64,000 nucleotides of DNA. Origin: Peptococcaceae bacterium CEB3 (lineage in GTDB: Bacteria > Bacillota > Desulfitobacteriia > Desulfitobacteriales > Desulfitobacteriaceae). The DNA is taken from positions 1 through 64,000 of the forward strand of contig LDXJ01000064.1 of the NCBI GenBank assembly GCA_001029295.1, written 5' to 3'. Made by a program: the position numbers and the translations under genes. Positions 1-64,000 of this stretch are shown piece by piece; the stretch's first letter is position 1, and every line of letters begins with the position of its first letter. The notes beneath the pieces were generated by a model. It saw nothing but the letters and a program-made list of their open reading frames with translations, was not told the origin of the DNA and ran no database searches.

Positions 1-79
1 GTATAAATCCGCCTTTCTGCGAAAGGCACCGATGGGGTTATGAAACCAAAACCCATCATCCTTTCACTCTTTTTGTGTT

Positions 80-285
80 ATCCTCCTCTTGTAGGCCACT
101 GGTATACTACAGAACCCGAGGAGATGAGTGGCGGGGCTGTATAGCGGCAACCCCGTATATGTATATGGTGTCGGTCATCCGTTAAGGCATCAATGAATGG
201 CGCAAAACAGTAGCCCGTAAACTTATCTCTTCCGAAGTTGACTCGATTTCGCCGGATGACCAGTCCCTGCCAGCCCTACAAGTAT
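80..285 (+). ncRNA. candidate IS110 bridge-RNA region
   Basis: IS110-group elements encode a structured bridge RNA in the non-coding stretch upstream of the transposase. This stretch has no supported gene and contains paired segments, such as GGGG near 156 with CCCC near 171 closing a loop of about 12 nt. The assignment rests on position and family knowledge. No covariance support was possible and the limits are guesses. Confidence 0.3.
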
Positions 286-305
286 TTTTGCAGGAGGTAC
301 TTCTT

Positions 306-1559
306 TTGTTCAAAGTCTTTCGTAAAAACTGCTGTGGACTTGATGTCCACAAAACCTGGATCTATGCCTGCATCGGTATTACTGATACAAATGGCCGTAC
401 TGAGTATAAGCAAGCTCGCTTCTCTTCCTTTTCCAAGGGCCTTAGAGAGTTGGCTGATTGGCTTGCGAAATTCTCCTGTATCGAAGTTTGTATGGAATCT
501 GCCGGCAAGTTTTGGATTCCCGTATTCAACATCCTTGAAAAGACCTGTTTTGTTACCCTGGCACATCCCAAGTACACAAAACCTCAAAAAGGAAACAAAA
601 CGGATCGCAAAGATGCCAAATGGATCTGTGACCTCTTTATGTGCGATATGATCAAACCCAGCTTTATCCCCTCTCCTGTAATCAGGCATCTCCGTGACCT
701 GATGCGTTACCGCTTCAAGATTACAAATATGCTGACCGGCGAGAAGAACCGTGCCCAGAACTGCCTGACTGTTTCCAACTTAAAGCTCGATGATGTCTTC
801 AGTGATGTCTTTGGAAAGTCTGCCAGATCTATCACTACCTACATCCTTGACCATCCCAGTGAACCCTTTGATGTCGCTCCCTTTGTCAATGGACGCTGCA
901 AAACCCCTATCGAGGAGATCCAGGATGCCGTGGATGGTGCGATTTCTCCCGAGCAGGCTGTCAAGCTGCGTCAATGTCTCGCACACATTGATGAACTTGA
1001 AAATCACAAAAGGGAAATCGAGCAGGCAATACTTTTACTTGTACAACCTTTTTCAGCCATTCTAGATTTACTTCGTACCATTCCCGGGCTCGATTCCAAT
1101 CCGATGACTGCGATTGCCATTCTCTCTGAGATTGGTCCGGACATGTCCGTGTTTCCGTCATCTAAGAATCTTGTTTCCTGGGCTGGATGCTGTCCACGCA
1201 ATGATCAGAGTGGAGGAAAAGTAAAATCCACCCGTATATCTCGTGCCGGCTGTTATTTGAAACCTCTTCTTGTTCAGGTTGCAAATGCACTTCTCAAGTC
1301 TAAGAAACACCCTGAATTCAAAGAGAAGTATCACAGAATCAAGACCCGCCGGGGTCACAAAAAGGCTATCATCGCTGTCTGCAAGATGCTCTTGACCGCT
1401 ATCTGGAATATCTTGCATAAGCAGGAGCCATATACCCCCGAAGGCTTTCTGGAGCACCGCCCTGTCAATGAATCTAAGGTTCTGACAAAGGCGCAGGCTC
1501 TGGAACTTCTCAGGAAAAGAGGTTACACAATAACAGACGAATCTCCCGTAATCGCTTAA
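306..1559 (+). CDS. IS110-family transposase (DEDD/RuvC-like recombinase)
   Basis: This is the transposase of the insertion sequence, expected to act with a bridge RNA. The N-terminal RuvC-like domain shows the acidic residues in GLDVH (residue about 11), CMESAG (about 60) and TDRKDAKWICD (about 100). The C-terminal Tnp20 domain has the helix-hairpin-helix-like TIPGLDSNPMTAIAILSEIG followed by NDQSGGKVKSTRIS, which carries the conserved serine. Start: TTG at 306 has AGGAGG eight bases upstream, so it is preferred over the TTG at 288. Length, about 417 residues, is normal, and no frameshift is seen, so the element may be active. Codon use differs from the GC-rich genes downstream. Confidence 0.92.
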   Translation: MFKVFRKNCCGLDVHKTWIYACIGITDTNGRTEYKQARFSSFSKGLRELADWLAKFSCIEVCMESAGKFWIPVFNILEKTCFVTLAHPKYTKPQKGNKTDRKDAKWICDLFMCDMIKPSFIPSPVIRHLRDLMRYRFKITNMLTGEKNRAQNCLTVSNLKLDDVFSDVFGKSARSITTYILDHPSEPFDVAPFVNGRCKTPIEEIQDAVDGAISPEQAVKLRQCLAHIDELENHKREIEQAILLLVQPFSAILDLLRTIPGLDSNPMTAIAILSEIGPDMSVFPSSKNLVSWAGCCPRNDQSGGKVKSTRISRAGCYLKPLLVQVANALLKSKKHPEFKEKYHRIKTRRGHKKAIIAVCKMLLTAIWNILHKQEPYTPEGFLEHRPVNESKVLTKAQALELLRKRGYTITDESPVIA

Positions 1560-1692
1560 TCTGAAAACTCCCAATGTTATTTTTTCCCATTCGCAAAATG
1601 TGAATGGTTTGTTTGCTGTGCGCTTTTTACTCCCTAGCCACTACCTCTTTGTTTCAAACTTTTTATCCTTCAAACGATGGGTGTGAAAGATA

Positions 1693-3420
1693 ATGCGCCA
1701 AGAACGCAAGCGCCTGGGTGAGATTCTCATGGCGGGCGGAGTGATCAGTTCCGGACAATTGGAGGAAGCTCTTAAGGCTCAGAAGGCCCTGGGCTTGCGC
1801 CTGGGTGAGGTCCTTATCCGCCAGGGATTGGTGACTGAAGAGGATATTCTGCGTACGATGCAGAACCAACTGGGGCTGCCTTATGTCGACCTTAACCGGG
1901 TGGTGGTGCCTGAGCAGGTCTTACAGCTCTTGCCGGAGGCAGTGGTGCGCAAGTACGGGGTTCTGCCCCTGGAGACGCAGAATGCTCAGCTTTTGGTGGC
2001 GGTGAGCGATCCGACGGATTATTTTGCCCTCGATGATTTACGTCTGGCTGCCGGGATGATGGTGAAGCCCTGTCTGGCTAAGAAAGGGGACATCCTCAAA
2101 GCGATTGATCGCTACTACGGGCGCAGCGAAGCGGAGAAAGCGGCCCGGGACTATGCCCGTCAAACCGGGGTCGTGCCGCTGGCGGCGACCGCGCAGGCGG
2201 GACTGGGCTCAGCGGGGGTATCCGGCGGAACGAATGCTCTGGTCGATCTGGACGATGAATCGACCCCGATCATTAAGTTCTTGAACACGATTATCGAAAA
2301 TGCGGTCAACAACAGCGCCAGCGATGTTCACATCGAGCCCTTGGAGGAGGAACTGCGCGTGCGTTTCCGCTTGGACGGCGTCCTGCGGGAGATCATGCGC
2401 ACTCCGGTCGCCATGGCGGGGCCGGTGGTGAGTAGGGTCAAAATCATGTCCGATTTGAACATCGCCGAACGGCGCCTGCCCCAGGACGGAAGGATCAGTT
2501 ATCAGGTGGGCGGCAAGATGATCGATCTTCGGGTTTCCACCGCTCCGACGATGTTTGGGGAAAAGGTGGTTCTTAGGATCCTGGACAAAGCCGGTGTTAT
2601 TTTGGAAAAAGAGGCCCTCGGGCTTCCGCCGCGGGAACAGGAACTCTTTGATCGGCTCATTTCCAGGCCTTACGGGATTGTCTTGGTAACCGGGCCGACC
2701 GGAAGCGGCAAGACGACGACCCTTTACACCATGCTCAACCAACTGAATACGGCGGAAAAGAACATCATCACCCTCGAAGATCCGGTGGAGTTCAATTTTG
2801 AGGGGGTTAACCAGATCCAGGTCAACCCGAAAGCAGGGCTCACTTTCGCCGCGGGCTTGCGCTCGATTTTGCGCCAGGATCCTGATATTATAATGGTGGG
2901 GGAGATGCGCGACAATGAGACCGCGGAAATCGCCGTGCGTTCGGCCCTGACCGGGCACCTGGTCTTATCGACCATCCATACCAACGATGCGGCCGGGGCG
3001 GTAACTCGCTTGATGGACATGGATATCGAGCCGTTTCTCCTCTCCGCTTCCCTCTTGGGGATCATTTCCCAACGCCTGGTGCGGCGCGTTTGTCCCCAGT
3101 GCTCCGCCGAGTACGCGGCAGGCTCCAAAGAGGTGGGCCTGCTGGGACTGCCGGAGGGAACCGATGTCGTCTTAAAAAGGGGTCAGGGCTGTTCTTTTTG
3201 CCATGGCAGCGGCTATAAAGGGCGAATCGCCATTTTCGAGATCATGCCCATCACGGCCGGCCACCGCCAGCTGATCGATAGACGGGCCAGTGCGGACGAG
3301 TTGAAGGCTTTTGCGGTGCAACAGGGTATGACGACGCTCAAAGAAGCCGCCGCGGCTCTGGTTCGGACCGGGGTCACCACGATCGATGAGATGCTGCGCG
3401 TCACGTATGTTAATGAGTAA
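1693..3420 (+). CDS. pilB: Type IV pilus assembly ATPase PilB/GspE (cluster A)
   Basis: Cytoplasmic hexameric ATPase that powers pilin polymerisation. The N-terminal MshEN/T2SSE_N domain (about 1-150) is followed by the secretion ATPase domain: Walker A GPTGSGKTTT near residue 334, Asp box DPVEFNFEG, Walker B IIMVGEMRD and His box TGHLVLSTIHTNDA. A tetracysteine zinc motif (CPQC and CSFC) follows. At 575 residues it is full length. It is the first gene of pilus cluster A and ends just before pilC. The start ATG has only a weak ribosome site (GGTGTGAAAG). A paralogue lies at 17825, so the two machines are probably not interchangeable. PilB versus GspE cannot be settled from sequence alone; the PilM, PilN and PilO neighbours favour PilB. 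Confidence 0.93.
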   Translation: MRQERKRLGEILMAGGVISSGQLEEALKAQKALGLRLGEVLIRQGLVTEEDILRTMQNQLGLPYVDLNRVVVPEQVLQLLPEAVVRKYGVLPLETQNAQLLVAVSDPTDYFALDDLRLAAGMMVKPCLAKKGDILKAIDRYYGRSEAEKAARDYARQTGVVPLAATAQAGLGSAGVSGGTNALVDLDDESTPIIKFLNTIIENAVNNSASDVHIEPLEEELRVRFRLDGVLREIMRTPVAMAGPVVSRVKIMSDLNIAERRLPQDGRISYQVGGKMIDLRVSTAPTMFGEKVVLRILDKAGVILEKEALGLPPREQELFDRLISRPYGIVLVTGPTGSGKTTTLYTMLNQLNTAEKNIITLEDPVEFNFEGVNQIQVNPKAGLTFAAGLRSILRQDPDIIMVGEMRDNETAEIAVRSALTGHLVLSTIHTNDAAGAVTRLMDMDIEPFLLSASLLGIISQRLVRRVCPQCSAEYAAGSKEVGLLGLPEGTDVVLKRGQGCSFCHGSGYKGRIAIFEIMPITAGHRQLIDRRASADELKAFAVQQGMTTLKEAAAALVRTGVTTIDEMLRVTYVNE

Positions 3421-3445
3421 GCGCCGGAGAGAAAAGGGAAGTCAG

Positions 3446-4654
3446 ATGGAGTTCCGTTATACGGTCATTGATGAAAAACTGCATCTGGTCAAGGGGGTTC
3501 TCGAGGCCGCGGACCGCGAGAACGCCCAAAGGATCATCTTTGACAACCGCTGGCAACTGGTGGAACTGACCGGTACTCGTCGCTGGGAGGAGTGGCTGCA
3601 GAAGACGATCACCGGACAAATCAAATATGAGGCGATCAGCGCTTTTTGTCGTCAAATGGCCATGATGGTGCGCTCCGGGGCCAGTTTGGTGCGGGGCCTG
3701 GAGATCTTGCAGAATCAGGCGCAGGATAGGCAACTGAAAAAGGCTGTGGCGGCGATTTCCCGCAGCGTGGGCCGGGGCAATTCTCTCGCTTCAGCACTGC
3801 GGGATACGGAAGGAGCCATGCCGGAACTCTTAATCAGCCTGGTGGCGGTCGGAGAGGAGAGCGGTAATCTCGACGCCGTGCTGACCAGCATGGCGGAATA
3901 CTATGAGCGGGAAAACTTCGTCCGCAAGAAGGTCGGAACCGCAGCCGTTTACCCGGTGATTCTTTCCGTGGTGCTCATCGGCTTGGTCAGCTTTTTTATG
4001 GGTTTCATCCTGCCGGAGATCACGGATCTAATTAAACAGAACGGACAGCACCTACCTCTGATCACTCAGTTCGTCATTAACACGGCTCATTTTATCCAGA
4101 CGAAAGGCTGGCTGCTCCTTTTGGCCGCGCTGGCGGTGGCGGCCGGGTTTTATCGCTTGGCCGAGATGCCCAAATACCGCTATTACATTGATGCTTTTGT
4201 CCTGAGGCTGCCCTTACTGGGGACGAACATAAGGAATGTCGTGATTGCCCGGGTAGCTCGGACCTTGACCTTGTTCCTTCATTCGGCCGTTCCAGTTGTA
4301 CCCATTCTCAATTCGCTTGAGAGGATTGTCGGCAATGCGGTGCCGACCAGGGCGCTCTCGCGCGTCCGGGAAGCGGTGATTCGAGGAGAACCTCTGGCCC
4401 AAGCTTTCGCTAGGGAGAAATTTTTCGATCCCTTGCTGATCCAGATGATGTCTATTGGCGAGGAGACCGGTCGTTTGGAGGAATTGATGGGAGAAGTGGC
4501 GAATCATTATGACAAGAAGGTGGAGCTCGGGATAGCCCGCCTGGTGGCCTTGGTGGAGCCGATCTTCACCATCGTGATCGGGGTATTTGCCGGGGGAATG
4601 ATCATTGCGATTGCGCTGCCGATCCTGAACATGGCCAACATGGTGAACAAATGA
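3446..4654 (+). CDS. pilC: Type IV pilus inner-membrane platform protein PilC (cluster A)
   Basis: Polytopic membrane platform that couples PilB to pilin assembly. Two T2SSF domains are visible. The first includes FCRQMAMMVRSGASLVRGLEILQ and the second LFLHSAVPVVPILNSLERI, each followed by amphipathic and transmembrane segments, with the last membrane helix near the C-terminus (FTIVIGVFAGGMIIAIALPIL). The frame is open from inside pilB, but ATG 3446 with GGGAAG upstream begins the conserved MEFRYTVIDE sequence and is preferred over ATG 3413. Length, about 402 residues, is typical. It follows pilB by 25 bases and is almost certainly cotranscribed. Confidence 0.92.
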   Translation: MEFRYTVIDEKLHLVKGVLEAADRENAQRIIFDNRWQLVELTGTRRWEEWLQKTITGQIKYEAISAFCRQMAMMVRSGASLVRGLEILQNQAQDRQLKKAVAAISRSVGRGNSLASALRDTEGAMPELLISLVAVGEESGNLDAVLTSMAEYYERENFVRKKVGTAAVYPVILSVVLIGLVSFFMGFILPEITDLIKQNGQHLPLITQFVINTAHFIQTKGWLLLLAALAVAAGFYRLAEMPKYRYYIDAFVLRLPLLGTNIRNVVIARVARTLTLFLHSAVPVVPILNSLERIVGNAVPTRALSRVREAVIRGEPLAQAFAREKFFDPLLIQMMSIGEETGRLEELMGEVANHYDKKVELGIARLVALVEPIFTIVIGVFAGGMIIAIALPILNMANMVNK

Positions 4655-4680
4655 TGGCCGAAAGTCTTTGCGGGTGAAGA

Positions 4681-5208
4681 GTGAATGAGATGAAAGACCA
4701 CTTGCGCGAGCGCCAACTTGCTAAGGCAATAGGTTTCACTTTGATCGAGGTGATGCTGGTCATCGCGGTGGTGGGAATCCTGGCCTTGGTGACCGTCCCG
4801 AAATACCAGGCGATGACGACTGAGTATCATCTGCAATCCTCGGCCGACCTGCTGGCAGGGCAGTTGCGCTACGCGAAACAGCTGGCCATGGATCGGCGCC
4901 AAAACATCGCCGTGGGTTTAACGGCGCATACGGTTCAGGTTTTTCAGATCCTGAATCCCCCGGGGCAGTTTGACCCCTTGGGGCAAGCCCAGACTTTTGC
5001 AACGGGGGTCGAGTTCAGCGGGGCCAGCAATGCGTGGCTAAACCAAAACTTGGCGTTCACCTATGTGTATTTTGACTACCGGGGGTTCACCCAGACGAAC
5101 CCGGCTGGGACGACAGCGGTCTTTACCCTGATGGCACCCGCCGGAGGGCAGCGAGTTCAAGTCAATCTTGAGGCGGGGACGGGGAATGTCACCGTATCTT
5201 GGCCCTGA
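4681..5208 (+). CDS. Prepilin-type protein, GspH/FimT-like (cluster A)
   Basis: Minor pilin or pseudopilin. A basic leader of 18 residues ends in IG, with predicted PilD cleavage before FTLIEVMLVIAVVGILALVTVP; Glu5 is present. The rest resembles GspH/FimT: a helical stalk with QLRYAKQLAMDRRQNIAVG, then a Thr/Gly-rich beta domain. GTG 4681 and ATG 4690 are both possible; either gives a normal leader. It starts 26 bases after pilC and is the first of four prepilin genes in the cluster. The exact minor-pilin class (H versus U) is uncertain. Confidence 0.85.
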   Translation: MNEMKDHLRERQLAKAIGFTLIEVMLVIAVVGILALVTVPKYQAMTTEYHLQSSADLLAGQLRYAKQLAMDRRQNIAVGLTAHTVQVFQILNPPGQFDPLGQAQTFATGVEFSGASNAWLNQNLAFTYVYFDYRGFTQTNPAGTTAVFTLMAPAGGQRVQVNLEAGTGNVTVSWP

Positions 5209-5277
5209 ACCGGGATCCTTTGCGCCTGTTTGGCGTGTGGGGGTAACGAGTGCCGGGAAGGCGAGGTTCGACACATG

Positions 5278-5411
5278 GAGTCAGAAGGACGACTTAGGAG
5301 CACGGGGTCAGGAGCACGAAGTCAGAAGCAGTAAGTTGGAAGCACCAAGTTGGAGTACGAACTCAGAAGCAGGGAGTCAGAAGTAAGGAGTTAGAAGCAC
5401 GGAGTTGAGAG
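5278..5411 (+). repeat. Degenerate 14-bp tandem repeat, about 9 units
   Basis: The gap between two prepilin genes is filled by near-perfectly phased 14-bp units resembling AAGTCAGAAGCACG, with one or two 13-bp units. It reaches the start codon of the next gene, so its last unit contributes the ribosome-binding region. A related 14-bp unit occurs at 30407-30475. Confidence 0.8.
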
Positions 5412-5828
5412 ATGGTGCGCCGGAATAAACCTAGCCTGTCGGAAATGGGCAAACAAGGCGGGGACCGTGGCATGACCCTTCTGGAAGTGGTCGTGGCTAT
5501 GGCCATCTTTCTCATCGGAATTGGCTTTATCATGCAAAGCAACGCTGTTTCCTACCGTTACAGGCACATGCAGGAAGTGAGACAGCAGATGATTTTCTAT
5601 GCCGCCGGTCAAATGGAAGCGCTGCTCGAACATCAGACGGTCAGTGAATCTACTCCTCCCTTCAAGAGTTTTGTAGTAGAGCACGTGGATACCCCCGATG
5701 ACGGCACTTTGTCTAAAGATCCCTCAGGCGCCTATCTGCAGCAGATCCAAATCACCGTATCGGATCCGGACGTTCCCGGGCTGGCGCCTGTGTCTCTGAA
5801 TACTTATCGGGTCTGGGTCAACCCTTAA
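5412..5828 (+). CDS. Prepilin-type protein, PilV/GspI-like (cluster A)
   Basis: Minor prepilin of 138 residues. The 20-residue leader (ending GGDRG) precedes MTLLEVVVAMAIFLIGIGFIMQS, the N-methylation and transmembrane helix with Glu5. Met is at position +1 instead of the usual Phe, which is tolerated in PilV/GspI-type proteins. The soluble part is short and includes ITVSDPDVPG near the end. The start ATG is preceded by the tandem repeat and has only a weak GAGAG site. It lies in series with the other cluster-A prepilins and probably helps prime the pilus tip. Confidence 0.82.
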   Translation: MVRRNKPSLSEMGKQGGDRGMTLLEVVVAMAIFLIGIGFIMQSNAVSYRYRHMQEVRQQMIFYAAGQMEALLEHQTVSESTPPFKSFVVEHVDTPDDGTLSKDPSGAYLQQIQITVSDPDVPGLAPVSLNTYRVWVNP

Positions 5829-6060
5829 GCTTTCCGGCGGAGGGAGAAGCATTCCTGCTTCGGGGCCGGGCCGCAAGGGTTGCGGTGCCCTCCTAAGGGC
5901 GGCTCACGTTCGATGCGTGAGAGAAGTGAGGAGACGACAGCCTGAGATCACTCGAGTTATAAAACCGGGCAGGATACTGCGACGAAAGTGAGAAGGTGTG
6001 GAGGTTGGACACCACCCGACTGACAAATAATAGAGCGGATGCCGCGACAGGAGCGAGGGG

Positions 6061-6657
6061 GTGGCGGCCGTGATACCTATGTCACACACGGGCTTACGTG
6101 ACCATGGTTCTGGGGTGTGGCGGGACGAGGGCGGATTTACCCTTTTGGAACTCATGATGGCCATTGCGGTTTTCGGTTTCTTGATGATCTATATATCCCA
6201 GATGATGGGGCTGGAGATTCGCCTGTTCAATAGTGCTTCACAGCAAAATGATCTCGAACAGGAGGCTCGCCAGGGGATGATGCAGATTCTCGATCAGATC
6301 CGTCTTTATCCCCAAACCTACTATCTTGCCGGTCAACAAGGATGGGACCGTGGGGTGTACTATCTGCCGCTGGGCAGTAATACGCCTCTCTGCCTGATAG
6401 ATATTAACCCAAGTGATCTCAACAACTTGCCGGGCGGAACCGGCGTGTACCTCGACAAATCGGATCCCGGCGACGGGAAACTTTATTATAGAGACGCTCA
6501 GAATGGTGACGCGACCTATCTTATTGCCAGTGATGTTTCATCACTGCAGCTCGCGTTGGTTCCGGGGGATCCGCATCTGCTGGAGATAGATCTCGTGGTC
6601 AGGAACCCGCGGACATCCCAATCCTATGAGTTGCTGTCCTGGGCTCGCTTGTATTGA
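6061..6657 (+). CDS. Prepilin-type protein, PilW/GspJ-like (cluster A)
   Basis: Minor prepilin of 198 residues. The leader ends in RDEGG and is followed by FTLLELMMAIAVFGFLMIYISQMMG, with Glu5. After the stalk helix (QQNDLEQEARQGMMQILDQIR) the beta-rich domain includes YYLPLGSNTPLCLIDINP and ends in a PilW/GspJ-like strand region. GTG 6061 is chosen because AGGAG lies seven bases upstream; GTG 6070 and ATG 6079 are alternatives. The 232-base gap before it holds short hairpins but no recognised feature. The next gene overlaps or nearly abuts it. Confidence 0.82.
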   Translation: MAAVIPMSHTGLRDHGSGVWRDEGGFTLLELMMAIAVFGFLMIYISQMMGLEIRLFNSASQQNDLEQEARQGMMQILDQIRLYPQTYYLAGQQGWDRGVYYLPLGSNTPLCLIDINPSDLNNLPGGTGVYLDKSDPGDGKLYYRDAQNGDATYLIASDVSSLQLALVPGDPHLLEIDLVVRNPRTSQSYELLSWARLY

Positions 6658-6670
6658 GGGAGATGTGAGT

Positions 6671-7078
6671 GTGCGGGAACGCGGTGGGGCTCTGTTAACG
6701 GCTCTTGTGGCCATTATGGTCTTGCTCCTAATATCCGGTGTCTTTTTTACCTTTATCAACCAGCAGTTCAAAATGGAAACATCGGAGGAAAAGGGCCTGA
6801 AAGCTTACTATCTGGCTGAGGCGGGGATCAATTACGGAGTTGTCGCGGTCCGCCAGAACCCGTCGGAATACTTTGCAGTTCCTTATCTCAATCAAGCCAC
6901 AAAATTGTCGGGCATGCCCCTAACGGGGCCCTTCGGAACGGCTTACGGCGGAAGCTTTAATGTGTCGGTCCAGACAGATGACTCGAACGCCAAAGATTAC
7001 AGCGTGGTTGTCACCAGTGTAGGCACATACAATGGTTTTCAAAGGACGTTGCGGGAGAAGTATCAGTTTCCGAAATGA
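6671..7078 (+). CDS. PilX/GspK-like minor pilin (cluster A)
   Basis: Short minor pilin. A basic leader VRERGG precedes ALLTALVAIMVLLLISGVFFTFI, a long hydrophobic helix lacking Glu5, as is usual for PilX/GspK-type subunits. It continues with KGLKAYYLAEAGINYGVVAVRQNP, the Y-x-AEAG signature of PilX N-terminal regions. The C-terminal domain is small (SFNVSVQTDDSNAKDYSVVV). GTG 6671 is favoured because GAGGGAG lies seven bases upstream; GTG 6665 is also in frame. It completes a set of four prepilin-like genes. Confidence 0.82.
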   Translation: MRERGGALLTALVAIMVLLLISGVFFTFINQQFKMETSEEKGLKAYYLAEAGINYGVVAVRQNPSEYFAVPYLNQATKLSGMPLTGPFGTAYGGSFNVSVQTDDSNAKDYSVVVTSVGTYNGFQRTLREKYQFPK

Positions 7079-7133
7079 GTGGCGACGGAGAGCGATTTCC
7101 GGATAACTCGGCTGGTTGAGGGGGCGGTGGCAA

Positions 7134-7793
7134 GTGCAGCGCAAGGGAGCATATTTGGCCTTGGTTTTGATATTGTGTCTGTACGTGACCGGTTGTCAGG
7201 CACCGAAACCTCTTTTGGGTTCAGCCGGGCAAAAGCCTTCTCAGATTGCCGATCAAGGGGGCAGCGGCGAAAACGGTCATCGCGGCGACGATGATTCCGG
7301 CAAAGGCCAGAATAGTGATAATGGTGGTGGGGACGGCGAGAACGATGGTGGTAACGGTCAAGGAAACGGCGGGAAGAGCAGTTCGGCCAAGAAATTCGTA
7401 ATTCAAGACACATCCCAGTTTGCAGGCAAGAACGGCTTCATCGGCGACGATCATGTTTCCCAGCAGGATTTTAGCGTTTATGTTTTTGTGACCAACGGCG
7501 GCCAGACGCAAAATGTTGATGCCCCGTGGGATGTTAAGGTTACCCTGACACTGATGAATACGGCATCCGGGCAGGAGTCTAAGACATATCCCCCATTTAT
7601 TATTCCGAAAGGAAGTGCGTGCGGGACTGTGCTGGTGCAGGTCCCCAAAGCGGGCACATGGTACCTCCAGGCTGACGGAAACCCCGGTAAGGGGGAGGTC
7701 ACGGTAGACACGAATGACTTTAGCGTCGGTGCGGGTCCGGCACCGCCGTCCGGGGGAGGATCGCTCTGGGAGTACGAACTGCCGCCTCCCTAA
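7134..7793 (+). CDS. Predicted lipoprotein in pilus cluster A
   Basis: Probable lipoprotein of about 219 residues with no family I recognise. From GTG 7134 (GAGGGGG upstream) the protein starts MQRKGAYLALVLILCLYVTGC, a compact type II signal peptide with lipobox VTGC and Cys21 as the lipidation site. A low-complexity Gly/Asn/Asp-rich linker follows (about 35-80), then a beta-rich domain of about 110 residues that includes FSVYVFVTNGGQTQNVDAPWDVKVTLTL, similar in style to bacterial Ig-like or CARDB folds. The C-terminus is Pro/Gly rich. Its place between minor pilins and PilM suggests a surface accessory of the pilus; this is inference. Confidence 0.72.
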   Translation: MQRKGAYLALVLILCLYVTGCQAPKPLLGSAGQKPSQIADQGGSGENGHRGDDDSGKGQNSDNGGGDGENDGGNGQGNGGKSSSAKKFVIQDTSQFAGKNGFIGDDHVSQQDFSVYVFVTNGGQTQNVDAPWDVKVTLTLMNTASGQESKTYPPFIIPKGSACGTVLVQVPKAGTWYLQADGNPGKGEVTVDTNDFSVGAGPAPPSGGGSLWEYELPPP

Positions 7794-7827
7794 GGTAATT
7801 TCATAAAGGGGAACCGAGGAGGACCAG

Positions 7828-9204
7828 GTGTTTAAACAACGAAAGTGGATCGCGGTTGTACGCGGAAGGCAGTGGATCGTGGCCAAGGTCGGGGTGTGGC
7901 CCCGGAAACGGCGCCTCAAAGTATACAAGCTCTTGGAGTTTCCGGACAGGTCTACGGCGGCCGCCCCGAAAGCGAATGTGTCGACGGCTCCGGATGGGGC
8001 CGGCGGAGCGATGACTGCCGGTTCAGGGGTGACAGCGCAAGGAGAAGGCGGAAGCGGGATTGGGTTAGAAGCAGACGCGGGGCCTCGGGCTGAGACTGGG
8101 ATCCAGGCTGAGACTGGGGGCGAGGCTGGGGCGGGGGCCCGAGCTGGGGAGGACGATGTATCTTCCTGGCTGAGGCGGAAGAAGTTTGCGGGTAGGAAAC
8201 TCAGCCTGGCCCTTTCCTCGCCCGGAATCATTACCCGGATAATTACGCTGCCTGTTTTGCCCGCCAAAGTCTTGGACAGGCTCCTCACTGAACAGGTCGG
8301 ACAATACTTTACCGTCAATATCGCGGATTACCTCGTCGACTACCGAGTCGTGGAACGTTTCCGGGAACAAGGGGAGGAGCGGCAGCGTCTTCTCTTGGCG
8401 GCGGTTCCCCGAAAACGATGGGAGGAATTGATCGGGGTTTGCCAAGAGGCTGGCCTAAGTCTGCAGGCGGTGGACCTGACAGGGGATTGTTTGGCACATC
8501 TCTATTCCCTTCTCGGATCGCGGGTGTCTTCCCGTCGCAATGATGAACTGCCTGGGGCAGGCGGAGACGTGGCTGTCGTGGGTTTGAACAATGACCTGGT
8601 GGAGATAGTCCTGCTGAGCCGCGGTACCTTTTTCCTGTATACGGATTTGGCAGTTGATTTGTCCGATATGGGAGACCTTTTGTTTTCGCAACTTCCGCTG
8701 CCACAGGATAAAGGGGAGGCAGCGGGCGGGTCGACAGGGCCGGAGGTAACGGCAGAGTCCACAAGGCCGGAGGTAACAGCAGAGTCCACTGAGCCGGAGG
8801 TAGTGTCTGAGCCGACAGGGTCTCAGATAGCGGCGGAGTCCACTGGGGCGGACGCTGCAGCGGAGTCCACAGGCCCGGAGGTGGCGGGGAGCGGGGCAGA
8901 CGCGGGCTCAGGCTACCAAGCTATTCTGGAGAACCGCTTACTGCCGGTGTTTCAAGCCTTAACGGACTTCAACCGTTTTTTTGCCTCCCGGCACCAGGGG
9001 AAAACGTTGGATACGGTTTTTATCACAGGGGAGTACGCGGATTTGCCTCTGCTGGCGGAGGTTTTCCGGGGAAATTTGGAAATCGAGACCCGGGTAGGGT
9101 TTCCCGGCGACTGGCAACCGTCATTTGCCCGAAGAATGAAGGGAAGCAAGCAGAACTGGATGAAATATGGCCAGCTGTATGGTTTGGCATTCAGGGAGCG
9201 CTAG
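7828..9204 (+). CDS. pilM: PilM-like pilus assembly protein with internal repeats (cluster A)
   Basis: Actin-like cytoplasmic component that with PilN and PilO forms the alignment subcomplex. The N-terminus (WIAVVRGRQWIVAKVGV), the LSLALSSPGIITRIITLP strand and VAVVGLNNDLVEIVLLSRG resemble the PilM/FtsA-like fold. The order PilM, PilN, PilO supports the call. Two low-complexity insertions are odd: an Ala/Gly/Glu-rich one (about 60-112) and, near 298-356, six 9-residue repeats of the type STGPEVTAE, encoded by 27-bp units. GTG 7828 has GAGGAGG upstream. At 458 residues it is about 100 longer than usual PilM, mostly because of these insertions. Confidence 0.75.
   Translation: MFKQRKWIAVVRGRQWIVAKVGVWPRKRRLKVYKLLEFPDRSTAAAPKANVSTAPDGAGGAMTAGSGVTAQGEGGSGIGLEADAGPRAETGIQAETGGEAGAGARAGEDDVSSWLRRKKFAGRKLSLALSSPGIITRIITLPVLPAKVLDRLLTEQVGQYFTVNIADYLVDYRVVERFREQGEERQRLLLAAVPRKRWEELIGVCQEAGLSLQAVDLTGDCLAHLYSLLGSRVSSRRNDELPGAGGDVAVVGLNNDLVEIVLLSRGTFFLYTDLAVDLSDMGDLLFSQLPLPQDKGEAAGGSTGPEVTAESTRPEVTAESTEPEVVSEPTGSQIAAESTGADAAAESTGPEVAGSGADAGSGYQAILENRLLPVFQALTDFNRFFASRHQGKTLDTVFITGEYADLPLLAEVFRGNLEIETRVGFPGDWQPSFARRMKGSKQNWMKYGQLYGLAFRER
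8731..8892 (+). repeat. In-frame 27-bp tandem repeat inside pilM
   Basis: Six consecutive 9-residue units (STGPEVTAE and variants) lie between two folded parts of the PilM-like protein. The unit is a multiple of three, so the frame is kept. A shorter Ala-Glu-Thr-Gly-rich repeat of 18 bp lies near 8086-8155 in the same gene. Confidence 0.75.
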
Positions 9205-9313
9205 TGGAGTGGGAAGTCATTTAAAGATTCGGGGATTAATGAGGCAGGACTGCCTTCATCTCCGCTGGATGCACTGTCGCTTCGTCCAATATTAGGGGCC
9301 ATTCAGAGGACGA

Positions 9314-9375
9314 CTAAACAATGAGTGAAGGATAATTGAAGGATGATAACTGAAGGATGACTGAAGGATGCTCAG
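9314..9375 (+). repeat. Short degenerate tandem repeat before pilN
   Basis: The core TGAAGGAT recurs four times at 11-14 base spacing directly upstream of the pilN start. The last units supply the GGATG ribosome-binding context. Confidence 0.6.
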
Positions 9376-9924
9376 ATGACGACGAAAAGCAGTTTTGATT
9401 TTTTAGAGGCGGCCCGGCGGGAGAGCCGGTACAAATCACTTAGCCAGGCCGGGACCGTCACGAGGAAAAAGGCGGTCGCTATCGGTTTGGGAATTATATT
9501 TCTGGCGGCCGCCGGGGGTTCACCCTGGCTCCGGGAATACGAAGTCCAGATGGAGATCAGCCAGGTAAACGCAAAGATCGCGGCTTTGAGCACTCTGACA
9601 GGTAAGGTTAACCGGCTAAACGACCTCGAGAAAGAGTCGCGGCGGCAAACGGCTCTCTTGGGCTTAAAGCGTGCGCAAGCAGGCCATCCTGTGGAAGTTT
9701 TGGCGAAAGTCGTGGCTCTCTTGCCCGCGGGAACCACGATTAAGCAGTTCTCGTTCCAGTCCGACAAGTCTGTATCTTTGGGACTCAACGTGCCTTTGCC
9801 GATCGACGTGGCACGCCTCTGGTTGAGCATAGACCGGTCGGGAACATTTCAATCTGTGAATATCAAATCTGTCTCTCTCCAAGACAAGGCCCAGGAGATT
9901 CAGTTGACTTTAAGGCTAAAGTAA
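9376..9924 (+). CDS. pilN: PilN-like pilus assembly protein (cluster A)
   Basis: Bitopic inner-membrane protein of 182 residues that links PilM to PilO. A short cytoplasmic N-terminus (SSFDFLEAARRESRYKSL) precedes one transmembrane helix (AVAIGLGIIFLAAAGGSPWL, about 33-52), a coiled coil (VNAKIAALSTLTGKVNRLNDLEKES) and a ferredoxin-like domain (VEVLAKVVALLPAGTTIKQFSFQ). This domain order is that of PilN/GspL-C. The classic PilN N-terminal INLLP motif is not obvious. ATG 9376 follows the repeat tract. It sits between pilM and pilO in the expected order. Confidence 0.78.
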   Translation: MTTKSSFDFLEAARRESRYKSLSQAGTVTRKKAVAIGLGIIFLAAAGGSPWLREYEVQMEISQVNAKIAALSTLTGKVNRLNDLEKESRRQTALLGLKRAQAGHPVEVLAKVVALLPAGTTIKQFSFQSDKSVSLGLNVPLPIDVARLWLSIDRSGTFQSVNIKSVSLQDKAQEIQLTLRLK

Positions 9925-10026
9925 GGGGATGGATACAACGGTACATGTGGTCAGAGGGATGAATAGGACTGAATATGAGCACAAAGTGAATAGGTGTGAC
10001 ATAATATGGGGTCAGAGGGAAGGACA

Positions 10027-10635
10027 ATGACGAAAGACAAAGTTGAGAAGGTCGCTCTGATTCTTCTGATCGCAGCCGGCATCGCCTATCTCTACGGCAA
10101 GATGATTTTCTGGCCGAAGTGGAACGCGGTTGGGCTGGAAAGCGCTCAGCTCCAACAGCGTGAACGTTTGTACCATACATTGGCATCCTATGCCGCGGAA
10201 CCGGGTCGCCTGGATAAAAAAATTGCCAATCTGCATGGCCGGGTGAAGGCATACGGCCGGGAAGCCCCCCGGTATTTGGATAAGGCCCAGATCATGGTGA
10301 ACCTTCATGATCTTGCCAAAGAATATAAGGTTAACCCGCTTAACGTCAGCTTCGCGGTTGCCCAGTCAACGGGGACGGCGGCAACTGTGGGAATCACTTT
10401 GGCTTGTTCGGGCCCTCCGGCCGATGTGCTGGCCTTGGCGAAAGCGCTCGAAGATGAGAAATTTCCTTGGTCTTTAAACGGAATGAATCTGTCGGCGGCA
10501 AAGGGGGTCATGCAAGCTCAACTGAAGTTGACGGCTTATGCCTTGACCGGCGGAGATGGGGCCAGTTCTGAAGCTCCGCCTCCCTTTATGAATTATCCGT
10601 TCGGCGGCGGGGACATGGCGGCAAGGTTTCAGTAG
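10027..10635 (+). CDS. pilO: PilO-like pilus assembly protein (cluster A)
   Basis: Inner-membrane alignment protein. The N-terminal helix VALILLIAAGIAYLYGKMIFW is followed by a coiled-coil stretch (VGLESAQLQQRERLYHTLASY) and a ferredoxin-like periplasmic-type domain (QIMVNLHDLAKEYKVNPLNVSFAVAQ). ATG 10027 has GAGGGAAGG upstream, so the longer start at 10006 is not favoured. The C-terminal tail is Pro/Gly rich. It ends cluster A; the pilB, pilC, prepilins, pilM, pilN, pilO order suggests one transcription unit. Confidence 0.76.
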   Translation: MTKDKVEKVALILLIAAGIAYLYGKMIFWPKWNAVGLESAQLQQRERLYHTLASYAAEPGRLDKKIANLHGRVKAYGREAPRYLDKAQIMVNLHDLAKEYKVNPLNVSFAVAQSTGTAATVGITLACSGPPADVLALAKALEDEKFPWSLNGMNLSAAKGVMQAQLKLTAYALTGGDGASSEAPPPFMNYPFGGGDMAARFQ

Positions 10636-10766
10636 TCTGCCCGGGTCTCGGAGAGAACAGGGGTCGAGGGGCGGAATAAAGCGGCGGAATTAAGCAAAAT
10701 AGGATAAGCAGAATTTCCCCTCCCCCGGCATAGGTATTAAAGCCGGGGTGCGAAGGAGGTGGAAGG

Positions 10767-11510
10767 ATGCTTACCCAATTTTTGTTGGCCGCTGCGGCTC
10801 TTTCGGTTCTAAAAGGGATCACGCTGCTCGTCTCCTATATTAACAACAGTGCCTTTCCGCAGCCTCTGGCGGAAGCAGAAGAAAGGCGGTACCTGAGCGT
10901 CCTCCATGCCGCCAAAGAGAAGGCAGCAAGGAGCCGTCAGGATGATCTGGAAGTAGAACGCGCCCGCAACATGCTGATTGAACACAATTTGCGCCTGGTG
11001 GCCCACCTGGTTAAGAAATTTGACGGTACGGGCGAGGACACCGACGACCTGATCTCGATCGGGACCATTGGGCTGATCAAGGGGATCAACACTTTCGACC
11101 CAGGCAAAGGCACAAAATTGGCTACCTATGCCGCAAGATGTATCGAAAATGAAATTCTTATGCACTTAAGGTCATTGAAAAAGACGCGCGGGGAAGTGTC
11201 GATTTACGACCCGATTGGGGTGGATAAAGAGGGCAACGAAATAACCCTGATGGACGTTTTGGGTTCCGATGGAGAAGATATTGCCGAGCGGGTGGAAAAC
11301 GAGTTCGAACAGAAGGCGGTCTTGGATAAGGTTAGAAAGCTGAGCCAACGTGAGCGGCTCGTTCTCTCCCTGCGTTATGGTCTGTTGAACAGCCCGCGGC
11401 GGACGCAGAGGGAGATTGCTAAAGCTTTGGGGATATCGCGTTCTTATGTGTCGAGGATCGAGAAGAAGGCGATTCAGAAATTGCTGGAAGAGATGAGCCA
11501 AAACAAGTAG
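10767..11510 (+). CDS. sigK: Sporulation sigma factor sigma-K (pro-sigma-K)
   Basis: Late mother-cell sigma factor of endospore formation. The hydrophobic pro-sequence (about 1-24), then SYINNSAFPQPL, NMLIEHNLRLVAHLVKKFDGTGEDTDDLISIGTIGLIKGI (region 2), KLATYAARCIENEILMHLR and the region 4 helix-turn-helix TQREIAKALGISRSYVSRIEKKA closely match Bacillus SigK. The gene is not split by a skin-like element. Region 1.2-2.1 has about ten extra residues (KEKAARSRQDDLEVE). ATG 10767 has AAGGAGGTGGAAGG upstream. It lies between the two pilus clusters; its presence implies a spore former. Confidence 0.96.
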   Translation: MLTQFLLAAAALSVLKGITLLVSYINNSAFPQPLAEAEERRYLSVLHAAKEKAARSRQDDLEVERARNMLIEHNLRLVAHLVKKFDGTGEDTDDLISIGTIGLIKGINTFDPGKGTKLATYAARCIENEILMHLRSLKKTRGEVSIYDPIGVDKEGNEITLMDVLGSDGEDIAERVENEFEQKAVLDKVRKLSQRERLVLSLRYGLLNSPRRTQREIAKALGISRSYVSRIEKKAIQKLLEEMSQNK

Positions 11511-11833
11511 CCGAGGACGTGGGGCTATCGGGGAATCAGTCACGGCCCGGGTTGGGGATTCGGGTGCGGATTCGGCGCGGTTGCTATTGGGACCGGACGC
11601 GGTCGCACAGTAAGGCCTTGGGCGGCTCCGGCCCCGGTCCTACCGCTCTGCCGAGTTTGCCCAGCGGGTTACCGGCGCATTACGGCCGTGTCAGCCATGT
11701 CAGCCGAGTCACCTTGCTCCCGCCCCCTTCGCAGGGTATAATAAAGTTAATGTGGCTGACGAACAGTCTTGTTTCGGACTGATAGCCTGTCGCTCTTTTG
11801 ACACCAAGACTTTGTTCGGTTCAGGAGGATATG
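11511..11833 (+). other. Intergenic region sigK-yqeG
   Basis: No convincing gene is seen; short open frames here are GC-rich chance frames. The only clear signal is the promoter at 11714-11742. Confidence 0.5.
11714..11742 (+). promoter_or_regulatory. Predicted sigma-A promoter of yqeG
   Basis: TTGCTC (-35) is separated by exactly 17 bases from a perfect TATAAT (-10). yqeG starts about 90 bases downstream. Confidence 0.65.
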
Positions 11834-12364
11834 ATGTTTGAACTTTTCCGTCCTACATTTCAGGCCGGTTCTCTCGACAACATCCCGATTGAGATGCTCC
11901 AGAAGGACGGGATTCGGGGGTTGATTATCGACCTCGACAATACCATGACCCCCTGGAATGACGTTGAAGTGGGGCCCCAGGTGGCAGCCTGGTTTGAAAG
12001 ACTTAAGCAGGCCGGGATTAAAGCTTGCGTCGTTTCCAATAACAAGAAGAAACAGCGGGTGGCGCTGGTGGCAGACCGCTTGGGTATTCCCTTCGTTTTC
12101 CGGGCGAGCAAACCTCGGCGCCGGGCTTTTCGGGCCGGTATGAACATTTTGGGCACGGGCAGGGAGGACACGGCTGTAATCGGGGATCAACTGTTCACCG
12201 ACATTCTGGGCGGCAATCGGATCGGCCTTTATACGGTTTTGGTCATACCTATGAGCCCGCGCGAATTTGTGGGTACCCGGTTCATGCGCAGGATGGAGAG
12301 ACTCCTGATGTGGCTCATGAAGCATATGGCGAGCCCCAAGCCCGACAGTCCGAAGGCACACTAG
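11834..12364 (+). CDS. yqeG: YqeG-family HAD phosphatase (subfamily IIIA)
   Basis: Predicted phosphatase of the HAD superfamily. Motif I is LIIDLDNTMTPW (catalytic Asp pair D-L-D), motif II is VVSNN, and the C-terminal motif is VIGDQLFTDILGGNRIGLYTVLV. The family is widely conserved in Firmicutes next to aro genes; the physiological substrate is not established. AGGAGG at 11823 with ATG 11834 gives the best spacing; ATG 11831 is immediately upstream. Length, about 176 residues, is normal. It has its own promoter at 11714. Confidence 0.93.
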   Translation: MFELFRPTFQAGSLDNIPIEMLQKDGIRGLIIDLDNTMTPWNDVEVGPQVAAWFERLKQAGIKACVVSNNKKKQRVALVADRLGIPFVFRASKPRRRAFRAGMNILGTGREDTAVIGDQLFTDILGGNRIGLYTVLVIPMSPREFVGTRFMRRMERLLMWLMKHMASPKPDSPKAH

Positions 12365-12508
12365 ACGAACTAGACGACCCCAACTTTTCCCTCTTGCCGC
12401 CGGGCACCATCAGAGCATGGAAGTAACTGTGCAGTCGACCAAAGGTCGAAGTTCCCAAAAAATACTGTTTAAACGTTTACCCCGGGGTTAGGAAAGGCGG
12501 GGAAGAAG

Positions 12509-12961
12509 GTGCGCTTGGGGCGAAAAAGCCAGAGGCCGGAGGGGCGCGACTTGGGATTCACTTTGCTGGAAGTACTGCTCACTCTCGCCCTTTTGGGGGG
12601 AGCGGGGTTCGTGCTGGCGGTGAAGCTGCCCTTGGATTTTCCCGCGCGCCAGCTCGACCTTTCGGCGGCGCAGCTTCTGACGGATCTTCGCGACACACGG
12701 CAGGCGGCTATGGCTGAGAACACCTGGTACAGCGTAAAGTTCTTCCCGGTGGAACGGACTTACCGAATTCTGCGGGAAGGGGCAAAGGTGAAGGAGGTTC
12801 CCCTTCAGGAGGGAGTGTCCTTTATGCAGACTGTGCCGGATCTGACCATTAATGCCCGCGGCAACCCCAGTTTGGGGATGACCGTCTCGCTCATTAACCG
12901 CCGCGGTCAGGTGCGCAAAGTGATCTTTGCCCCGGTCAACGGGCGAATTCGGGAAGGATAG
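12509..12961 (+). CDS. Prepilin-type protein, GspH-like (cluster B)
   Basis: Minor pseudopilin of 150 residues. A 16-residue basic leader ends in LG, followed by FTLLEVLLTLALLGGAGFVLAVKL with Glu5. Next come the GspH-like QLLTDLRDTRQAAMAENTWYSVKFF and a beta-rich C-terminus. GTG 12509 has GCGGGGAAG upstream. It lies just ahead of aroC (68 bases) and is the first gene of pilus cluster B, separated from the other cluster-B prepilins by aroC and aroB. Confidence 0.82.
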   Translation: MRLGRKSQRPEGRDLGFTLLEVLLTLALLGGAGFVLAVKLPLDFPARQLDLSAAQLLTDLRDTRQAAMAENTWYSVKFFPVERTYRILREGAKVKEVPLQEGVSFMQTVPDLTINARGNPSLGMTVSLINRRGQVRKVIFAPVNGRIREG

Positions 12962-13029
12962 GTCCGCCTGTCCCTCGGGAAGAGGGGACGCCGCCCCTAG
13001 AACCACTGGAGAAAGGCAGAGAAGCACGA

Positions 13030-14178
13030 ATGCGATTTTTAACCGCGGGTGAGTCCCACGGACCCAAACTTATAGGAATCATCGAAGGGTTGCCTTCAGG
13101 AGTACATATTTCCCAAGAAACAATTGACGAGAGTTTGCGCCGCCGTCAGCAAGGTCCCGGCCGGGGGGGCCGCATGGCCATTGAACAGGATGCGGCTGTT
13201 ATCTTATCCGGGGTCAGGGGAGGATTGACCACAGGCGCGCCGCTGGCCTTGGAGATCGAGAATCGGGATTGGGCTAATTGGCGAGAGGTTATGGCGGTGG
13301 GGGCGGGGGCAGACCTCGCGAGCCGGCGGGTGACCGCGCCGAGGCCCGGACATGCCGATTTGACGGGGTCGCTGAAGTACCGGACGGAGGTTCGCAACAT
13401 TCTGGAAAGGGCGAGTGCCCGCGAGACGGCCATGCGGGTGGCCGTAGGGAATGTGGCAAGACAACTTCTGATTGCCCTGGGTGTGGAAGTCCGGGGGCGG
13501 GTTTTGCAGGTGGGCCGGGTTCAGGCCCAACTGCGGGATGATGACAAGTATTGGCAGCGGGTCCGAGGCTCCGCCTGGTCGGTGGGGGACGCGGAAGCTG
13601 AGGCGGAAATGGGCCGGCAATTGGAGGACGCCCGCCGGGAGGGGGAATCCCTGGGCGGGATCATGGAAGTCCAGGCCTTGAACTTTCCCGCGGGTCTTGG
13701 CTCCCATGTGCAGTGGGACCGAAAACTCGACGGGCGCATTGCCCAGGCTGTTTTGTCGGTGCAGGCCATTAAGGGAGTGGAGTTCGGCTTAGGATTTGAG
13801 GCCGGGCGGAGACCGGGATCCCTGGTCCACGATCCCATTCTCTATGAAGAGGGAAGAGGATTCCGACGGGGAAGCAACCGGGCAGGGGGAATCGAGGGCG
13901 GCATGAGCAACGGCGAACCGATCCTGCTGCGGGCCGTCATGAAACCGATTCCCACCCTTTACAAGCCTCTGCCGACGGTGGATTTAGAGACGAAAGAGGC
14001 GGTTAAGGCCAGCGTGGAACGGTCGGATGTCTGTGCCGTCCCCGCCGCCTTAGTAGTTTTGGAACATGTGCTGGCCTGGACCTTGGCAGAAGCAGTTCTG
14101 GAGAAGTTTCCGTCAGACAGTTTCTCCGAGTTACAGAAAAGTTGGCAGGAGTATAGCCGCTATTTAGAGTCTCAGTGA
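13030..14178 (+). CDS. aroC: Chorismate synthase
   Basis: Last step of the shikimate pathway: FMN-dependent conversion of EPSP to chorismate. Signatures seen are MRFLTAGESHGPKLIGIIEGLPSG at the start, RRQQGPGRGGRM, the segment RPGHADLTGSLKY, RASARETAMRVAVG, and GSNRAGGIEGGMSNGEPI. Length 382 is normal. The TGA stop at 14176-14178 coincides with the first bases of a TnpB-type transposon right end, so the insertion appears to supply the stop codon; only the very C-terminal residues can have changed. It is followed by aroB and terminates with it at 15518. Confidence 0.96.
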   Translation: MRFLTAGESHGPKLIGIIEGLPSGVHISQETIDESLRRRQQGPGRGGRMAIEQDAAVILSGVRGGLTTGAPLALEIENRDWANWREVMAVGAGADLASRRVTAPRPGHADLTGSLKYRTEVRNILERASARETAMRVAVGNVARQLLIALGVEVRGRVLQVGRVQAQLRDDDKYWQRVRGSAWSVGDAEAEAEMGRQLEDARREGESLGGIMEVQALNFPAGLGSHVQWDRKLDGRIAQAVLSVQAIKGVEFGLGFEAGRRPGSLVHDPILYEEGRGFRRGSNRAGGIEGGMSNGEPILLRAVMKPIPTLYKPLPTVDLETKEAVKASVERSDVCAVPAALVVLEHVLAWTLAEAVLEKFPSDSFSELQKSWQEYSRYLESQ

Positions 14179-14237
14179 CTTCCTCCCCGCGTTGAGACGC
14201 GAGGATGCCCAAGTCTCCCGAAGGAGCTTGGCAGGCC
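14176..14237 (-). mobile_element. Solo right end (omega-RNA-like) of a TnpB transposon between aroC and aroB
   Basis: On the minus strand these 62 bases match the right end of the TnpB element at 36429-36490 at 58 of 62 positions, including the hairpin with CGCGT and ACGCG arms. No tnpB and no left end are present here. The terminal TGA on the plus strand is the aroC stop codon. In TnpB elements this end encodes the guide-RNA scaffold, so a vestigial RNA could be made; that is inference. Confidence 0.85.
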
Positions 14238-14305
14238 AGATTCAGAAGCTCAGCCACCGGTTCGGCCGGCAAGCGAGCAGGAGGAACGAGAGAGGAAGAG
14301 GGAAG

Positions 14306-15397
14306 TTGAGCGTTTCCAACAGGCAAAAAATCGAGGTGTCCGCAAGCCATCCTTACCCGGTATTCCTGGGGGCGGATCTTGAGGAGCTGGGGGATTATCT
14401 GCTGTCCCGTTTTGGCAATATTGAGCATGTCTTAATCATTACTCAACCGGTGATAGCGGAACATTATGCTGAGAGGGTGAGGCAAGGTTTTAAAGGCTGC
14501 CGGGTCGACCTTGTGACGGTGCCCGCGGGCGAAGGGGAAAAATCCTTGACGAGGCTTAGCACCCTGGTCGGTGAAGCGGTCCGGCTGGGAGCGAACCGAC
14601 TGACTCTGGTCGTTGCCCTGGGCGGTGGAGTGATCGGTGATTTGGCCGGCTTTTTTGCCGGTATCTTCATGCGGGGAATCCGTTTCGTCCAGGTGCCCAC
14701 GACTCTTTTGGCTATGGTGGACAGCAGTATCGGCGGGAAAGTGGCGGTCAACCACCCGGCCGGGAAGAACTTGCTGGGTGCTTTTTATCCGCCCCTGGCA
14801 GTGTGGACGGATTTTTCCACATTGGCCACCCTTCCCTGGCAGGAAGTGCAAAACGGGCTGGCTGAGACCGTGAAGCACGCGGTTTTGGGCGACCGGGACC
14901 TGTTTGCTTTTTTGCAAGAACACCTTAATGAGATATTGGCCCGCGATCCTCTCATTTTCCGGGAGTTGACGGTTCGGTCCCTGGCTGTAAAAGTCAGGCT
15001 TGTGAGTCAGGATGAAAAGGAGCACGGGGTGCGGGCCCTACTTAACTTGGGGCACAGTTTCGGACACGCGTTGGAGACAGCGATGGCGTACGCCGGGATC
15101 TCCCATGGCAGGGGAGTGAGCGTAGGCTTAGTTGCAGCCTCCCGCCTGGCGGAGGAGAGAGGACTTATCTCTGCTGCCGAAGTCCAAGGTATCATGGATC
15201 TTCTCAGCGGACTGGGGCTGCCGATATCTGTCCGTGAGCAGGAGCCCGAGCGGCTGGTGCAACTGATGGCTGCCGACAAAAAGAATCGTTTTGGACGCAA
15301 GGTCCTGGTTCTGCCGCGGGGGATCGGTCAAGCCGTGCAGGTGGATGATTGCTCAGACGAAGATTTACTTCGGGTGTGGGCGGGGGTGATTGACTAA
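14306..15397 (+). CDS. aroB: 3-dehydroquinate synthase
   Basis: Second step of the shikimate pathway: NAD-dependent cyclisation of DAHP to 3-dehydroquinate. Motifs are the NAD-site GEGEKSLTRL and VVALGGGVIGDLAGFFAGIFMRGI, the segment VPTTLLAMVDSSIGGKVAVNHPAGKNLLGAF and the metal ligands in HSFGHALE with Glu and His elsewhere. The frame is open back to 14192, but that part is transposon remnant. TTG 14306 with AGAGGAAGAGGGAAG upstream begins just before the conserved domain and is chosen. About 363 residues. It follows aroC and ends before a strong terminator. Confidence 0.94.
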   Translation: MSVSNRQKIEVSASHPYPVFLGADLEELGDYLLSRFGNIEHVLIITQPVIAEHYAERVRQGFKGCRVDLVTVPAGEGEKSLTRLSTLVGEAVRLGANRLTLVVALGGGVIGDLAGFFAGIFMRGIRFVQVPTTLLAMVDSSIGGKVAVNHPAGKNLLGAFYPPLAVWTDFSTLATLPWQEVQNGLAETVKHAVLGDRDLFAFLQEHLNEILARDPLIFRELTVRSLAVKVRLVSQDEKEHGVRALLNLGHSFGHALETAMAYAGISHGRGVSVGLVAASRLAEERGLISAAEVQGIMDLLSGLGLPISVREQEPERLVQLMAADKKNRFGRKVLVLPRGIGQAVQVDDCSDEDLLRVWAGVID

Positions 15398-15430
15398 AAA
15401 GCTTTTGCGGTCTGGGGATCCACGCCTGAG

Positions 15431-15472
15431 GATCGTTTGCCACACCCTTAAGATCGTTTGCCACACCCTTAA
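15431..15472 (+). repeat. Perfect 21-bp direct repeat, two copies
   Basis: Two identical adjacent 21-bp copies beginning GATCGTTTGCC lie just after aroB and before its terminator. Perfect identity implies a recent duplication. Confidence 0.85.
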
Positions 15473-15517
15473 ATTGTAGGGACTGCTTAGACCCGGACAT
15501 AGGGAATCAGGGGTGGG

Positions 15518-15560
15518 GGAGAGCGGGAAGAAAGGACTTTCTTCGCACTCTCCTTTTTTT
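15518..15560 (+). terminator. Rho-independent terminator after aroB
   Basis: A 17-base arm (15518-15534) pairs almost fully with 15537-15553 across a 2-nt loop, followed by seven T. It ends the aroC-aroB transcript. The following 190 bases before the next prepilin hold no recognised signal. Confidence 0.85.
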
Positions 15561-15748
15561 CGCCGTTAAGCTGCACGAAGTGAGGGTGGGAGTTTGATTA
15601 GGTGCGAGCTGTGTCGGAAAGGAAGAATGTGGGAACAATATGGTAATATAGAAAGTTATGGAGAAGATCCTGTCGACCCAGCAGGAGAATCGAAGTTTGA
15701 AACCGAATAAACCGAATTAAGAAGACATTCAACAGGACGAGCGAAAAG

Positions 15749-16279
15749 ATGAGCGGAGGAGCGCAGTTTTTCTGTCGTGGTCCTTTGAAATCGGTCGGCG
15801 AAGAGAATATCTTAAAAGTCTTTGAGGAGAGGGGAGTGGAAGTCTGGTTTTGGGCTGTGAAGCGTGGGTCTTGGAAACCGAGAAAACCTCTGAGAAGCAG
15901 ACAGGACCCTCGAGAACAGGTCCCGTTGCGGGACGGGAGCGCCTGTTTAGCCTGGGAAAACAAGGGTTTTACGCTTTGGGAACTCCTGTTGGTTTTGGCT
16001 CTTATGGGATTTCTCACGGGCGCATTTGTTCCTCGTTTTACCTCGGCGTTGGTTCCTATTCAGAAACGGGCGCAAGAGGCCAACGCGCAGAAGGTTGAGG
16101 GGGCCCTGCAACTGTACAGATTGGATGTGGGCGCTTTGCCTGGGAATTTTGAGGACTTAATCAGGAGACCGGATGGAGTCAAAGGCTGGCAGGGGCCCTA
16201 TTTGAAGGAATGGCCTCTAAGCGGCCCGCCAACGGTTTATGCGTTTGATTCCTATGGCCGGGTGACGCTTTCCCAATGA
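15749..16279 (+). CDS. Prepilin-type protein, GspG-like (cluster B)
   Basis: Major-pseudopilin-like protein. Cleavage is predicted after WENKG, before FTLWELLLVLALMGFLTGAFVPRF with Glu5. The C-terminal part (ALQLYRLDVGALPGNFEDLIRRPDGVKGWQGPYLKEWPL, ending FDSYGRVTLSQ) is the GspG signature. From ATG 15749 the leader would be about 74 residues, which is abnormally long; TTG 15926 would give a normal 14-residue leader but has a weak ribosome site. The start is therefore uncertain. It overlaps the next gene by 4 bases (ATGA), so the GHIJK-like series is translationally coupled. Confidence 0.82.
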   Translation: MSGGAQFFCRGPLKSVGEENILKVFEERGVEVWFWAVKRGSWKPRKPLRSRQDPREQVPLRDGSACLAWENKGFTLWELLLVLALMGFLTGAFVPRFTSALVPIQKRAQEANAQKVEGALQLYRLDVGALPGNFEDLIRRPDGVKGWQGPYLKEWPLSGPPTVYAFDSYGRVTLSQ

Positions 16280-16707
16280 GCGGGGGCGGCAAGGGTCAGG
16301 GTTTTGTCCTGATGGACGTATTGCTGGCGGTTATGTTGTTCGGCCTGGGGTTTGCGGCGCTTTATGGTTTGTACGAGAGCTCCCTGGCGGAAGCCGCCGC
16401 GGCCGCGAATCTGACCGAGGCGGCTAATCTCGCCCAGAAAGGGATCGAGGATCTGCATGAGCGCAGTTGGCCGGAAAACTTCGCTCTGGAGAAGTGTCTG
16501 CCCGGCGGACGTGTCAGCGGGCAAGAGGGGCACTTTCAATGGAGTGTCGCCTCAGAATGGGGAGAACTGCCGGACGTTTTAGATGTCACTGTGGAGGTCC
16601 GCTGGTCTGAAGGGCGGACTGGGAAAAGCTATTACTTGCAGAGTATTTACTTTATCGAGAGAAGTCAGTCTGCAGACCAAGCGGCGATATCCTCGACCAA
16701 GGGGTAG
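16276..16707 (+). CDS. Prepilin-type protein, GspI-like (cluster B)
   Basis: Minor pseudopilin of 143 residues. A short leader MSGGGKGQG precedes FVLMDVLLAVMLFGLGFAALYGLYE. Position 5 is Asp instead of the near-universal Glu, an oddity that keeps the charge. The body (AANLTEAANLAQKGIEDLHERSWPE) resembles GspI/PilV. Its start overlaps the stop of the GspG-like gene. It probably forms part of the tip complex with the following J-like and K-like proteins. Confidence 0.8.
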   Translation: MSGGGKGQGFVLMDVLLAVMLFGLGFAALYGLYESSLAEAAAAANLTEAANLAQKGIEDLHERSWPENFALEKCLPGGRVSGQEGHFQWSVASEWGELPDVLDVTVEVRWSEGRTGKSYYLQSIYFIERSQSADQAAISSTKG

Positions 16708-16828
16708 GAACGGTCCACGTCTCGGCTGCCGGGCAAGGCAGCAAAGAGACGATACCCCTTGGGTTGGTCAAGGAAGGGCCGCTAAAGGTCCCTTGGGTAT
16801 ATTGGGTAATTGGGTATGAGGTTTCTAA

Positions 16829-17380
16829 GTGGACAAGTTAAAGCAACGGTGCCGGCTTTATAGACGGAGCGCAGGCCCGTCTGTATCGGGAAGGGGCTTC
16901 ACGGTCTCGGACGGGTTTACGCTCCTGGAGACGTTGGCAGCGCTTCTCATCAGCGGTATCCTGTTAGCCGTCGGCCTGCCGCTGTTAACCGGACAGTGGC
17001 GGGGAGAGGTTCGGGAAAAAAGGCAGCTGGAAGTCCTCTACAGTGTCATGAATGCGGGGCGGTGTGTGGCGGATGCTGTTCGCTCGGCGGCGGAGGTTGA
17101 ATTCAGCCGTTCCGGGGTGCTCAGGGTGCGTACCTGGGATGAAAAGGGCGTTTGTTCGGGGACGGACGAATACAGTGTCGCGGATCCGGACGGCGATGGT
17201 AACCCGGATCTTTACCACATGCACGACGGCGAGCTTAATCCTGTGGCGAGCAGAATCTCGGGGTTTCGGTGCAAGGAGGTTACGGAGAGAGTGTGGCAAG
17301 TGGAACTGGAGGCGAGCTGGGGAGACCAACGGGCGTTGTGGAGCACCCTTGTCTATCGCCGGGCCGATTCCGCCGAGTAA
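16829..17380 (+). CDS. Prepilin-type protein, GspJ-like (cluster B)
   Basis: Minor pseudopilin of 183 residues. A long leader (28 residues) ends at DG, before FTLLETLAALLISGILLAVGLPLL with Glu5. The stalk and beta domain follow. A DPDGDGNPDL segment (about 115-125) is an EF-hand or thrombospondin-3-like calcium loop; calcium sites are known in several pseudopilins, so a structural calcium is plausible. TTG 16829 is the open-frame start; its ribosome site is weak. The 120-base gap before it contains short repeats of the CTTGGGT and ATTGGGTA type. Confidence 0.78.
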   Translation: MDKLKQRCRLYRRSAGPSVSGRGFTVSDGFTLLETLAALLISGILLAVGLPLLTGQWRGEVREKRQLEVLYSVMNAGRCVADAVRSAAEVEFSRSGVLRVRTWDEKGVCSGTDEYSVADPDGDGNPDLYHMHDGELNPVASRISGFRCKEVTERVWQVELEASWGDQRALWSTLVYRRADSAE

Positions 17381-17823
17381 GGTTCCCCGGCGGGGCGAAT
17401 CTCTCCGGCGGAGTCCGTTCCGGGGCCGACGGAGGGTTTGCGACCCTGCTGGTCCTGGTCTTGCTTACTGCTCTGTTTCTGTACGGAGCGGAAGGTTACG
17501 TTAGGGCCAATGCGCAAAACCGTATGGCCCATAGAGAGGCCCAGAGCCGCCAAGCCGTCTATGCCGCGGAAGGAGGCATTGAGTGGGCAAAGGATGAACT
17601 CCTCCTCAACCCCGACTGGAAGGCAGGGCGACTGTCTCTCGACGGAGGAGAGGTGATAGTTGCGGCCGAGTTGAGTTCCGATTCCAAGGGGGGTTCCCAA
17701 GGGGGGGTATATCAGGTGACCTCGACGGCGCGAGTAGGCTGGGCAGAACGGAAAATATCCGTGGTTTTGAAAAGAAGTTCGGGGCGTTGGCTGGTTTTGT
17801 GCTATCGGGAAATACACCAATAA
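17338..17823 (+). CDS. PilX/GspK-like minor pilin (cluster B)
   Basis: Small minor pilin. The hydrophobic helix FATLLVLVLLTALFLYGAEGYV lacks Glu5, and it is followed by AQSRQAVYAAEGGIEWAKDELLLNP, the AEGG signature of PilX/GspK proteins. It overlaps the GspJ-like gene. The open frame runs from GTG 17269, but GTG 17338 gives a shorter leader; neither has a strong ribosome site, so translational coupling is likely. It is much shorter than true GspK, so PilX-like is the safer name. The gene for ATPase PilB2 begins 2 bases downstream. Confidence 0.72.
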   Translation: MEHPCLSPGRFRRVRFPGGANLSGGVRSGADGGFATLLVLVLLTALFLYGAEGYVRANAQNRMAHREAQSRQAVYAAEGGIEWAKDELLLNPDWKAGRLSLDGGEVIVAAELSSDSKGGSQGGVYQVTSTARVGWAERKISVVLKRSSGRWLVLCYREIHQ

Positions 17824-17824
17824 T

Positions 17825-19693
17825 ATGAAAGACAAGAGCGATAGAGCCGGCGGGGAAAGCCATTGGGAGTTTGGCCGGCACCTGTTGGCCCGCGGGCTGA
17901 TCGGAAAAGAGGACCTGGAAGCCGGCCTAGGTGTTTCGCGTGAGGACGGGGAACGAATAGGGGAAGTGCTGGTCCGTTTGGGTTTTCTCAGCAGGGAACA
18001 ATTGAATGAAGCCCTGAGCACGTATTTGAGGATTCCCCGTATTGAGTTGGCTCAGACCGAAATTGACCCGCAGGCCGCCCAGATGATTCCCGAAGATCTG
18101 GCCTGCCGCTACCGGGCGATCCCGCTCGCGCTGGAAAACAATGTCCTGCGGGTGGCGGTTGCCGATCCCACGTCGGTTGGGATACTGGATAACATCCGGC
18201 TTTTAACGGGATACGACACCGTACCGGTTCTGGCCGATGAAGCGGACATCTTAGCCGCGATTCGGCGGCATCTGACGGTCCGGCAGACGGTGGCCCAGCT
18301 GGAGACCCTGCAACAGGTGGTGGCGGAGTCGCCCGCGGAGTGGCCGCGCCAGGATAGCGGCGAACCTGGGCAGGATGCCCCCACCGTGCGCCTGGTGGAT
18401 TCCATCCTTCAGCAAGCGGCGGAAATGTCAGCGAGTGACATCCACTGGGAACCGCGGGAACAGTCGCTTTTGATCCGTTTTAGGCTGGACGGCCGGCTGT
18501 TGCCCAATTCGTCCCTCCCTTCGGCGCTGGCGCGCAATGTCCTCTCCCGCCTGAAAATGATGGCCGGAATGGATGTCGCGGAAAGACGTTTGCCCCAGGA
18601 TGGGCGTTTGGCGATAGAGGTTGGCCGGCGCCGCATTGATTTGCGCGTGTCGACTTTGCCTACTGTCTACGGGGAAAAAGCGGTTGTGCGAATTCTGGAC
18701 CCGCTGACTGCCCAGCGGACTCTGGGAGGGTTAGGGATGCGCCCGCAGGTTGAGCAAGGGCTGCGTTCCCTTCTGGAGCGGCCTCACGGCATGGTCCTGA
18801 TCACCGGACCGACTGGGAGCGGCAAGACGACGACCCTCTACGCTTTGGTGCGGGAGCTCCGGGCCGAGGCTTTCAACATTGTGTCGATCGAGGACCCGGT
18901 TGAATACCGCCTGCCGGGGGTGAACCAAGTGCAGGTGCACAGCAAGGTGGGCCTCACCTTTGCCGGCGGATTGAGGGCCATCCTGCGTCAAGACCCGGAC
19001 GTGATCATGGTGGGAGAAATACGGGACGAGGAGACGGCCGAAATTGCCGTACGCGCGGCTCTGACCGGGCATCTCGTGCTCTCCACCTTGCATACCAATA
19101 CGGCGGCGGAAGCGATTACGCGGCTTTTGGACATGAAGATAGAGCCTTACCTTTTGGCGGATGCTCTCGGCGGGGTCTTGTCCCAGCGTTTAGTCAGGGT
19201 TCTCTGCCCGGTTTGCAAGATCCTTCAGCCCACGGACGATGCCTTGAGTTGGCACGCCTTCTTCCCCGATTGCCCGCCGCGGACCTTTCGAGCCGTCGGT
19301 TGTCCGGAGTGTCTCGGCACGGGCTACAAAGGGAGGATTGGACTGCATGAATTCTTGCGCTATGATCAGGTTGTCAGAGAACTGATTTTGGAGCGCAAAG
19401 GTTCGCGGGCGATCGAAGAGGCGGCAATTCGCGCCGGTATGGTGACACTTCTGCAAGACGGGATGGAGAAGGTTAAGGAGGGTTTGACCACGGTGGAAGA
19501 AGTGTTCAGGGTGACTTTCGGAGGGCAGGATGAACGCTGTTCCTCGACAGGGGCAAGCGGAATGAGTGAGTATGGACCGTCTGGGAAGGGGCGGGATGAA
19601 CGCCGTTTCCCGGCGGGTGCGGATGAGGGATGTGCTCGGGAAGCGGGGGGATGTGCACGGAAGGCGGGAAGGGAGAGGACTGAGCAGATATGA
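17825..19693 (+). CDS. pilB: Type IV pilus assembly ATPase PilB/GspE (cluster B)
   Basis: Second extension ATPase, 622 residues. The N-terminal MshEN domain (about 15-150) precedes the ATPase core: Walker A GPTGSGKTTT near residue 328, DPVEYRLPG, Walker B VIMVGEIRDEET and TGHLVLSTLHTNT. The zinc motif is CPVC and CPEC. The last 50 or so residues (after VFRVTFGGQ) are a low-complexity Gly/Arg/Glu tail from degenerate repeats, not present in the cluster-A paralogue. It overlaps pilT by 4 bases. The paralogue at 1693 shares the architecture but differs clearly in sequence. Confidence 0.92.
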   Translation: MKDKSDRAGGESHWEFGRHLLARGLIGKEDLEAGLGVSREDGERIGEVLVRLGFLSREQLNEALSTYLRIPRIELAQTEIDPQAAQMIPEDLACRYRAIPLALENNVLRVAVADPTSVGILDNIRLLTGYDTVPVLADEADILAAIRRHLTVRQTVAQLETLQQVVAESPAEWPRQDSGEPGQDAPTVRLVDSILQQAAEMSASDIHWEPREQSLLIRFRLDGRLLPNSSLPSALARNVLSRLKMMAGMDVAERRLPQDGRLAIEVGRRRIDLRVSTLPTVYGEKAVVRILDPLTAQRTLGGLGMRPQVEQGLRSLLERPHGMVLITGPTGSGKTTTLYALVRELRAEAFNIVSIEDPVEYRLPGVNQVQVHSKVGLTFAGGLRAILRQDPDVIMVGEIRDEETAEIAVRAALTGHLVLSTLHTNTAAEAITRLLDMKIEPYLLADALGGVLSQRLVRVLCPVCKILQPTDDALSWHAFFPDCPPRTFRAVGCPECLGTGYKGRIGLHEFLRYDQVVRELILERKGSRAIEEAAIRAGMVTLLQDGMEKVKEGLTTVEEVFRVTFGGQDERCSSTGASGMSEYGPSGKGRDERRFPAGADEGCAREAGGCARKAGRERTEQI

Positions 19694-20748
19694 TGGCGGT
19701 GGAGGAACTTTTGCGTTTAGCCGGGGAGGCAAAGGCCTCGGACATACATCTCTCTGTGGAAAGTCCCCCGGTCTTTCGGGTCGACGGCGCTTTACTTCCC
19801 TTATCAGAAGACAAGCTGAGCCGGGGAGATGTCGAGGAGTTTGCCGCCCGTTTGTTGACACAGGCTCAAGCCGCAAGATTTGCCGAGTCGGGAGAATTGG
19901 ATTTCTCCTTCGGTTTGCCCGGGGTCGGCCGCTACCGGATGAATGCCTTCAGGCAGAGGGGTTCGGTGGGCATGGTTATTCGCCTTATCCCCTTCGAAAG
20001 CCCCAGTCCGGAAGCTTTGGGCCTGCCGCGGGTGGCAGTGGACCTGGCTAGTCTGGGGAGGGGCCTGGTTTTGGTTACCGGGCCGACGGGGAGCGGCAAA
20101 TCGACGACTCTGGCCTCGCTGATCGACCGGATAAACCGGACGCGGGCTTGCCATATCGTCACGATCGAAGACCCGATCGAATACCTGCATCGTCATCAGA
20201 AAAGCTTGGTCAACCAGAGGGAAGTGGGCAATGACACCCGCTCCTTTGCCACTGCCCTGAGGGCAGTCTTGAGACAAGACCCGGACGTCATTCTCGTGGG
20301 CGAAATGCGAGATTTGGAAACCATGAGTACCGCCATCACGGCGGCGGAGACCGGACATCTGGTTTTCAGCACCCTGCACACCAATGACTCAACCCAGGCG
20401 GTGGATCGTATGATTGATGTCTTTCCTCCTTACCAGCAGCAGCAGATCCGGGTCCAGCTGGCAGCGGTTCTGCAGGGAATTTTGGCTCAGCAACTCTTGC
20501 CCAAAGCCAATCAGCGCGGAAGGGTGGCGGCGATCGAAGTTCTCTTGGCTACCCCCGCAGTGCGCAATCTCATTCGGGAGGGAAAAACCCATCAACTGGC
20601 TACTGTTTTGCAGACGGGCGGAAAACTGGGCATGCAAACTATGGATAAGGCGATTACCGATCTCTTGCGCCAAGGAATAATCAGCCCCGAAACCGCCGCG
20701 GAGAGGATGGTGAATTCGGATGGCCTGCGCAACGTCCCCGGCTTCTAG
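19690..20748 (+). CDS. pilT: Type IV pilus retraction ATPase PilT
   Basis: Cytoplasmic hexameric motor that depolymerises the pilus; its presence argues that cluster B builds a retractable pilus and not only a secretion system. The sequence opens with LLRLAGEAKASDIHLSVESPP, has FRQRGSVGMVIRLIP, Walker A GPTGSGKSTT near residue 131, DPIEYLHRHQKSLVNQREVG, Walker B VILVGEMRD, TGHLVFSTLHTND and the C-terminal AIRNLIREGK-type region (AVRNLIREGKTHQL). Length 352 is typical. The start overlaps the pilB2 stop. Confidence 0.95.
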   Translation: MMAVEELLRLAGEAKASDIHLSVESPPVFRVDGALLPLSEDKLSRGDVEEFAARLLTQAQAARFAESGELDFSFGLPGVGRYRMNAFRQRGSVGMVIRLIPFESPSPEALGLPRVAVDLASLGRGLVLVTGPTGSGKSTTLASLIDRINRTRACHIVTIEDPIEYLHRHQKSLVNQREVGNDTRSFATALRAVLRQDPDVILVGEMRDLETMSTAITAAETGHLVFSTLHTNDSTQAVDRMIDVFPPYQQQQIRVQLAAVLQGILAQQLLPKANQRGRVAAIEVLLATPAVRNLIREGKTHQLATVLQTGGKLGMQTMDKAITDLLRQGIISPETAAERMVNSDGLRNVPGF

Positions 20749-20797
20749 CCGGTACGGGATCGCGAGTGGCAGCGCGGGGCGACCACGGCCTAACACA

Positions 20798-20847
20798 ATT
20801 TCAGATTTGAGAAGATTTCAGGTTTGAGGGGGTCTCGGTTTGAGATG
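20798..20847 (+). repeat. 17-bp degenerate tandem repeat, 3 units
   Basis: Units of the form ATTTCAGGTTTGAGGGG repeat three times in the pilT-pilC gap. Confidence 0.6.
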
Positions 20848-20883
20848 TTTTAGCGGGATTTGCGAGGGAACGGTGGGGACAAG

Positions 20884-22083
20884 GTGAACAGGGCAAGTTG
20901 TGTTTGGAAGGCAGTGGATGCCTCGGGAGCCATGCACAGGGGAATTTGGGAGATTGCGGATCCGGCGCAGACACGCGCTCTTCTCTTCAAGTGCGGTTAT
21001 TTTCCGGTGTCGATTCGCCGGCGCCGGCCGGTTTTGCCGCCGTTCCTGTTCAAAGATACGAAGGGCATGTGGAGCGGGTTTGTCGGGCGCCTTTCCGCTT
21101 TGTTGGCCGCGGGTATTCCGCTGCTGCAGGCGCTGGACATTATCGTTTTGCAGGAGGGTGACCCGAGTGCCGAGACGCTTTGGCGGCAACTGAGGGAGAA
21201 TGTTGCCTCGGGTAACGACTTGTCCGCGGCTTTGTCGGCCCTTGACTGCCGCCTGACACCCTTTGCCCTGGCGATGTTGCGGGCCGGAGAACAGTCGGGG
21301 GATATCGTCTCGGCTCTGAAAAACCTAGCGACGGAATTGGAGCAGGAACGAAATTTTACGCGCAAAATTCAAGGCGCCTTAGGATACCCTTTGCTCCTCA
21401 GCGGAGCGGCCCTCGGCGTTTTATACGCGATGGGGGTGTGGGTCCTGCCGGTGTACGAGCGCCTGTTTCGCAGTTTACAGGCGGACTTGCCTTGGCCGAC
21501 CCGGGTCATCTTTCTCCTGGCCCGGCACCTTTCCGCTTTTTCCCTGGTTCTGACAGCAGCGCCCCCGGTTTTCTTGCTTTATTTCCGCCTTCGTTACGGT
21601 GAGGAGTGGTTAGGGCACGTACGGGAGTTGCTGGGCCGCCTTCCGGTTCTGAAAAAGGTCTACAGACTTAGGGAACTGCTGCATTTCAGCCGGGTTATGG
21701 GAATGCTGTTGCAGGCGGGTGTGACTTTAGATAAAGCTCTTGACGTGGCCGAGGGTACGGCGGAAAGCCGTGCCATGGATCGCATGGTCTCGCATCTGAA
21801 AGAAGGGGTGCGCCAGGGACGTCGGCTGGTTCCGATTCTTGGGGCCGACGGCTTGTTTCCGGTGGCGGCCCGCGAGATGTTGGGAGTGGGGGAAGAAGCC
21901 GGCCAGTGGGATCAGATGTTTCACCATGTGGCGGATATGCTAGGGGCAGAGCTGGAGGAATTCTTGGACCGAGCTGCCAGGCTCTTGGAGCCCGCTCTGA
22001 TTTTGATACTGGCAGGTCTGATCGGCGTAATCGCAGCGGGGGTTCTCCTGCCGGTTTTCGATTTGGGCACACATTTGCAGTGA
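20884..22083 (+). CDS. pilC: Type IV pilus inner-membrane platform protein PilC (cluster B)
   Basis: Membrane platform of the second machine, about 399 residues. Two T2SSF repeats are seen: FVGRLSALLAAGIPLLQALDI with LRAGEQSGDIVSALKNLA, and FSRVMGMLLQAGVTLDKALDVAE with LGVGEEAGQWDQMFHHVAD. Three transmembrane helices are visible, the last being LEPALILILAGLIGVIAAGVLLPVF. GTG 20884 with GGTGGGG upstream is preferred over TTG 20860. It lies after pilT and before the major pilin. Confidence 0.9.
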   Translation: MNRASCVWKAVDASGAMHRGIWEIADPAQTRALLFKCGYFPVSIRRRRPVLPPFLFKDTKGMWSGFVGRLSALLAAGIPLLQALDIIVLQEGDPSAETLWRQLRENVASGNDLSAALSALDCRLTPFALAMLRAGEQSGDIVSALKNLATELEQERNFTRKIQGALGYPLLLSGAALGVLYAMGVWVLPVYERLFRSLQADLPWPTRVIFLLARHLSAFSLVLTAAPPVFLLYFRLRYGEEWLGHVRELLGRLPVLKKVYRLRELLHFSRVMGMLLQAGVTLDKALDVAEGTAESRAMDRMVSHLKEGVRQGRRLVPILGADGLFPVAAREMLGVGEEAGQWDQMFHHVADMLGAELEEFLDRAARLLEPALILILAGLIGVIAAGVLLPVFDLGTHLQ

Positions 22084-22084
22084 G

Positions 22085-22150
22085 AGAGGAAAGGTATACG
22101 TCAGAGAGCAGAGAGGTGTACGTGAGAGGACAGAGGTTTACGCCTAAACA
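22085..22150 (+). repeat. About 22-bp degenerate tandem repeat, 3 units
   Basis: The core AGAGGTGTACGT recurs about every 22 bases between pilC and the pilin gene, with increasing divergence rightward. Confidence 0.55.
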
Positions 22151-22191
22151 CGGCGGGTACGTTTAAGTTTTGAAGAAGAGAGGCGAGAACA

Positions 22192-22725
22192 ATGCATTTT
22201 GGGCCACCGATGAGTTTGGGGTTAACGACGAGCGGAGGACGGTTTCGGGAGCGCGATGAGGCGGGTTTCACTTTGGTGGAACTGATGGCGGTCATGATCA
22301 TTATCGGGATTCTGGCTGCCATAGCGATTCCCAAGTTGACAGCCGGGGCCGACACAGCCCGGCGCAATGCGGACATAGCCACTGCCCATGAACTGAAAAG
22401 CGCGCTGGACCGATTCCAGGTGGAAAACGGGGTCTATCCGAAAACAAGTGAGCTCAGCGTCGACACCTTCGGCAAGGTCACAGGCGGAGGCACGGCCGCG
22501 GGTTTTATTCCCAAGTACATCAACAGGCTGGACGCTTCAACAACTCAACAGAAGCCGGCCGACGCCGCCAACAAGGGATTTGGGGTAGAGGAGCTGCGGA
22601 CCGACTGGAGTGGGTATCACCCCGGACATCTCATCATGGTATTTCTTACCCCTGACGGTTCGACCGCGGAGGTTGCGGCTTACGATGCCACTTTGACGCA
22701 CGTGCTCTGGACTTCCGCTCAGTAA
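22192..22725 (+). CDS. pilA: Major pilin candidate, ComGC/PilA-like (cluster B)
   Basis: Probable major subunit, 177 residues. A 25-residue leader ends in DEAG, before FTLVELMAVMIIIGILAAIAIPKLTAGADTARRNADIATAHELKSAL, a canonical type IVa pilin N-terminal helix with Glu5 and a ComGC-like continuation. The C-terminal domain (FIPKYINRLDAS, WSGYHPGHLIMVFL) is compact and lacks a disulfide pair. ATG 22192 with GAGAGGCGAG upstream is chosen; ATG 22210 is possible. The perfect leader and its place before the peptidase gene make it the best major-pilin candidate of the window. Confidence 0.88.
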   Translation: MHFGPPMSLGLTTSGGRFRERDEAGFTLVELMAVMIIIGILAAIAIPKLTAGADTARRNADIATAHELKSALDRFQVENGVYPKTSELSVDTFGKVTGGGTAAGFIPKYINRLDASTTQQKPADAANKGFGVEELRTDWSGYHPGHLIMVFLTPDGSTAEVAAYDATLTHVLWTSAQ

Positions 22726-22811
22726 GTCAGTCCCGGCGCGAGGTGTTAAGCAGTCCGGTGAACTGTTTCAGCCGAGCAGATATTGGCAATCTGAAAGGGG
22801 ATTTTGACTTC

Positions 22812-23570
22812 ATGCTTTTTGCCTGGTTCTTGGGCGTGATCGGCCTGCTCATTGGCAGTTTCTTGAACGTCGTCATTTATCGTCTGCCGAGGGGAGAATC
22901 CATTGCCGTCCCCGGTTCGCATTGTCCGGCCTGCGGGCATTTTTTGCGCCCTTGGGAATTGATTCCCATTCTCAGCTTCGTGGGCTTGCGGGGTCGCTGC
23001 CGGCAGTGCGGGGCCAAGATTTCCTGGCGCTATCCTTTGGTGGAGTTGTGCACAGGGCTGCTCTTTTTTTATACGGCTTGGCGCGCTTCGGTTGTTTCCC
23101 TGAACTTGTTTGCTGATCTGGCCTTCCTTTCTTTACTGGTGGCCCTGAGTTTCATTGATCTTGATACCATGCGACTGCCGGACAGCTTGGTTATTCCCCT
23201 TTTTCTGCTGGGGCTGGCTCGGGCTTTGTTCCTTCCGGCACAACCCGCTTTTGTCTACAGTGTCTTGGGCGCTTTGGCCGCCGGCGGGGGATTTTGGCTC
23301 ATTGCCAGATTCTACCCGCGCGGGATGGGTTTTGGCGACGTGAAGTTGGCGGCAGCCTTGGGTGCCTATCTTGGCTTTCCCAAGGTTTTCCTGGCCGTTT
23401 TCTTGGCCAGCGTTGGGGGAAGCCTTTGGGGCGGGCTGATGTTGGCCTTAAGAAAAAAGAGCCTGAAGCAGCAAATTCCTTTCGGACCCTATTTAGCGCT
23501 GGGGGCGATTTTGACACTCTATTGGGGGTCTTGGTTTCTGCAGCGCTATGGCAATGGGGTCAGCCACTGA
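22812..23570 (+). CDS. pilD: Prepilin peptidase (leader peptidase / N-methyltransferase)
   Basis: Polytopic aspartic protease that cleaves and N-methylates all the prepilins here. The N-terminal domain (GSFLNVVIYRLPRGESI, then CPAC and CRQC zinc cysteines near 37-40 and 62-65) is complete, so both activities are expected. The peptidase aspartates lie in FIDLDTMRLPD and in GMGFGDVKLAAALGAYLG. About six to eight membrane helices are seen. ATG 22812 is preferred over the upstream frame start at 22743 because the conserved N-terminus begins there. It is the only prepilin peptidase in the window, so it may serve both clusters. Confidence 0.95.
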   Translation: MLFAWFLGVIGLLIGSFLNVVIYRLPRGESIAVPGSHCPACGHFLRPWELIPILSFVGLRGRCRQCGAKISWRYPLVELCTGLLFFYTAWRASVVSLNLFADLAFLSLLVALSFIDLDTMRLPDSLVIPLFLLGLARALFLPAQPAFVYSVLGALAAGGGFWLIARFYPRGMGFGDVKLAAALGAYLGFPKVFLAVFLASVGGSLWGGLMLALRKKSLKQQIPFGPYLALGAILTLYWGSWFLQRYGNGVSH

Positions 23571-23586
23571 GGAAGGGGGAAGCGGT

Positions 23587-24972
23587 GTGCCCAGGAAAGT
23601 GTTTATCGAGTTGGCTGACAGGGAGATCCGCTTTTTGTGGGTGGAGCGAAGGCTGCTCTCGGGCAAGCTGGGGCAGGTTGCTCTTGAGCGGTTGGCGTTA
23701 CCGGCTGGCATCATCCGCCAGGGGCTCTTGCTGGAAGCGGAACGTCTGACCGCTATCCTCACAGCTTACCGGAAGGAGCGGGGGGTTATGCCTCCCGCTT
23801 TCCTTCTCCTCCCTTGGCAACAGGGATTTGCGCGGGGTTTCAGGTTACCCTGGTTTTCAGCTGGGCAGAGAAGGCAAGCCCTTAATTACTTTATCGAGGA
23901 AGAGATCCCTATTTCCGGAGAAGAAGTGCTCAATGATTTTTCGGTTGTTGAAGAGAAGAGGGGAAAGTTCCTGGAAGTGTTGGCCGCGGCTGTGCGAAAG
24001 AGTGTTTTGACGGATTTTGTGCGCTCTTTTGCCGAAGCGGGTTTCCGGGTTGAGAGGGTTGATTTGGCAGTTACGGCGCTGAGTTGCGTACTGCCCCTTG
24101 AGGCCGGGCAAAATGTCCTCTATCTTAACGAAGGTGCAGACCAGTTGGAGATGGCCCTCTTTAGGGGGAACCGTCTAGAGGTTGTGCGCACTTTCGGCAA
24201 GGCTGGCGGGGAGGCAGATAAAAGCGAAGTCTGGCGAGAATTGAAGCGGACCTTGTTTTATTATGCCGCCCAGGATCCGGATTTCTCGTTACAACGCGTC
24301 TGCACACCTGATCAAGCGACAGCGGAGGAGACGGGAGAACGGATGCGGCAGAGTCTCGGTTATGCGGTGGACGTGTGCTCTGCTTTGGCTCTCCCCCCGG
24401 ATCTTGAGAAATTCCGCGGAGTGTTAAGGCAAGTTCCGGCCGCCTACGCGGCAAGTGTTGCTTACCGGTCAGGCAAAGGGCTTAATTTATGGCGGCAGGA
24501 GGAAGAACAAAGAAAAGTCAGGCGGCGGATCGCTTGGGGGATCGGGGCGGTGGTCATTTTCCTGGCGGGTGTCTTCGCTTTCTGGTGGCCCGTGCAGGCG
24601 CGCTGCAACCGCCTGGATGAGGAACTCGCCGTGTTGAGGCCGCAAGGTTACCAAGCTGAGAAGAGCGTGCGCCAAGAGCAGATGTTAACGGAAAGTTGGG
24701 ATAAACTGCACCAACAGCCGGCAACGTTGGCTGACAGCCTGCGGGTTATGGCCGGGTGGCAGGGTACGGGCCTGACTGTGACGGAAATTGAGTATAAAGA
24801 GGGTAGAATTAATCTCAGTGGTAGGGCTGAGAGAGGAATTCAGGTGGAAAAACTGATGGAAAAGATGCAGAGTGAAGGATGGGTGAGTCCGGTTCTTTCC
24901 GCTTACCGCCAGTCCGGAGACGCCATTAGTTTTACGGTTGGGGCGAGCAGAGCGCGGGCCGGGACACCCTAA
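23587..24972 (+). CDS. PilM-PilN fusion / GspL-like assembly protein (cluster B)
   Basis: About 461 residues combining two roles. The N-terminal part is actin-like (VFIELADREIRFLWV, FLLLPWQQGFARGFRLPW, ALNYFIEEEIPISGEEVLNDF, then VLYLNEGADQLEMALFRG), as in PilM or GspL. It is followed by one membrane helix (AWGIGAVVIFLAGVFAFWWPV), a coiled coil and a PilN-like ferredoxin domain (ADSLRVMAGWQGTGLTVTEIEYK). This is the GspL arrangement. In cluster A the same functions are split over two genes. GTG 23587 has GGAAGGGGGA upstream and is chosen over ATG 23548, which would overlap pilD. Confidence 0.78.
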   Translation: MPRKVFIELADREIRFLWVERRLLSGKLGQVALERLALPAGIIRQGLLLEAERLTAILTAYRKERGVMPPAFLLLPWQQGFARGFRLPWFSAGQRRQALNYFIEEEIPISGEEVLNDFSVVEEKRGKFLEVLAAAVRKSVLTDFVRSFAEAGFRVERVDLAVTALSCVLPLEAGQNVLYLNEGADQLEMALFRGNRLEVVRTFGKAGGEADKSEVWRELKRTLFYYAAQDPDFSLQRVCTPDQATAEETGERMRQSLGYAVDVCSALALPPDLEKFRGVLRQVPAAYAASVAYRSGKGLNLWRQEEEQRKVRRRIAWGIGAVVIFLAGVFAFWWPVQARCNRLDEELAVLRPQGYQAEKSVRQEQMLTESWDKLHQQPATLADSLRVMAGWQGTGLTVTEIEYKEGRINLSGRAERGIQVEKLMEKMQSEGWVSPVLSAYRQSGDAISFTVGASRARAGTP

Positions 24973-25114
24973 AAAAGGTAGGCACCAAGGGAATACGGCA
25001 TACGGTCCCTGCTCTGCGCTGAGTGTTTAAACATCTCGGATGGGCAGGCCGACCTTGTATGTCGGAGCCCTGTGCGGAGTGTTGGTAAATATAACGGAAA
25101 GGGGAAGTGAAAAA

Positions 25115-25615
25115 TTGGCGGCAGCACGGAACCGGACGGCATGGCTAGCCGGAGTGAGTATTTTTTTGCTCTGCGCCTTTTTCAGTTATATCTTCTGCCT
25201 GCGACCGTCCTGGAGCAGGTTAAATCGCCTGGGGGTGGAAAAAGAACACTGGCTGGCGGTCTTGTCTCAGTTTAGCGGCGGCGAAACCGGGACCGGAATA
25301 GGGACCAAAGTACCTACCCTGGCGGAACTGCCTGGTCTGGTTGAATCTTGCCGGCGGGCTTTTCTGACTGCGGGAGTGCACGTAGAATCGCTCAGTGTGG
25401 AGCGTTTCGGGGAAACCGCGGCCAGTACTCCCCAGAAAGTGGATCATTTGGATTACGCTTTGCTGCGTCTGCAGTGGACAGGGTCTTGGCCGGCTATCGA
25501 ACAAGCATTGTCAGGGCTGGAGCGGGACCAAAGCCTGGGTATCGGGGTACGGGAGGTGCACCTGAGACAAGGTGGCGGAGAAGGGCTCTTGCAGGTCTAT
25601 TTTCGCCACACGTAA
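25115..25615 (+). CDS. PilO/GspM-like pilus assembly protein (cluster B)
   Basis: Short bitopic protein of about 166 residues: cytoplasmic stub, membrane helix WLAGVSIFLLCAFFSYIFCL, then an external ferredoxin-like domain (RAFLTAGVHVESLSVERF, LDYALLRLQWTGSWPAIEQALSGLE). This matches PilO/GspM architecture and follows the GspL-like gene, as expected. TTG 25115 has AAGGGGAAG upstream and is preferred over ATG 25040. Sequence similarity alone would not settle PilO versus GspM. Confidence 0.72.
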   Translation: MAAARNRTAWLAGVSIFLLCAFFSYIFCLRPSWSRLNRLGVEKEHWLAVLSQFSGGETGTGIGTKVPTLAELPGLVESCRRAFLTAGVHVESLSVERFGETAASTPQKVDHLDYALLRLQWTGSWPAIEQALSGLERDQSLGIGVREVHLRQGGGEGLLQVYFRHT

Positions 25616-25760
25616 GGGATCGTTCACCCGCCGCTGGATTATTGACCCCAATGGGGCTTGGCATATGGAAGTAACCAGCCCCCCAATGATCATGAATTTA
25701 GGGGAGATGTAAGCACCGGACATCCCGTTTCTGCCATAAACTGGGGTAGGAGGGGTGAGA

Positions 25761-26372
25761 ATGGGAGCGAGAAGGTATGTCATTCAGCCGGGAGACACTT
25801 TTTATCTCCTGGCCCAGCGCTGGGGCGGAACCTGTGACGACTGGATGAGGGCTAATCCCCTGCTCAACCCGCAGAGTTTACGGGTGGGCGAAGCAGTTGT
25901 GCTGCCACCTTTGGGTGCGGCTCCTGAGCAATATGCTCAAGTATCGGCCGGCGAAGGGCGCGAGTTTGCCGGCGGGCACATGGATGAGATGGAAATGGAG
26001 TTGGCAGGGGTTCAATTTAAGTTAAGACGGGTGGGAGAGAGCCGGATCCCGCACGAAATTCATATGATCCTGCCGCGAGCGGAAATTCACAAAGTTCAAC
26101 CTCAGGGGGAAAACGGACCGACGGAAGTTCAGATCATGCTGAGTAATGTGAATATTGTGCATTCACCCCGCTTGCAGAGCGGAAAGGGGGATCTCGCCGA
26201 GGGCAGCCGGCCCGCCGCGCCTTCATTTCCGGCACGCGGCCCGGCGAGAAGCCCCGGGGCAGGCCCCGAAAGGGCAGCGGGTGGACCGGGGGCTGGGGCA
26301 AGTGTGCCCGGAGGGAGCATGGGGGGAGGATTCGGGGCAAACCGGATGGGAAGCACGGAGGGCGGATCCTGA
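25761..26372 (+). CDS. LysM-domain protein at the end of pilus cluster B
   Basis: A single N-terminal LysM domain (YVIQPGDTFYLLAQRWGGTCDDWMRANPLLNPQSLRVGEAVVLPP, residues about 5-50) would bind peptidoglycan. It is followed by an unrecognised middle part with PRAEIHKVQPQ and VQIMLSNVNIVHSP, and a long Pro/Gly/Ala-rich tail (from about 140). There is no signal peptide, so export is unclear; it may be a spore-coat or morphogenetic type LysM protein. ATG 25761 has AGGAGGGG six bases upstream. A 22-base segment near the end (ACCGGATGGGAAGCA) is repeated 36 bases later, beyond the stop. Confidence 0.75.
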   Translation: MGARRYVIQPGDTFYLLAQRWGGTCDDWMRANPLLNPQSLRVGEAVVLPPLGAAPEQYAQVSAGEGREFAGGHMDEMEMELAGVQFKLRRVGESRIPHEIHMILPRAEIHKVQPQGENGPTEVQIMLSNVNIVHSPRLQSGKGDLAEGSRPAAPSFPARGPARSPGAGPERAAGGPGAGASVPGGSMGGGFGANRMGSTEGGS

Positions 26373-26434
26373 GAGCACCGGATGGGAAGCATGTGAGGAA
26401 CTTGATCCTGCTGCCTTACCAGGGTCTCGTCAAA

Positions 26435-26469
26435 GTTAACGAGCGAGCGTTGCAGAGCCGCTCGTTGAC
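26435..26469 (+). terminator. Hairpin after the LysM gene (terminator-like, no T tract)
   Basis: GTTAACGAGCG pairs with CGCTCGTTGAC across a 13-nt loop. No T run follows, so its role as terminator is uncertain. Confidence 0.35.
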
Positions 26470-26540
26470 CCAAGGGTGCTGTAAAGTGCAAAGATAGCCA
26501 CAGGACTTTGACGTTTCCCTGGCTGCCTTACGTGGATGCC

Positions 26541-26569
26541 TTGTCCGATGGCGGTCTCCGGGGTATAAT
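26541..26569 (+). promoter_or_regulatory. Predicted sigma-A promoter of the aroE-aroK / aroD operon
   Basis: TTGTCC and TATAAT are spaced by 17 bases. The first gene of the operon starts about 80 bases downstream. Confidence 0.7.
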
Positions 26570-26650
26570 GGAACAAAATCTCGGCGCCGCCGGTTAAGGG
26601 GCGATTGAGAGGCCGGAGGCCATGGGAAGGTGTCTGGGGGAGCGTGTCTG

Positions 26651-28069
26651 ATGGAAACTTACTATGCGGTTATTGGGGATCCCATTGACCATTCCTTGTC
26701 CCCGCTTATGCATACGGCGGGATATAGGGCCCTTGGCCTTGAGGCCAAGTATTTGCGTTTCAGGGTGAGCCGGGATCAGTTGAAGGATGCAGCCTTAGGG
26801 TTGCGTTCTTTGGGTTTTGCCGGCTGGAACGTGACGATTCCGCACAAAGAGGCGATTATTCCTTACCTGGATGAGCTGACGCCGGCCGCGGTCGCAGCCG
26901 GGGCCGTCAATACGGTGAAAAACGCGGAAGGCCGCTTGATAGGCCACAACACGGACGGCGAGGGGTTTATCCGCGCCATTGCGGAGAGCGTCTCCTCTTG
27001 GCAGGGCAAGACGGCGGCTATCCTGGGCGCCGGCGGAGCCGCGCGGGGGATAGCGCTGGCCCTGAAAGAGAAGGGGGTGCGGCTCATTATCCTTAACCGT
27101 ACGCCCGGTAAGGCGGAAGAATTGGTACGCCTTTTGCGCGCGGGCGGGGGAGAGGCCTGCGCGGAGGAGTTGGCAGCGGGCGCATGGCTGAGCGAGGCGG
27201 ACTTGGTCGTCCAAACGACGCCCGTCGGTTTGAGGGGCGAGCCCTATCCGCTGTCACTGCAGGGCATAAAAAAAGGTACCCTGGTTGTGGATATCATCTA
27301 TAAACCGTGGCAGACCCCTTTCTTGCGCGAGGCTCAGGACTTGGGTTGCCGGACCATGAACGGTTTAGCAATGTTTTTGCACCAGGGGGCCCTGGCCTGG
27401 GAGTTCTGGCGAGGGGAGAAGGCGCCGTTGGCCGCGATGTGGGCGGCTTTGGTCGAAGAAAAGGAGCGGATGGAGACGAGCGTCGAGGGCAAATTCCCCC
27501 GGGAAAACATAGCGCTGATCGGATTCATGGCGACAGGCAAGAGCAGTGTCGGGCGCCGATTGGCGTCAGCTCTCAACTGGGAGTTTATCGACACAGACGA
27601 GGAAATTGAAAAAGTCAGCGGCTTGAGTGTGGCGGAAATGTTTCAGCGTCACGGGGAGACCCGCTTCCGTTCCGAAGAAACCCTGGTGCTCAGGCGTTTA
27701 GGCCGAGTGCGGCATTGTGTCATCGCGACGGGGGGCGGGATGGTTGTCAATGAGGAAAACCGCCGCCTCTTGGCGGAGCGTGCCTTGATCATCTCTCTGT
27801 ACGCCCCTTTGGACAAAATCTTGGAAAGGGTCGGCGACCGGGCGCAGCGCCCGCTCTTGAGGGGGCCGAGGGAGAGGCTCGAAGCCCTCTGGCAGGCCAG
27901 GCAGTCGGTTTATGGTCAAGCCGATATGATCGTGGATACGGGTGAGCTGGATGTAGACGGGGTCGTGCGGGAGATTTTGAAGGAACTGCCGAAGAGGGCG
28001 ACCGACGCGCGACAGCAGGGGCAGATGGAACCGGGGGGTGAAGAGGATGGACAAGCAGCCGATCCTTAA
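26651..28069 (+). CDS. aroE: Bifunctional shikimate dehydrogenase / shikimate kinase (AroE-AroK fusion)
   Basis: One 472-residue polypeptide carries two consecutive shikimate steps. AroE part (1 to about 275): GDPIDHSLSPLMH, GWNVTIPHKEAI with the catalytic Lys, HNTDGEGF, the NADP loop ILGAGGAARGIALAL and GLAMFLHQGALAWEFW. AroK part (about 283-455): Walker A GFMATGKSSVG near 291, FIDTDEEIE, the FRSEE segment, ATGGGMVV and the lid RPLLRGP. Both halves have all the usual motifs, so both should be active. ATG 26651 follows GGGGGAG. The 3' end overlaps aroD by 23 bases, indicating coupling. Confidence 0.94.
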   Translation: METYYAVIGDPIDHSLSPLMHTAGYRALGLEAKYLRFRVSRDQLKDAALGLRSLGFAGWNVTIPHKEAIIPYLDELTPAAVAAGAVNTVKNAEGRLIGHNTDGEGFIRAIAESVSSWQGKTAAILGAGGAARGIALALKEKGVRLIILNRTPGKAEELVRLLRAGGGEACAEELAAGAWLSEADLVVQTTPVGLRGEPYPLSLQGIKKGTLVVDIIYKPWQTPFLREAQDLGCRTMNGLAMFLHQGALAWEFWRGEKAPLAAMWAALVEEKERMETSVEGKFPRENIALIGFMATGKSSVGRRLASALNWEFIDTDEEIEKVSGLSVAEMFQRHGETRFRSEETLVLRRLGRVRHCVIATGGGMVVNEENRRLLAERALIISLYAPLDKILERVGDRAQRPLLRGPRERLEALWQARQSVYGQADMIVDTGELDVDGVVREILKELPKRATDARQQGQMEPGGEEDGQAADP

Positions 28070-28862
28070 AGTGAGAGGGAAAGAATTTGGGGGCAGGGGT
28101 TTGCCTTTGATTTGTGCCCCTTTGGTCGGAGAAAACGCGGAAGCCTTGAAGAGGGAACTGGAGAAGGTCCTGCCGCAAGAGCCGGACCTTTTGGAATGGC
28201 GCCTGGATTTTTTCGACAGTGTACGGGATTTTGACGCAGTCGTGCGAGTGGCGCAAACTCTGCGCCGGAGGGTGGGCAGGCTGGTGGGCGAGCTGCCGCT
28301 CCTGTTTACCATCCGGTCGGAGAAAGAAGGAGGGCACCCCATTCCCCTTACGTCCGAGGAGCGGGTGGGGTTATATGAGGCGGTGTGTCAGGCCGGAGTG
28401 GTGGATTTGCTTGACTTTGAGTTGGGCGAGGGAGAAGAAAACTTTCGGCGGGTGAGGGAGACGTCTCGCCGCCATGGCGTCAAGCTCATGGGGTCATTTC
28501 ATGATTTCGCCGGGACGCCGGCTCCCGAGCAAATCATGGCCAAATTCCGGCAGGGGGAGCGGATGGGAGCGGACCTGGTTAAGGTCGCGGTTATGCCGCA
28601 AACAGCGGAGGACGTGCTGACCCTTTTGCAGGTGACTCTCGAGGGGAGAAAGTCGCTTACGATCCCTGTGATTACGGTGGCCATGGGAAATTACGGCTCT
28701 CTCACCCGGATGTGCGGCTGGGTTTTCGGCTCTTCCGTGACATTTGCCATGGGTGAGAATAGCTCGGCCCCGGGGCAGATTCCGATCGATGAATTAAAGA
28801 CAGTGTTAAAAGTCATGCAGAAGGCGTTGGGGGGGTATTTGTCAGAGTCATGGATTCCCTGA
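28047..28862 (+). CDS. aroD: 3-dehydroquinate dehydratase, type I
   Basis: Class I (Schiff-base) dehydroquinase of the shikimate pathway, about 271 residues. It shows PLICAPLVGEN, DLLEWRLDFFD, KLMGSFHDFAGTP with the catalytic His, and ADLVKVAVMPQT with the imine-forming Lys. The C-terminal segment is GSSVTFAMGENSSAPGQIPI. ATG 28047 with GGGGGTGAAG upstream is chosen. It overlaps both its upstream (aroE-aroK) and downstream (HEAT protein) neighbours, so the three genes form a tightly coupled operon. Confidence 0.95.
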   Translation: MDKQPILKVRGKEFGGRGLPLICAPLVGENAEALKRELEKVLPQEPDLLEWRLDFFDSVRDFDAVVRVAQTLRRRVGRLVGELPLLFTIRSEKEGGHPIPLTSEERVGLYEAVCQAGVVDLLDFELGEGEENFRRVRETSRRHGVKLMGSFHDFAGTPAPEQIMAKFRQGERMGADLVKVAVMPQTAEDVLTLLQVTLEGRKSLTIPVITVAMGNYGSLTRMCGWVFGSSVTFAMGENSSAPGQIPIDELKTVLKVMQKALGGYLSESWIP

Positions 28863-30391
28863 CCCACGGGCTGACGGGCGTTCTGCTGGAAGAGTGGGGC
28901 GGTCCCAGAAGCCCTCTGGCTTTAGAATATATCAAAGGAAAAATCATTCCGGACTTGGCCGATTGCTTGGTTCGCAACGGTGATCTTTGGCGGAACCCGA
29001 CTTTTGCCGAGATCCTGGCTTGGAAACTCAAGTCTCAGTATGCCTATCCGGCCGCTGTGGCGGCGGGGTTAAGCGCTGAGATTTTGGCCGCCGCTCAAAA
29101 GACGGTTTCTCCTCCTGTGGTGGCGGAACTCGATCCTAAAGAACCCTGGCGGCGTATCTTCCGTCTGTGGGTTTGTGAGGAATCCCTGCCGCTTGTTGAG
29201 GAGAAGACAGGCTATCCTTTGGCTTACTTGGATGTGCTCTTCCTCCGCTTCAAACGCCTGCGGGGTTTTCTGGCCGGTCACAGCGTGAGTTTGTGGGAGT
29301 GCTGGGCCCAGCCGGAATTACGGGAATTCGGCTTTGACCTGCTAAGCTTTCTTTATGAGTTTCAGCGGGCTCTCGCGGGTGAGCCTTGGTTCGCGGAGCG
29401 CCTGGTTTTGGAGCAGGTGCTGCTCGACGCCGGCTTGTCACTGGAGGTTCGCGATCTGGTTCTCCTCTTGGAAGTCATACATACCCGGGAAGGGGAGATC
29501 ACCGCCGGGGATGTCGCTCGCATTTTTGAAGGAATATGGCCGGGGGTCGTACCCGCACGTTCCTCCAAGAAACTGGGTCAGGAGGAGCGGTTTCCTTCGT
29601 CTTCCGGTCGGGCGGAAAAGCTCGTCAGCGGTGCGGCAGAGAGGCTCGTCAGCGGTGCGGCGGAGAGGTTCGTCGACGGTCCGGTGGAGAGGTTCGGCGG
29701 TGCGGCGGAGAGGCGCGTCGACGGCCAGGTGAAGGGGTTCGTCAGCAGTCCGGTTGAAAGGCTGGTCAGCCTCGGGTTTATCCGAATCAACAAGTCCGGC
29801 CGGTTGACCCTGAGCCAAAAGAGCGCGGTCACTGTCGCTCCTTTTCTGGCCCCCAAGTTCGTACGGCAGCTGCGCTTGGCTGAGGATGCCGGGGAGCCGG
29901 AGAGAGCGCAAGAAATCCTGGTCAAGCTCAACCCCGAGGTGCTGCTCAGGGTCATGGACCAAGTATCAGAGGGCTGGCCCCCGGACGAGAGCTTCGCTCT
30001 CCTTAGGCACCTAATTAGGCGAGTTAACCGCAGAGTTGACCTCCATGTTTTGCGGGTCCTGGCCGCCTCTCCGCAGGCTGTTGCCCTCTTTGAGGACTGC
30101 TTGGAAGACCGGGACAGCCTGATCCGGGCTGAGGCCTGTGCGGGGCTGGGTCGTTTAGGAGAGAAAAGTGCGGTTTTCCGGCTCATCCGGATGCTGGGGG
30201 ACCCCGCCGCGGACGTTAAAGCCGGGGCGGCGGAAGCCTTGGGCAGGATGGGTTCCGGGGCGGCGGTTCAAGCCCTGCGGAAGCTGGCCCGGGATTATCG
30301 GGAGAGTTCCCGGGTGAGGGTGGCGGCGCAGGAAGCGGTGGGCCGGATTGAGTCTCGCCATCTTCTCGGGCTTAACAACCACGTCAACTGA
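28850..30391 (+). CDS. HEAT-repeat protein of unknown function, coupled to aroD
   Basis: 513 residues, not recognised as a whole. The N-terminal 230 residues are helical (MDSLTHGLTGVLLEEWGG, LLSFLYEFQRAL). A central tract (about 255-306) is made of 8-residue repeats of the type AERLVSGA encoded by 24-bp units. The C-terminus (about 400-500) contains HEAT/PBS-like repeats: LIRAEACAGLGRLGEKSAVFRLIRMLGDPAADVKAGAAEALGRMGSGAAVQAL. Such repeats bind proteins or act near phycobilin-lyase-like folds. It overlaps aroD by 13 bases, so it is translated from the shikimate operon, but nothing links it to the pathway chemically. No signal peptide. Confidence 0.8.
   Translation: MDSLTHGLTGVLLEEWGGPRSPLALEYIKGKIIPDLADCLVRNGDLWRNPTFAEILAWKLKSQYAYPAAVAAGLSAEILAAAQKTVSPPVVAELDPKEPWRRIFRLWVCEESLPLVEEKTGYPLAYLDVLFLRFKRLRGFLAGHSVSLWECWAQPELREFGFDLLSFLYEFQRALAGEPWFAERLVLEQVLLDAGLSLEVRDLVLLLEVIHTREGEITAGDVARIFEGIWPGVVPARSSKKLGQEERFPSSSGRAEKLVSGAAERLVSGAAERFVDGPVERFGGAAERRVDGQVKGFVSSPVERLVSLGFIRINKSGRLTLSQKSAVTVAPFLAPKFVRQLRLAEDAGEPERAQEILVKLNPEVLLRVMDQVSEGWPPDESFALLRHLIRRVNRRVDLHVLRVLAASPQAVALFEDCLEDRDSLIRAEACAGLGRLGEKSAVFRLIRMLGDPAADVKAGAAEALGRMGSGAAVQALRKLARDYRESSRVRVAAQEAVGRIESRHLLGLNNHVN
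29612..29769 (+). repeat. In-frame 24-bp tandem repeat in the HEAT protein gene
   Basis: About seven 24-bp units (three of them 21 bp) encode AERLVSGA-like octapeptides. Both spaced arginine and valine codons are conserved while third positions vary. Confidence 0.75.
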
Positions 30392-30406
30392 AGAGGAGGA
30401 CAGGGC

Positions 30407-30475
30407 ACCGCAAGTGAGAAACCGGAAGTGAGAAACCGCAGTTGAGACACCGGAGTAAGACGTTGGGGTGAGAAG
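30407..30475 (+). repeat. 14-bp degenerate tandem repeat, 5 units
   Basis: Units such as ACCGGAAGTGAGAA repeat with 14-base phasing between two convergent genes. The unit resembles the 14-bp unit at 5278-5411 at about 10 of 14 positions when rotated. Confidence 0.75.
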
Positions 30476-30491
30476 CCGGACATCAGCGGGG

Positions 30492-31862
30492 TTATTCGTC
30501 CGGCAAGGGTTGTCCTTTGGTTTCCCTGGCCCAGATCAGGGTGACGATGCCTACGATGTAGATGAGAGAGACGACGGTTACGGCCCTGGCGTAGGAGCCG
30601 AGAGTGCTGACCAGAAGGCCGGTGCTGAGAGGACCGGTGGCGGCCAGAATCCGGCCGAAGTTGAAGCAGAAACCCTGGCCGGTCGCCCTCAGCCGGGTGG
30701 GATAAAGTTCCGCCAAATAAATGGGAAAACCGGAAAACACACCGTTATTGAAGAATCCAAGGATGGGCAGGAGGAGGAGCAGGGTCACATAATCTTTGAC
30801 GGTGTAAAAAACATAGGGGGCGAGCAGAAGACTGCCCGTAAAGAAGAAGAGAAATGTCTTTTTGCGGCCGATCCAGTCGGCCAGCGGCCCGAAGAGGACG
30901 TAACCGACGACGGCTCCGGCGTTGAGGGCCATGATGGCGTAGCTTTGGTAGTTGGAGACAGTCGCTTCCGAGTAGGCCCGGCCCCGGAGCAGTTCAACAA
31001 CAAAAGTCGGCGTCCAGTTGGTCACGGCCCAGAGTCCGAAAACCGCGGTAAAAGCCAAGAGAGAACCGACGATTGTATCGCGCCTCAGCCCCGGCCAGAA
31101 GATCTGTTTTAAGGTCAGAACGGTGAACTTCGGGTTGCTCCCGCCGGGGGAAAGTTTTATTTTTTCCCGGCGCTGCCGTACCCGCAGCCAAGGCTCGGGT
31201 TCGCCGACCTTCTCTCGAATGAAGGCGGCGGAAAGGGCGGGAAAGATACCGATGACCAAGACGGCCCGCCAGGGTGTGAAATAATGGGCTGCGGCCCAGG
31301 GAACAATGAACAGGTTGACGAGAGCGGCCAGAAAAAAACCGGCTCCCCAGGCACTCTGCATTAAACTGACGACGCGGGTACGGTACTTGTCCGGAAAAGA
31401 TTCCGCCACTAAGGATGAACCGGCTGCCCATTCGCCCCCGATACCCAGGGCGGTCAAGAAACGGAAGATCATGAGCTGTGTCCAGGTTTCGGAGAGAGCG
31501 GCAACACCGGTGAAGACCGCGTAGACCAAGATGGAGAGAGAAAGAGTACGGCTGCGGCCTATGTAGTCGGCCAGGGTGCCGAAAAGGGTCCCTCCCACGG
31601 CCCAGCCGACTAAAAAGACGGCCAGGATGATTCCTCCGTGGGCGGCAATGCTCGCCTTGTCGGCCGCGGGGCCGAGCAGGTCTTGTAAGGATGAGAGCAT
31701 GATCATGGTAAAGAGAGTTGAATCCATCGAATCAAAGACCCAGCCGATCCAGGCGGCCAAGAGGGCAAGCCACTGCTGGCGGGTCATAGCTTCCGGAAGC
31801 CAGAAGGGCAAAGTTCGGAAGCGTTGCGCGGCGGATTGGGAATCTTTGCTCATCGTTTTCAC
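30492..31862 (-). CDS. MFS transporter, metabolite/aromatic-acid:H+ symporter type
   Basis: Twelve-helix permease of 456 residues. It shows the MFS signature GTLFGTLADYIGRSRTL after helix 2, FLTALGIGGEWAAGSSLVAESFPDKYR after helix 4 and FGPLADWIGRKKTF in the second half. DSMDSTLF in helix 1 and the overall pattern place it in the MHS/AAHS group, which carries carboxylates such as benzoate, shikimate or dicarboxylates. The substrate is unknown. GTG 31862 overlaps the stop of the upstream response-regulator gene (GTGA) and has GAGGAACG in front, so kinase, regulator and permease form one operon; the permease is a likely part of the regulated function. Confidence 0.88.
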   Translation of the reverse strand: MKTMSKDSQSAAQRFRTLPFWLPEAMTRQQWLALLAAWIGWVFDSMDSTLFTMIMLSSLQDLLGPAADKASIAAHGGIILAVFLVGWAVGGTLFGTLADYIGRSRTLSLSILVYAVFTGVAALSETWTQLMIFRFLTALGIGGEWAAGSSLVAESFPDKYRTRVVSLMQSAWGAGFFLAALVNLFIVPWAAAHYFTPWRAVLVIGIFPALSAAFIREKVGEPEPWLRVRQRREKIKLSPGGSNPKFTVLTLKQIFWPGLRRDTIVGSLLAFTAVFGLWAVTNWTPTFVVELLRGRAYSEATVSNYQSYAIMALNAGAVVGYVLFGPLADWIGRKKTFLFFFTGSLLLAPYVFYTVKDYVTLLLLLPILGFFNNGVFSGFPIYLAELYPTRLRATGQGFCFNFGRILAATGPLSTGLLVSTLGSYARAVTVVSLIYIVGIVTLIWARETKGQPLPDE

Positions 31863-33367
31863 CGTTCCTCTGTATCGATGCCATACTCCTCGATTTTATA
31901 TTGCAAGGCGCGGCGGCTGATAGCCAGTAATTTGGCTGCTCGGAGCTTATTACCTTTGGTCTGGCGCAAGGCCTGAGTGATGGCCGCTTTCTCCACGGCT
32001 TTCAAGGCTTCCCGCAAGTTGCCGGGCGAGCCTTCGATCGGGTCGGGGGCAAAATCCGGTTCGCCCGGCGCGGGACCCGAACGAGCGTCGGAGATCCCCG
32101 GCGTCGCTGCCGGGGGTACGGCCGCCTTCGGAAAGGCCGGGAAAGCCGCCGGGCCCGCAGTCGAAACAGATGGGGCGGCCCTTTCCCCTTTTGCCCCGGC
32201 CAGGATCTCAGCCGGCAAATCCTCCGCCAGTATGACCTGGCCGCCCCCCATGACGATGGCGTGCTCGATGGAGTTTTCCAACTCCCGCACATTGCCCGGC
32301 CAGTCATAGGCTTCCAGGACGCGAATGACCGGTTCGGGCAAAGATTTGGGCGGTTTGCCCAGCTTGGCACAGTACCTGTCGCGAAAATAAGCAGCCAAGA
32401 GGGGAATGTCTTCTTTCCGCTCTCTTAACGGCGGCATGACAATCGAAACGACGTTCAGCCGGTAAAACAAATCGGACCGGAAAGTCTTGCGGGCGACCCC
32501 TTCCCTCAGGCTTTGATTCGTGGCGGCCAGGACGCGGACGTCCACGGCTACGCGTTCATTTCCGCCCACGCGTTCGAATTCACGTTCCTGCAGCACGCGC
32601 AAGAGTTTGACTTGAAGCTGAGGACTCATTTCCCCAATCTCATCGAGAAAGATGGTTCCTCCTTCGGCAAATTCGAATTTGCCGATTTTGCGGCTGAGAG
32701 CTCCGGTGAACGAGCCTTTTTCATGACCGAAAAATTCGCTTTCCAAAAGCCCCTCAGGGACAGCCCCGCAGTTCACCGTGACAAAAGGACCGTGCTTGCG
32801 CTTGCTGTAAGCGTGAATGGTGCGGGCGACCAGTTCTTTACCGGTTCCGCTCTCTCCCTGGATTAAGACCGAAGAATCGCTGGCGCTGACCCGGCCGATA
32901 ATCTTAAAAACTTCTTGCATGGCCGGGCTGCTGCCAATAAACGTATTATTGACAGTTTGGGCGGAAAGGACGGTAGGGTTTGTTTGCGCGGGTTCGGAAC
33001 AGGAGGAAAGGGCTCTGGCCGTGATCGCTTTAACTTGGGCGATGTCGAAAGGTTTGCTCAAATAGTCGAAGGCTCCCAGGCGCATGGCGTCAAGGGTGGT
33101 CTCGACTGTGCTGAAGGCGGTCATGATAATGATCGGCAGGCGGGGATACTCCAGGCGCAGGATCTTAAAGGTTTCCATGCCATCCAGTTTGGGCATCCGG
33201 ATGTCCATGATCAGCAAGGAACAAGCCCTCTGTCTGACTTGAGTTAAGACTTCCTCCCCATTCCCCGCCGTGGTGACGGAGTAGCCCAGTTTGGTCAGAA
33301 CTTTTTGCAGAAGGTTGCGCACGCTTTCCTCGTCGTCCGCCACCAAAATATTAGGTGTGTTTAGCAA
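31859..33367 (-). CDS. NtrC-family sigma-54-dependent response regulator
   Basis: 502 residues: receiver domain (1-120; VADDEESVR, phospho-acceptor Asp in LLIMDIRMP, Lys in YLSKPFD), AAA+ domain (about 145-375; Walker [16 protein letters not shown] loop, Walker [10 protein letters not shown], arginine-finger region) and Fis-type HTH ([25 protein letters not shown]). The sigma-54 contact loop reads GSFTGA where GAFTGA is standard, a conservative change. The linker between AAA+ and HTH is unusually long and Ala/Pro rich (about 395-455). It lies 15 bases after its cognate kinase. It implies a sigma-54 regulon; no clear -24/-12 element was found nearby. Confidence 0.93.
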
Positions 33368-33382
33368 TGGCCCGCAACCTCC

Positions 33383-34798
33383 TTAGCCGTTTTGACGCAG
33401 GGGTAAATGAATCTCAAAAGCGGCGCCTCTTTGGGGTGCGCTATGGACTTGAATGTGGCCGTGGTGAAGCTCAACAAGCTGGTGGACAATGGCCAGTCCC
33501 AAACCCGTGCCTTGTTCTTTGGTTGTAAAAAAAGGGTTGAACAGTTCTTCCATGTGCTCAGGCGCGATACCCTTGCCGGAATCGACGATGCGGACGATGA
33601 TTTCCGCCTCATAACGTCTGGTGCTGAGATAGATCGTCCCCTGAGCCGTAATGGCCTGAACCGCGTTGAGCAAAAGATTGAGCAGGATTTGTTTGATTTG
33701 TTCCCGGTCCGCTTCTGCCACAATATTTTGGCCAAAATCCTTGATCAAATCAATGTGTTCCCGCAGGGCGCGATTGTCGATCAAGACCAGGGTTTCGTCG
33801 ATCGCGGCATTGAGGTCAACCGGCTGAAAACGGCTGGCGGCGGGGCGGGCGAAAGCCAGCAGTTCCTGAACCAAGCGGTCGAGGCGCCTGACTTCCTTTT
33901 CGATGACAGAAGTGTATTCGTGTTTTTCGTCGCCGGCGGGCAATTCTTCATCCAGCAACTGGGTGTAGCCTTTGACCGCCGTCAGGGGATTGCGGATCTC
34001 ATGGGCGACCCCCGAGGCCAATTCGCCCAAAGCCGCCAGGCGGCTGGCACGCAGAACCTGTTCTTCCAAGAGGCGCTTTTCCCGCAAGTCGATCATCACC
34101 AACAAGACCCCTATCAGCCGGTTTTGCATGTCGAAGAGGCGGGAGCCGGTCACGGCCATGGCGATGGAAGTCCCGTCCGGACGGGTGTAAAGGGACTCTT
34201 TGGCCTGGACGGTCTCTTCTTGCCGGAGAAGGGTTTGAATCAGGGTTTGCAAAGATTCGGAAAATCCCGCCTGCAAATAATTGAGGCTGAGGGCCGCGGT
34301 CTGCTCGATTCCGGTGAGAAAAGCGGCGGCGGGGTTGAAAAGAACGATCTTGCCGGTTTCGTCCACGGTGATAATTCCGTTCGGGCTGTTGACCAACAAG
34401 GCGTCCCTGTGGGTCTGCGCTTCGCGCAGGCGGGAAGCCATCCGGTTAATGGAAGCCGAGATCTCCCCCATGACGCCGTGCATGGGCCTGATTGTGGTCA
34501 CCAGGTTATGCCCCAAATCGTCGAGTCCGCGCTGAATGGTTTGAACGGAACCCGCCAGTTCGCTGACGAAGATACCGGCTCCGGTTAAGCTGACGACGGT
34601 GCCGATGATCAAGAGGTAGATAACATTTTCGCGCAAACGCTGAACTTGCATATCGTTTGGGCCGAGGGAAACGCCCGCCTGTAAAGCCGTGAGCTGGAGC
34701 GCCTTGTCGGCTGTCTGCATGCTGAAAAATCCGGTGACAAAGATCGGAATGACCACAAGCAGAAAAATGGCCAGAATGAGGCTGAAGCGGTATCTCAT
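33383..34798 (-). CDS. Membrane PAS-containing sensor histidine kinase (NtrB/AtoS-like)
   Basis: About 471 residues. A first membrane helix (SLILAIFLLVVIPIFVTGFFSM), a short extracytoplasmic loop and a second helix (VIYLLIIGTVVSLTGAGIFVS) precede a HAMP-like linker, a PAS domain (ALLVNSPNGIITVDETGKIVLFNPAA), the HisKA box GVAHEIRNPLTAVKGYTQLL with phospho-acceptor His, and HATPase motifs NLLLNAVQAI and GTGLGLAIVHQLVELH. The short external loop suggests sensing through the membrane or the PAS domain. ATG 34798 with GGGGAGG upstream is preferred. It heads the kinase-regulator-permease operon. A TnpB transposon begins 124 bases upstream and may have moved its promoter. Confidence 0.93.
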   Translation of the reverse strand: MRYRFSLILAIFLLVVIPIFVTGFFSMQTADKALQLTALQAGVSLGPNDMQVQRLRENVIYLLIIGTVVSLTGAGIFVSELAGSVQTIQRGLDDLGHNLVTTIRPMHGVMGEISASINRMASRLREAQTHRDALLVNSPNGIITVDETGKIVLFNPAAAFLTGIEQTAALSLNYLQAGFSESLQTLIQTLLRQEETVQAKESLYTRPDGTSIAMAVTGSRLFDMQNRLIGVLLVMIDLREKRLLEEQVLRASRLAALGELASGVAHEIRNPLTAVKGYTQLLDEELPAGDEKHEYTSVIEKEVRRLDRLVQELLAFARPAASRFQPVDLNAAIDETLVLIDNRALREHIDLIKDFGQNIVAEADREQIKQILLNLLLNAVQAITAQGTIYLSTRRYEAEIIVRIVDSGKGIAPEHMEELFNPFFTTKEQGTGLGLAIVHQLVELHHGHIQVHSAPQRGAAFEIHLPLRQNG

Positions 34799-35093
34799 GG
34801 CAATCCTCCCCACAACCGGGCTGACGAGACGGCAGAGAAAGTCGGGATTCTGTCAACAGAGGCATCTGCCGAACTGGGCCTTCGTCATCTGCCTGGGCGC
34901 TTATCAGCGGCTAGTCTTTATAGAACGTGCGCGGGAAAACCTCGGAATTCGATTCCGGGGATGAGAGCGCTTCCCCAAAGAATTTCAAACTATTGTCCTC
35001 CCTTTGTGGTAGAATATGGCCATGAACAGTCATCATAAGACACGACATGCAAAGGAAGAAGGCCAAGATCACTAGAGAGGGGGTGAAAAAGAA

Positions 35094-36395
35094 ATGTTTG
35101 CTGCTCAGAAAGTACGGATTAAAGGGCTTACGCAAGCAGAATATGAGATTCTGTGTCTGCTCCATCGGTATGCCAAAAACCTCTGCAATGTGGCGCTCTA
35201 TGCTCTGCGCCAGCACTTTTTTGCGACGGGAAAACTGCTGAGCTTCAATAAGCTCTACCATCAGTGTAAAACAAATGAGAACTACCACTTGCTCCAAGCC
35301 GGAGTCAGTCAGCAGAGCCTAAAGAGTGCGCATGGAAATATGAAATCGTTTCTGGCACTCAGCACAAAAGCGGCATTGGGACAATATCCAGCGGAGAAAG
35401 TGAAGATTCCCAAGTATCTACCCAAGGACGGCTATTCTCAACTTCTTTGTTCCACCAATGCGATCACTGTTCACGACGGCTATTTTCAGATACCCATGTC
35501 TAATCGGTTCATGCAGGAACATCCCGGCTTAACCATCAAAATTCGTGTACCGGATCGTATCGCGAATCGGCCCATCCGGGAAGCACGCCTAAACCCTCTC
35601 CACCAGGCTCGCTTCTTGGAAGCGGAGTTTGTGTACAAAACAGCGGATAAGGCCCAGCCTGTAGGGGAGCCGGAAACTTTAGCTCTGGATCTTGGGATAA
35701 ATACCCTGGCAGCCGGTATTAGTACCGCCGGAACCGCGTTTTTGATCGACGGGAAGCGGCTGAAATCAGTCAATCAATGGTACAACAAGGAACGCTCCAG
35801 GCTCCAATCAATGAAAGACCTGCAAGGGATCAAAGGCGAAACCAATAAACTGGCGTTGATAGCTTACAACCGGGAAAACTTCATGCGCGACTACCTGAGC
35901 AAAGCCGGTCACTTGATTTTGCAGCATTGCCTCGACAACAAAATCGGGCGGGTAGTTGTGGGTGTTAATCCCGGCTGGAAGCAAGCAATCAAGATCGGGC
36001 ATGTGAACAATCAAAACTTTGTGCAGATCCCCTTCTGGAAATTCCGGCGGTTTCTGGCGTACCTGTGTGAAAAGAACGGCATTGAATACGTAGAGATTAC
36101 GGAGAGCTATACTTCCAAGGCCAGCTTTCTGGACCGGGATCTATTGCCGGAATTCGACCCTGAGCATACAGAAAAGTACGTGTTCAGCGGTAAACGGGTA
36201 AAGCGGGGACTCTATCGCAGTGCAGATGGGCAAGCCGTAAACGCCGACTTAAACGGGGCGGCTAATATTCTGCGCAAAGCCTGTCCGGGAATTGACTTGT
36301 CACGGGTAAGCCACGCACTATGCCTAAATCCCATTATACTCTACCCTCTGGCAACAATCAAAAAGCGTACACTCAAAAGTAAAGCGGCGGCCTAA
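35094..36395 (+). CDS. tnpB: TnpB-family RNA-guided nuclease homologue with altered active-site motifs
   Basis: 433-residue OrfB/TnpB protein. The N-terminal helix-turn-helix and wedge-like regions are followed by the RuvC core: first Asp in LALDLGINTLA (about 200) and last Asp in VNADLNGAANIL (about 387). Where classical TnpB has the RuvC-II glutamate, this protein reads VVVGVNPGWKQ and then IEYVEITESYTSKASF. The zinc-ribbon cysteine pairs are also missing. This pattern belongs to a known branch of TnpB-like proteins; a Glu in VEITES may substitute. Cleavage competence is therefore uncertain. ATG 35094 has GAGAGGGGGTG upstream. Confidence 0.9.
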   Translation: MFAAQKVRIKGLTQAEYEILCLLHRYAKNLCNVALYALRQHFFATGKLLSFNKLYHQCKTNENYHLLQAGVSQQSLKSAHGNMKSFLALSTKAALGQYPAEKVKIPKYLPKDGYSQLLCSTNAITVHDGYFQIPMSNRFMQEHPGLTIKIRVPDRIANRPIREARLNPLHQARFLEAEFVYKTADKAQPVGEPETLALDLGINTLAAGISTAGTAFLIDGKRLKSVNQWYNKERSRLQSMKDLQGIKGETNKLALIAYNRENFMRDYLSKAGHLILQHCLDNKIGRVVVGVNPGWKQAIKIGHVNNQNFVQIPFWKFRRFLAYLCEKNGIEYVEITESYTSKASFLDRDLLPEFDPEHTEKYVFSGKRVKRGLYRSADGQAVNADLNGAANILRKACPGIDLSRVSHALCLNPIILYPLATIKKRTLKSKAAA

Positions 36396-36490
36396 CGGCG
36401 ACGGCGACCGCATAGAGGCCACTTGTACGGCCTGCCAAGCTCCTTCGGGGGACTTGGGGATTCTCGCGTTTCAACGCGGGGAGGAAGTCA
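36340..36490 (+). ncRNA. Candidate omega-RNA (guide scaffold) at the TnpB right end
   Basis: TnpB proteins use an RNA from the right end of the element, overlapping the end of tnpB. Here the last 62 bases are conserved in two other copies, with a hairpin TTCTCGCGTTTCAACGCG. The guide would be the sequence just outside the element. Limits are inferred. Confidence 0.4.
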
Positions 36491-36670
36491 AAGTGTACCA
36501 CGAAAGGGTGGTGCCTAGAAAGAGCGGGAGAAAATCAGAAGAATCCAAATCGGAAGAATCAAGAATCCCCCTGAGCGGGAAAGTGATCCGACCAAAGCGG
36601 GTCATCAAGAGAGTGGCAAGTCAGCCAATGGTTGTCCCGCCGGGCGGCCTCGCATACGTTCAGATATGCC

Positions 36671-36703
36671 AAAAAGGTATCCCCGCCCGGGCGGGGATAC
36701 CTT
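36671..36703 (-). terminator. Rho-independent terminator of the DHA2 exporter gene
   Basis: A perfect 15-bp palindrome centred at 36688 (AAGGTATCCCCGCCC and its complement) is followed on the minus strand by T5. It lies 32 bases past the stop of the MFS gene. Confidence 0.85.
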
Positions 36704-36734
36704 AAGGGGGTGCCCCCCTAGCTGGAATCACACT

Positions 36735-38462
36735 CTAGCGTACGGCCTCGGTGCGTTTACCGCGCATGTAGGAGGCGATCGCCGCAATGAAGGAGAGCAC
36801 TGCCGAGATGTAGAAAGCGACCCGCAAACTGGACATGACGGCCGGGGCGATCAATTGTGGAAAGAAAGTCTTACCCACGATAAGTTGTTGGCTGGCTGCC
36901 GGCAAGCTGTGCAGAACCTGGGGCTGCAGGAGCTGGGCCATGGGATTGTAACCCAGGAAGGCGGCAAACAAGGCGCCGGTAGGCGGGAGATTGGCCGTCT
37001 GCTGAGCCACGGCCGCAGGAACGCCGACGTGAACCAGGCCTTGGTACATGGTCAGCGGCAAATGCTGCATCATGCCGAAGATGATGATCGTAAAATAGAG
37101 GGTCATGCTGAGTGCCATCCCGGTGTTTTGCAGGGTTGCCCTCATTCCCGAAGACACGCCCCGGTGTTCGGCGGGAACCGTATTCATGATGGCTGTGGTG
37201 TTTGGCGCCGCGAACATGCCCATGCCCAGGCCGGAAATCAGCAGAATGATAACAAAAGGAAGGTAGGTAAAGTTAGCCGGAAGGAAGGTCAAAAGGACGA
37301 AAGCCAGGGTGGAAAGGAGCATGCCGACTGTGGCAAATCCCCTGGCCCCGTATCGATCCGACAAATATCCGCTCAGGGGTCCCATCAGAAAGAATCCCAC
37401 CATCAGGGGCAGCATATAGATGCCGGCCCAAAGGGGAGTTTGCTCAAAACTGTAGCCATGGAGGGGGAGCCAAATTCCCTGCAGCCAGATGATCAACATG
37501 AACTGCAATCCCCCGCGCGCGATGGAAGAGAGAAATAAACTGAGGTTGCCGGCGGCAAAAGCTCGGATGCGAAAGAGGTCCAGACGAAACATCGGAACTT
37601 TGGTGTGGAGCTCAATGTAAATGAAAGCGGCCAGGAGGATGACCCCAATGATTATACCCGCAATGACAAACGGATCGCCCCAGCCCATCTTGGCCTGTCC
37701 GTATGGCATAATTCCGTAAGTGAGTGCCAAGAGGAGCACGGTTAAGCCCACCGCAAAGGTGCCGTTGCCTAACCAGTCAATCTTTTCATGGGACGTTAGC
37801 TTGCCGGTTTCTTTCAACTTAAAATAGGCCCAAAAAGTGCCCGCCAGACCGACAGGTACGCTGACCAAAAAGACCAGGCGCCAGTGCACGTCTGCTAAGA
37901 GGCCGCCGACAATCAAGCCTAACAAAGAGCCCCCGATGCCGAAGATTTGGTTAAGTCCCATCGCCATGCCCCGCTGGGAAGGGGGAAAGGCATCGGTGAT
38001 GATAGCGGTGCTGTTGGAAAACAGAAATCCCGACCCCACGCCCTGGAGCAGCCGGAAAACGATGATCTCCGTGGCCCCGGCACTTCCGGTACCCGGCGTT
38101 AGGAACAAAAGGACGGAGGCCAGGGTGAAGATGGCAAAGCCCAGATTATAAAGGCGTACCCGACCAAAAATGTCCGAAATCCGGCCGAAAGACACCAAAA
38201 GGGTGGCGGTCACAACCGTATAGCCCATGAGCATCCAAAGCAGGTAAGTGGCTCCACTCGGGGCCATGGGGTTAATTTTTATCCCTCTGAAAATGGCCGG
38301 CAGGGAAATCAAGATGATGTTGGCGTTGAGGCTGGCCATCAAAATTCCTAAAGTCGTGTTCGACAAGGCAATCCATTTATAAGAATCTTTGGCTTGCGCT
38401 TGTGCCCGGCCCCCTTTGCCCCCTTTGCTTCCTAAATTCCCGGTTTGTGGATCCGCTCGCAT
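36735..38462 (-). CDS. MFS drug exporter, EmrB/QacA (DHA2) family
   Basis: About 575-residue, 14-helix proton-coupled exporter. It has the DHA2 patterns [14 protein letters not shown] in helix 1, [43 protein letters not shown] and [18 protein letters not shown] (motif C). An 80-residue loop near the C-terminus is unusually long. ATG 38462 has GAGGGG upstream and fits the family; the frame extends to 38573 without a ribosome site. It is monocistronic between a terminator and a promoter-like extended -10. Substrate unknown. Confidence 0.9.
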
Positions 38463-38518
38463 ATGATTTCTACCCCTCGCTTCCGTAAACATGAAAAGTA
38501 TTTCGATTACAAATAAGT

Positions 38519-38524
38519 AGTATA
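38519..38524 (-). promoter_or_regulatory. Possible extended -10 promoter of the DHA2 exporter
   Basis: On the minus strand TGCTATACT gives an extended -10 hexamer TATACT about 57 bases before the start codon. No good -35 is seen. Confidence 0.4.
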
Positions 38525-38556
38525 GCACATATTTGCTGTGAAGTCCACCCCACGCG

Positions 38557-38613
38557 ATCACGCGATCACTCACTCAATCACCAAATCAATCACTCAATCA
38601 CTCGATTCTTCAG
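38557..38613 (+). repeat. Short tandem repeats (GCGATCAC / CAATCACT)
   Basis: Copies of GCGATCAC and then CAATCACT-like octamers follow each other in the gap upstream of the exporter. Confidence 0.65.
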
Positions 38614-38737
38614 GTCCCCCAAATCACCGGGTTATCATATTCCCTAAGAGACGTAATTATACAAAAGCAAAAGCAGGCATCCCCCTTGACGATTGCAAAG
38701 GGGATGCAGCGACACTACAGCCCATGAACAAACCCGC

Positions 38738-40335
38738 CTACAACCTGGGGGATTTTTGGCGGGCCAAACGTTTTTCGACGCTTGGATAGCGGGCGAGATC
38801 CGTATGGGGAAGAAATTTGCTGCTGCGAAATTTGTCCATGAAGGCAGGCTCCGCATTCAGCTCAAAGTAGGTGAGTTTGCCGCAGATAGCTTCGGCCTCC
38901 AAGCGCTTGGCGCGGGAGAGGAGTGCCTGCCGCGCTCCTTCGCCCGAACTGTTGCCCAGACGGATGATGGCAGCGCGGGGAAGGTCCGGATACAAGCCGA
39001 TGGCAATGGCGGACTCGACAGGAAGATACTGGCCGAAAGCCCCGGCCGCGTAAAAGTGGTGGATCTCCCGCCAGGAGCAGCCTACATTTTCGAGCAAAAG
39101 GTCGATGGCGGCGTTTACCGCCCCCTTAGTCGCCATAAGATTGTCCAGGTCTGCCTGACTGACCGTGATGTCCCGGCCGAGTGCGGGATCCGTTTCCGCC
39201 TTCGGTACGAGGAGGAATTGTTCCTGTCCGTTTAGCAGATGAGCCCTGCGGTCGACGAGGCCGTGCAGAAAGAGTTCGGCCAGGGTGTCGACCAAGCCGG
39301 AACCGCAAATTCCGCGGGCCGGAATACCACCGATAGTTGAGTAGGCGACCTTTTGACGGCCGGGCAGGATGGAGACGCGCTCGATGGCTCCGGGTTCGGC
39401 CCGCATACCGAAAGTGGTTACCCCTCCTTCCAAGGCGGGTCCAGCTGCCCCGGCGCAGGCGACCAACCAGTCGGCACAGCCCAGAACGATCTCGCCGTTC
39501 GTGCCGATATCGACAAACAGAGAAACTTCCGTTTGGCGGTGCAAACCGCTGACGAGAATTCCGGCCACCACATCCCCGCCCAGAAAGCTGCCCACGCTGG
39601 GCAGGCAGTAAACCGGGGCTAAGGGGTGCACCTCAAGCCCGATTTCCGCGGCGGTCAGGATTCCCGGGTTATTGACTACCGGGGTATAGGGTACTCTGAC
39701 GATAGAGGCGGGGTTCAGTCCAAGTAAGAGATGGACCATCGTCGTGTTGGCCCCGATGGCGACGGCACTGATGCGTCGTGTGTCTTCGGGGGAAGGAGAG
39801 AGTCGTCTGATTAAACGGTTGAGAGTTCCTAAGACCGCTTGCCTCAGGTTTTCCAGCCCCCCGGTTCGGCGGCATGGCGGGTCCGGCTGAGGATGTCTTC
39901 TCCCAGGGGAACCTGGCCATTGTAGTCGGCGGCGTGGCGCAAGATTTCTCCGCTTGTCAGATCGACGAGATAGACGACGACAGTGGTGGTGCCGATGTCG
40001 ATGGCGAGCCCCAGGTGTTTGTGCCGGGTGTCTCCCGTTTCGATATCCATTAGGCGCCAGCCGTTTTCCGTCTCCGCCAGGGTTAGGGTCAGCGGCCCCC
40101 GGGCTTTATTCGTAAAGCAGAGGCCGGGAAGCTCCGCCAGAAGGGAGAGTGGGAAGACCACTGGACCATAGACCGGGGCCAGCGCCTGTCGGATGCGGTC
40201 CGCAACGGCCCGGTTGTCCTGAGGTGTCGGCGCGGATAAAGGCAGGAATACTTTGCGGCTCAGAGGTTCCAAGTTCGCCAGGTGGGTCCGGCTTTGACCG
40301 GTTAGGATGACGGGCTCGTCTTCAGGGTTTGACAT
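38738..40335 (-). pseudogene. RACE/ASKHA-type corrinoid-activation protein, frameshifted
   Basis: Two open frames read as one protein interrupted by a single-base shift. The first part (40335 to 39844) begins MSNPEDEPVILTGQ and holds LGLAIDIGTTTVVVYLVDL, the phosphate-1 loop of the ASKHA ATPase; it stops at WKT. One base away the reading continues as LENLRQAVLGTLNRLIRRLSPSPEDTRR and joins MVHLLLGLNPAS to the end at 38738 (GTNGEIVLG, GICGSGLVD, FYAAGAFGQYL). The shift lies in a run of six C (plus strand, about 39857-39862); seven would restore the frame. The family reactivates corrinoid proteins in methyl transfer. The usual N-terminal ferredoxin domain is absent. Recent mutation, phase variation or sequencing error are all possible. 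Confidence 0.85.
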
Positions 40336-40711
40336 AGGCGTAGCCTTCATGCTGTTTGCGGACGATTTCGGTGACGCCGGCGGGCACAACCTGCACCAAA
40401 GGCAGAAGTTGAGCAGGATCCAGATGGTTTGCTCTTAAGGCGTTCGCGCAGGCGATGAACCGCACGTTCTGGCTGTGGAGCCCGCTCATCTCCTCGATCA
40501 ATTCCCTGTAAACGCCTTCTTGCCAATTGGGGGGGAATTTCTCCGCGGTTTCCGGAAGATCGGCGTAAAAGGCTACGGCGGGGCCGTTGGCTACCAGTTC
40601 CGCCTGAAGATGGTCTTGGCCTACATCATTGAGCAAATTGCGCAGATTGGTCAGAGCCACGGGCCAGCAGGCCATCTCATCGACGTGTACGACGACTCGG
40701 TAAGGAACCAT
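40322..40711 (-). CDS. DsrE/TusD-like small protein
   Basis: About 129 residues of the DsrE/DsrF-like fold: YRVVVHVDEMACWPVALTNLRNLLND, then AELVANGPAVAFY, LHSQNVRFIACANALRANHL and VVPAGVTEIVRKQHEGYAYVKP. The cysteine after FIA is at the position used for sulfur transfer in many relatives. ATG 40711 is chosen because AAGGAGG lies eight bases upstream. It overlaps the start of the RACE-like gene by 14 bases, so the two are cotranscribed. Function here is unknown; sulfur-relay chemistry is only an inference from the fold. Confidence 0.82.
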   Translation of the reverse strand: MVPYRVVVHVDEMACWPVALTNLRNLLNDVGQDHLQAELVANGPAVAFYADLPETAEKFPPNWQEGVYRELIEEMSGLHSQNVRFIACANALRANHLDPAQLLPLVQVVPAGVTEIVRKQHEGYAYVKP

Positions 40712-40906
40712 GGTCATGTCCTCCTTCAAGCTGTTCTCAGGTTTATTTTAACGCTTGGGAAGGAAGAGGACAACAAAAGCTCTATAGGGTTTCGTTATCC
40801 GGGCCATAAGGAAGAGGGCAACGGAGCTCCAGAGAACTTTGCCCACCGAATCCCCCCTAGCCGAAGCCACGAACCAGGCGGACGTTCCCAGCTCCAAAAC
40901 GCAGAG

Positions 40907-40934
40907 GCCGGGATGTCCGTTTGGAGATCCCGGC
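40907..40934 (-). terminator. Hairpin downstream of the cytochrome b-c gene
   Basis: GCCGGGAT and ATCCCGGC form perfect 8-bp arms about 30 bases past the stop; a second palindrome CTCACCGCGGTGAG lies at 40940-40953. T tracts are weak. Confidence 0.4.
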
Positions 40935-40963
40935 TTCCTGCTCACCGCGGTGAGACGGCAGAA

Positions 40964-42298
40964 TCAGTTATTCTTGGCTCCCGCCCGGATCCAGTTCTTG
41001 ATGGTCTGGATCTGAGTCTTGGGCAGCGGTGGTTGTCCGAAGGGCATTTGCGGTTGCACACTGCCCGTGATGTGCTGGTAAAGGAGGCTTGTCTCGGGAT
41101 TTCCAGGCGTAACGCGTTTCAATGTTCCGGGATAAGTGGCAATGTTGGCGTGACACTGGAGACAGCTGTTATGGAGAATCGGTTGAATGTCTTTACTGTA
41201 ACTAGGCTGGGCAATGACCCCCGTGCCAGCCAAGGCTTTGGGGACGGAGTTCATTCCTTGATAGGTGAGAAGACCCAATCCCAGCACCAGAACTCCCGCC
41301 AGGCCCAGAGCCAAAGGACGTCGTTTCGCCCGGCGGCTGGGATTGCGGTCGAGCCAGGGCAGGGAAAAGAGGACGACGATTCCGATAAGAGGCAGCCCGA
41401 CCATTGCCAGACCGTCAAGCTTGCCGGGAAAGTATTTGAGAAGTTGGTAAATGCCAAAGAAATACCAAGCCGGCTCCGGCGTGAAATGCGCTTTGTTCAA
41501 GGGGTCGGCAGCCGCGCCCAGGCCTTTGGGATAGAGAGAGGCGATCAGCCACAGGGCCGCGCCCACCAGAAGGACGAATGCGGCCATGCGCAGTGCTACA
41601 TCTGGCCAGAAGGGCCGGGAGATTTTGCGGACATCCTCTCCGCGTGCTTCGGCTTCCTGGAGTTCGTCGGTAGCAGCCATACCCTGTCTCAAAACGAAGA
41701 AGAAATGAGGCACGAAAGCCAGGAGCAAGAGGGCGGGCAAGACGAGCATGTGGACGGCGTAGAAGCGGGTCAAAGTGGCCCCCGTCACCTGGGTGCCGTC
41801 CCGCAAAAGGCGCACGAGAAAGTCTCCCACGACCGGGACGTAGCCGGCCATGGCCGTTCCCACCGTGGTCGCCCAATACCCTTTCTGGTCCCAGGGGAGA
41901 AGATACCCGGTGAAAGCCAAGCCCAGAGTGGCGATCAGTAAGATCCCGCCCATGACCCAGGTCAATTCCCGGGGGCGTTTGTAGGCCGCCGCGAAAAAAA
42001 CACGCAATAAATGCAGCCCGACGAGAACGACCATGAAGTTCGCTCCCCATGAATGCAGGGAACGGACGAAATGACCGGCGACTGAATTTTGCAATGTTTG
42101 AATGCTGGCATAAGCCCCGCTGGCTGACGGATGATAGACCGTGGCCAACAAGATCCCGGTCACCGCTTGGTTAATAAAAGCGAATAAGGTGGCAAAGCCC
42201 AAGTAGTCCAAAAAGTTACTGCGTTTGGGTACGGGGTGGGCAAAAAGAGACTGAAACAGGGACGATGTATGCAGACGTTCATCGAGCCAACCTTTCAT
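40964..42298 (-). CDS. Cytochrome b / subunit IV / cytochrome c fusion of a menaquinol:cytochrome c oxidoreductase
   Basis: 444 residues with three parts. Cytochrome b (1 to about 210) has SLHSWGANFMVVLVGLHLLRVFF and RFYAVHMLVLPALLLLAFVPHFFF with the bis-His haem ligands. A subunit IV region (about 235-330) includes HFTPEPAWYFFGIYQLLKYFPG (PEW-like Qo site, here PEPAW). A C-terminal c-type domain (about 360-444) has CLQCH as the only haem-c motif and QMPFG as the likely Met ligand. In many Firmicutes these are separate genes. The start overlaps the Rieske gene by 4 bases (ATGA). It transfers electrons from menaquinol, through Rieske, to a c-type acceptor at the membrane. Confidence 0.92.
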   Translation of the reverse strand: MKGWLDERLHTSSLFQSLFAHPVPKRSNFLDYLGFATLFAFINQAVTGILLATVYHPSASGAYASIQTLQNSVAGHFVRSLHSWGANFMVVLVGLHLLRVFFAAAYKRPRELTWVMGGILLIATLGLAFTGYLLPWDQKGYWATTVGTAMAGYVPVVGDFLVRLLRDGTQVTGATLTRFYAVHMLVLPALLLLAFVPHFFFVLRQGMAATDELQEAEARGEDVRKISRPFWPDVALRMAAFVLLVGAALWLIASLYPKGLGAAADPLNKAHFTPEPAWYFFGIYQLLKYFPGKLDGLAMVGLPLIGIVVLFSLPWLDRNPSRRAKRRPLALGLAGVLVLGLGLLTYQGMNSVPKALAGTGVIAQPSYSKDIQPILHNSCLQCHANIATYPGTLKRVTPGNPETSLLYQHITGSVQPQMPFGQPPLPKTQIQTIKNWIRAGAKNN

Positions 42299-42774
42299 GC
42301 CTGACGCCCCCCAACCATTACGGAATTCCCCTGAATTTTAATGACCCGGTGATAGAGAGGCCTCGGTGGCGGGCCGGAGAGGACATGACCACGGATATCA
42401 TATACTCCTCCGTGGCAGGGACACATAAACTTGTTGACAGACCCGACCCAGTTGACGGCACACTGCAGGTGGGTGCAGTGAAAATCCAAAGCCAGCCAGC
42501 CTTCTGCCCCTAAATTAATGACATAGACCCCTTGTTCAATCCCGTTTCCTTTATACGTTACTAAACGAGGTTCGTTCACATTGAAGTCCCCGGTCTGACC
42601 CACTTCTCGCAGCGGCTCGGCACCGGCAGGCGGGGGATTGAGAAAGTCGAAAGCGAGGCCGACATAGCCTAAAGCGACTACTCCGGCGACAGAGCCCACT
42701 CCCAAACCTAAAAAGCGCCTGCGTGTGACCGGAACAGCACGCTTATCGGTATCTTTGTCCGAACCTTTGTCCAC
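42295..42774 (-). CDS. Rieske iron-sulfur protein
   Basis: 159-residue high-potential 2Fe-2S subunit of the bc complex. A twin-arginine-type N-terminus (RRRFLGLGVGSVAGVVALGYVGLAF) anchors and exports it. The cluster ligands are in CTHLQC and CPCHGG (about 107-112 and 126-131), followed by the Pro loop GPPPRPL. GTG 42774 has GAGGAG upstream. It is the first gene of a two-gene operon with the cytochrome b-c fusion. It is divergent from the thioesterase gene, so the 130-base gap should hold its promoter. Confidence 0.95.
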   Translation of the reverse strand: MDKGSDKDTDKRAVPVTRRRFLGLGVGSVAGVVALGYVGLAFDFLNPPPAGAEPLREVGQTGDFNVNEPRLVTYKGNGIEQGVYVINLGAEGWLALDFHCTHLQCAVNWVGSVNKFMCPCHGGVYDIRGHVLSGPPPRPLYHRVIKIQGNSVMVGGRQA

Positions 42775-42906
42775 GGTCTGTCTCCTCCTCTTTATCTTTT
42801 TTACCCTTCGCGTTATAGTGTTCTGGAAGAGATCTTAGTCGGTCCCTGTTCAAATTTAATAAAGACAATATGAAGGAAATATGAAGATTGTTGGGAGGGC
42901 AGGATT

Positions 42907-43713
42907 TTGGAGGGCTATACTGCTCATTTTGCAACGGAGTTTACACCGCGCTTTTATGAACTGAACGCCCGGCGTCAGGCGGGTCCGGTCGTTTTGCTGC
43001 ATTACCTGGAGGAGGCGGCGGTTTCCCATTCCGGGGCGGCGGGTTACAGTCTGCAAGAACTTGAAGGACGGGGAGTGGGTTGGGTCCTTAATCGCTGGTA
43101 TCTGATGGTGGACCGTTATCCTGTTTGGGATGAAAAAATACTTGTCGAGACTTGGCCGGCCGCATTCGACCGTTTTTACGCCACGCGGGAATTCATCGTG
43201 CGGGGGCGGGATGACACACAGATGGCGCGCGCCACTTCGCGTTGGGTCTATCTCAATGTCGAAAAAAAGAGACCCCTACGCATTCCGGAGGGGTTTGCTC
43301 CGGCCTACGGTTTGGATCCCGAGAGGGCCGTTGACCATGATTTCGCCGCCTTACCGATCCGGAGGGGGGAGTTGGATCTTCCCAGAGCCGAGAGGCGGAC
43401 TTTTGCGGTGAGGCGCTCCGACCTCGACGGTTATCACCACGTTAACAATGCCCAATATGTCCAATGGCTGCTCGAATCCGTGCCAGAGCAAATGTATGAC
43501 TCGGCAAAGCTTCAGTCTTTGGAAATAGAATACCGGAAAGAAGTCGGATACGGCGGCCGGGTTCAGGTGGATACTCTGGCGCTTGAAACGGGGGCGGAAG
43601 GGGCTCCGGCTCTGCCGGCGGGCGGACAGGCTTATCTCCACACCATCGAAGACCCTGACACGGGAAGAGAGTTGGCGGTGGCCAGGACCGGCTGGAAGCG
43701 TAAAGGATCTTAG
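42907..43713 (+). CDS. Acyl-ACP thioesterase (FatA/FatB-like)
   Basis: 268 residues, two hot-dog domains. It shows FYELNARRQAGPVVLLHYLEEAA, WVLNRWYLMVDRYPVWDEKILVETWP in the first half and RRSDLDGYHHVNNAQYVQWLLESVP in the second, with the His/Asn catalytic area HHVNNAQY. The enzyme releases fatty acids from acyl carrier protein; bacterial members are usually single-copy and of unsettled role. TTG 42907 has GGGAGGGCAGG upstream. Confidence 0.88.
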   Translation: MEGYTAHFATEFTPRFYELNARRQAGPVVLLHYLEEAAVSHSGAAGYSLQELEGRGVGWVLNRWYLMVDRYPVWDEKILVETWPAAFDRFYATREFIVRGRDDTQMARATSRWVYLNVEKKRPLRIPEGFAPAYGLDPERAVDHDFAALPIRRGELDLPRAERRTFAVRRSDLDGYHHVNNAQYVQWLLESVPEQMYDSAKLQSLEIEYRKEVGYGGRVQVDTLALETGAEGAPALPAGGQAYLHTIEDPDTGRELAVARTGWKRKGS

Positions 43714-43797
43714 GATAGCTGGGATCCTGCCGGAATCAATATCGCTCTGTCTGCCAAGCGGTGTCGGTACGGAGCGGATCCGCAGACAGCCGCGGTC

Positions 43798-43932
43798 CTA
43801 CCAAGGAATCTGTCCGCGATTCAAAATATCCCGCAGACCGGTTATGATCAGGATCGTGATCGCGAAGGCGGTGAAGGCCAGGGTGGGACCCACATAGGAA
43901 AAGGGAAGCGCGTAACCGATGTAGCCGGTCAT
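43798..43932 (-). CDS. Small membrane protein (44 aa), last gene of a four-gene cassette
   Basis: MTGYIGYALPFSYVGPTLAF continues into one membrane helix and a short basic tail (RDILNRGQIPW). ATG 43932 has AAGGAGG nine bases upstream, a strong site, so translation is likely. I do not recognise the family. It follows three other small membrane-protein genes on the same strand after a 130-base gap that carries no evident terminator. Confidence 0.65.
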   Translation of the reverse strand: MTGYIGYALPFSYVGPTLAFTAFAITILIITGLRDILNRGQIPW

Positions 43933-44062
43933 GGGGTAGTTCCTCCTTTGCCTCCGCCGGGATAAATAGCGCCGGTGTCTGTTGCTGCGACTGGTCTCAG
44001 ACTCGAAGCATCCTAAACATTTTGACATGACACGTCAGCTCTCCGGGTTCTTAAGGCCTTGT

Positions 44063-44476
44063 TTATCGAGCGGGAGCCGCTTTTTCTTTGCCCATTAAGT
44101 CTTGAAATTTGTGGGCGGTCTCGCTGACCGCGGCCCGGAAACCGAGGACGAAAGCCCGCACAAAGAAAAGGGCCAGGCCCAGGTTGAAGACCGTAAAGCC
44201 GAGGGCAATGGGCAGCCTCAGGGTGATGATCCTGACTTGCGTGAAGATATTATCGGGAACGATGGCTTGCTGCACATAAATATGCAAGAGACCGACGGCA
44301 TCAAACCAGAGCCCGAGCATGGTAATCGACCCATCCTTACTGACCGGAACGAATATTTCCATGGCGGTGGAGAGATAGTTGACAGGATCCGGCAGTTGCT
44401 TAAGCCTGTCCTTGAGGCCTGCAGGAGGCTCGCCCGGGGAAAACACCGGAGGAGTCTGAGTCGCTCCCTGTTCCAT
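44063..44476 (-). CDS. Membrane protein of unknown function (about 137 aa)
   Basis: The cytoplasmic N-terminal 40 residues are Pro-rich (PPVFSPGEPPAGLKDRLKQLPDPVNY). They are followed by two or three helices: MLGLWFDAVGLLHIYVQQ, LPIALGFTVFNLGLALFFVRAFVLGF. A charged C-terminus follows (SETAHKFQDLMGKEKAA). ATG 44476 with AAAGGAGG upstream overlaps the stop of the preceding 42-residue gene. No family is recognised. The conserved gene spacing suggests a small membrane complex. Confidence 0.72.
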   Translation of the reverse strand: MEQGATQTPPVFSPGEPPAGLKDRLKQLPDPVNYLSTAMEIFVPVSKDGSITMLGLWFDAVGLLHIYVQQAIVPDNIFTQVRIITLRLPIALGFTVFNLGLALFFVRAFVLGFRAAVSETAHKFQDLMGKEKAAPAR

Positions 44477-44604
44477 CATGTCCTCCTTTCCTGAGGCGGA
44501 AAATACAGCCAAATGAGGATCCGAAAGAGAATGACGAGGATGATGGCGATGAGGATGTTGTACGGGTAGAAAAGGCCGAAATACGTGCTGGGCAAGGAGG
44601 TCAT
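44476..44604 (-). CDS. Small membrane protein (42 aa)
   Basis: A short gene encoding MTSLPSTYFGLFYPYNILIA and then a strongly hydrophobic helix (IILVILFRILIWLYF) ending in PPQERRT. It starts one base after the stop of the 72-residue gene and its TGA overlaps the next ATG, an arrangement typical of genuine translated genes. A G-rich ribosome site lies in front. Unrecognised family. Confidence 0.62.
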   Translation of the reverse strand: MTSLPSTYFGLFYPYNILIAIILVILFRILIWLYFPPQERRT

Positions 44605-44605
44605 C

Positions 44606-44824
44606 CTAAAGTCCCCCCCAAAAGGCATTGCTCAAAGCAAAAGAGAGCAGGAAGGAGAGAGCCAGCCAAAAAAGCCAGTAAAACTGCACCAACCAGAGAA
44701 AGCCGGAGAGAGAAGGGCGAGGGCGGGGCGGCTGGACCTGAGGACAGGAAACGGATTGCTGGGACGGGGGCCCGTAAGAAGGCGGCCCCTGTGTTCGATA
44801 CGGTCTGCCGGTGTAGAAGCCCAC
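44606..44824 (-). CDS. Small membrane protein (72 aa) with proline-rich N-terminus
   Basis: The N-terminus is Pro/Gln/Ser rich (RPYRTQGPPSYGPPSQQSV) and the C-terminal half is a hydrophobic hairpin with many aromatics (FLWLVQFYWLFWLALSFLLSFALSNAFW). GTG 44824 has GAGGGGG eight bases upstream. It is the first gene of the cassette 44824-43798. Unrecognised. Confidence 0.58.
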   Translation of the reverse strand: MGFYTGRPYRTQGPPSYGPPSQQSVSCPQVQPPRPRPSLSGFLWLVQFYWLFWLALSFLLSFALSNAFWGGL

Positions 44825-44965
44825 CGAATTTCCCCCTCTCTCTCAATGACTCTGAACTTTATCCATAATATGTAAGAGGGGAAGCGGGGGTTCCGGCACA
44901 AAGCCGCCGGTAAGCGCCGGATTCGACATCCTCCGCGTTTTTGAGCTTTCCCTTCCGCTGAACCT

Positions 44966-45007
44966 CCCCATGGCTGAAGCCGGCTAGAGCCGGCTTCAGC
45001 CATGGGG
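44966..45007. repeat. Perfect 20-bp inverted repeat (long hairpin)
   Basis: Arms begin CCCCATGGCTGAAGCC and pair perfectly over 20 bases with a 2-nt loop. It lies between the four-gene cassette and the CBS gene. There is no T tract on either side. Such hairpins often derive from ends of IS200/IS605-type elements; a role in RNA processing is also possible. Confidence 0.8.
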
Positions 45008-45027
45008 GATGAGGCTAAGCTTTTTGG

Positions 45028-45447
45028 TTAAAGTTCCCCGGCTGGGCTGGAAAAAGTTTTAGCGCAGAACTCGATCAGCTCACGCCGCCTCACGATGCCA
45101 ATGAAAATCCCTTTGTCGTCCACGACAGGTACGAAATTCTGGGACGCCGCCCGGGCGATCAAGTCTTCCATTTGGGCATCGATGAGTACGGGAGTATTCA
45201 CGGTGTGTTGAGGGATATCACCCAGCGGGATATGTTCCGTGTCGGCAAAAGAAAGGCCGGGAGTGTTTTTCATTTTCCAGAGGAGGTCTCCTTCAGTAAG
45301 GGTTCCCGTATAGCGTCCTTCCGCGTCAATCACGGGCACGGCGGAATAACTGTGATATTCCATGCGTTCGAGGGCTTGACGCATGGTGGAATGATATTTG
45401 AGGTAAACCACATCTTTTTTCGGAATAAGAAAGAATGCCACATTCAT
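45028..45447 (-). CDS. CBS-domain pair protein
   Basis: 139 residues, two CBS motifs and nothing else: VVYLKYHSTMRQALERMEYHSYSAVPVIDAEGRYTGTLTEGDLLW and NTPVLIDAQMEDLIARAASQNFVPVVDDKGIFIGIVRRREL. Bateman modules bind adenosine nucleotides and regulate partner proteins. No partner is evident in the vicinity. The start ATG at 45447 follows a weak site. A long perfect hairpin lies downstream. Confidence 0.93.
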   Translation of the reverse strand: MNVAFFLIPKKDVVYLKYHSTMRQALERMEYHSYSAVPVIDAEGRYTGTLTEGDLLWKMKNTPGLSFADTEHIPLGDIPQHTVNTPVLIDAQMEDLIARAASQNFVPVVDDKGIFIGIVRRRELIEFCAKTFSSPAGEL

Positions 45448-45874
45448 CGTTTTTGCTCTCCGAATCTTTTTTAATTCAGTGCCCGCAGCGCAAAACTCAA
45501 TTTACGGCGTGTGCTCAGTATACAAATAAGAGGGTCAGTAAGTGCTCAGTGCACGAAAAAAGAGGGTTAGGGTTAGGCAAGAAAAAGCGGATCGAGCGGC
45601 ACATGAAAAAGATACCATAAGACTCATCCATTCTCAATCCACCCACCTAATCTTCAAGTGTAACCTAGGTTGATCAAAGCCGGGTGCGCCCCGTTAAGGG
45701 AAAAGACCTCACCGCGGCGAGCTCTCAGACGACGCACCTGCCGCGCGGATCCTCTTCTTGAAAAAATCATGGGAAAGACACAGTTTTCTCACAGGCGAAA
45801 GTGCGACTTTGTCCCAACTCATTAGGGCGAAATTGGGAAATCGGGAAAAGATCTTCTGAGATCGCGTTTGCTAC
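45448..45874. other. Intergenic region upstream of the leuA promoter
   Basis: No gene is supported. A 31-base imperfect direct repeat beginning GTGCTCAGT occurs at about 45510 and 45541, including a GGGTTAGGGTTAGG stretch. Confidence 0.4.
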
Positions 45875-45904
45875 TTGACAAAAGCCTTTGATCAATGCCA
45901 GAAT
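45875..45904 (+). promoter_or_regulatory. Predicted leuA promoter
   Basis: Consensus TTGACA (45875-45880) is followed after 18 bases by CAGAAT with an upstream TGC (extended -10). The start of transcription would be near 45911, ahead of the 18-bp repeats and the T-box. Confidence 0.65.
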
Positions 45905-45951
45905 AAAAGGGATTCCTCTGGGAGTACAGCATGAGCATCTGCGGGTGAATC

Positions 45952-46059
45952 CGACCGGTAAGAGGAATTCCATCAGTAAGATGAACTTGACCGGCGAGAT
46001 GACCCTGACCGGTGAGACGAACCGAACCGGTAAGATAACCCGATTGGTAAGATGGATCT
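45952..46059 (+). repeat. 18-bp degenerate tandem repeat, 6 units
   Basis: Six units of exactly 18 bases, of the type TGACCGGTAAGATGAACC, lie between promoter and T-box. Units keep the CCGG-T-AGA core and vary elsewhere. Confidence 0.82.
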
Positions 46060-46094
46060 ATCCGTGGGACTGAACCCGAACAGACGAACCGAAC

Positions 46095-46520
46095 TGAATA
46101 GCTGAGAAAGACGATGAGAGGGACCAGTACATCTCTTCAGCCGCGTCAGAGAACTGGCGGATGGTGCAAGGCAGTGGTGGCGTGGAAGTGGAACTCTCCC
46201 TTGAGTAGCTGACCGAACGCGTTGGGACGATGGTGGACCGGGTTTGGCGAGTGACCGTAACCCGGGCAGAGTATCGTACTTGGTGCCGGTAGGCTCAGAC
46301 GGAGCTTCCGCCGTTAGAAGGAAGGAGATATCGGACGCGAACCGGATTGAGGTGTTTGACTTACCGGGGAGCCGGCCGCCTGACGGTGCAGTTTGACAGA
46401 TGCCGGGCACAGGCAGGACTCGGAGCGATCCCGTATCTACTGAGGGAACGGCTTGGCCGTTTAATTGAGTGGTATCGCGAATTAACCCTTCGTCTCAAGC
46501 GAGAGACGGAGGGTTTTGTT
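46095..46520 (+). promoter_or_regulatory. T-box leader (leucine) of leuA
   Basis: A transcription-attenuation riboswitch that senses uncharged tRNA-Leu. Stem I features are GATGAGAGGGACCAGTA near 46113 and GGATGGTGCAAGGC near 46159. The specifier region reads GGAACTCTCCCTTGAG, with CTC (Leu) at 46194-46196. The T-box itself is GAGTGGTATCGCG at 46467-46479, close to the consensus. It is followed by a terminator: CCCTTCGTCTC pairs with GAGACGGAGGG (46486-46513) and then TTTTGTT. leuA starts 195 bases downstream. Confidence 0.9.
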
Positions 46521-46538
46521 GTTCCCGCAAAAAGCATA

Positions 46539-46671
46539 AGTTCCCCGCGGGATTAAGAGTTTGCCGTAGGATCAAAAGTTTCTGGCAGGATTACAAGCGA
46601 TACGCAGGATTAAGAGTTTCCCGCGGGATTACGGGTGTTCCGCAGAATCACAGATGTCCCGTAGGACTTTG
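46539..46671 (+). repeat. 19-bp degenerate tandem repeat, 7 units
   Basis: Seven consecutive units of exactly 19 bases, such as AGTTTCCCGCGGGATTACG, fill the space between the T-box terminator and the leuA ribosome site. The GCGGGATTA core is most conserved. It lies inside the leuA transcript when read-through occurs. Confidence 0.85.
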
Positions 46672-46714
46672 CTGCTCACAGTTTTCGCGATTAAGTTTTG
46701 AGGAGGAAGGCAAG

Positions 46715-48235
46715 ATGCGCAGGCTGTATGTTTTTGACACGACTTTGAGGGATGGGGAACAGTCTTTGGGGATCACTTTAAATGTTGAGGAGAAGTTGGA
46801 GATCGCCCGGCAACTGGTTCTCCTGGGTATCGACATCATAGAGGCCGGCTTTCCGGCTTCCTCACCCGGAGATTTCGAATCTGTCGCCACAATTGCCCGG
46901 CAGATGAAAGGAGTGGCCATCTGCGGTCTGACGCGGGCCGTGGAACAGGACATCGACCTGTGCGCCCAGGCTCTGCGGGCGGCGGAGCACCCTCGGATCC
47001 ATACCGGCATAGGGGTCTCCCCAGTGCACATGGCCAAGAAGTTGATGCTCACACCGGAGCAGGTGATTGAACGGACGGCCGCGGCCGTGAAATATGCCAA
47101 GAAGTTCGTGGATGATGTCGAATTTTATGCCGAGGACGGTTTCCGGGCTGACCCGAATTTCTTGGTGCATGTTCTGGAGGCAGCTATCCAGGCCGGTGCC
47201 ACTGTCGTAAATATCCCGGACACGGTTGGTTATGCCAATCCCTGGGAATATGGCAAGCTTATCTCTTTTGTCAAGGAAAATGTAAAGGATATCGATCGGG
47301 TGACGATCAGTGTCCACTGCCATAATGACTTGGGTATGGCCACTGCCAATTCCCTGGCGGGCATTATAGCCGGAGCAGGCCAAGTCGAAGGGACGATCAA
47401 CGGCATTGGAGAGAGGGCCGGGAATACTTCTCTGGAGGAAGTCATTATGGCCATCTATACCCGGCGTGACGAGTATGGCATCCAAAGCGGTATCCGTCCG
47501 AAAGAGATTGCGGCGACCAGCCGCTTGGTCTCCCGCATCACCGGGGTGCCGGTACCGGACCACAAAGCGATTGTGGGTGCCAATGCCTTCATGCACGCCT
47601 CCGGCATTCATCAGGATGGTGTGCTCAAAGATAGGGAAACTTACGAAATTATCCGGCCGGAAACGATTGGGGTACCGGAAAATACCATCAGCTTAAGTGC
47701 GCGTTCCGGGCGGCACGCCCTGCAACATAGGCTGCAGGAGCTGGGCTATGACGTGGCAGGGGAGGAATTGGACTCTGTATACCACAGATTTTTGGAGTTG
47801 GCGGACCGAAAAAAAGAGGTCTTTGACCAGGATCTGTACGCTTTAATGGGGGATGCCGGCGCGGGTCAGCAAGGGATCCTTTTGCAGAACATGTCGATTG
47901 CCACGACGGGTGTCAATACGGCTACGGCCACAGTGACCTTGGATGTCGCGGGGGAGGTTCAAACCGACGCGGCTGTCGCCAATGGACCGGTCAATGCTCT
48001 GTTCAGCGCTATTGACCGGATAATCGGTGTCTCGGCCGTTTTAGAGGACTATACTCTGAAGTCCGTCACCCGGGGGAGCGAGGCTTTGGGCGATGCCACG
48101 GTCAAGCTCCGCTACCCTGATGGCAGCCTGGTCGTCGGCAAAGGAATCAGCACAGACATTCTGGAGGCAAGCGCCAAAGCTTACCTCAACGCCCTAAGCA
48201 AACGGAGGCGCGGCAGTGAAGTTGGTAGCTGTTAA
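46715..48235 (+). CDS. leuA: 2-isopropylmalate synthase
   Basis: First committed step of leucine synthesis: acetyl-CoA plus 2-oxoisovalerate. 506 residues. The HMGL-like TIM barrel begins VFDTTLRDGEQSLGITLN, with metal ligands in HCHNDLGMATANSLAGI, NGIGERAGNTSLEEV and the Asp in DTTLRDGEQ; the C-terminal LeuA regulatory domain (about 370-500) is complete, so feedback inhibition by leucine is expected. ATG 46715 follows AGGAGGAAGG; the upstream open frame is repeat DNA. The leucine T-box supports LeuA over citramalate or homocitrate synthase. A terminator overlaps the stop codon. Confidence 0.95.
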   Translation: MRRLYVFDTTLRDGEQSLGITLNVEEKLEIARQLVLLGIDIIEAGFPASSPGDFESVATIARQMKGVAICGLTRAVEQDIDLCAQALRAAEHPRIHTGIGVSPVHMAKKLMLTPEQVIERTAAAVKYAKKFVDDVEFYAEDGFRADPNFLVHVLEAAIQAGATVVNIPDTVGYANPWEYGKLISFVKENVKDIDRVTISVHCHNDLGMATANSLAGIIAGAGQVEGTINGIGERAGNTSLEEVIMAIYTRRDEYGIQSGIRPKEIAATSRLVSRITGVPVPDHKAIVGANAFMHASGIHQDGVLKDRETYEIIRPETIGVPENTISLSARSGRHALQHRLQELGYDVAGEELDSVYHRFLELADRKKEVFDQDLYALMGDAGAGQQGILLQNMSIATTGVNTATATVTLDVAGEVQTDAAVANGPVNALFSAIDRIIGVSAVLEDYTLKSVTRGSEALGDATVKLRYPDGSLVVGKGISTDILEASAKAYLNALSKRRRGSEVGSC

Positions 48236-48265
48236 AAAGACGAGGGGAGTATCCCCTCGTCTTTA
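48234..48265. terminator. Bidirectional terminator leuA / NlpC-P60 gene
   Basis: AAGACGAGGGG and CCCCTCGTCTT form an 11-bp stem with A-run before and T-run after, serving both convergent genes. Confidence 0.9.
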
Positions 48266-48302
48266 AGCACTATGCCTGAGCGCAGTCTTGCGGCTGACCT
48301 TC

Positions 48303-49562
48303 CTACTTGGCGATAACCCGCTTGGCTCCCAGATAGCGCGCGGTCCAGTAGGAATTGTTCATGTCATCATAGGCTACACCATAAGCGGCGGAGTCGATCA
48401 TGGTGTGGTTGCCGACGTAGATGCCGACGTGGGAAGCATCCGAAGCATAGGTGTGGTAGAAAACCAAATCCCCCGGCTGCAGGTCGGAAAGTGCGACCGG
48501 TTGACCTTCGGTAAACTGGGACTCCGAAGTCCGGTAGAGGGGAATACCGAAATGCGCGTAGACATACTGGACAAAACCTGAACAATCGAAGCCGGGATGA
48601 GGACTGGTTCCTCCCCAAACATAGGGTGTTCCCAAGTACTGGGCGGCATAACCGAGCAGGCTTTGAACGTTGCCGGACATCTTAACAGGAGCGGATGTTC
48701 CGGTACCGGCCGTGGGGTTAATCCCCGCCTCGCGCCCGGCGGCAGCCATAGCCGCCTCCAGTTCCTGTTCCCGAATCAGGCGCTGGACGTTGTCCGCGTG
48801 TGCTTGGGCATCCGCGGTAGCCGACACAGTGGCTTTTTCCTTGGCGGAGAGTTGGTCCAGCACGCTCTGCTGTTGAGTCAAGGCGGTTTGCAAGGAAGCT
48901 TGGGTCTGTTGTTTGGCAGCCAGTTCGTTGCGAAGGGAGGAGGCCTGTTGCTGAACCGCGGCTTTCTTCTGGTCGACGGCCTGAGTCAAAGCTTGAACCT
49001 GCTGCTGGAGGGCGTCGTAGCCATGAACGATGCCCTGAACGGAATCCCAGCGATCCAAGAAATCGGACAAACTGGTCGCTTGGAACAGTACGTTGAGGTA
49101 AGTAGCCGGTCCCGCCTCATATTGGTCACGGACGAAACCCGCCAACTCGGCGGCTCGCCGGTTGCGTTCATTTTCAAGTTTGGTTTCCTGAGCCGTCAGA
49201 TCATTGAGCGCTTGCTGCTGTTGAGTCAAATCTTTTTGGTAGCGGTCAATACTGGTCCGCAAAGACTGAACGGATTGCCGCAAGGCCAACAGTTTGTTGG
49301 TGGCGGTGGCTTCCTGCTGTTTCTGGGCGGAGAGCTGACCCTTATACTGATTGACCTGGGCTTGGTAATTGTGCAGCTGTTGTTGTAAAGTGGCGGCGTT
49401 GGCCGCTACCGGAGAGAGTGTGAGCAGGGCGGAACAGAACAACAAGGCTGTTTTTTTGAAAGGAAAGTTTTTCAAAGGAAGGTTCTTTGCGGGAAGGCTT
49501 TTCGTAGGAAGGTTTTTTAGGGCAAGGTTCTCAATAGTGAGCGTTTTTTTTGGTAAATTCAT
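48303..49562 (-). CDS. Secreted coiled-coil NlpC/P60 peptidoglycan endopeptidase
   Basis: 419 residues. The N-terminus carries a run of pentapeptides (NLPTK, SLPAK, NLPLK, NFPFK) before a signal peptide (KTALLFCSALLTLSPVAANA). A long coiled coil (about 55-260) precedes the NlpC/P60 domain: YVWGGTSPHPGFDCSGFVQYVY with the catalytic Cys, DASHVGIYVGNHTMIDSA with the catalytic His. Such enzymes cleave D-Glu-meso-DAP links; the coiled coil often controls activity as in FtsX-type partners. ATG 49562 has GGGAGGA upstream. The pentapeptides are encoded by the 15-bp repeat. Confidence 0.93.
   Translation of the reverse strand: MNLPKKTLTIENLALKNLPTKSLPAKNLPLKNFPFKKTALLFCSALLTLSPVAANAATLQQQLHNYQAQVNQYKGQLSAQKQQEATATNKLLALRQSVQSLRTSIDRYQKDLTQQQQALNDLTAQETKLENERNRRAAELAGFVRDQYEAGPATYLNVLFQATSLSDFLDRWDSVQGIVHGYDALQQQVQALTQAVDQKKAAVQQQASSLRNELAAKQQTQASLQTALTQQQSVLDQLSAKEKATVSATADAQAHADNVQRLIREQELEAAMAAAGREAGINPTAGTGTSAPVKMSGNVQSLLGYAAQYLGTPYVWGGTSPHPGFDCSGFVQYVYAHFGIPLYRTSESQFTEGQPVALSDLQPGDLVFYHTYASDASHVGIYVGNHTMIDSAAYGVAYDDMNNSYWTARYLGAKRVIAK
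49462..49536 (-). repeat. 15-bp in-frame tandem repeat at the start of the NlpC/P60 gene
   Basis: Five 15-bp units (plus-strand GGAAGGTTCTTTGCG type) encode NLPxK pentapeptides ahead of the signal peptide, and so lengthen its positively charged n-region. Confidence 0.8.
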
Positions 49563-49708
49563 CGGATTCCTCCCAAATCTAAAAGTATTTTAAATCGACA
49601 CCGGCTAAAAAGTTTCTACCGACACCGGGTGTGCAAAAGATAACATGATACAGCCAAAATCCGGAACGGGTAAACCACAGCTCCGGAACGGACAGGGCCT
49701 GGAAGGGA

Positions 49709-49810
49709 TAATTCAGATGTGCAGCTAATTTAGGCGGGCAAGTAATTCAGACGGGTAACTAATTCAGATGAGCAACCGCTTCAGATGGACACCCCTGCCG
49801 GCGAGACAAC
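49709..49810 (+). repeat. 17-bp degenerate tandem repeat, 6 units
   Basis: Six units of 17 bases such as TAATTCAGATGAGCAAC. The first four are very similar, the last two decay. They lie in the 520-base gap between divergent genes. The rest of the gap holds a TATAAT at 49962-49967 without a good -35, and no gene. Confidence 0.82.
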
Positions 49811-50086
49811 ACCGAAGAGACAACTTTGCATAGGTGCTCAAGTGTCATGTATTATTTGTATTCGACAGAAAGGGACAACCTCCTGCCGGACAGGAAAAAA
49901 ATGCGCCAGGAAGTATGAGGAAATACGGTGGTAAAAAGATGCAATGCGGGCTTGTCCGTGCTATAATCTCCTTGAACCCCGCTCCCTTTCTTCCCAGGGC
50001 AGAGATTCGGCTGCGCCGGTAAGGCTGGGTTTGCGGGAAGCCGAAGCTGTTTTTTGGTAATGCTAACGATAAGGGAGGAATTTTCT

Positions 50087-50293
50087 GTGCCGTTTATCAA
50101 GATGGAAGCAGGAAAAATGGACCAGGCTCAAAAGGAAACGCTAATTGCCGGGTTTACGGAAGTCGCCAGTGCGACTTTAGGGATCCCGCCCGAGGCTTTT
50201 TTAGTGCTCATTAAGGAAAATGAAATGGACAACTGGGGAAAGGGCGGCCGGATGTTGAGTAAAGTCCTGGCCGAACAGAACCGCGGCAAGTAA
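50087..50293 (+). CDS. 4-oxalocrotonate tautomerase-like protein
   Basis: 68-residue tautomerase-fold protein. With GTG 50087 (GGGAGGA upstream) the sequence is MPFIKMEAGKMDQAQKETLI, placing the catalytic Pro1 after Met removal. It continues with VASATLGIPPEAFLVLIKENEMDNWGKGG, which has the substrate-binding Trp region of the family. The frame runs back to 50054, but only the chosen start exposes Pro1. The substrate is unknown. The YgbA-like gene lies 25 bases downstream. Confidence 0.88.
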   Translation: MPFIKMEAGKMDQAQKETLIAGFTEVASATLGIPPEAFLVLIKENEMDNWGKGGRMLSKVLAEQNRGK

Positions 50294-50317
50294 GTGTAGG
50301 GTTTTGGGAGTAAGGTT

Positions 50318-50689
50318 TTGGTGGCTAAAGAAAATCGACTCGAAGTGGCTCAAGAAAATCGGCTTGAAAGGGAAAAGAAAACGGTCGAGCTGATGATCGG
50401 GCTTTACTGCCGCCGCGTGCATCACACGCGGCACGGTCTTTGCCCGGATTGCGGGAAACTCTTGGATTATGCTTTCCGGCGCATTGAGCACTGCCGTTTC
50501 GGCAGTGAAAAACCGACCTGTGCCAACTGTTCCGTTCATTGTTACGGCCCGCAGATGCGTGAGCAGATTCGTTCCGTCATGCGTTACTCAGGTCCGCGTA
50601 TGGCCTTGAGGCATCCGGTCATTGCCTGGAGGCACATCCGAGATGGGCGGAGGCATCCCGTTCATAACAACGGCGGGCCGAAGTCTTAA
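50318..50689 (+). CDS. YgbA-like nitric-oxide-responsive protein
   Basis: 123 residues resembling the YgbA/NO-stimulated family (PF11756-type): ELMIGLYCRRVHHTRHGLCPDCGKLLDYAFRRIEHCRFGSEKPTCANCSVHCYGPQMREQIRSVMRYSGPRM. The six cysteines in CPDC, C, CANC and C suggest a metal or iron-sulfur site. The N-terminal 20 residues hold a duplicated ENRLE unit encoded by 24-bp repeats. TTG 50318 or GTG 50321 are the start options. It lies just upstream of a flavodiiron protein, which fits a nitrosative-stress role. Confidence 0.85.
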   Translation: MVAKENRLEVAQENRLEREKKTVELMIGLYCRRVHHTRHGLCPDCGKLLDYAFRRIEHCRFGSEKPTCANCSVHCYGPQMREQIRSVMRYSGPRMALRHPVIAWRHIRDGRRHPVHNNGGPKS

Positions 50690-50836
50690 AGGCACCCGGG
50701 CGGGGCGCCTGTTTTGCTGTGCTGAAATGTTGAAAATGGGTGTAATCGCTGGCGGGCCGGCGTGTCCGCGCGGAAAAGCCGCGTTGGGGGAAAAGGAATT
50801 GTTGAGGGAAAACGAATTACTGAAAGGAGAATCGGC

Positions 50837-52027
50837 ATGGGATTTCGCATTAACGATAATGTGACCTGGGTCGGAAAAATTGACTGGGAATTGAGGACTT
50901 TCCATGGGGAGGAACTGTCCACGCACAGGGGATCTTCTTACAATTCTTATCTGGTTCGGGATGAGAAGACAGTTTTGCTCGATACCGTCTGGCAGCCTTT
51001 TACAGAGGAGTTCATCCGGAATTTAAGGAAAGAAGTTCCCCTGGAGGACATCGATTATATCGTCATGAACCATGTCGAAGGGGATCATAGCGGAGCCCTG
51101 CCGGCTCTTATGAAAGAAATCCCGCAGACGCCTATTTATTGCACGGCTAATGCCGTGAAAGAGTTAAAAGGGCACTACCATCAGGATTGGAATTTCGTTC
51201 CGGTGAAGACGGGAGATCGCCTCAGTTTGGGCAAAAAGGAACTCGTTTTTATCGAGGCGAGAATGTTACATTGGCCCGACACGATGTTTTCCTATTTGAC
51301 GGAGGACGCTATTCTTTTCAGCAATGATGCTTTCGGACAGCATTTTGCTTCGGAATTCATGTTTAACGACAAGGTAGACCAAGCGGCTCTCTACGCTGAA
51401 GCTCTGAAGTACTACGCCAATATTTTGACTCCCTTCAGCAAGCTGGTGGAGAATAAAGTCAACGAAGTCGTGAAGCTCGGTCTCCCGCTCAACATGATTT
51501 GCCCCAGCCACGGGATCATTTGGCGTGACAATCCGCTCCAGATTGTTCACAAATATCTGGAATGGGCACAGAATTACCAGGAGAACCAAATCACCATTAT
51601 TTATGACACGATGTGGAACAGCACGCGGAAGATGGCCGAGGCTATCGCGGCCGGGATTCAAACGGTTAACAGTGACATAACGGTGAAACTGTTCAATTCG
51701 GCCCGTTCCGACAAGAATGACATCCTGAGCGAGGTATTCAAATCGCGGGCCATCCTCGTGGGCTCGCCTACCATCAATAAGGGAGTGCTCTTCTCAGTGG
51801 CGGGAATCTTGGAGATGATTAAAGGACTTGGCCTCAAAAACAAGAAAGGGGCTGCTTTTGGCAGCTACGGCTGGAGCGGCGAAGCCGTAAAGTTGATCAA
51901 CGGTGAGTTGGAAAAGGCAGGACTTGCGCTCCTGTCGGACGGTCTGAGAATCACCTGGGTTCCGGATGAAGCGGTGTTGGAAGACTGTCGGGCTTTCGGC
52001 CGTAAAATTGCGGAAGAGTTGGCGTGA
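50837..52027 (+). CDS. Flavodiiron protein (A-type flavoprotein, FprA)
   Basis: 396 residues that reduce oxygen or nitric oxide. The metallo-beta-lactamase domain (1-250) has the diiron ligands in NHVEGDHSGALP and later His and Asp residues (FSNDAFGQHFASE, SHGIIW). The flavodoxin domain (about 253-396) has the FMN loop YDTMWNSTRKMAE and GSYGWSGEA. ATG 50837 has GAAAGGAG upstream. It follows the YgbA-like gene, consistent with NO or O2 detoxification in an anaerobe. No rubredoxin gene is adjacent. Confidence 0.95.
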   Translation: MGFRINDNVTWVGKIDWELRTFHGEELSTHRGSSYNSYLVRDEKTVLLDTVWQPFTEEFIRNLRKEVPLEDIDYIVMNHVEGDHSGALPALMKEIPQTPIYCTANAVKELKGHYHQDWNFVPVKTGDRLSLGKKELVFIEARMLHWPDTMFSYLTEDAILFSNDAFGQHFASEFMFNDKVDQAALYAEALKYYANILTPFSKLVENKVNEVVKLGLPLNMICPSHGIIWRDNPLQIVHKYLEWAQNYQENQITIIYDTMWNSTRKMAEAIAAGIQTVNSDITVKLFNSARSDKNDILSEVFKSRAILVGSPTINKGVLFSVAGILEMIKGLGLKNKKGAAFGSYGWSGEAVKLINGELEKAGLALLSDGLRITWVPDEAVLEDCRAFGRKIAEELA

Positions 52028-52448
52028 GTTCAGATAGAAGCCCGTTCGCGGACGGCGGGAACGCAGAGGGCGCGGGTGGATTTGAACAAGTACGGGTTAG
52101 GGAGAGCTCCTGAATACACAGTGTAGAGGGTGCTGGCTGAGCTCAGGGAGCTCTCAGAAAGAAGTTCTGAGGGCTCTTCCTGTCGGGGGCCGCAGTTTCC
52201 CTCCGGCGGACGGGAGACCCGGGCGACGTTCGAGAAGGAAGGTTAGTGTGGAGAATGCCAGGGCCCGGATGGCCGCGCAGACCCGAGCAATAAATGAGCG
52301 GGCGGGGCCCGGCCGCGACGGCTGATGGCCCGAACGCAACGGAGACCCAGGCAAGCAATGAGCGGGTAGGGCGAGCGTGCTGTTCTGAGTATGATATCGC
52401 GCCGCGGATTTTCGTGAATGACAAGCGGGCGCGAGAGGGGGCAAATGG
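52028..52448 (+). other. Intergenic region between the flavodiiron and PatB genes
   Basis: No gene is supported. A hairpin (GAGCTCTCAGAA with TTCTGAGGGCTC, 52148-52176) followed by a weak T-rich run may terminate the flavodiiron transcript. Further on, two imperfect copies of a roughly 32-base segment containing CAATGAGCGGG lie about 65 bases apart. Confidence 0.45.
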
Positions 52449-53654
52449 GTGGACAGGGAAGTGGACAGGGAATTTGACCGAGTGGTGGAACGCAGGAATA
52501 CGAGTTCCGTTAAGTGGGATTTTAACGAGGAGATCTTTGGAGCCAAAGATGTCTTGCCGATGTGGGTGGCCGACATGGATTTCTTGGCGCCCCAGCCCGT
52601 GATTGAGGCATTGACGCGTCGGGCGGCCCATGGTATTTACGGCTACAGCGAGAGCATGGCGGGGTATTACGAAGCGGTGCGGGACTGGATGTCCGAGCGG
52701 CACGGCTGGAGCATCGAAAAGGACTGGATTGTGTTCAGTCCGGGCGTGGTTCCTGCCCTGAACTGGCTGATCCGGGCTCTGGCCCGACCGGGAGAGAAAG
52801 TGGTAATCCAGCCTCCGGTCTATCCGCCTTTTCAGAAAGCCATAGAAAACAATGGCTGTGAGCCGGTCCATAACCCCCTGAAGTGGGAGAGGGGCCGCTA
52901 TGTCATGGATTTTGCGGGGCTGGAGAAAGAATTTGCGGCCGGGGCCAAAATGCTCATTCTCTGCAGTCCGCATAATCCTGTGGGCCGGGTGTGGGAGCGG
53001 GCCGAGTTGGAGGCACTGGCGGAACTGTGTCTGGCTCATGAGGTGTGCGTTATCGCGGATGAGATTCACAGTGACCTGATTTATCCCGGGAAGGAGCACG
53101 TCTCTTACGGTACTTTGTCGGAAAAAGCAGCGGAGCAGGCTGTCGTCTGTACGGCCCCGAGTAAGACTTTTAACCTCGCGGGCCTGCAGACTTCGAATCT
53201 CATCATTCCCGATCCCGGCCGGCGCCAGGCTTTCCGCAAGGTGATGGAGCTAAACGGCATTCATCATCCCAATGTCTTCGGCCTGACCGCGTTGGAAGCG
53301 GCCTACCGACACGGGGGAGAATGGCTCGACAACCTCATGCTCTACCTGGCGGACAATGTCAAGTTTTTGACGGAATATCTCGCTGACAAGGTGCCCCAGG
53401 TCAAGGTGGTCCAGCCGGAGGGGACATACCTGGTCTGGCTTGATTTCCGGGCTTTGGGACTGGAGGCTGAGGCTCTGCAGGAGTTTTTGCTCAAGTCGGC
53501 TCGGGTGACGCTCAATGCCGGGTACACTTTCGGGCCGGGTGGGGCGGGTTTTGCCCGGATGAACATCGCCTGTCCGCGTGCGACTTTGCAAGAAGGGTTA
53601 GGCAGGATCGCGCGGGCGATAGGGGAACTGCGGGCGGGCGAAGGACAGGGGTAA
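52449..53654 (+). CDS. PatB/MalY-type PLP-dependent C-S lyase (cystathionine beta-lyase family)
   Basis: 401-residue class I/II aminotransferase fold. Signatures are WDFNEEIFGAKDVLPMWVADMDF, typical of PatB/MalY, PHNPVGRVW, IADEIHSDLIYPG and SKTFNLAGLQTSN with the PLP lysine. The expected activity is beta-lyase on cystathionine or cysteine conjugates; aminotransferase activity cannot be excluded. GTG 52449 is chosen for the GAGGGGG site. The first 12 codons contain a 12-bp duplication (MDREVDREF), so GTG 52461 is an alternative start. Confidence 0.9.
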   Translation: MDREVDREFDRVVERRNTSSVKWDFNEEIFGAKDVLPMWVADMDFLAPQPVIEALTRRAAHGIYGYSESMAGYYEAVRDWMSERHGWSIEKDWIVFSPGVVPALNWLIRALARPGEKVVIQPPVYPPFQKAIENNGCEPVHNPLKWERGRYVMDFAGLEKEFAAGAKMLILCSPHNPVGRVWERAELEALAELCLAHEVCVIADEIHSDLIYPGKEHVSYGTLSEKAAEQAVVCTAPSKTFNLAGLQTSNLIIPDPGRRQAFRKVMELNGIHHPNVFGLTALEAAYRHGGEWLDNLMLYLADNVKFLTEYLADKVPQVKVVQPEGTYLVWLDFRALGLEAEALQEFLLKSARVTLNAGYTFGPGGAGFARMNIACPRATLQEGLGRIARAIGELRAGEGQG

Positions 53655-53783
53655 AATAAGAACAGCTTTCACCCGACCGCTGCGAGAAGTAAGGCGGAAA
53701 GCGGGAGCAAGGTCGCCCCGGCACGATTTGCGGCCTTTGAGCCCGGCCGTTCCTGGGAAAAAGGAGAAGGGGCCCTAAGGCGG

Positions 53784-53867
53784 GATTTGACGTCAGGGCG
53801 GGCAGATTCGATATCAAGGTCGGCGGACCCGTTGTCAAGGCCGACGGATTCGCTGTCAGGGCCGGCG
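53784..53867 (+). repeat. 21-bp degenerate tandem repeat, 4 units
   Basis: Four 21-base units with core GTCAGGGCCGGCG lie immediately upstream of the second DHA2 exporter; the ribosome site follows directly. Confidence 0.8.
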
Positions 53868-53881
53868 AGAGGAGTGGAGAG

Positions 53882-55372
53882 TTGTTTAAGAGAGAAACGG
53901 TGAGGGTGTTTGTCCTGGTCAGCGTGATGCTGGCTATGTTCATGGCCGCGGTGGAAGGAACAATTGTGGCCACAGCCATGCCGAGCATCGTCGGGGACTT
54001 GGGCGGTTTTACCCTCTTCAGCTGGGTTTTTTCAGCCTTTCTCCTGGCACAAACCGTCACCATTCCTATTTACGGCAAGCTGGCCGACTTGTACGGCCGC
54101 AAGCCCGTCTTCGTCTTGGGTGCGGTGGTATTTCTAGCCGGCTCCACCCTCTGTGGGCTGGCGACCAGTATGAATCAGCTTATCCTTTACCGCTTGATCC
54201 AAGGATTGGGGGCGGGGGCGGTGCAGCCGATTGCCACCACGATAGTCGGAGACATTTACAATCTCGAGGAACGGGCTCAAGTCCAGGGTTACCTTTCGGG
54301 CGTCTGGGGCTTTGCCTCGATCATCGGTCCGGCCGTGGGCGGGCTGTTCGTGCAGTATGCTCGCTGGTCTTGGGTCTTTTGGATAAACATTCCTGTCGGG
54401 CTCCTATCCGCTTTGGGCATTATCCTCTTCTTCCGGGAAACTGTGGCCCAACGCGCACATAAGGTCGACTACCTCGGATCAGGATTGATCTTTGTGGCCA
54501 TCAGTGCCTTGATGGTGGTCTTGATCCAGGCCGGGACGGTCTGGTCCTGGGGATCGGCGCCTGTTCTGGGGCTTTCGGCGGTCTTCGTGGCGGGAAGTTT
54601 CCTTTTTGTCGTCAGGGAGAAAAAAGCGCCGGAGCCGGTTATGCCCTTGGAAATCTGGCACGACCGCTTGATTGCCGTGGCTAATTTGGCCTCTTTGACC
54701 ACGGGGATCGTGCTGGTCGGGATCGACACTTTCCTGCCGACTTTTGTCCAGGGCGTCATGAATAAAAGTCCTATTGTCGCCGGTTTTGCTTTAGCTGTGA
54801 TGTCCATAGGCTGGACTTTGTCCGCTACGGTGGCCGGACGCATGATTCTGCGGCTGGGTTATCGGAACACCGCTCTCAGCGGAGGTCTCTGGCTGGTCAT
54901 CGGGTCTGTTTTTTTTGTCACCCTTCAACCTGCTCGGGGATGGTTCTGGGCTGCCGGCGGTTCTTTCTTGGTCGGTGTGGGTATGGGCTTGGCGCGCACT
55001 GTCTTCATCGTGGCGGTTCAGAGCAGTGTGGCCTGGGAGATGCGCGGGGCGGCCACGGCGGCCAACATGTTCACCGGGATTTTGGGCAACACGGTGGGGG
55101 CCGCACTTCTGGGCGGGGTTCTCAATAACCGGATGACCGCATATCTCAGACATATTCCGGCGGGCAAGGGGGCGCCGCTCAACCTGGATGTTGTGAATTC
55201 CCTTTTGGATCCCCAGAAAAGGCAATCCCTGTCCACCGAAATGTTGCGAGTACTGCAGAGGGGTTTGACGATTTCTCTCCACACGGTTTACTGGGGGGTT
55301 ATGGTCCTGTCTTTCGCCAGTTTGGTCCTGATCTATTTCCTGCCCCGCTGGGTTAAGGAGGAAGGTGAATGA
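53882..55372 (+). CDS. MFS drug exporter, EmrB/QacA (DHA2) family, second copy
   Basis: 496 residues, 14 helices. It shows MAAVEGTIVATAMPSIVGDLGG in helix 1, GKLADLYGRKPVFVLG after helix 2, RLIQGLGAGAVQPIATTIVGDIY and GFASIIGPAVGGLFVQ (motif C). The N-terminus fits the subgroup that exports hydrophobic drugs or dyes. TTG 53882 has GAGGAGTGGAG upstream. Its 3' end overlaps the metallophosphoesterase by 8 bases, so the two are cotranscribed. It is not close to the exporter at 36735. Confidence 0.9.
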   Translation: MFKRETVRVFVLVSVMLAMFMAAVEGTIVATAMPSIVGDLGGFTLFSWVFSAFLLAQTVTIPIYGKLADLYGRKPVFVLGAVVFLAGSTLCGLATSMNQLILYRLIQGLGAGAVQPIATTIVGDIYNLEERAQVQGYLSGVWGFASIIGPAVGGLFVQYARWSWVFWINIPVGLLSALGIILFFRETVAQRAHKVDYLGSGLIFVAISALMVVLIQAGTVWSWGSAPVLGLSAVFVAGSFLFVVREKKAPEPVMPLEIWHDRLIAVANLASLTTGIVLVGIDTFLPTFVQGVMNKSPIVAGFALAVMSIGWTLSATVAGRMILRLGYRNTALSGGLWLVIGSVFFVTLQPARGWFWAAGGSFLVGVGMGLARTVFIVAVQSSVAWEMRGAATAANMFTGILGNTVGAALLGGVLNNRMTAYLRHIPAGKGAPLNLDVVNSLLDPQKRQSLSTEMLRVLQRGLTISLHTVYWGVMVLSFASLVLIYFLPRWVKEEGE

Positions 55373-56588
55373 GAGCTCTTCGCTTGGCAAGAGGGCGAGT
55401 CTTTCCGGTAAGGGGTGTGTGGAAGCCTTGAAAGGAATCAGATTGCTCCTCTATTCGGCCGCAGGCATCAGTTTCGCCTTATACGCGGGTCTTTGTTACT
55501 ACGTGGGCCTGCGCGGCTGGCAGTTCTTTTTCAGCTATCTTCCCCTGCTCCCGCCAACGGTCTATTGGATTGGTTTTTGGATAGTGGCTATGGCTTATTT
55601 GGCGGGCCGTTTGGGCGAAAGGGTTTTACCCGAGACGGTGGGTCACATTCTCAACGTGATCGGTTCTTATTGGTTGGGGATCATGTTCTATGCTCTCTTG
55701 GTGCTGGCCGCTGTGGACCTGATGCGCGGGTTGAATGATAAATTCCGCTTTTCACCTCATTTCCTGTCACGGGGGCCGTGGTTGGGGTGGGCAATTTTTC
55801 TCGTCCTGCTCGGACTGGTTCTCTACGGCCTGCGGAATGCCCGTCACCCGATCGTAAACCATTATAACCTGACTATCGGCAAAAAAGCCGGTAGCCTGGG
55901 AGAATTACACATAGTCCTCATCTCCGACATTCATTTGGGCGCGATTATGAATAACGGCCGTTTGGCTGAACTGGTGGAGAGCGTGAATGCTCTGAAGCCG
56001 GACCTGGTCCTCTTGGGCGGGGATGTGATCGATGAAAATGTGGAGCGGGTGATCCGGCAGGACATGCGGATGAACCTCAGCCGCTTGCAAGCTCCTTTCG
56101 GAGTCTACGCCGTGCTGGGCAATCATGAATATCTGGGCGGGCATGTGCGGGAGGCTCTGGCCTATATGGCTGAAGCCGGGGTGCATATGCTGCGCGATAG
56201 TTCGGTCAAAGTAGCCGACAGTTTTTACCTGGTGGGGCGGGATGACCGGAGCGCACGCCATTTTACCGGCCGCTTGCGCCGGCCCCTGGCGGATCTGCTC
56301 GAAGGCTTGGACCGCTCCTTGCCGGTGATCGTACTGGACCACCAGCCCAGTCATCTGGAAGAAGCGGAAAGGGCGGGTGTCGATCTTCAGCTTTCCGGTC
56401 ACACCCACAAGGGTCAGCTTTTCCCCATCCAGCTCCTTACCCGGCGCCTGTTTGCGGACGATTTCGGATTGCTGGAAAAAGACGATTTCCGAGTTATCGT
56501 TTCCTCCGGCTTTGGCACCTGGGGACCGCCTCTGCGGGTGGGGAACAGACCGGAGATCGTCGAAATTACCGTTCGTTTCGGGCCGTGA
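55365..56588 (+). CDS. Membrane-anchored metallophosphoesterase (YkuE/YaeI-like)
   Basis: 407 residues. Four helices in the first 170 residues precede a calcineurin-like domain: DIHLGAIMNN, LLGGDVIDENVERV, LGNHEYLGGH, HQPSHLEEA and SGHTHKGQLFP give the five metal-binding blocks. Relatives act on lipids or UDP-linked substrates at the membrane, but the substrate is not predictable. GTG 55365 overlaps the end of the exporter gene and has AAGGAGG just upstream. Confidence 0.9.
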   Translation: MNESSSLGKRASLSGKGCVEALKGIRLLLYSAAGISFALYAGLCYYVGLRGWQFFFSYLPLLPPTVYWIGFWIVAMAYLAGRLGERVLPETVGHILNVIGSYWLGIMFYALLVLAAVDLMRGLNDKFRFSPHFLSRGPWLGWAIFLVLLGLVLYGLRNARHPIVNHYNLTIGKKAGSLGELHIVLISDIHLGAIMNNGRLAELVESVNALKPDLVLLGGDVIDENVERVIRQDMRMNLSRLQAPFGVYAVLGNHEYLGGHVREALAYMAEAGVHMLRDSSVKVADSFYLVGRDDRSARHFTGRLRRPLADLLEGLDRSLPVIVLDHQPSHLEEAERAGVDLQLSGHTHKGQLFPIQLLTRRLFADDFGLLEKDDFRVIVSSGFGTWGPPLRVGNRPEIVEITVRFGP

Positions 56589-56778
56589 GCGTTGCGGACT
56601 GTCATCCTAACGATGGCCTTATTTATTGGCGGTGTTGGGGAAGCGAAGTCTTAATCGTTAAGTTTAGAGTTCGGGTTGGTTTGCTGAGGTGAACCGGGGC
56701 CTATGTTGATCGAGTGGGAGCAGAGCGTTGGCGCCGTTTACAGGAGGCTCAGTTTTGGCTAAAATATTGTCGGGAGCG

Positions 56779-56804
56779 GGCTTTTCCAACGAAAGAGCCT
56801 TTTT
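56779..56804 (+). terminator. Terminator-like hairpin just upstream of htpG
   Basis: GGCTTTTC pairs with GAAAGAGCC (one bulge), followed by T5. It lies only 30 bases before htpG, so it could end the previous transcript or act as an attenuator. Confidence 0.5.
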
Positions 56805-56836
56805 AATTAAAAATCAGAAGTGAGGGGTTATTGACC

Positions 56837-58684
56837 ATGAGTACCGGTGTCGAAACGAAAGAATTTCAAACGGAAATCCGGCAGTTGCTGGATATTGTCA
56901 TCAATTCGCTCTACACAGATAAGGAGATTTTCCTGCGCGAGCTTATATCCAACGCCGCGGACGCCATGGAAAAAGTACGTTACCTTCAACTCACAGGGGC
57001 TGACGTCAAGGATGGGGATCTACCCCTGGAAATCACCCTGACGGCGGAAGAGGAGACCCATACTTTAACCGTTGCCGACCCCGGAATCGGTATGACCCGG
57101 GAGGAACTGGTGGAAAATCTGGGGACCATTGCCCATTCCGGTTCCAAAGAATTTATCAAACGCCTGGCGGAAGGAACTCAGGATTTTAAGCTGATTGGCC
57201 AGTTCGGGGTGGGATTTTATTCGGCTTTCATGGTGGCCGACAAAGTAGAGCTTTACACCCGCTCCTATCGTCCCGAGGCCGGGGGTTGCCTCTGGATTTC
57301 TGACGGCAGCGGCAGTTATACGGTTGAGGACGCCCCCGACTTGGCGCGGGGCACCAAAATCATCCTGCACCTGAAAGAAGATGCCCGGGATTTTGCCAAG
57401 GAAGAGACCCTGAAAAGAATCGTTAAGCAGTATTCCGGGTTTGTGCCCTATCCAGTTCTCCTCAACGGCCAAAAGGTAAACACGGTTCAAGCCCTCTGGA
57501 CCAAGAACAAAAATGAGATTACGGATGAAGAGTACAACGAATTCTATAAGTACGTCGCTGATGCCTATGATGAGCCTCTCTTTCGGCTGCACTTCGCTTC
57601 CGATGCTCCCATCTCTTTACAATCCCTCTTATTTGTCCCCAAGGAAAACTTTGAGCATTGGGGGTTCGGCCGCTTGGACCCGGGGGTCAACCTTTACTGC
57701 AAAAAGGTGCTTATCCAAGAACAGTCCAAAGATATCCTGCCTGAGTGGATGCGCTTTGTCAAAGGGGTAATTGACAGCGAGGAACTTCCGCTCAATATTT
57801 CCCGGGAAACCATGCAGGACAGCGCTTTGGTTCAGAAGATCAACAAAGCCGTTACCAGCCGCTTCCTTAAATTTTTGGACGAACAGGCTAAGTCGGAACC
57901 GGAAAAGTACAAGGAGTTCTACGACAAATTCGGGGTCTTCATTAAGGAAGGGGCGGCCAACGATTTCGGCCACCGCAATGAACTGGTCAAGCTGCTGCGC
58001 TTTGAGTCTATGAAAACGGAGGCAGGCAAATTCATCTCCCTCTCAGATTACATTCAGAACATGGCCGAAGGGCAAAAAGCCGTCTATTATGTCAACGGCC
58101 CCAGCCGGGAGGTCATCGAAGCGGGCCCTTACTTGGAAGTCTTCCGCAGCAAAGGTCTGGATGTCATCTACACGCGTGAGGCGATTGAGGATTACGTCTT
58201 AAGTCTTATGGGTGAATTTGAAGGGAAGAAACTGATTTCGGCCGATCAAGCGGAACTCGATCTCGACCTGCCGGATCAGGAACAGAAGGCCGAGGGGGAA
58301 GGGAGCTTGAGTGAGGAAGCGCTCAACGCGCTCACGGCCTGGCTGAAAGAAGTTTTGGCCAGTAAGGTGACGGAAGTTCGCGTTTCCAAGCGTTTGGCGG
58401 ACAGCCCGGCCATCGTGCTCAGTCCTTACGGAACCTATAGTATGCAGCGTATGATGCAGCTTGTGAACCGGGATTTGAACCAAGCGGGTCCCGCAATTCT
58501 GGAGATCAATCGGAACCATCCGCTGATTAAACGCCTTCAGACCCTGCATGAGCAGAACGATCCTTTCGCTCAAACCGCGGCGGAACAGATCTTCGAAAAT
58601 GCCAGGATCGCGGCGGGTCTGATCGTCGATCCGCGCGAGATGGTGAACAGGTTGTACGAGATCCTGGAGCGGGCTCTCAAATGA
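56837..58684 (+). CDS. htpG: HSP90-family chaperone HtpG
   Basis: About 615-residue cytoplasmic ATP-dependent chaperone. GHKL ATPase motifs are ELISNAADAMEKVR, DPGIGMTREEL, LGTIAHSGSKEF and IGQFGVGFYSAFMVAD; the middle domain has NISRETMQ and the C-terminal dimerisation domain is complete. ATG 56837 with GAGGGG upstream is chosen over TTG 56831. The 248-base gap upstream has no CIRCE element that I can see. Confidence 0.97.
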   Translation: MSTGVETKEFQTEIRQLLDIVINSLYTDKEIFLRELISNAADAMEKVRYLQLTGADVKDGDLPLEITLTAEEETHTLTVADPGIGMTREELVENLGTIAHSGSKEFIKRLAEGTQDFKLIGQFGVGFYSAFMVADKVELYTRSYRPEAGGCLWISDGSGSYTVEDAPDLARGTKIILHLKEDARDFAKEETLKRIVKQYSGFVPYPVLLNGQKVNTVQALWTKNKNEITDEEYNEFYKYVADAYDEPLFRLHFASDAPISLQSLLFVPKENFEHWGFGRLDPGVNLYCKKVLIQEQSKDILPEWMRFVKGVIDSEELPLNISRETMQDSALVQKINKAVTSRFLKFLDEQAKSEPEKYKEFYDKFGVFIKEGAANDFGHRNELVKLLRFESMKTEAGKFISLSDYIQNMAEGQKAVYYVNGPSREVIEAGPYLEVFRSKGLDVIYTREAIEDYVLSLMGEFEGKKLISADQAELDLDLPDQEQKAEGEGSLSEEALNALTAWLKEVLASKVTEVRVSKRLADSPAIVLSPYGTYSMQRMMQLVNRDLNQAGPAILEINRNHPLIKRLQTLHEQNDPFAQTAAEQIFENARIAAGLIVDPREMVNRLYEILERALK

Positions 58685-58716
58685 CGATTTAAAAATTTAC
58701 CGTTTGCCTTTTTAAA

Positions 58717-58757
58717 TTGCACATTGTTATTGCACTTGATACAATAACAATGTGCAA
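58717..58757 (+). promoter_or_regulatory. 16-bp inverted repeat and promoter overlap ahead of mazEF
   Basis: TTGCACATTGTTATTG and its exact complement flank a 9-base spacer. A TTGCAC hexamer inside it is 17 bases from TGCAAT. This fits an operator for the ribbon-helix-helix antitoxin (autorepression), or a stem at the 5' end of the transcript. Confidence 0.65.
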
Positions 58758-58787
58758 TATTAGTTTCCGGCAAAGGAGTGGGGCTGA

Positions 58788-59060
58788 ATGGGCGCCAAAC
58801 TAAAAAACGTCACCTTTTCTCTCCCGGTGGAACTCATTCATAAGCTGAAAGGGTATGCTCAGGAAGAGTACATTCCCTCAGTCAATGCCGGCGTCAGAGA
58901 AGCTATCGAAGAGTATGTGACAAAGCTTGAAAAAGAAAAACTCTATCGCGAAATGTTGAAAGCCGCTGATGATCCTTTATTCGTCAGAGATTTAGCTGAG
59001 AATATGCAGGCTTTTGAGGCCTCTGACAGAGAGCCTCTGGGGCGGGAGGAGGAATGGTAG
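58788..59060 (+). CDS. Ribbon-helix-helix antitoxin (MazE-like)
   Basis: 90 residues. The N-terminus KLKNVTFSLPVELIHKLKGYAQEEYIPSVNAGVREAIEEYVTKLEKEKL is a ribbon-helix-helix DNA-binding module; the C-terminal acidic tail (AADDPLFVRDLAENMQAFEASDREPL) is the likely toxin-binding part. The ATG follows AAAGGAGTGGGG. It overlaps the toxin gene by 7 bases. It probably binds the inverted repeat at 58717. Confidence 0.85.
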   Translation: MGAKLKNVTFSLPVELIHKLKGYAQEEYIPSVNAGVREAIEEYVTKLEKEKLYREMLKAADDPLFVRDLAENMQAFEASDREPLGREEEW

Positions 59061-59401
59061 ATTATCAGTGGGGGGTTTTCTGGGCGAACTTGGACCCAGC
59101 CAGGGGATCGGAGCAAGCGGGAGTGCGTCCGGTTTTGGTCGTGTCAGTCGAAGAAGTTAACAAGGTATTGCCAGTTCTGACGGTCCTTTCTTTGACATCC
59201 CTGAAAGAGGGCAGAAAAATCTACCCTGTCGAGGTGTTCCTACCGGCGTCTGAGACGGGACTGCCCAGAGACTCCATAGCGATGGCCTATCAAATACGTT
59301 CGATAGCCAAAAGCAGACTGGGGGAAAAGTGCGGAGCGATCGTTTCAGCAAGTCTGCGAGAGCAGATAAGATCGGCTGTTAAGCTTTACCTGGACTTATA
59401 G
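59054..59401 (+). CDS. MazF/PemK-type endoribonuclease toxin
   Basis: 115 residues with the MazF fold: WGVFWANLDPARGSEQAGVRPVLVVS has the Arg and Gly of the active-site loop (DPARGSEQ), LTVLSLTS and PRDSIAMAYQIRSIAKSRL give the rest. The enzyme cleaves mRNA at short sequences. Its TAG stop (59399-59401) is formed partly by the first bases of a 76-bp TnpB-derived mini-element, so the last residues may differ from the ancestral toxin. It follows the antitoxin with overlap. Confidence 0.92.
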   Translation: MVDYQWGVFWANLDPARGSEQAGVRPVLVVSVEEVNKVLPVLTVLSLTSLKEGRKIYPVEVFLPASETGLPRDSIAMAYQIRSIAKSRLGEKCGAIVSASLREQIRSAVKLYLDL

Positions 59402-59475
59402 AACGTGCGCGCATTCAGTAGGAGCTGAGTGCTGGAACTTGGGAATTCTCGCGTTTCAACGCGAGGAGGAAGTCA
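59400..59475 (+). mobile_element. 76-bp mini-element carrying both ends of the TnpB transposon
   Basis: TTAT plus AGAACGTGCGCG (left end) is followed after about 24 bases by 42 bases that match the right end of the 34922-36490 element with about three differences, including the CGCGTTTCAACGCG hairpin and GAGGAAGTCA terminus. It has no coding capacity. It behaves like a non-autonomous (MITE-like) derivative inserted after a TTAT target, within the last codon of mazF. Confidence 0.85.
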
Positions 59476-59507
59476 AAGGGTAGGGATCAATACTTTCCCT
59501 GGGATTT

Positions 59508-59535
59508 AGGCACCCGTGAGACTTTGGGTGCCTTT
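59508..59535 (+). terminator. Terminator after mazEF
   Basis: AGGCACCC and GGGTGCCT form an 8-bp stem with a 10-nt loop, followed by TTTAGTT. Confidence 0.6.
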
Positions 59536-59648
59536 AGTTATGTGGATTCAGTGGTTAGACATAGGCGCAAATCCGAAGCACGTAGTGCTTGCGGAAATCG
59601 TGCCGGGCAATGGTAAATAGTGGTTGGTGAAAGGATAGAACGAAAAAC

Positions 59649-60053
59649 TTGTCGCTGGCTGGTCGATCCGCTGTATTCAGAGATTTTTTCAAGGTGTACG
59701 CAAGATTCCAGTCTGTCCTTACGTCTATCAGAGTGAAAGTCGAGTTAAATGGATCGTTTGGAACCGGTAATTGGGTGGGCATTGTGGATAATGCCGAAAT
59801 TGGTTTTGTGCCAGATTCTCAATTACCGTGGACGCCCCCTACGGCTGTGGAGTATTTCGGGGAAATAGTCGACTATAGCGAGATGTTTCCGGGTCAAACC
59901 TCTGACCACGTGGATTTTAGTCGTGTTCAATATTACGATGGAGGGCTAGGACGTTGGACGGTGCCCAATTTGTCACGCATAATAGATCCAGATGGGCGAG
60001 TGGAATGGACCGTCGGAAACGACTTTACGAGTTGGGATGCACGAACGAATTAA
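59649..60053 (+). CDS. Hypothetical protein (134 aa), possibly truncated
   Basis: Not recognised. The sequence contains WVGIVDNAEIGFVPDSQLPW and a C-terminal part rich in Asp, Tyr and Trp (YYDGGLGRWTVPNLSRIIDPDGRVEWTV). TTG 59649 lacks a good ribosome site and no signal peptide is seen, so the real start or an N-terminal part may be missing. Codon use is less GC-rich than in neighbours, suggesting transfer. A secreted-protein gene follows 19 bases downstream. Confidence 0.5.
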   Translation: MSLAGRSAVFRDFFKVYARFQSVLTSIRVKVELNGSFGTGNWVGIVDNAEIGFVPDSQLPWTPPTAVEYFGEIVDYSEMFPGQTSDHVDFSRVQYYDGGLGRWTVPNLSRIIDPDGRVEWTVGNDFTSWDARTN

Positions 60054-60072
60054 TTATTTGGGAGGTTATACG

Positions 60073-60540
60073 ATGAGACGTTTAGCGATACCGATGATGG
60101 TCCTAATTATCTTGTTTGGCTCTGCGTTACTTGGTGTCCGCGCAAGTGAGGCACAAACCTATGTGCCCATTGATTACAACGCTTTACACCAAAAATTCGG
60201 TATGACAGTTCGTGCTTCTGCGATTAATCCGGCTATTAGTTCCGATCAAGTCAAAACAATTGCTTCAACCTTACCCGAATACTCGCCTAACGGAAATGTC
60301 CATTACGAACTGGTTCACATGACATATCCAGGATTCGGGTGTTTTTCTCAAATAGCATTAGCAAAAGATCCAAAATTAAAGAGAGACGGATATATAAATG
60401 ACCTTCCAGTCTGGCTAATTTCGTTTCAGGGTCTAAGGATTCCAAGCTCGAGTAGGAAAACCACGGTTTACGATCATGAGACAGTCTATGTCATAGACGC
60501 TGCAAGTGGTGAAGAGTTGCTGGGTTTTAATTATCGGTGA
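60073..60540 (+). CDS. Secreted protein of unknown function
   Basis: 155 residues. ATG 60073 follows GGGAGG. The signal peptide is MRRLAIPMMVLIILFGSALL with cleavage probably near SEA-QT. The mature part (YVPIDYNALHQKFGMTVRAS, VHYELVHMTYPGFGCF, TVYDHETVYVIDAASGEELLGFNYR) ends in a PepSY- or WD-like strand pattern, but I do not recognise the family. Lower GC than the surrounding genes suggests that this and the preceding gene arrived together. Confidence 0.72.
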   Translation: MRRLAIPMMVLIILFGSALLGVRASEAQTYVPIDYNALHQKFGMTVRASAINPAISSDQVKTIASTLPEYSPNGNVHYELVHMTYPGFGCFSQIALAKDPKLKRDGYINDLPVWLISFQGLRIPSSSRKTTVYDHETVYVIDAASGEELLGFNYR

Positions 60541-60707
60541 TTGCGCGACAACAGGGAACATTACCGCCCAAAGCTCCACAGTGCGCGGCTAATATTCCCC
60601 CGGACTTTCGAGACCATCATAAAGAGAAAAAGCAGTGCTCCATATGCCTAACCTGACCAATTTGGAGACAAGAGGGACAACGTGGCGTGTGGCGATGGCT
60701 CAAAAGT

Positions 60708-61508
60708 CTACTGCCCGCTCTGCCAAACGAAAGGCTGCAAAGCGCCGTCCGCCGTAAAGAGCTTTTTAAACGAAAAACCTACCAGGAGCAAACAGCCGAT
60801 GGCTACCGCGGCCGCGATCATGAGCATGACCACGATTTGATAGCGGACGGCCTGGAGGGGGTCGGCCCCGCCCAAGATCTGCCCGGTCATCATGCCCGGA
60901 AGGCTGACGATGCCGACGACCATAAGGGAGTTGATGGTCGGGGTCAAGCCGGCGCGCAAAGCCTCGCGGACCGAGGACTGGATCGCTTCCCAGGGAGTGG
61001 CTCCGAAGGTTAGGAGAGCCTCAATCTCGGCCGCCTTGGCCTTGGCATCCGCGTACAGGCGGTCGAGGGAGATGGCGATCCCGTTCATGGAATTTCCTAA
61101 GAGCATGCCAAAGATGGGAATCACTATGCGGGGAGAATACCAAGGAGTGGGAGCGATGATGAGCCCGGTCACGATGGAGCCCACCAGGTAGGTGCTGGCG
61201 AGTAAAGAGGCAAAAGCGAGACGCGTCGGGTACTTCCGGACGTTCGGTGTGCGTTTTACTGCCGTGCGGGCGGCCACAAAAGACATGAGGAGCGTGACCA
61301 GAAGAACCGGCCAGAGGCTGTTGAGCTTAAAGAGGTAGGTGAGGACATAGCCCACAAGAGTGAGCTGGACAAAGGTACGAATGGTGCCCCAAATGAGGCT
61401 TTTCAGCAGGCCCAGTCTCAAAAGTGAGGCAATCCCTCCTGTAATGAGCACGAGCAGGACCGAGAAGGCCAGCTGGGCATTGGAAATGGGCAATGTCGAA
61501 GTTTGCAT
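60708..61508 (-). CDS. fetB: FetB-type ABC transporter permease (UPF0014, iron homeostasis)
   Basis: 266 residues, about six to seven helices. Family segments include LLRLGLLKSLIWGTIRTFVQLTLVGYVL, PIFGMLLGNSMNGIAISLDRL, ALLTFGATPWEAIQSSVREALRAGLTPTINSLMVVGIVSLPGMMTGQILGGADP and AVRYQIVVMLMI. The family exports iron or acts in metal and oxidative stress with FetA. It starts 44 bases after fetA. ATG 61508 has AAAGGGG upstream. Confidence 0.92.
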   Translation of the reverse strand: MQTSTLPISNAQLAFSVLLVLITGGIASLLRLGLLKSLIWGTIRTFVQLTLVGYVLTYLFKLNSLWPVLLVTLLMSFVAARTAVKRTPNVRKYPTRLAFASLLASTYLVGSIVTGLIIAPTPWYSPRIVIPIFGMLLGNSMNGIAISLDRLYADAKAKAAEIEALLTFGATPWEAIQSSVREALRAGLTPTINSLMVVGIVSLPGMMTGQILGGADPLQAVRYQIVVMLMIAAAVAIGCLLLVGFSFKKLFTADGALQPFVWQSGQ

Positions 61509-61552
61509 GGTTCACAACCCCTTTATCATCACCGAAGCCACGATCTTCAGCT

Positions 61553-62206
61553 TTAGCCGCGTGAGTTCACTCGGCTCTCCGTCAGGTCGAGAAAGTTCAA
61601 CCCCGGCAGGCCCAGGTAATCGTCCGTGTGCGAGACCAGGAGCGCGGCCCGGCCGGGTCCCTTCAGCCAGTCGGCCAGGACGGCATAGAAGGCTGTGCGC
61701 GACGCTTCATCTAGGGCCGCGGTGGGCTCGTCCAAGAGGAGAACTTTAGGTTCAATCAATACGCCACGGATGAAGGCCACTCTGGAGGCCTCGCCGCCGG
61801 AAAGGGTGCGGGCATCCTGCTCCCAGAGGGTTTCGGGGAGTTTCAGGGCTCTCATTAAGGCTCGGGCCCGTCCTGGATCCAAAGACGTGCCGCTAAGGGC
61901 GCGGACAGAGAAAGGTTTGGCGAAATTGTCGGCCACGTTGCCGTCAAAGAGAGCCGGCCTTTGGGCGACATAGTGGACCGAGGCCCGCCAAAGCGGAGGA
62001 GGAATACTCTGCCAGGGCTGCTGTTCCAGGTAGGCAGTGCCGCCTGAATCAGGCTGCAAGCGGGCTAAGATCCGCAGCAGGGTGGATTTGCCCACACCCG
62101 AGGGACCGCGTACGACCAGGATCTCCCCCGCCTCGACCGCCGCGGAAAGTACGAACGGCGCCTGTTTCCCGGCTGAGAAGGCAAGATCGCGGAAAGTAAA
62201 AAACAT
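61553..62206 (-). CDS. fetA: FetA-type ABC transporter ATPase
   Basis: 217-residue nucleotide-binding subunit. Walker A GPSGVGKSTLL (about 34), ABC signature LSGGEASRVAFIRGVL, Walker B VLLLDEPTAALDEAS and switch His in LVSHTDD are all present. Pairing with FetB downstream gives a complete exporter for iron. The ATG at 62206 follows a weak GATGTT-type leader. Confidence 0.92.
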   Translation of the reverse strand: MFFTFRDLAFSAGKQAPFVLSAAVEAGEILVVRGPSGVGKSTLLRILARLQPDSGGTAYLEQQPWQSIPPPLWRASVHYVAQRPALFDGNVADNFAKPFSVRALSGTSLDPGRARALMRALKLPETLWEQDARTLSGGEASRVAFIRGVLIEPKVLLLDEPTAALDEASRTAFYAVLADWLKGPGRAALLVSHTDDYLGLPGLNFLDLTESRVNSRG

Positions 62207-62559
62207 CTATAGTTCCAACCTCGCTTATATTTGTCTTTCACGTATGGTAGTCTAACCGCCGGGCGTTTGCAAGAGGCACGGGTTGACTACGGGTGTTGCC
62301 CGGAGGTTTCGCGCGGCAGCGAAACCGGCGAGTACGCAGCTCCGGCTCGCGGTAAGCGTGTTGTGAGTGGCAAGGCAACCCACTATTTCGGGACATTTTT
62401 AACCGCTGAACAGTCACGCTAAAGGTTCCTGTCCGGGGGTTGAATGTTTGGAAGGGACGAGATCTGGCGACTGGCAAATCATGGATGTGGTACATAAGGT
62501 AGAGTATACCAGGCTATGGCCTATTCCCGCTTTTTGGTCAGCGTTTGAGGGAGGACCAG
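62207..62559. other. Intergenic region between fetA and the structured RNA candidate
   Basis: No gene is supported; one repeated GCGGCAGCGAAACCGG-like GC-rich hairpin segment is seen near 62310. Confidence 0.35.
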
Positions 62560-62777
62560 AAAATTTTGCGGAGAATTTGGCCTGCTCGTTATGCGGGAGA
62601 GGGGGTGGAGAGTTGTGCCGACTCTAGGTTTGGCTTGGACCTGGCCCTATTGGTGGGCAGGACGGCTTGGTTGGGGAGCATGGCCCGGGGGGAATACGTG
62701 GTATTATCCCGGGTGCTATCGTCCCTGGTGAGATTAAGCGATGAGAATAACCCGAGTCGCGGTTATTCTCACTTTTT
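62560..62777 (+). ncRNA. Candidate structured non-coding RNA ending in a terminator
   Basis: About 200 bases without a credible gene contain a hairpin CCCGGGGGGAATAC-GTG-GTATTATCCCGGG (62685-62712) and end in a strong intrinsic terminator (62743-62777). An intrinsic terminator with no upstream plus-strand gene suggests a small RNA. No known family was recognised and no clear promoter was placed. Confidence 0.35.
62743..62777 (+). terminator. Orphan intrinsic terminator
   Basis: GAGAATAACC and GGTTATTCTC form a perfect 10-bp stem with an 8-nt loop, then AC and T5. It does not end any recognised plus-strand gene. Confidence 0.75.
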
Positions 62778-62815
62778 ACACAGAGCGGAACCGTTCGCAA
62801 AACTGACCAAAAAGC

Positions 62816-63010
62816 TTAGCCCGCTCGCCGGTCTTTGGTGTCCGCTGGCCCCGGCGGAGGTGTCGCGCGGCGTTTGCACCAGGCCAGTACCCCCCCTGTA
62901 CCGAGCAGGAAAGACGAGGTCAGCCAGTGGCGGAATGTGAATCTTCCCACACTGAGAAGAAACTCGCGCCTTGTCGCGGTTTTGTTAAAAGCGAGCGGAA
63001 GGTTGTCCAC
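62816..63010 (-). CDS. Small protein with twin-arginine-like N-terminus
   Basis: 64 residues. NKTATRREFLLSVGRFTFRH is followed by a hydrophobic segment (WLTSSFLLGTGGVLAWC) and a basic, Pro-rich tail. GTG 63010 has GAGGGGG seven bases upstream, which supports translation. The RREFL motif resembles Tat signal anchors of small Fe-S proteins, but no cysteine cluster follows, so the gene may be truncated. Not recognised. Confidence 0.5.
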   Translation of the reverse strand: MDNLPLAFNKTATRREFLLSVGRFTFRHWLTSSFLLGTGGVLAWCKRRATPPPGPADTKDRRAG

Positions 63011-63413
63011 CGTCTAACCCCCTCGTCGAAAGTTCAAAGACTGCACCCGAGATTCGGGTCCCTGCCTATTAGCTTAGCTCAATTTCCCGGGCGGGGCAAG
63101 GGGGATCAACAGTTGGCAGCTGGCTTTTCTCACAGCCGGTCAGCCGGTGCCTTCACCGTGCGATTTAAAGCGCGGGGCTTCGGCGATGTTTCTGTAATCT
63201 CCGGCCCCCGCGCCGACCACCCTGCTGGACTGCTCCATAGAAGAAGCAATTCCGGCGTTAGAAGGGTCCCAGGGCCGACCGAGGTTTCTCTCCCGCTATT
63301 TTGTGGGCGCAGCAGTTCGCCGAACCATGCCCTTGTCGGAATTAGGAATTTGGAATTGAGAAAAAAGATAGCTAAGTTGTAAATTATCCCTTTATTTCGA
63401 TAAGGGGGAATGA
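63011..63413. other. Region upstream of fadR without supported genes
   Basis: About 400 bases with several potential hairpins (for example ACCCGA with TCGGGT near 63045) and no credible reading frame or known RNA family. Confidence 0.35.
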
Positions 63414-63419
63414 TATAAT
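63414..63419 (+). promoter_or_regulatory. -10 element of the fadR promoter
   Basis: A perfect TATAAT lies 17 bases ahead of the first FadR operator. The -35 (TTTATT at 63391) is weak. Confidence 0.55.
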
Positions 63420-63435
63420 AAAGGCACCAAGAAAA

Positions 63436-63453
63436 TGAATGACGATTCATTCA
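63436..63453 (+). promoter_or_regulatory. FadR operator 1
   Basis: TGAATGACGATTCATTCA matches the Bacillus FadR palindrome (TGAATGA, four bases, TCATTCA). It lies just downstream of the TATAAT, so bound FadR would block its own transcription. Confidence 0.85.
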
Positions 63454-63493
63454 CGAGAAACAACAGGGAAACGAGCACAAGTACTAGGAGAAA

Positions 63494-63511
63494 TGAATGA
63501 AGGCTCATTCA
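63494..63511 (+). promoter_or_regulatory. FadR operator 2
   Basis: TGAATGAAGGCTCATTCA is a second copy of the same palindrome, 58 bases after the first and just before the gene. Confidence 0.85.
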
Positions 63512-63546
63512 TGGAGTTCTTGAGAGTAATCTAGGAGGGGATGATT

Positions 63547-64000
63547 GTGACCGCGCAGCGTGAGGACAAATTCCGGCGGATTCTCGACGCGGCCGTTGAA
63601 GCGTTTGCTGAAGTGGGTTATCACCAGTGCCAGGTGGCCAAGATAGCCCGCCTCGCGGGCGTGGCTGACGGAACCATATATCTCTATTTTAAAAATAAAG
63701 AGGATATCCTTATTCGCCTCTTTCAGGAGCGCATGGGGGAATTCATCAGGGACATTCGCAACCAGCTTCAAGGCCGAGAGACAACACGGGCCCGCTTAAT
63801 GACCATCGTCGAGGCCCACTTCAGAAACATGGAGGAAAACCTCTCTTTGGCCAAAGTGACTCAGCTTGAACTGAGGCAGTCAGACCTTAAGATCCGGACT
63901 GCCATCAACGGTCCGCTCAAGGAATATTTCAAATTGATTGAGGAGGTGATCCGCAGCGGGATCGAACGGGGAGAGCTTGCTCCGGTCGACGTCCGGATTG
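63547..64000 (+). CDS. fadR: TetR-family fatty-acid degradation repressor FadR (truncated by window end)
   Basis: At least 151 residues are visible. The HTH region ILDAAVEAFAEVGYHQCQVAKIARLAGVADGTIYLYFKNKEDIL and the ligand domain start (HFRNMEENLSLAKVTQLELRQSDLKIR) match Bacillus FadR/YsiA closely. The protein represses beta-oxidation genes and is released by long-chain acyl-CoA. AGGAGGGG at 63533 favours GTG 63547; ATG 63541 is in frame two codons earlier. Two operators precede it. Genes for fatty-acid oxidation probably follow outside the window. Confidence 0.93.
   Translation, partial: MTAQREDKFRRILDAAVEAFAEVGYHQCQVAKIARLAGVADGTIYLYFKNKEDILIRLFQERMGEFIRDIRNQLQGRETTRARLMTIVEAHFRNMEENLSLAKVTQLELRQSDLKIRTAINGPLKEYFKLIEEVIRSGIERGELAPVDVRI

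Follow-up and report, generated by a model that had tools for sequence, protein, structure and literature searches.

We report that a single family of IS605-type transposons swaps one stop codon for another when its members land at the ends of host genes, and that such insertions are very probably near neutral and have survived for that reason. The family was analyzed in a 64,000-nucleotide stretch of Peptococcaceae bacterium CEB3 DNA (the window), in the remainder of that genome and in related genomes; the host is an acid-loving sulfate-reducing bacterium. In the mechanism that we propose, the Y1 transposase would place copies of the family 3' of the tetranucleotide TTAT. An antisense insertion, for which the target reads ATAA on the gene strand, would convert NNA TAA to NNT TGA, and a sense insertion would convert either TTA TAA or TTA TAG to TTA TAG. 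The stop would stay at its native codon with the last residue at most altered, and the protein would keep its natural length because the end bases of the element supply a new stop at the same place. Hits on stop codons would be nearly neutral and hits inside coding sequence would be lost, copies on stop codons would persist long enough to decay into bare right ends or core-deleted miniature elements, and later base changes could bring back the native last residue.

Two stop-codon copies lie in the window, together with a larger element that carries tnpB (Table 1). As originally noted, the right end of the larger element (36429-36490) recurs on the opposite strand at the end of aroC, with 58 of 62 bases identical when checked letter by letter, and its bases form the aroC TGA stop. 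This copy ends in GTCAC rather than GTCAA, the last base being C, and therefore shares only the TGA with the consensus end; its guide position reads GCAT rather than GAAT and its terminus TCAC rather than TCAA. The aroC gene of A. acetoxydans, which carries no element, has CAG TAA at the codon where the window has CAG TGA. The right-end copy noted at mazF (59434-59475) is likewise present, matching 36449-36490 at 39 of 42 bases, but the unit that contains it is 77 bp long rather than 76 bp: since the element ends in TCAA, the larger element spans 34922-36491 and the mazF unit 59400-59476. The mazF TAG does consist of the last T of the target and the AG of the left end, and removal of the unit leaves this stop unaltered because the next two bases are also AG (TTAT followed by AGGG). 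The best mazF homologue, 62% identical and free of the element, has TTA TAA where the window has TTA TAG. The left ends at 34918-34933 and 59396-59411 are identical, TTAT followed by AGAACGTGCGCG. These two exact matches are the only matches to the left-end motif in the window, where 0.23 are expected at up to 3 mismatches and 2 of 100 shuffles reach two; the right-end motif has five matches at up to 3 mismatches versus 0.97 expected, and none of 100 shuffles has as many.

Table 1. Positions of the genes, element parts and stop codons in the window.
Feature	Position	Strand	Evidence or remark
aroC, chorismate synthase, 382 aa	13030..14178	+	PF01264 (Pfam)
aroC stop TGA built from right-end bases	14176..14178	+	
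Right-end remnant at aroC end, left end lost	14176..14237	-	62 bp
TTAT target, left of element with both ends	34918..34921	+	sequence read
IS605-type element: both ends and tnpB, tnpA cut to a start fragment	34922..36491	+	
AAAA, candidate left guide by position only	34936-34939	+	layout compared with IS608
Left subterminal hairpin	34940-34960	+	layout compared with IS608
tnpA start remnant, KTRH in common with G029 tnpA	35016..35060	+	read by eye
TnpB, 433 aa	35094..36395	+	PF01385, PF07282 (Pfam); NF040570 (NCBIfam)
Right end with stem-loops, guide position of the GAAT type (here GGAT) and terminal TCAA	36429..36491	+	
mazF-like toxin gene of a type II toxin-antitoxin pair, 115 aa	59054..59401	+	PF02452 (Pfam)
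TTAT target, last T opens stop codon	59396..59399	+	
mazF stop TAG	59399..59401	+	
Core-deleted element, 77 bp, in which 12 bp of left end adjoin the right end; left hairpin missing	59400..59476	+	

Judged by its genes and termini, the element is an IS605-type transposon belonging to the IS605 group of the IS200/IS605 family, with a Y1 tnpA and a tnpB. Both genes are present in copies at C55 and C31, which have the ends common to the family, and the Y1 (HUH) TnpA was identified by PF01797 in these two copies and in a copy from G029, a genome of the same order. The genome contains 20 TnpB matches, including fragments and distant ones. The family signature is a TTAT target, a 5' AG and a 3' TCAA. 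TTAT precedes all 12 of the genome's own copies listed with both ends, a count that is biased because the left-end search pattern itself contains TTAT; TTAT is also found at the G029 copy and at the ahcY copy of A. acetoxydans, and the genome's own ahcY copy has TCAT. As is characteristic of the IS605 group, insertion occurs 3' of a fixed tetranucleotide with no target duplication, and subterminal hairpins are accompanied by guide tetranucleotides, for which GAAT and AAAA are candidates assigned by position. GAAT is changed in a few copies, including the TnpB copy of the window. When 22 of the 31 right-end copies in the genome were aligned (nine short or divergent ones, including those at ahcY, orr and mazF, were left out), several stems were observed in the fold, and the terminal hairpin is conserved nearly throughout. 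By reading, 15 of these 22 copies end in GGAGGAAGTCAA and the rest in a close variant of it. Transposase-free units with both ends are 56, 76, 77 and 100 bp long, and the left hairpin is missing from the 56- and 77-bp units.

The best proof of a stop exchange comes from G029, in which a copy of 1,910 bp that carries both Y1 tnpA and tnpB (by Pfam) sits on the stop of aroF. With the copy, the gene ends TTT TGA; removal of the copy gives CAA TTA TAA. Likewise, without its element the A. acetoxydans ahcY gene would end in GAA TAA, and the target there is TTAT. The copies whose two ends are both readable, at G029 aroF, ahcY and mazF, show the exchange rule in their sequence, and the cfa sequence matches it (CAA TAA in the relative versus CAT TGA here). 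The aroC and orr copies, which have lost their left ends, probably share this history. The TTAT target at aroC, cfa and orr is only deduced, because the left ends are lost or degraded, and an NNA TAA ancestor is assumed for aroC and orr, because their relatives have G or C before TAA (for orr, GTC TAA in the nearest relative versus ATT TGA here). For ahcY, GCG TAA in G003 and G011 compares with GAT TGA in this genome. In all five stop-overlap genes of this genome, the nearest element-free relatives have the same final codon position, indicating that the elements did not set new gene ends, contrary to what had been implied. A stop shared with relatives had been named beforehand as a refutation; it is in fact what an exchange predicts. 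Among distant relatives, the orr genes of G003, G009, G014, G019, G011 and G015 end at least one codon later, and the ends of ahcY and cfa also vary. As read from these sequences, the exchange is a fact whether or not stop codons are over-represented among insertion sites.

We asked how frequently right ends coincide with stop codons across the genome. Of the 31 right-end copies, several of which are short remnants of about 20-45 bases, five coincide with a stop codon (aroC, cfa, ahcY, orr and mazF) and 26 do not. The observation that two of two orphan copies end a gene is consequently a sampling effect, and a general claim that every orphan copy terminates a gene was rejected on this count. 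Tolerance by selection is still the likeliest reason for the pattern, but the 26 other copies contradict the proposal that selection tolerates only such insertions. Before counting, we dropped a pattern match within a 607-aa ORF (C56:63900), matches belonging to the GGATGTCAA family, and those left ends, located at the ends of contigs, that may be partners of right ends already counted.

The leading alternative is that elements land randomly at TTAT sites and a few of them happen to strike stops, a reading that we regard as possible but rather doubtful and that the 26 copies elsewhere favor. Stop sites make up 1.4-2.2% of non-coding TTAT sites and 1.7-3.0% of TTAY sites, against 4 of 31 observed antisense copies (P = 0.0008 to 0.014, or 0.041 at the TTAC-only rate). 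These rates come from a simple purpose-made gene finder run at four settings on a 305-kb background that consists of the window and the stretches around element copies and is not a random sample; the sense-strand TTAT stop rate is a lower bound, because the gene finder counted none although mazF is one. Without the two loci reported at the outset, 3 of 29 remain (P = 0.007 to 0.057, or 0.12 at the TTAC-only rate, the highest background). The over-representation is thus modest, and weaker without those two loci, and the claim that element ends supply in-frame stops to host genes holds at a frequency somewhat above site availability. The additional sense insertion and the independent copy in G029 also argue against chance, as does the reading frame: where a gene of at least 100 aa with a coding score above 10 extends into a right end, it uses the TGA frame (six of six independent loci, versus one in three expected). 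These six include G029 aroF and a candidate, the end of ddl (D-alanine ligase; C64:546798), which is outside the 31 copies; without it the result is five of five (P = 0.004). At the ddl end, 16 right-end bases match exactly, but nothing beyond them is clearly element sequence. Four ORFs of 81-108 aa that run into right ends have no Pfam match at E values up to 0.1 and were not counted. At locus L151 (position 6576, outside the 31), a 134-aa ORF with a score of 12.4 is in another frame; this hit was set aside because it lacks a hairpin and matches no more than the final bases of the end.

The right-end hairpin might instead be retained as a putative 3' mRNA structure, a role already suggested for REPs close to stop codons. 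All four antisense stop copies keep a recognizable terminal hairpin despite a lost or degraded left end, and REPs are reported to lower translation when they lie no more than 15 nt from a stop (PMC12306157, in excerpt). The hairpin is also kept in copies that are not on stops, however, and these make up 20 of the 22 aligned; it is also not a classical terminator because no T run follows it on the gene strand; we consider a retained function unlikely. Still less probable is a role of the solo right ends as sources of putative guide RNAs for the intact TnpB. In ISDra2 the tnpB 3' end and the right end together give rise to the guide RNA (PMC8612924, in excerpt), which along with the conserved stems of the aligned copies would suit such a role, but the aroC copy comprises only 62 bp with both GAAT and TCAA altered, and the outer stem is missing from the mazF unit; a search of Rfam with six loci gave no match at the gathering score. 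That the elements shorten genes and supply a new end is hardly credible: the stop bases do lie within the element, and the SQR gene of G015, which is in the TGA frame and ends well short of solved homologues, may be a truncation, but the codon shared with the nearest relatives rules this out at the five loci as far as those relatives tell, and ddl, aroF, orr, ahcY, aroC (positions 386/390 and 344/344), mazF and cfa each reach the last four positions of at least one NCBIfam profile, some matches being below the model cut-off and used for extent only.

With stop-for-stop exchange as the preferred reading, we looked beyond this genome. The right end of the family has a match (up to 2 mismatches) in 18 of 73 genomes of the order, this one included, mostly with one or two matches per genome, and many of these matches may not represent elements. 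A second IS605-like right end, GCGGGGAGGATGTCAA, has matches in 8 of 299 genomes searched, at 23 loci, and nothing convincing is in its TGA frame. No TGA-frame ORF longer than 11 codons occurs at its 19 loci in seven other genomes, and at three of these loci other frames hold ORFs of 191-328 aa; one of the four loci in this genome has a 121-aa TGA-frame ORF with a coding score of -6.6. Foreign genes were judged by ORF length because the coding score was trained on the genome of the window. It is quite unlikely, though conceivable, that selection for harmless stop insertion shaped the TTAT/TTAC target and AG/TCAA ends of the IS605 group and that exchange is a survival strategy of the whole group, including IS608; if so, NNG TAA would turn into NNT TGA in IS608.

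Insertions on stops are most likely harmless, and therefore survive and decay to bare ends. The rule is simple and checkable: bacterial transposons of a common class can insert into essential genes without harming them, because their ends replace the stop that they destroy. It predicts the sites at which old IS605 and TnpB elements would persist, can account for single-residue and stop-codon differences among related genomes, and cautions annotators that a TGA within an IS605 end may be a genuine gene end. IS608 and similar elements lend themselves to a direct test of this rule.

Known systems, compared here through excerpts of the cited papers, resemble the family in different respects. IS608 of the IS605 group likewise has Y1 tnpA and tnpB, a TCAA right cleavage site, a GAAT right guide, subterminal hairpins and insertion 3' of a tetranucleotide (PMC5934647); its target is TTAC rather than TTAT and its left guide AAAG rather than AAAA, and the excerpt does not mention stop-codon exchange. 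PATEs of Haloquadratum are core-deleted IS605-type elements, in which a 1500-bp element was reduced to a 52-bp end pair, with near-terminal palindromes and no inverted repeats (PMC3119063). The same transposase-free fusion of IS605-type ends is found here, in a bacterial host and with a TnpB lineage of its own, and in contrast to PATEs the two units noted above lack the left hairpin. QMITE2 of Coxiella burnetii is also inserted at the 3' end of a gene, and a stop lies in or close to it, but it is a MITE and lengthens one protein by 33 residues; the excerpt mentions no stop-for-stop exchange (PMC5896051). Among the matches listed from the open-access literature, no title or opening of an abstract describes such an exchange by IS605-type elements. 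The nearest reported precedent is the stops from REP termini: GTAG-tagged REPs, associated with RAYT (Y1) transposases, often give flanking genes a TAG stop (PMC3733652). No GTAG tag was seen at the palindrome foot when the 22 aligned copies were read. Unlike those REPs, the family described here has IS605-type ends, the stop is either a TGA contributed by the right end or a TAG formed by target and left end, and relatives, along with a copy that has both ends, reveal which stop preceded insertion.

The right end of the TnpB element (36429-36490 in the window) recurs on the other strand at 14176-14237, with 58 of 62 bases identical, and its portion at 36449-36490 recurs at 59434-59475, with 39 of 42 identical; the left ends at 34918 and 59396, TTAT followed by AGAACGTGCGCG, are identical to each other. 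As the original prediction described, element bases form the stop codon of aroC (TGA, 14176-14178), and the last T of the target with the left-end AG forms that of mazF (TAG, 59399-59401). Within the window the right-end motif is clearly commoner than expected at random, its count being matched by 0 of 100 shuffles. The left-end motif is likewise in excess: it has two matches there, both exact, and 2 of 100 shuffles gave two matches at up to three mismatches.

Counting fragments, the 5.3-Mb CEB3 genome, in which the window is part of contig C64, contains 20 matches to TnpB and 7 to the Y1 transposase. The element begins with AGAAC after a TTAT target and ends with GTCAA. GAAT directly precedes the terminal hairpin in most right ends (GGAT in the window TnpB copy), and AAAA precedes the left-end hairpin; both guides were assigned from position alone. 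IS608 has TCAA, GAAT, TTAC and AAAG at the corresponding places (PMC5934647). Since TCAA and GAAT are alike and the left pair TTAC/AAAG has changed jointly to TTAT/AAAA, the layout is that of the IS605 group. In eight loci (L150, L151, L153, L156, L157, L380, L384 and L395) the terminal hairpin is retained, and another hairpin, longer than the usual middle stem and unlike it (CCAGCACTCAG...CTGAGTGCTGG or near variants of these), takes that stem's place in the right end. A second TnpB, with 65% identity to that of the window, occurs as two equal-scoring copies near both ends of one CEB3 contig (C52:482-1741 and 109600-110859).

Element copies and stop-codon loci in the CEB3 genome
Feature	Position	Content or orientation
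Element copy	C55:123239-125151	tnpA and tnpB between the same ends
Element copy	C31:7582-9494	tnpA and tnpB between the same ends
Window copy	34922-36491	tnpB and start fragment of tnpA (fragment recognised by eye)
cfa	C37:9472	antisense to element
aroC	C64:14175	antisense to element
ahcY	C56:74186	antisense to element
orr	C50:25081	antisense to element
mazF		sense relative to element

Similarity and pattern searches, two of each, together with inspection of the loci yielded 31 right-end copies, some of them short remnants; 11 adjoin a TnpB match and 20 do not. The expectation that orphan copies as a rule lie on stop codons was not borne out genome-wide, as 5 of these 20 do so, against 0 of the 11 (Fisher P 0.13). 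The proteins of all five loci were named via Pfam and NCBIfam, and each is matched by at least one NCBIfam profile to within four positions of the profile end. Among the left ends examined, an open reading frame of at least 70 amino acids ends in TTA TAG at mazF only. A possible sixth case is the D-alanine--D-alanine ligase gene (ddl; L390, C64:546798-546815), whose TGA lies inside 16 exact right-end bases; further element sequence beyond these was not clearly found. At another neat boundary, in a stretch of twelve tRNA genes on C36 (L148), a right-end remnant (3106-3183) abuts a tRNA-Gly gene (3184-3258) at its first base, and the genes are undamaged.

For the background rate, a simple gene finder was applied at four settings to 305 kb; the share of antisense stop sites in the right frame was 1.4-2.2% among non-coding TTAT sites and 1.7-3.0% among TTAY sites. 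Against these rates, 4 antisense stop copies among 31 give P 0.0008-0.014, or 0.041 with the rate of TTAC sites only; with the two starting loci left out, 3 among 29 give P 0.007-0.057, or 0.12 with the TTAC rate. As a separate line of evidence, genes that run into a right end and have a clear coding score, at a threshold of our own choice, do so in the TGA frame at 6 of 6 loci (cfa, aroC, ahcY, orr, the ddl candidate and aroF of genome G029, counting the shared ahcY copy as one), where one-third would be expected for random cuts (P 0.0014; 0.004 without ddl). A second IS605-like family has no open reading frame longer than 11 codons in the TGA frame at 19 foreign loci, which speaks against the exchange being general.

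Acididesulfobacillus acetoxydans, the sole same-genus genome among those searched, ends cfa with CAA TAA (as do G003 and G011), aroC with CAG TAA and orr (82%) with GTC TAA, compared with CAT TGA, CAG TGA and ATT TGA here; its AroC is 91% identical, and the aroC coding sequences align up to the stop, with differing spacers downstream. The ahcY gene ends GAT TGA here and, at loci lacking the element, GCG TAA in G003 and G011, and mazF ends GAC TTA TAG here and GAT TTA TAA in its best homologue (G038, 62%). Judged by the nearest relatives, which stop at the same codon, the element shifted none of these five gene ends. Among more distant relatives the ends of ahcY and cfa vary, and orr ends at least one codon later in G003, G009, G011, G014, G015 and G019. 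This ahcY insertion occurs in A. acetoxydans too (L382 and L155), with the terminal hairpin kept in both, and is therefore probably older than the species split. In G015 (C277, L394), the stop of a sulfide-quinone reductase gene is the TGA of a right end; it falls a few residues beyond the end of the alignment to solved homologues, which have some 30 residues left over, and this gene is possibly a truncation.

At the letter level, TTAT on the element strand reads as ATAA for a gene on the opposite strand, and insertion before ATAA in a gene ending NNA TAA brings in TTGA, the reverse complement of TCAA, to give NNT TGA. Where the target is on the gene's own strand, the left-end AG turns TTA TAA or TTA TAG into TTA TAG. 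Removal in silico of those antisense copies whose two ends can both be read agrees with this: the 1,910-bp element in aroF of G029, with Y1 tnpA and tnpB, turns TTT TGA back to TTA TAA, and the ahcY copies leave GAA TAA in A. acetoxydans, where the junction is likewise GAA TAA (target TTAT), and GAA TGA here (target TCAT). Removal of the mazF unit again gives TTA TAG, and the pre-insertion end predicted for cfa is the one found in relatives. Neither aroC nor orr retains a left end, and with relatives reading CAG TAA and GTC TAA we assume that the ancestor ended NNA TAA or that the target resembled TTAC. In A. acetoxydans the junction base of ahcY encodes the native last residue, as perhaps does that of aroC here; this may reflect selection.

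A nearly neutral exchange of stop for stop, followed by decay, is the best-supported account and in our judgment a probable one, within the limits that distant orr ends differ and that the aroC and orr ancestors are assumed. Insertions in coding sequence would be lost and those on stops tolerated, and old copies would shrink to bare right ends or core-deleted units. The mazF unit lacks the left hairpin, which makes an origin by deletion likelier for it than a mobile mini-element. That solo right ends serve as guide RNAs for TnpB, as originally proposed, is an unlikely reading, its basis being a fold shared by 22 of the 31 right ends and the analogy to ISDra2 (PMC8612924). Retention of the hairpin for a putative role in the host mRNA is possible. 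Three CEB3 elements without a TnpB match (L144, L145 and L146; C37:39767-40051, C43:19513-19815 and C37 at about 9232-9472) combine a common promoter-like stretch with the right-end scaffold and share about 90 further bases seen in none of the TnpB copies. These may be stand-alone guide-RNA elements; Rfam gave no match to them at gathering score.

IS605-type elements that have lost their core go by the name of PATEs (PMC3119063), and GTAG REPs, which are associated with related Y1 transposases, reportedly have termini that often supply a TAG stop (PMC3733652). Stop-for-stop exchange by IS605-type elements is not announced among the literature matches listed. The apparently new part is a precise rule of exchange for an element of the IS605 type, in a case where relatives and a copy with both ends show which stop was there before insertion.

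Follow-up and report, generated by a model that had tools for sequence, protein, structure and literature searches.

Four very short open reading frames lie close together in a 64,000-nucleotide stretch of DNA from Peptococcaceae bacterium CEB3 (contig LDXJ01000064.1, positions 1 to 64,000; hereafter, the window), and we asked whether they are genuine genes and, if so, what kind of membrane system they could encode. A first-pass annotation had described them as a cassette of small membrane proteins, all read in one direction, resembling a small membrane complex of unknown function next to the bc complex. The coordinates agree exactly with that description, running from the stop codon of gene D at 43798 to the GTG start of gene A at 44824, and all four genes are on the minus strand. 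Gene A (44606..44824, 72 aa) encodes a proline-rich N-terminus and one transmembrane helix with a QxYWxxWL motif; gene B (44476..44604, 42 aa) encodes a YxGxFYPYN motif followed by one transmembrane helix; gene C (44063..44476 or 44479), which has two adjacent ATGs at its start and hence a product of 137 or 138 aa, encodes a predicted four-strand beta domain, one transmembrane helix and a basic tail; and gene D (43798..43932, 44 aa) encodes one transmembrane helix, with the C-terminus predicted to be inside, and a conserved C-terminal Trp. Hydropathy thus gives one helix per protein, and the two proline-rich N-termini that had been reported belong to A and C. The tight packing first reported applies to two of the three junctions, A-B (a gap of 1 base) and B-C (an ATGA overlap), whereas 130 nt separate C and D. 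AAAGGAGG ribosome sites precede genes C and D, as had been noted. Further upstream, between a CBS-domain gene and gene A, is a long perfect palindrome (ccccatggctgaagccggct / agccggcttcagccatgggg; 44966..45007) that has no T-run and is not kept at full length in Acididesulfobacillus acetoxydans.

All four frames are present, in unchanged order, in A. acetoxydans (NZ_LR746496), where an insertion of ~90 bp with a repeated AAGTTAAGTTCCCG segment lies between B and C. Comparison of the window with this genome gave dN/dS values (Nei-Gojobori) of 0.18 for A, 0.50 for B (a value based on few changes), 0.21 for C and 0.30 for D, and every finite value among the remaining pairs fell within 0.02-0.41. 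All four genes are under purifying selection. The first-pass annotation had named a lack of conservation, or equal synonymous and non-synonymous change in relatives, as grounds for dropping the cassette, and neither was seen. That the frames might instead be spurious or decaying is suggested by how short they are and by probable decayed copies of C, carrying internal stops, in two genomes (G033:C42:204104-204324 and G014:C3:4741052-4741228); set against dN/dS below 1 in all four genes, the ribosome sites and conservation across the order, this explanation is almost certainly wrong. Because they are kept in A. acetoxydans, have dN/dS values below 1 and belong to four families that recur together, A-D are more than chance frames.

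A gene C profile matched 27/73 genomes of the order (the Desulfosporosinus/Desulfitobacterium group), and an improved profile of the C domain returned the identical set. Roughly one in three genomes of the order thus has the cassette, which is therefore dispensable. A sample of 398 genomes from the phylum gave no convincing match outside the order (two candidates, in G218 and G410, were dismissed as weak or fragmentary, the former being without A, B and D), and a plasmid search gave no match. Across the window and 28 fetched loci, all four profiles matched at a common place, so that the quartet recognised in one genome proved to be a set found together at the loci examined, co-occurring and co-linear over three taxonomic families of the order. 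Apparently missing members coincide with contig ends, the sole exception being a diverged B at one locus (L060). The gene order is ABCD in the majority, BCDA in four and CABD in two. Gene C itself comes in two subtypes, with the domain either single or, in many relatives, in tandem; one genome (L054) has both subtypes side by side, adjoining a DUF421 gene and germination genes of the ger type. The strict co-occurrence and co-linearity fit well with the small membrane complex first proposed, from which we infer that the four products may act together.

The neighbouring bc complex had been offered as a clue to function. In this genus, the bc genes lie ~1 kb downstream of the cassette on the same strand, as would suit A-D being accessory small subunits of the cytochrome b/Rieske complex. 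However, a plus-strand acyl-ACP thioesterase gene intervenes, and cytochrome b and Rieske genes flank the cassette only in two Acididesulfobacillus genomes and are near no other cassette; a Rieske match at two further loci (L066/L067) was rejected as a bc link, as it belongs to an FAD oxidoreductase. Synteny largely refutes the accessory-subunit explanation, which we regard as very improbable, and the adjacency appears to be a local coincidence: because the bc complex adjoins the cassette only within the genus, it is probably irrelevant to it. The cytochrome b of the window (40964..42298, minus strand), whose gene adjoins the Rieske gene, has a C-terminal extension with a c-type haem motif (CLQCH). 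Cassette neighbours in general are mostly metabolic and not conserved, with no dominant theme; two neighbour proteins in other genomes match the ADP-ribosyltransferase domain PF03496.

Searches of Pfam, NCBIfam and PDB sequences with the cassette proteins found no relative and no significant match, and the Pfam/NCBIfam comparison includes named sporulation families such as GerP, YjcZ and SpoIIIA. The largest product, that of gene C, consists from N- to C-terminus of a proline-rich stretch, four predicted strands, one transmembrane helix and a basic helical tail. The four-strand pattern is common to the alignment and a low-confidence AlphaFold model; the model, built from three sequences (pLDDT 54), is weak, we claim no fold from it, and a Foldseek search with it returned nothing at E<=0.001. 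D is predicted to have its C-terminus inside in 27/29 cases, and C tends to the same orientation. The description of these proteins as being of unknown function stands insofar as they match no named family, but the sequences upstream of the cassette suggest expression of the sigma-K sporulation class.

The regions upstream of the first gene have a common motif, far above shuffled sequence. In the window, a putative sigma-K-type promoter, ACCCCCGCTTCCCCTCTTACATATTATG (AC-N17-CATATTATG; 44864..44891, minus strand), lies 39 nt before gene A and is kept in A. acetoxydans. An AC occurs 16 or 17 nt ahead of a [CA]ATAWWAT[GA] core in 19/19 ABCD loci (expected ~0.8 per offset), with the -10 core positioned without reference to the AC; these loci are all the testable ABCD cassettes and, being related, do not represent 19 independent events. 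The loose form of the motif, AC-N16/17-[CA]ATAnnnT[GA], precedes 19/19 ABCD cassettes and 9/234 other genes in the same loci, and the strict form 16/19 and 3/234, respectively. All 19 cassettes therefore have the sigma-K arrangement of a -35 AC and a CATAnnnTA-like -10 at a spacing of 16-17 nt; the first -10 position is A or C, and the last is mostly G, versus the canonical A.

The promoters of sigma-E and sigma-K in C. difficile have a common -10 and are distinguished by a -35 of ATA and AC, respectively (PMC3789822). The cassette-type motif was found ahead of yabG in 0/30 cases and ahead of spoIVA in 0/30; in this order, yabG is preceded by ATATGCC..CATA and sigK by GGATAAGCA..CATA, both with the other type of -35, and GGATAAGCA is SpoIIID-like. 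Because the cassette has the AC-type -35, as opposed to the other type seen ahead of yabG and sigK, its placement in the sigma-K promoter class is well supported by sequence, the comparison being with the C. difficile promoters (CotJA, considered as a sigma-K positive control, is nearly absent and was unusable). We consider it likely that the cassette is expressed in the sigma-K class. Other genes have related upstream sequences: many relatives have a gene for an SDH/ClpP-like protease behind AC-N15-GGAATAWWATG (L151, L152, L157, L158, L161, L162, L166, L170, L171, L177 and L178), which suggests a late-sporulation protease, and DUF2935 proteins, whose genes also adjoin two cassettes, are encoded behind the cassette-type pattern at L154 and L155.

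A different sigma factor with a similar -10 might instead drive a vegetative or general-stress membrane complex that has no sporulation role. The BCDA, CABD and truncated loci mostly have no clear site before the first gene, the enrichment of the promoter pattern across genomes is modest (74 matches vs 40 in the control for the family, about 2-fold, and 7 vs 7, not above control, for the window's own genome), and the metabolic, unconserved neighbours would also suit such a complex. Against it are the -35 AC at 16-17 nt in every ABCD locus, in close agreement with sigma-K, and the absence of the cassette from a non-sporulating genus. Spores have been described for the genus (PMC8982180), and the curated cut-off of the SigK model is exceeded in 57/73 genomes of the order, among them that of the window (sigK, 10794..11495, plus strand, in the same window) and 25/27 cassette genomes; the remaining two (G031 and G063) have only SigE-level matches to this model. 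The non-sporulating genus (g16) has neither the cassette nor SpoIVA, YabG and SigK, which is weak evidence for a sporulation link, as it comprises five genomes in a single genus. Weighing these points, we consider a vegetative or stress role unlikely.

We therefore favor, as a reasonably probable reading of the sequence evidence, a lineage-specific late-sporulation operon for a membrane complex, probably located in the outer forespore membrane. After engulfment, mother-cell sigma-K RNA polymerase would transcribe A-B-C-D, as the promoter sequence suggests, and the four single-pass proteins would enter a membrane derived from the mother cell, of which the outer forespore membrane is the likeliest; residence of the complex in a membrane surrounding the forespore has, in our estimate, about an even chance. 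There, A-D may assemble as a hetero-oligomer, as their co-occurrence and gene order suggest. By the positive-inside rule, the small beta domain of C would face the intermembrane or cortex side, while the C-termini of C and D would point towards the mother-cell cytoplasm, the site of coat assembly. The complex could then stand between membrane, cortex and coat as a module for envelope assembly or permeability, and its role may lie in an assembly link, in permeability or in germination. In its most specific form, the proposal is of a dedicated complex with four subunits, confined to this order of spore-forming sulfate reducers and dehalogenators and seated in the outer forespore membrane, where the undescribed beta domain of C and three one-helix partners would link cortex to coat or control the passage of solutes; in that form it is tentative and rather doubtful. 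A late mother-cell promoter type and very small hydrophobic proteins would also suit a sporulation-linked, membrane-active module that is not a structural spore complex, for instance one that permeabilizes or lyses the mother cell at spore release, but four distinct co-conserved proteins and an often-duplicated beta domain in C exceed the needs of a simple pore, and we hold this to be improbable.

Spore envelopes have been little explored outside Bacillus and C. difficile, and this would give the proposed late-sporulation operon its interest. A conserved quartet in which three proteins have fewer than 75 residues is easily overlooked, and a readable late-sporulation promoter combined with an undescribed domain family provides a concrete entry point to these envelopes. 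More generally, comparative sequence analysis can place small-ORF operons in a developmental regulon.

Several known sporulation systems resemble the proposed complex in part. SpoIIIAA-AH, like the complex proposed for the cassette, is encoded by several genes, belongs to a mother-cell membrane and includes some small subunits, but it depends on sigma-E, occurs in nearly all spore formers and contains an ATPase, whereas the cassette is restricted to one order and is without an ATPase. Proteins of the YjcZ type, SpoVM and CmpA are very small, hydrophobic or membrane-associated and linked to sporulation, again as proposed here; the cassette differs in combining four distinct proteins as a constant set, without a Pfam or NCBIfam match. 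GerP proteins, unlike A-D, are not single-helix membrane proteins. The gerP operon of Bacillus, implicated in germinant access to receptors (PMC2817736), is similar to the cassette in encoding several small proteins, although those of the cassette match no Pfam family. In its promoter arrangement, AC-N16/17-CATA, the cassette resembles the sigma-K regulon known from Clostridioides difficile and from Bacillus (cotA, cotE, sleC, yabG and others), from which it departs in its mostly G final -10 base and in proteins outside the named families; lineage-specific spore-surface genes are typical of this regulon (PMC3789822, PMC10681294). Although it matches no named family tested, the cassette would by analogy work like the known sigma-K envelope operons.
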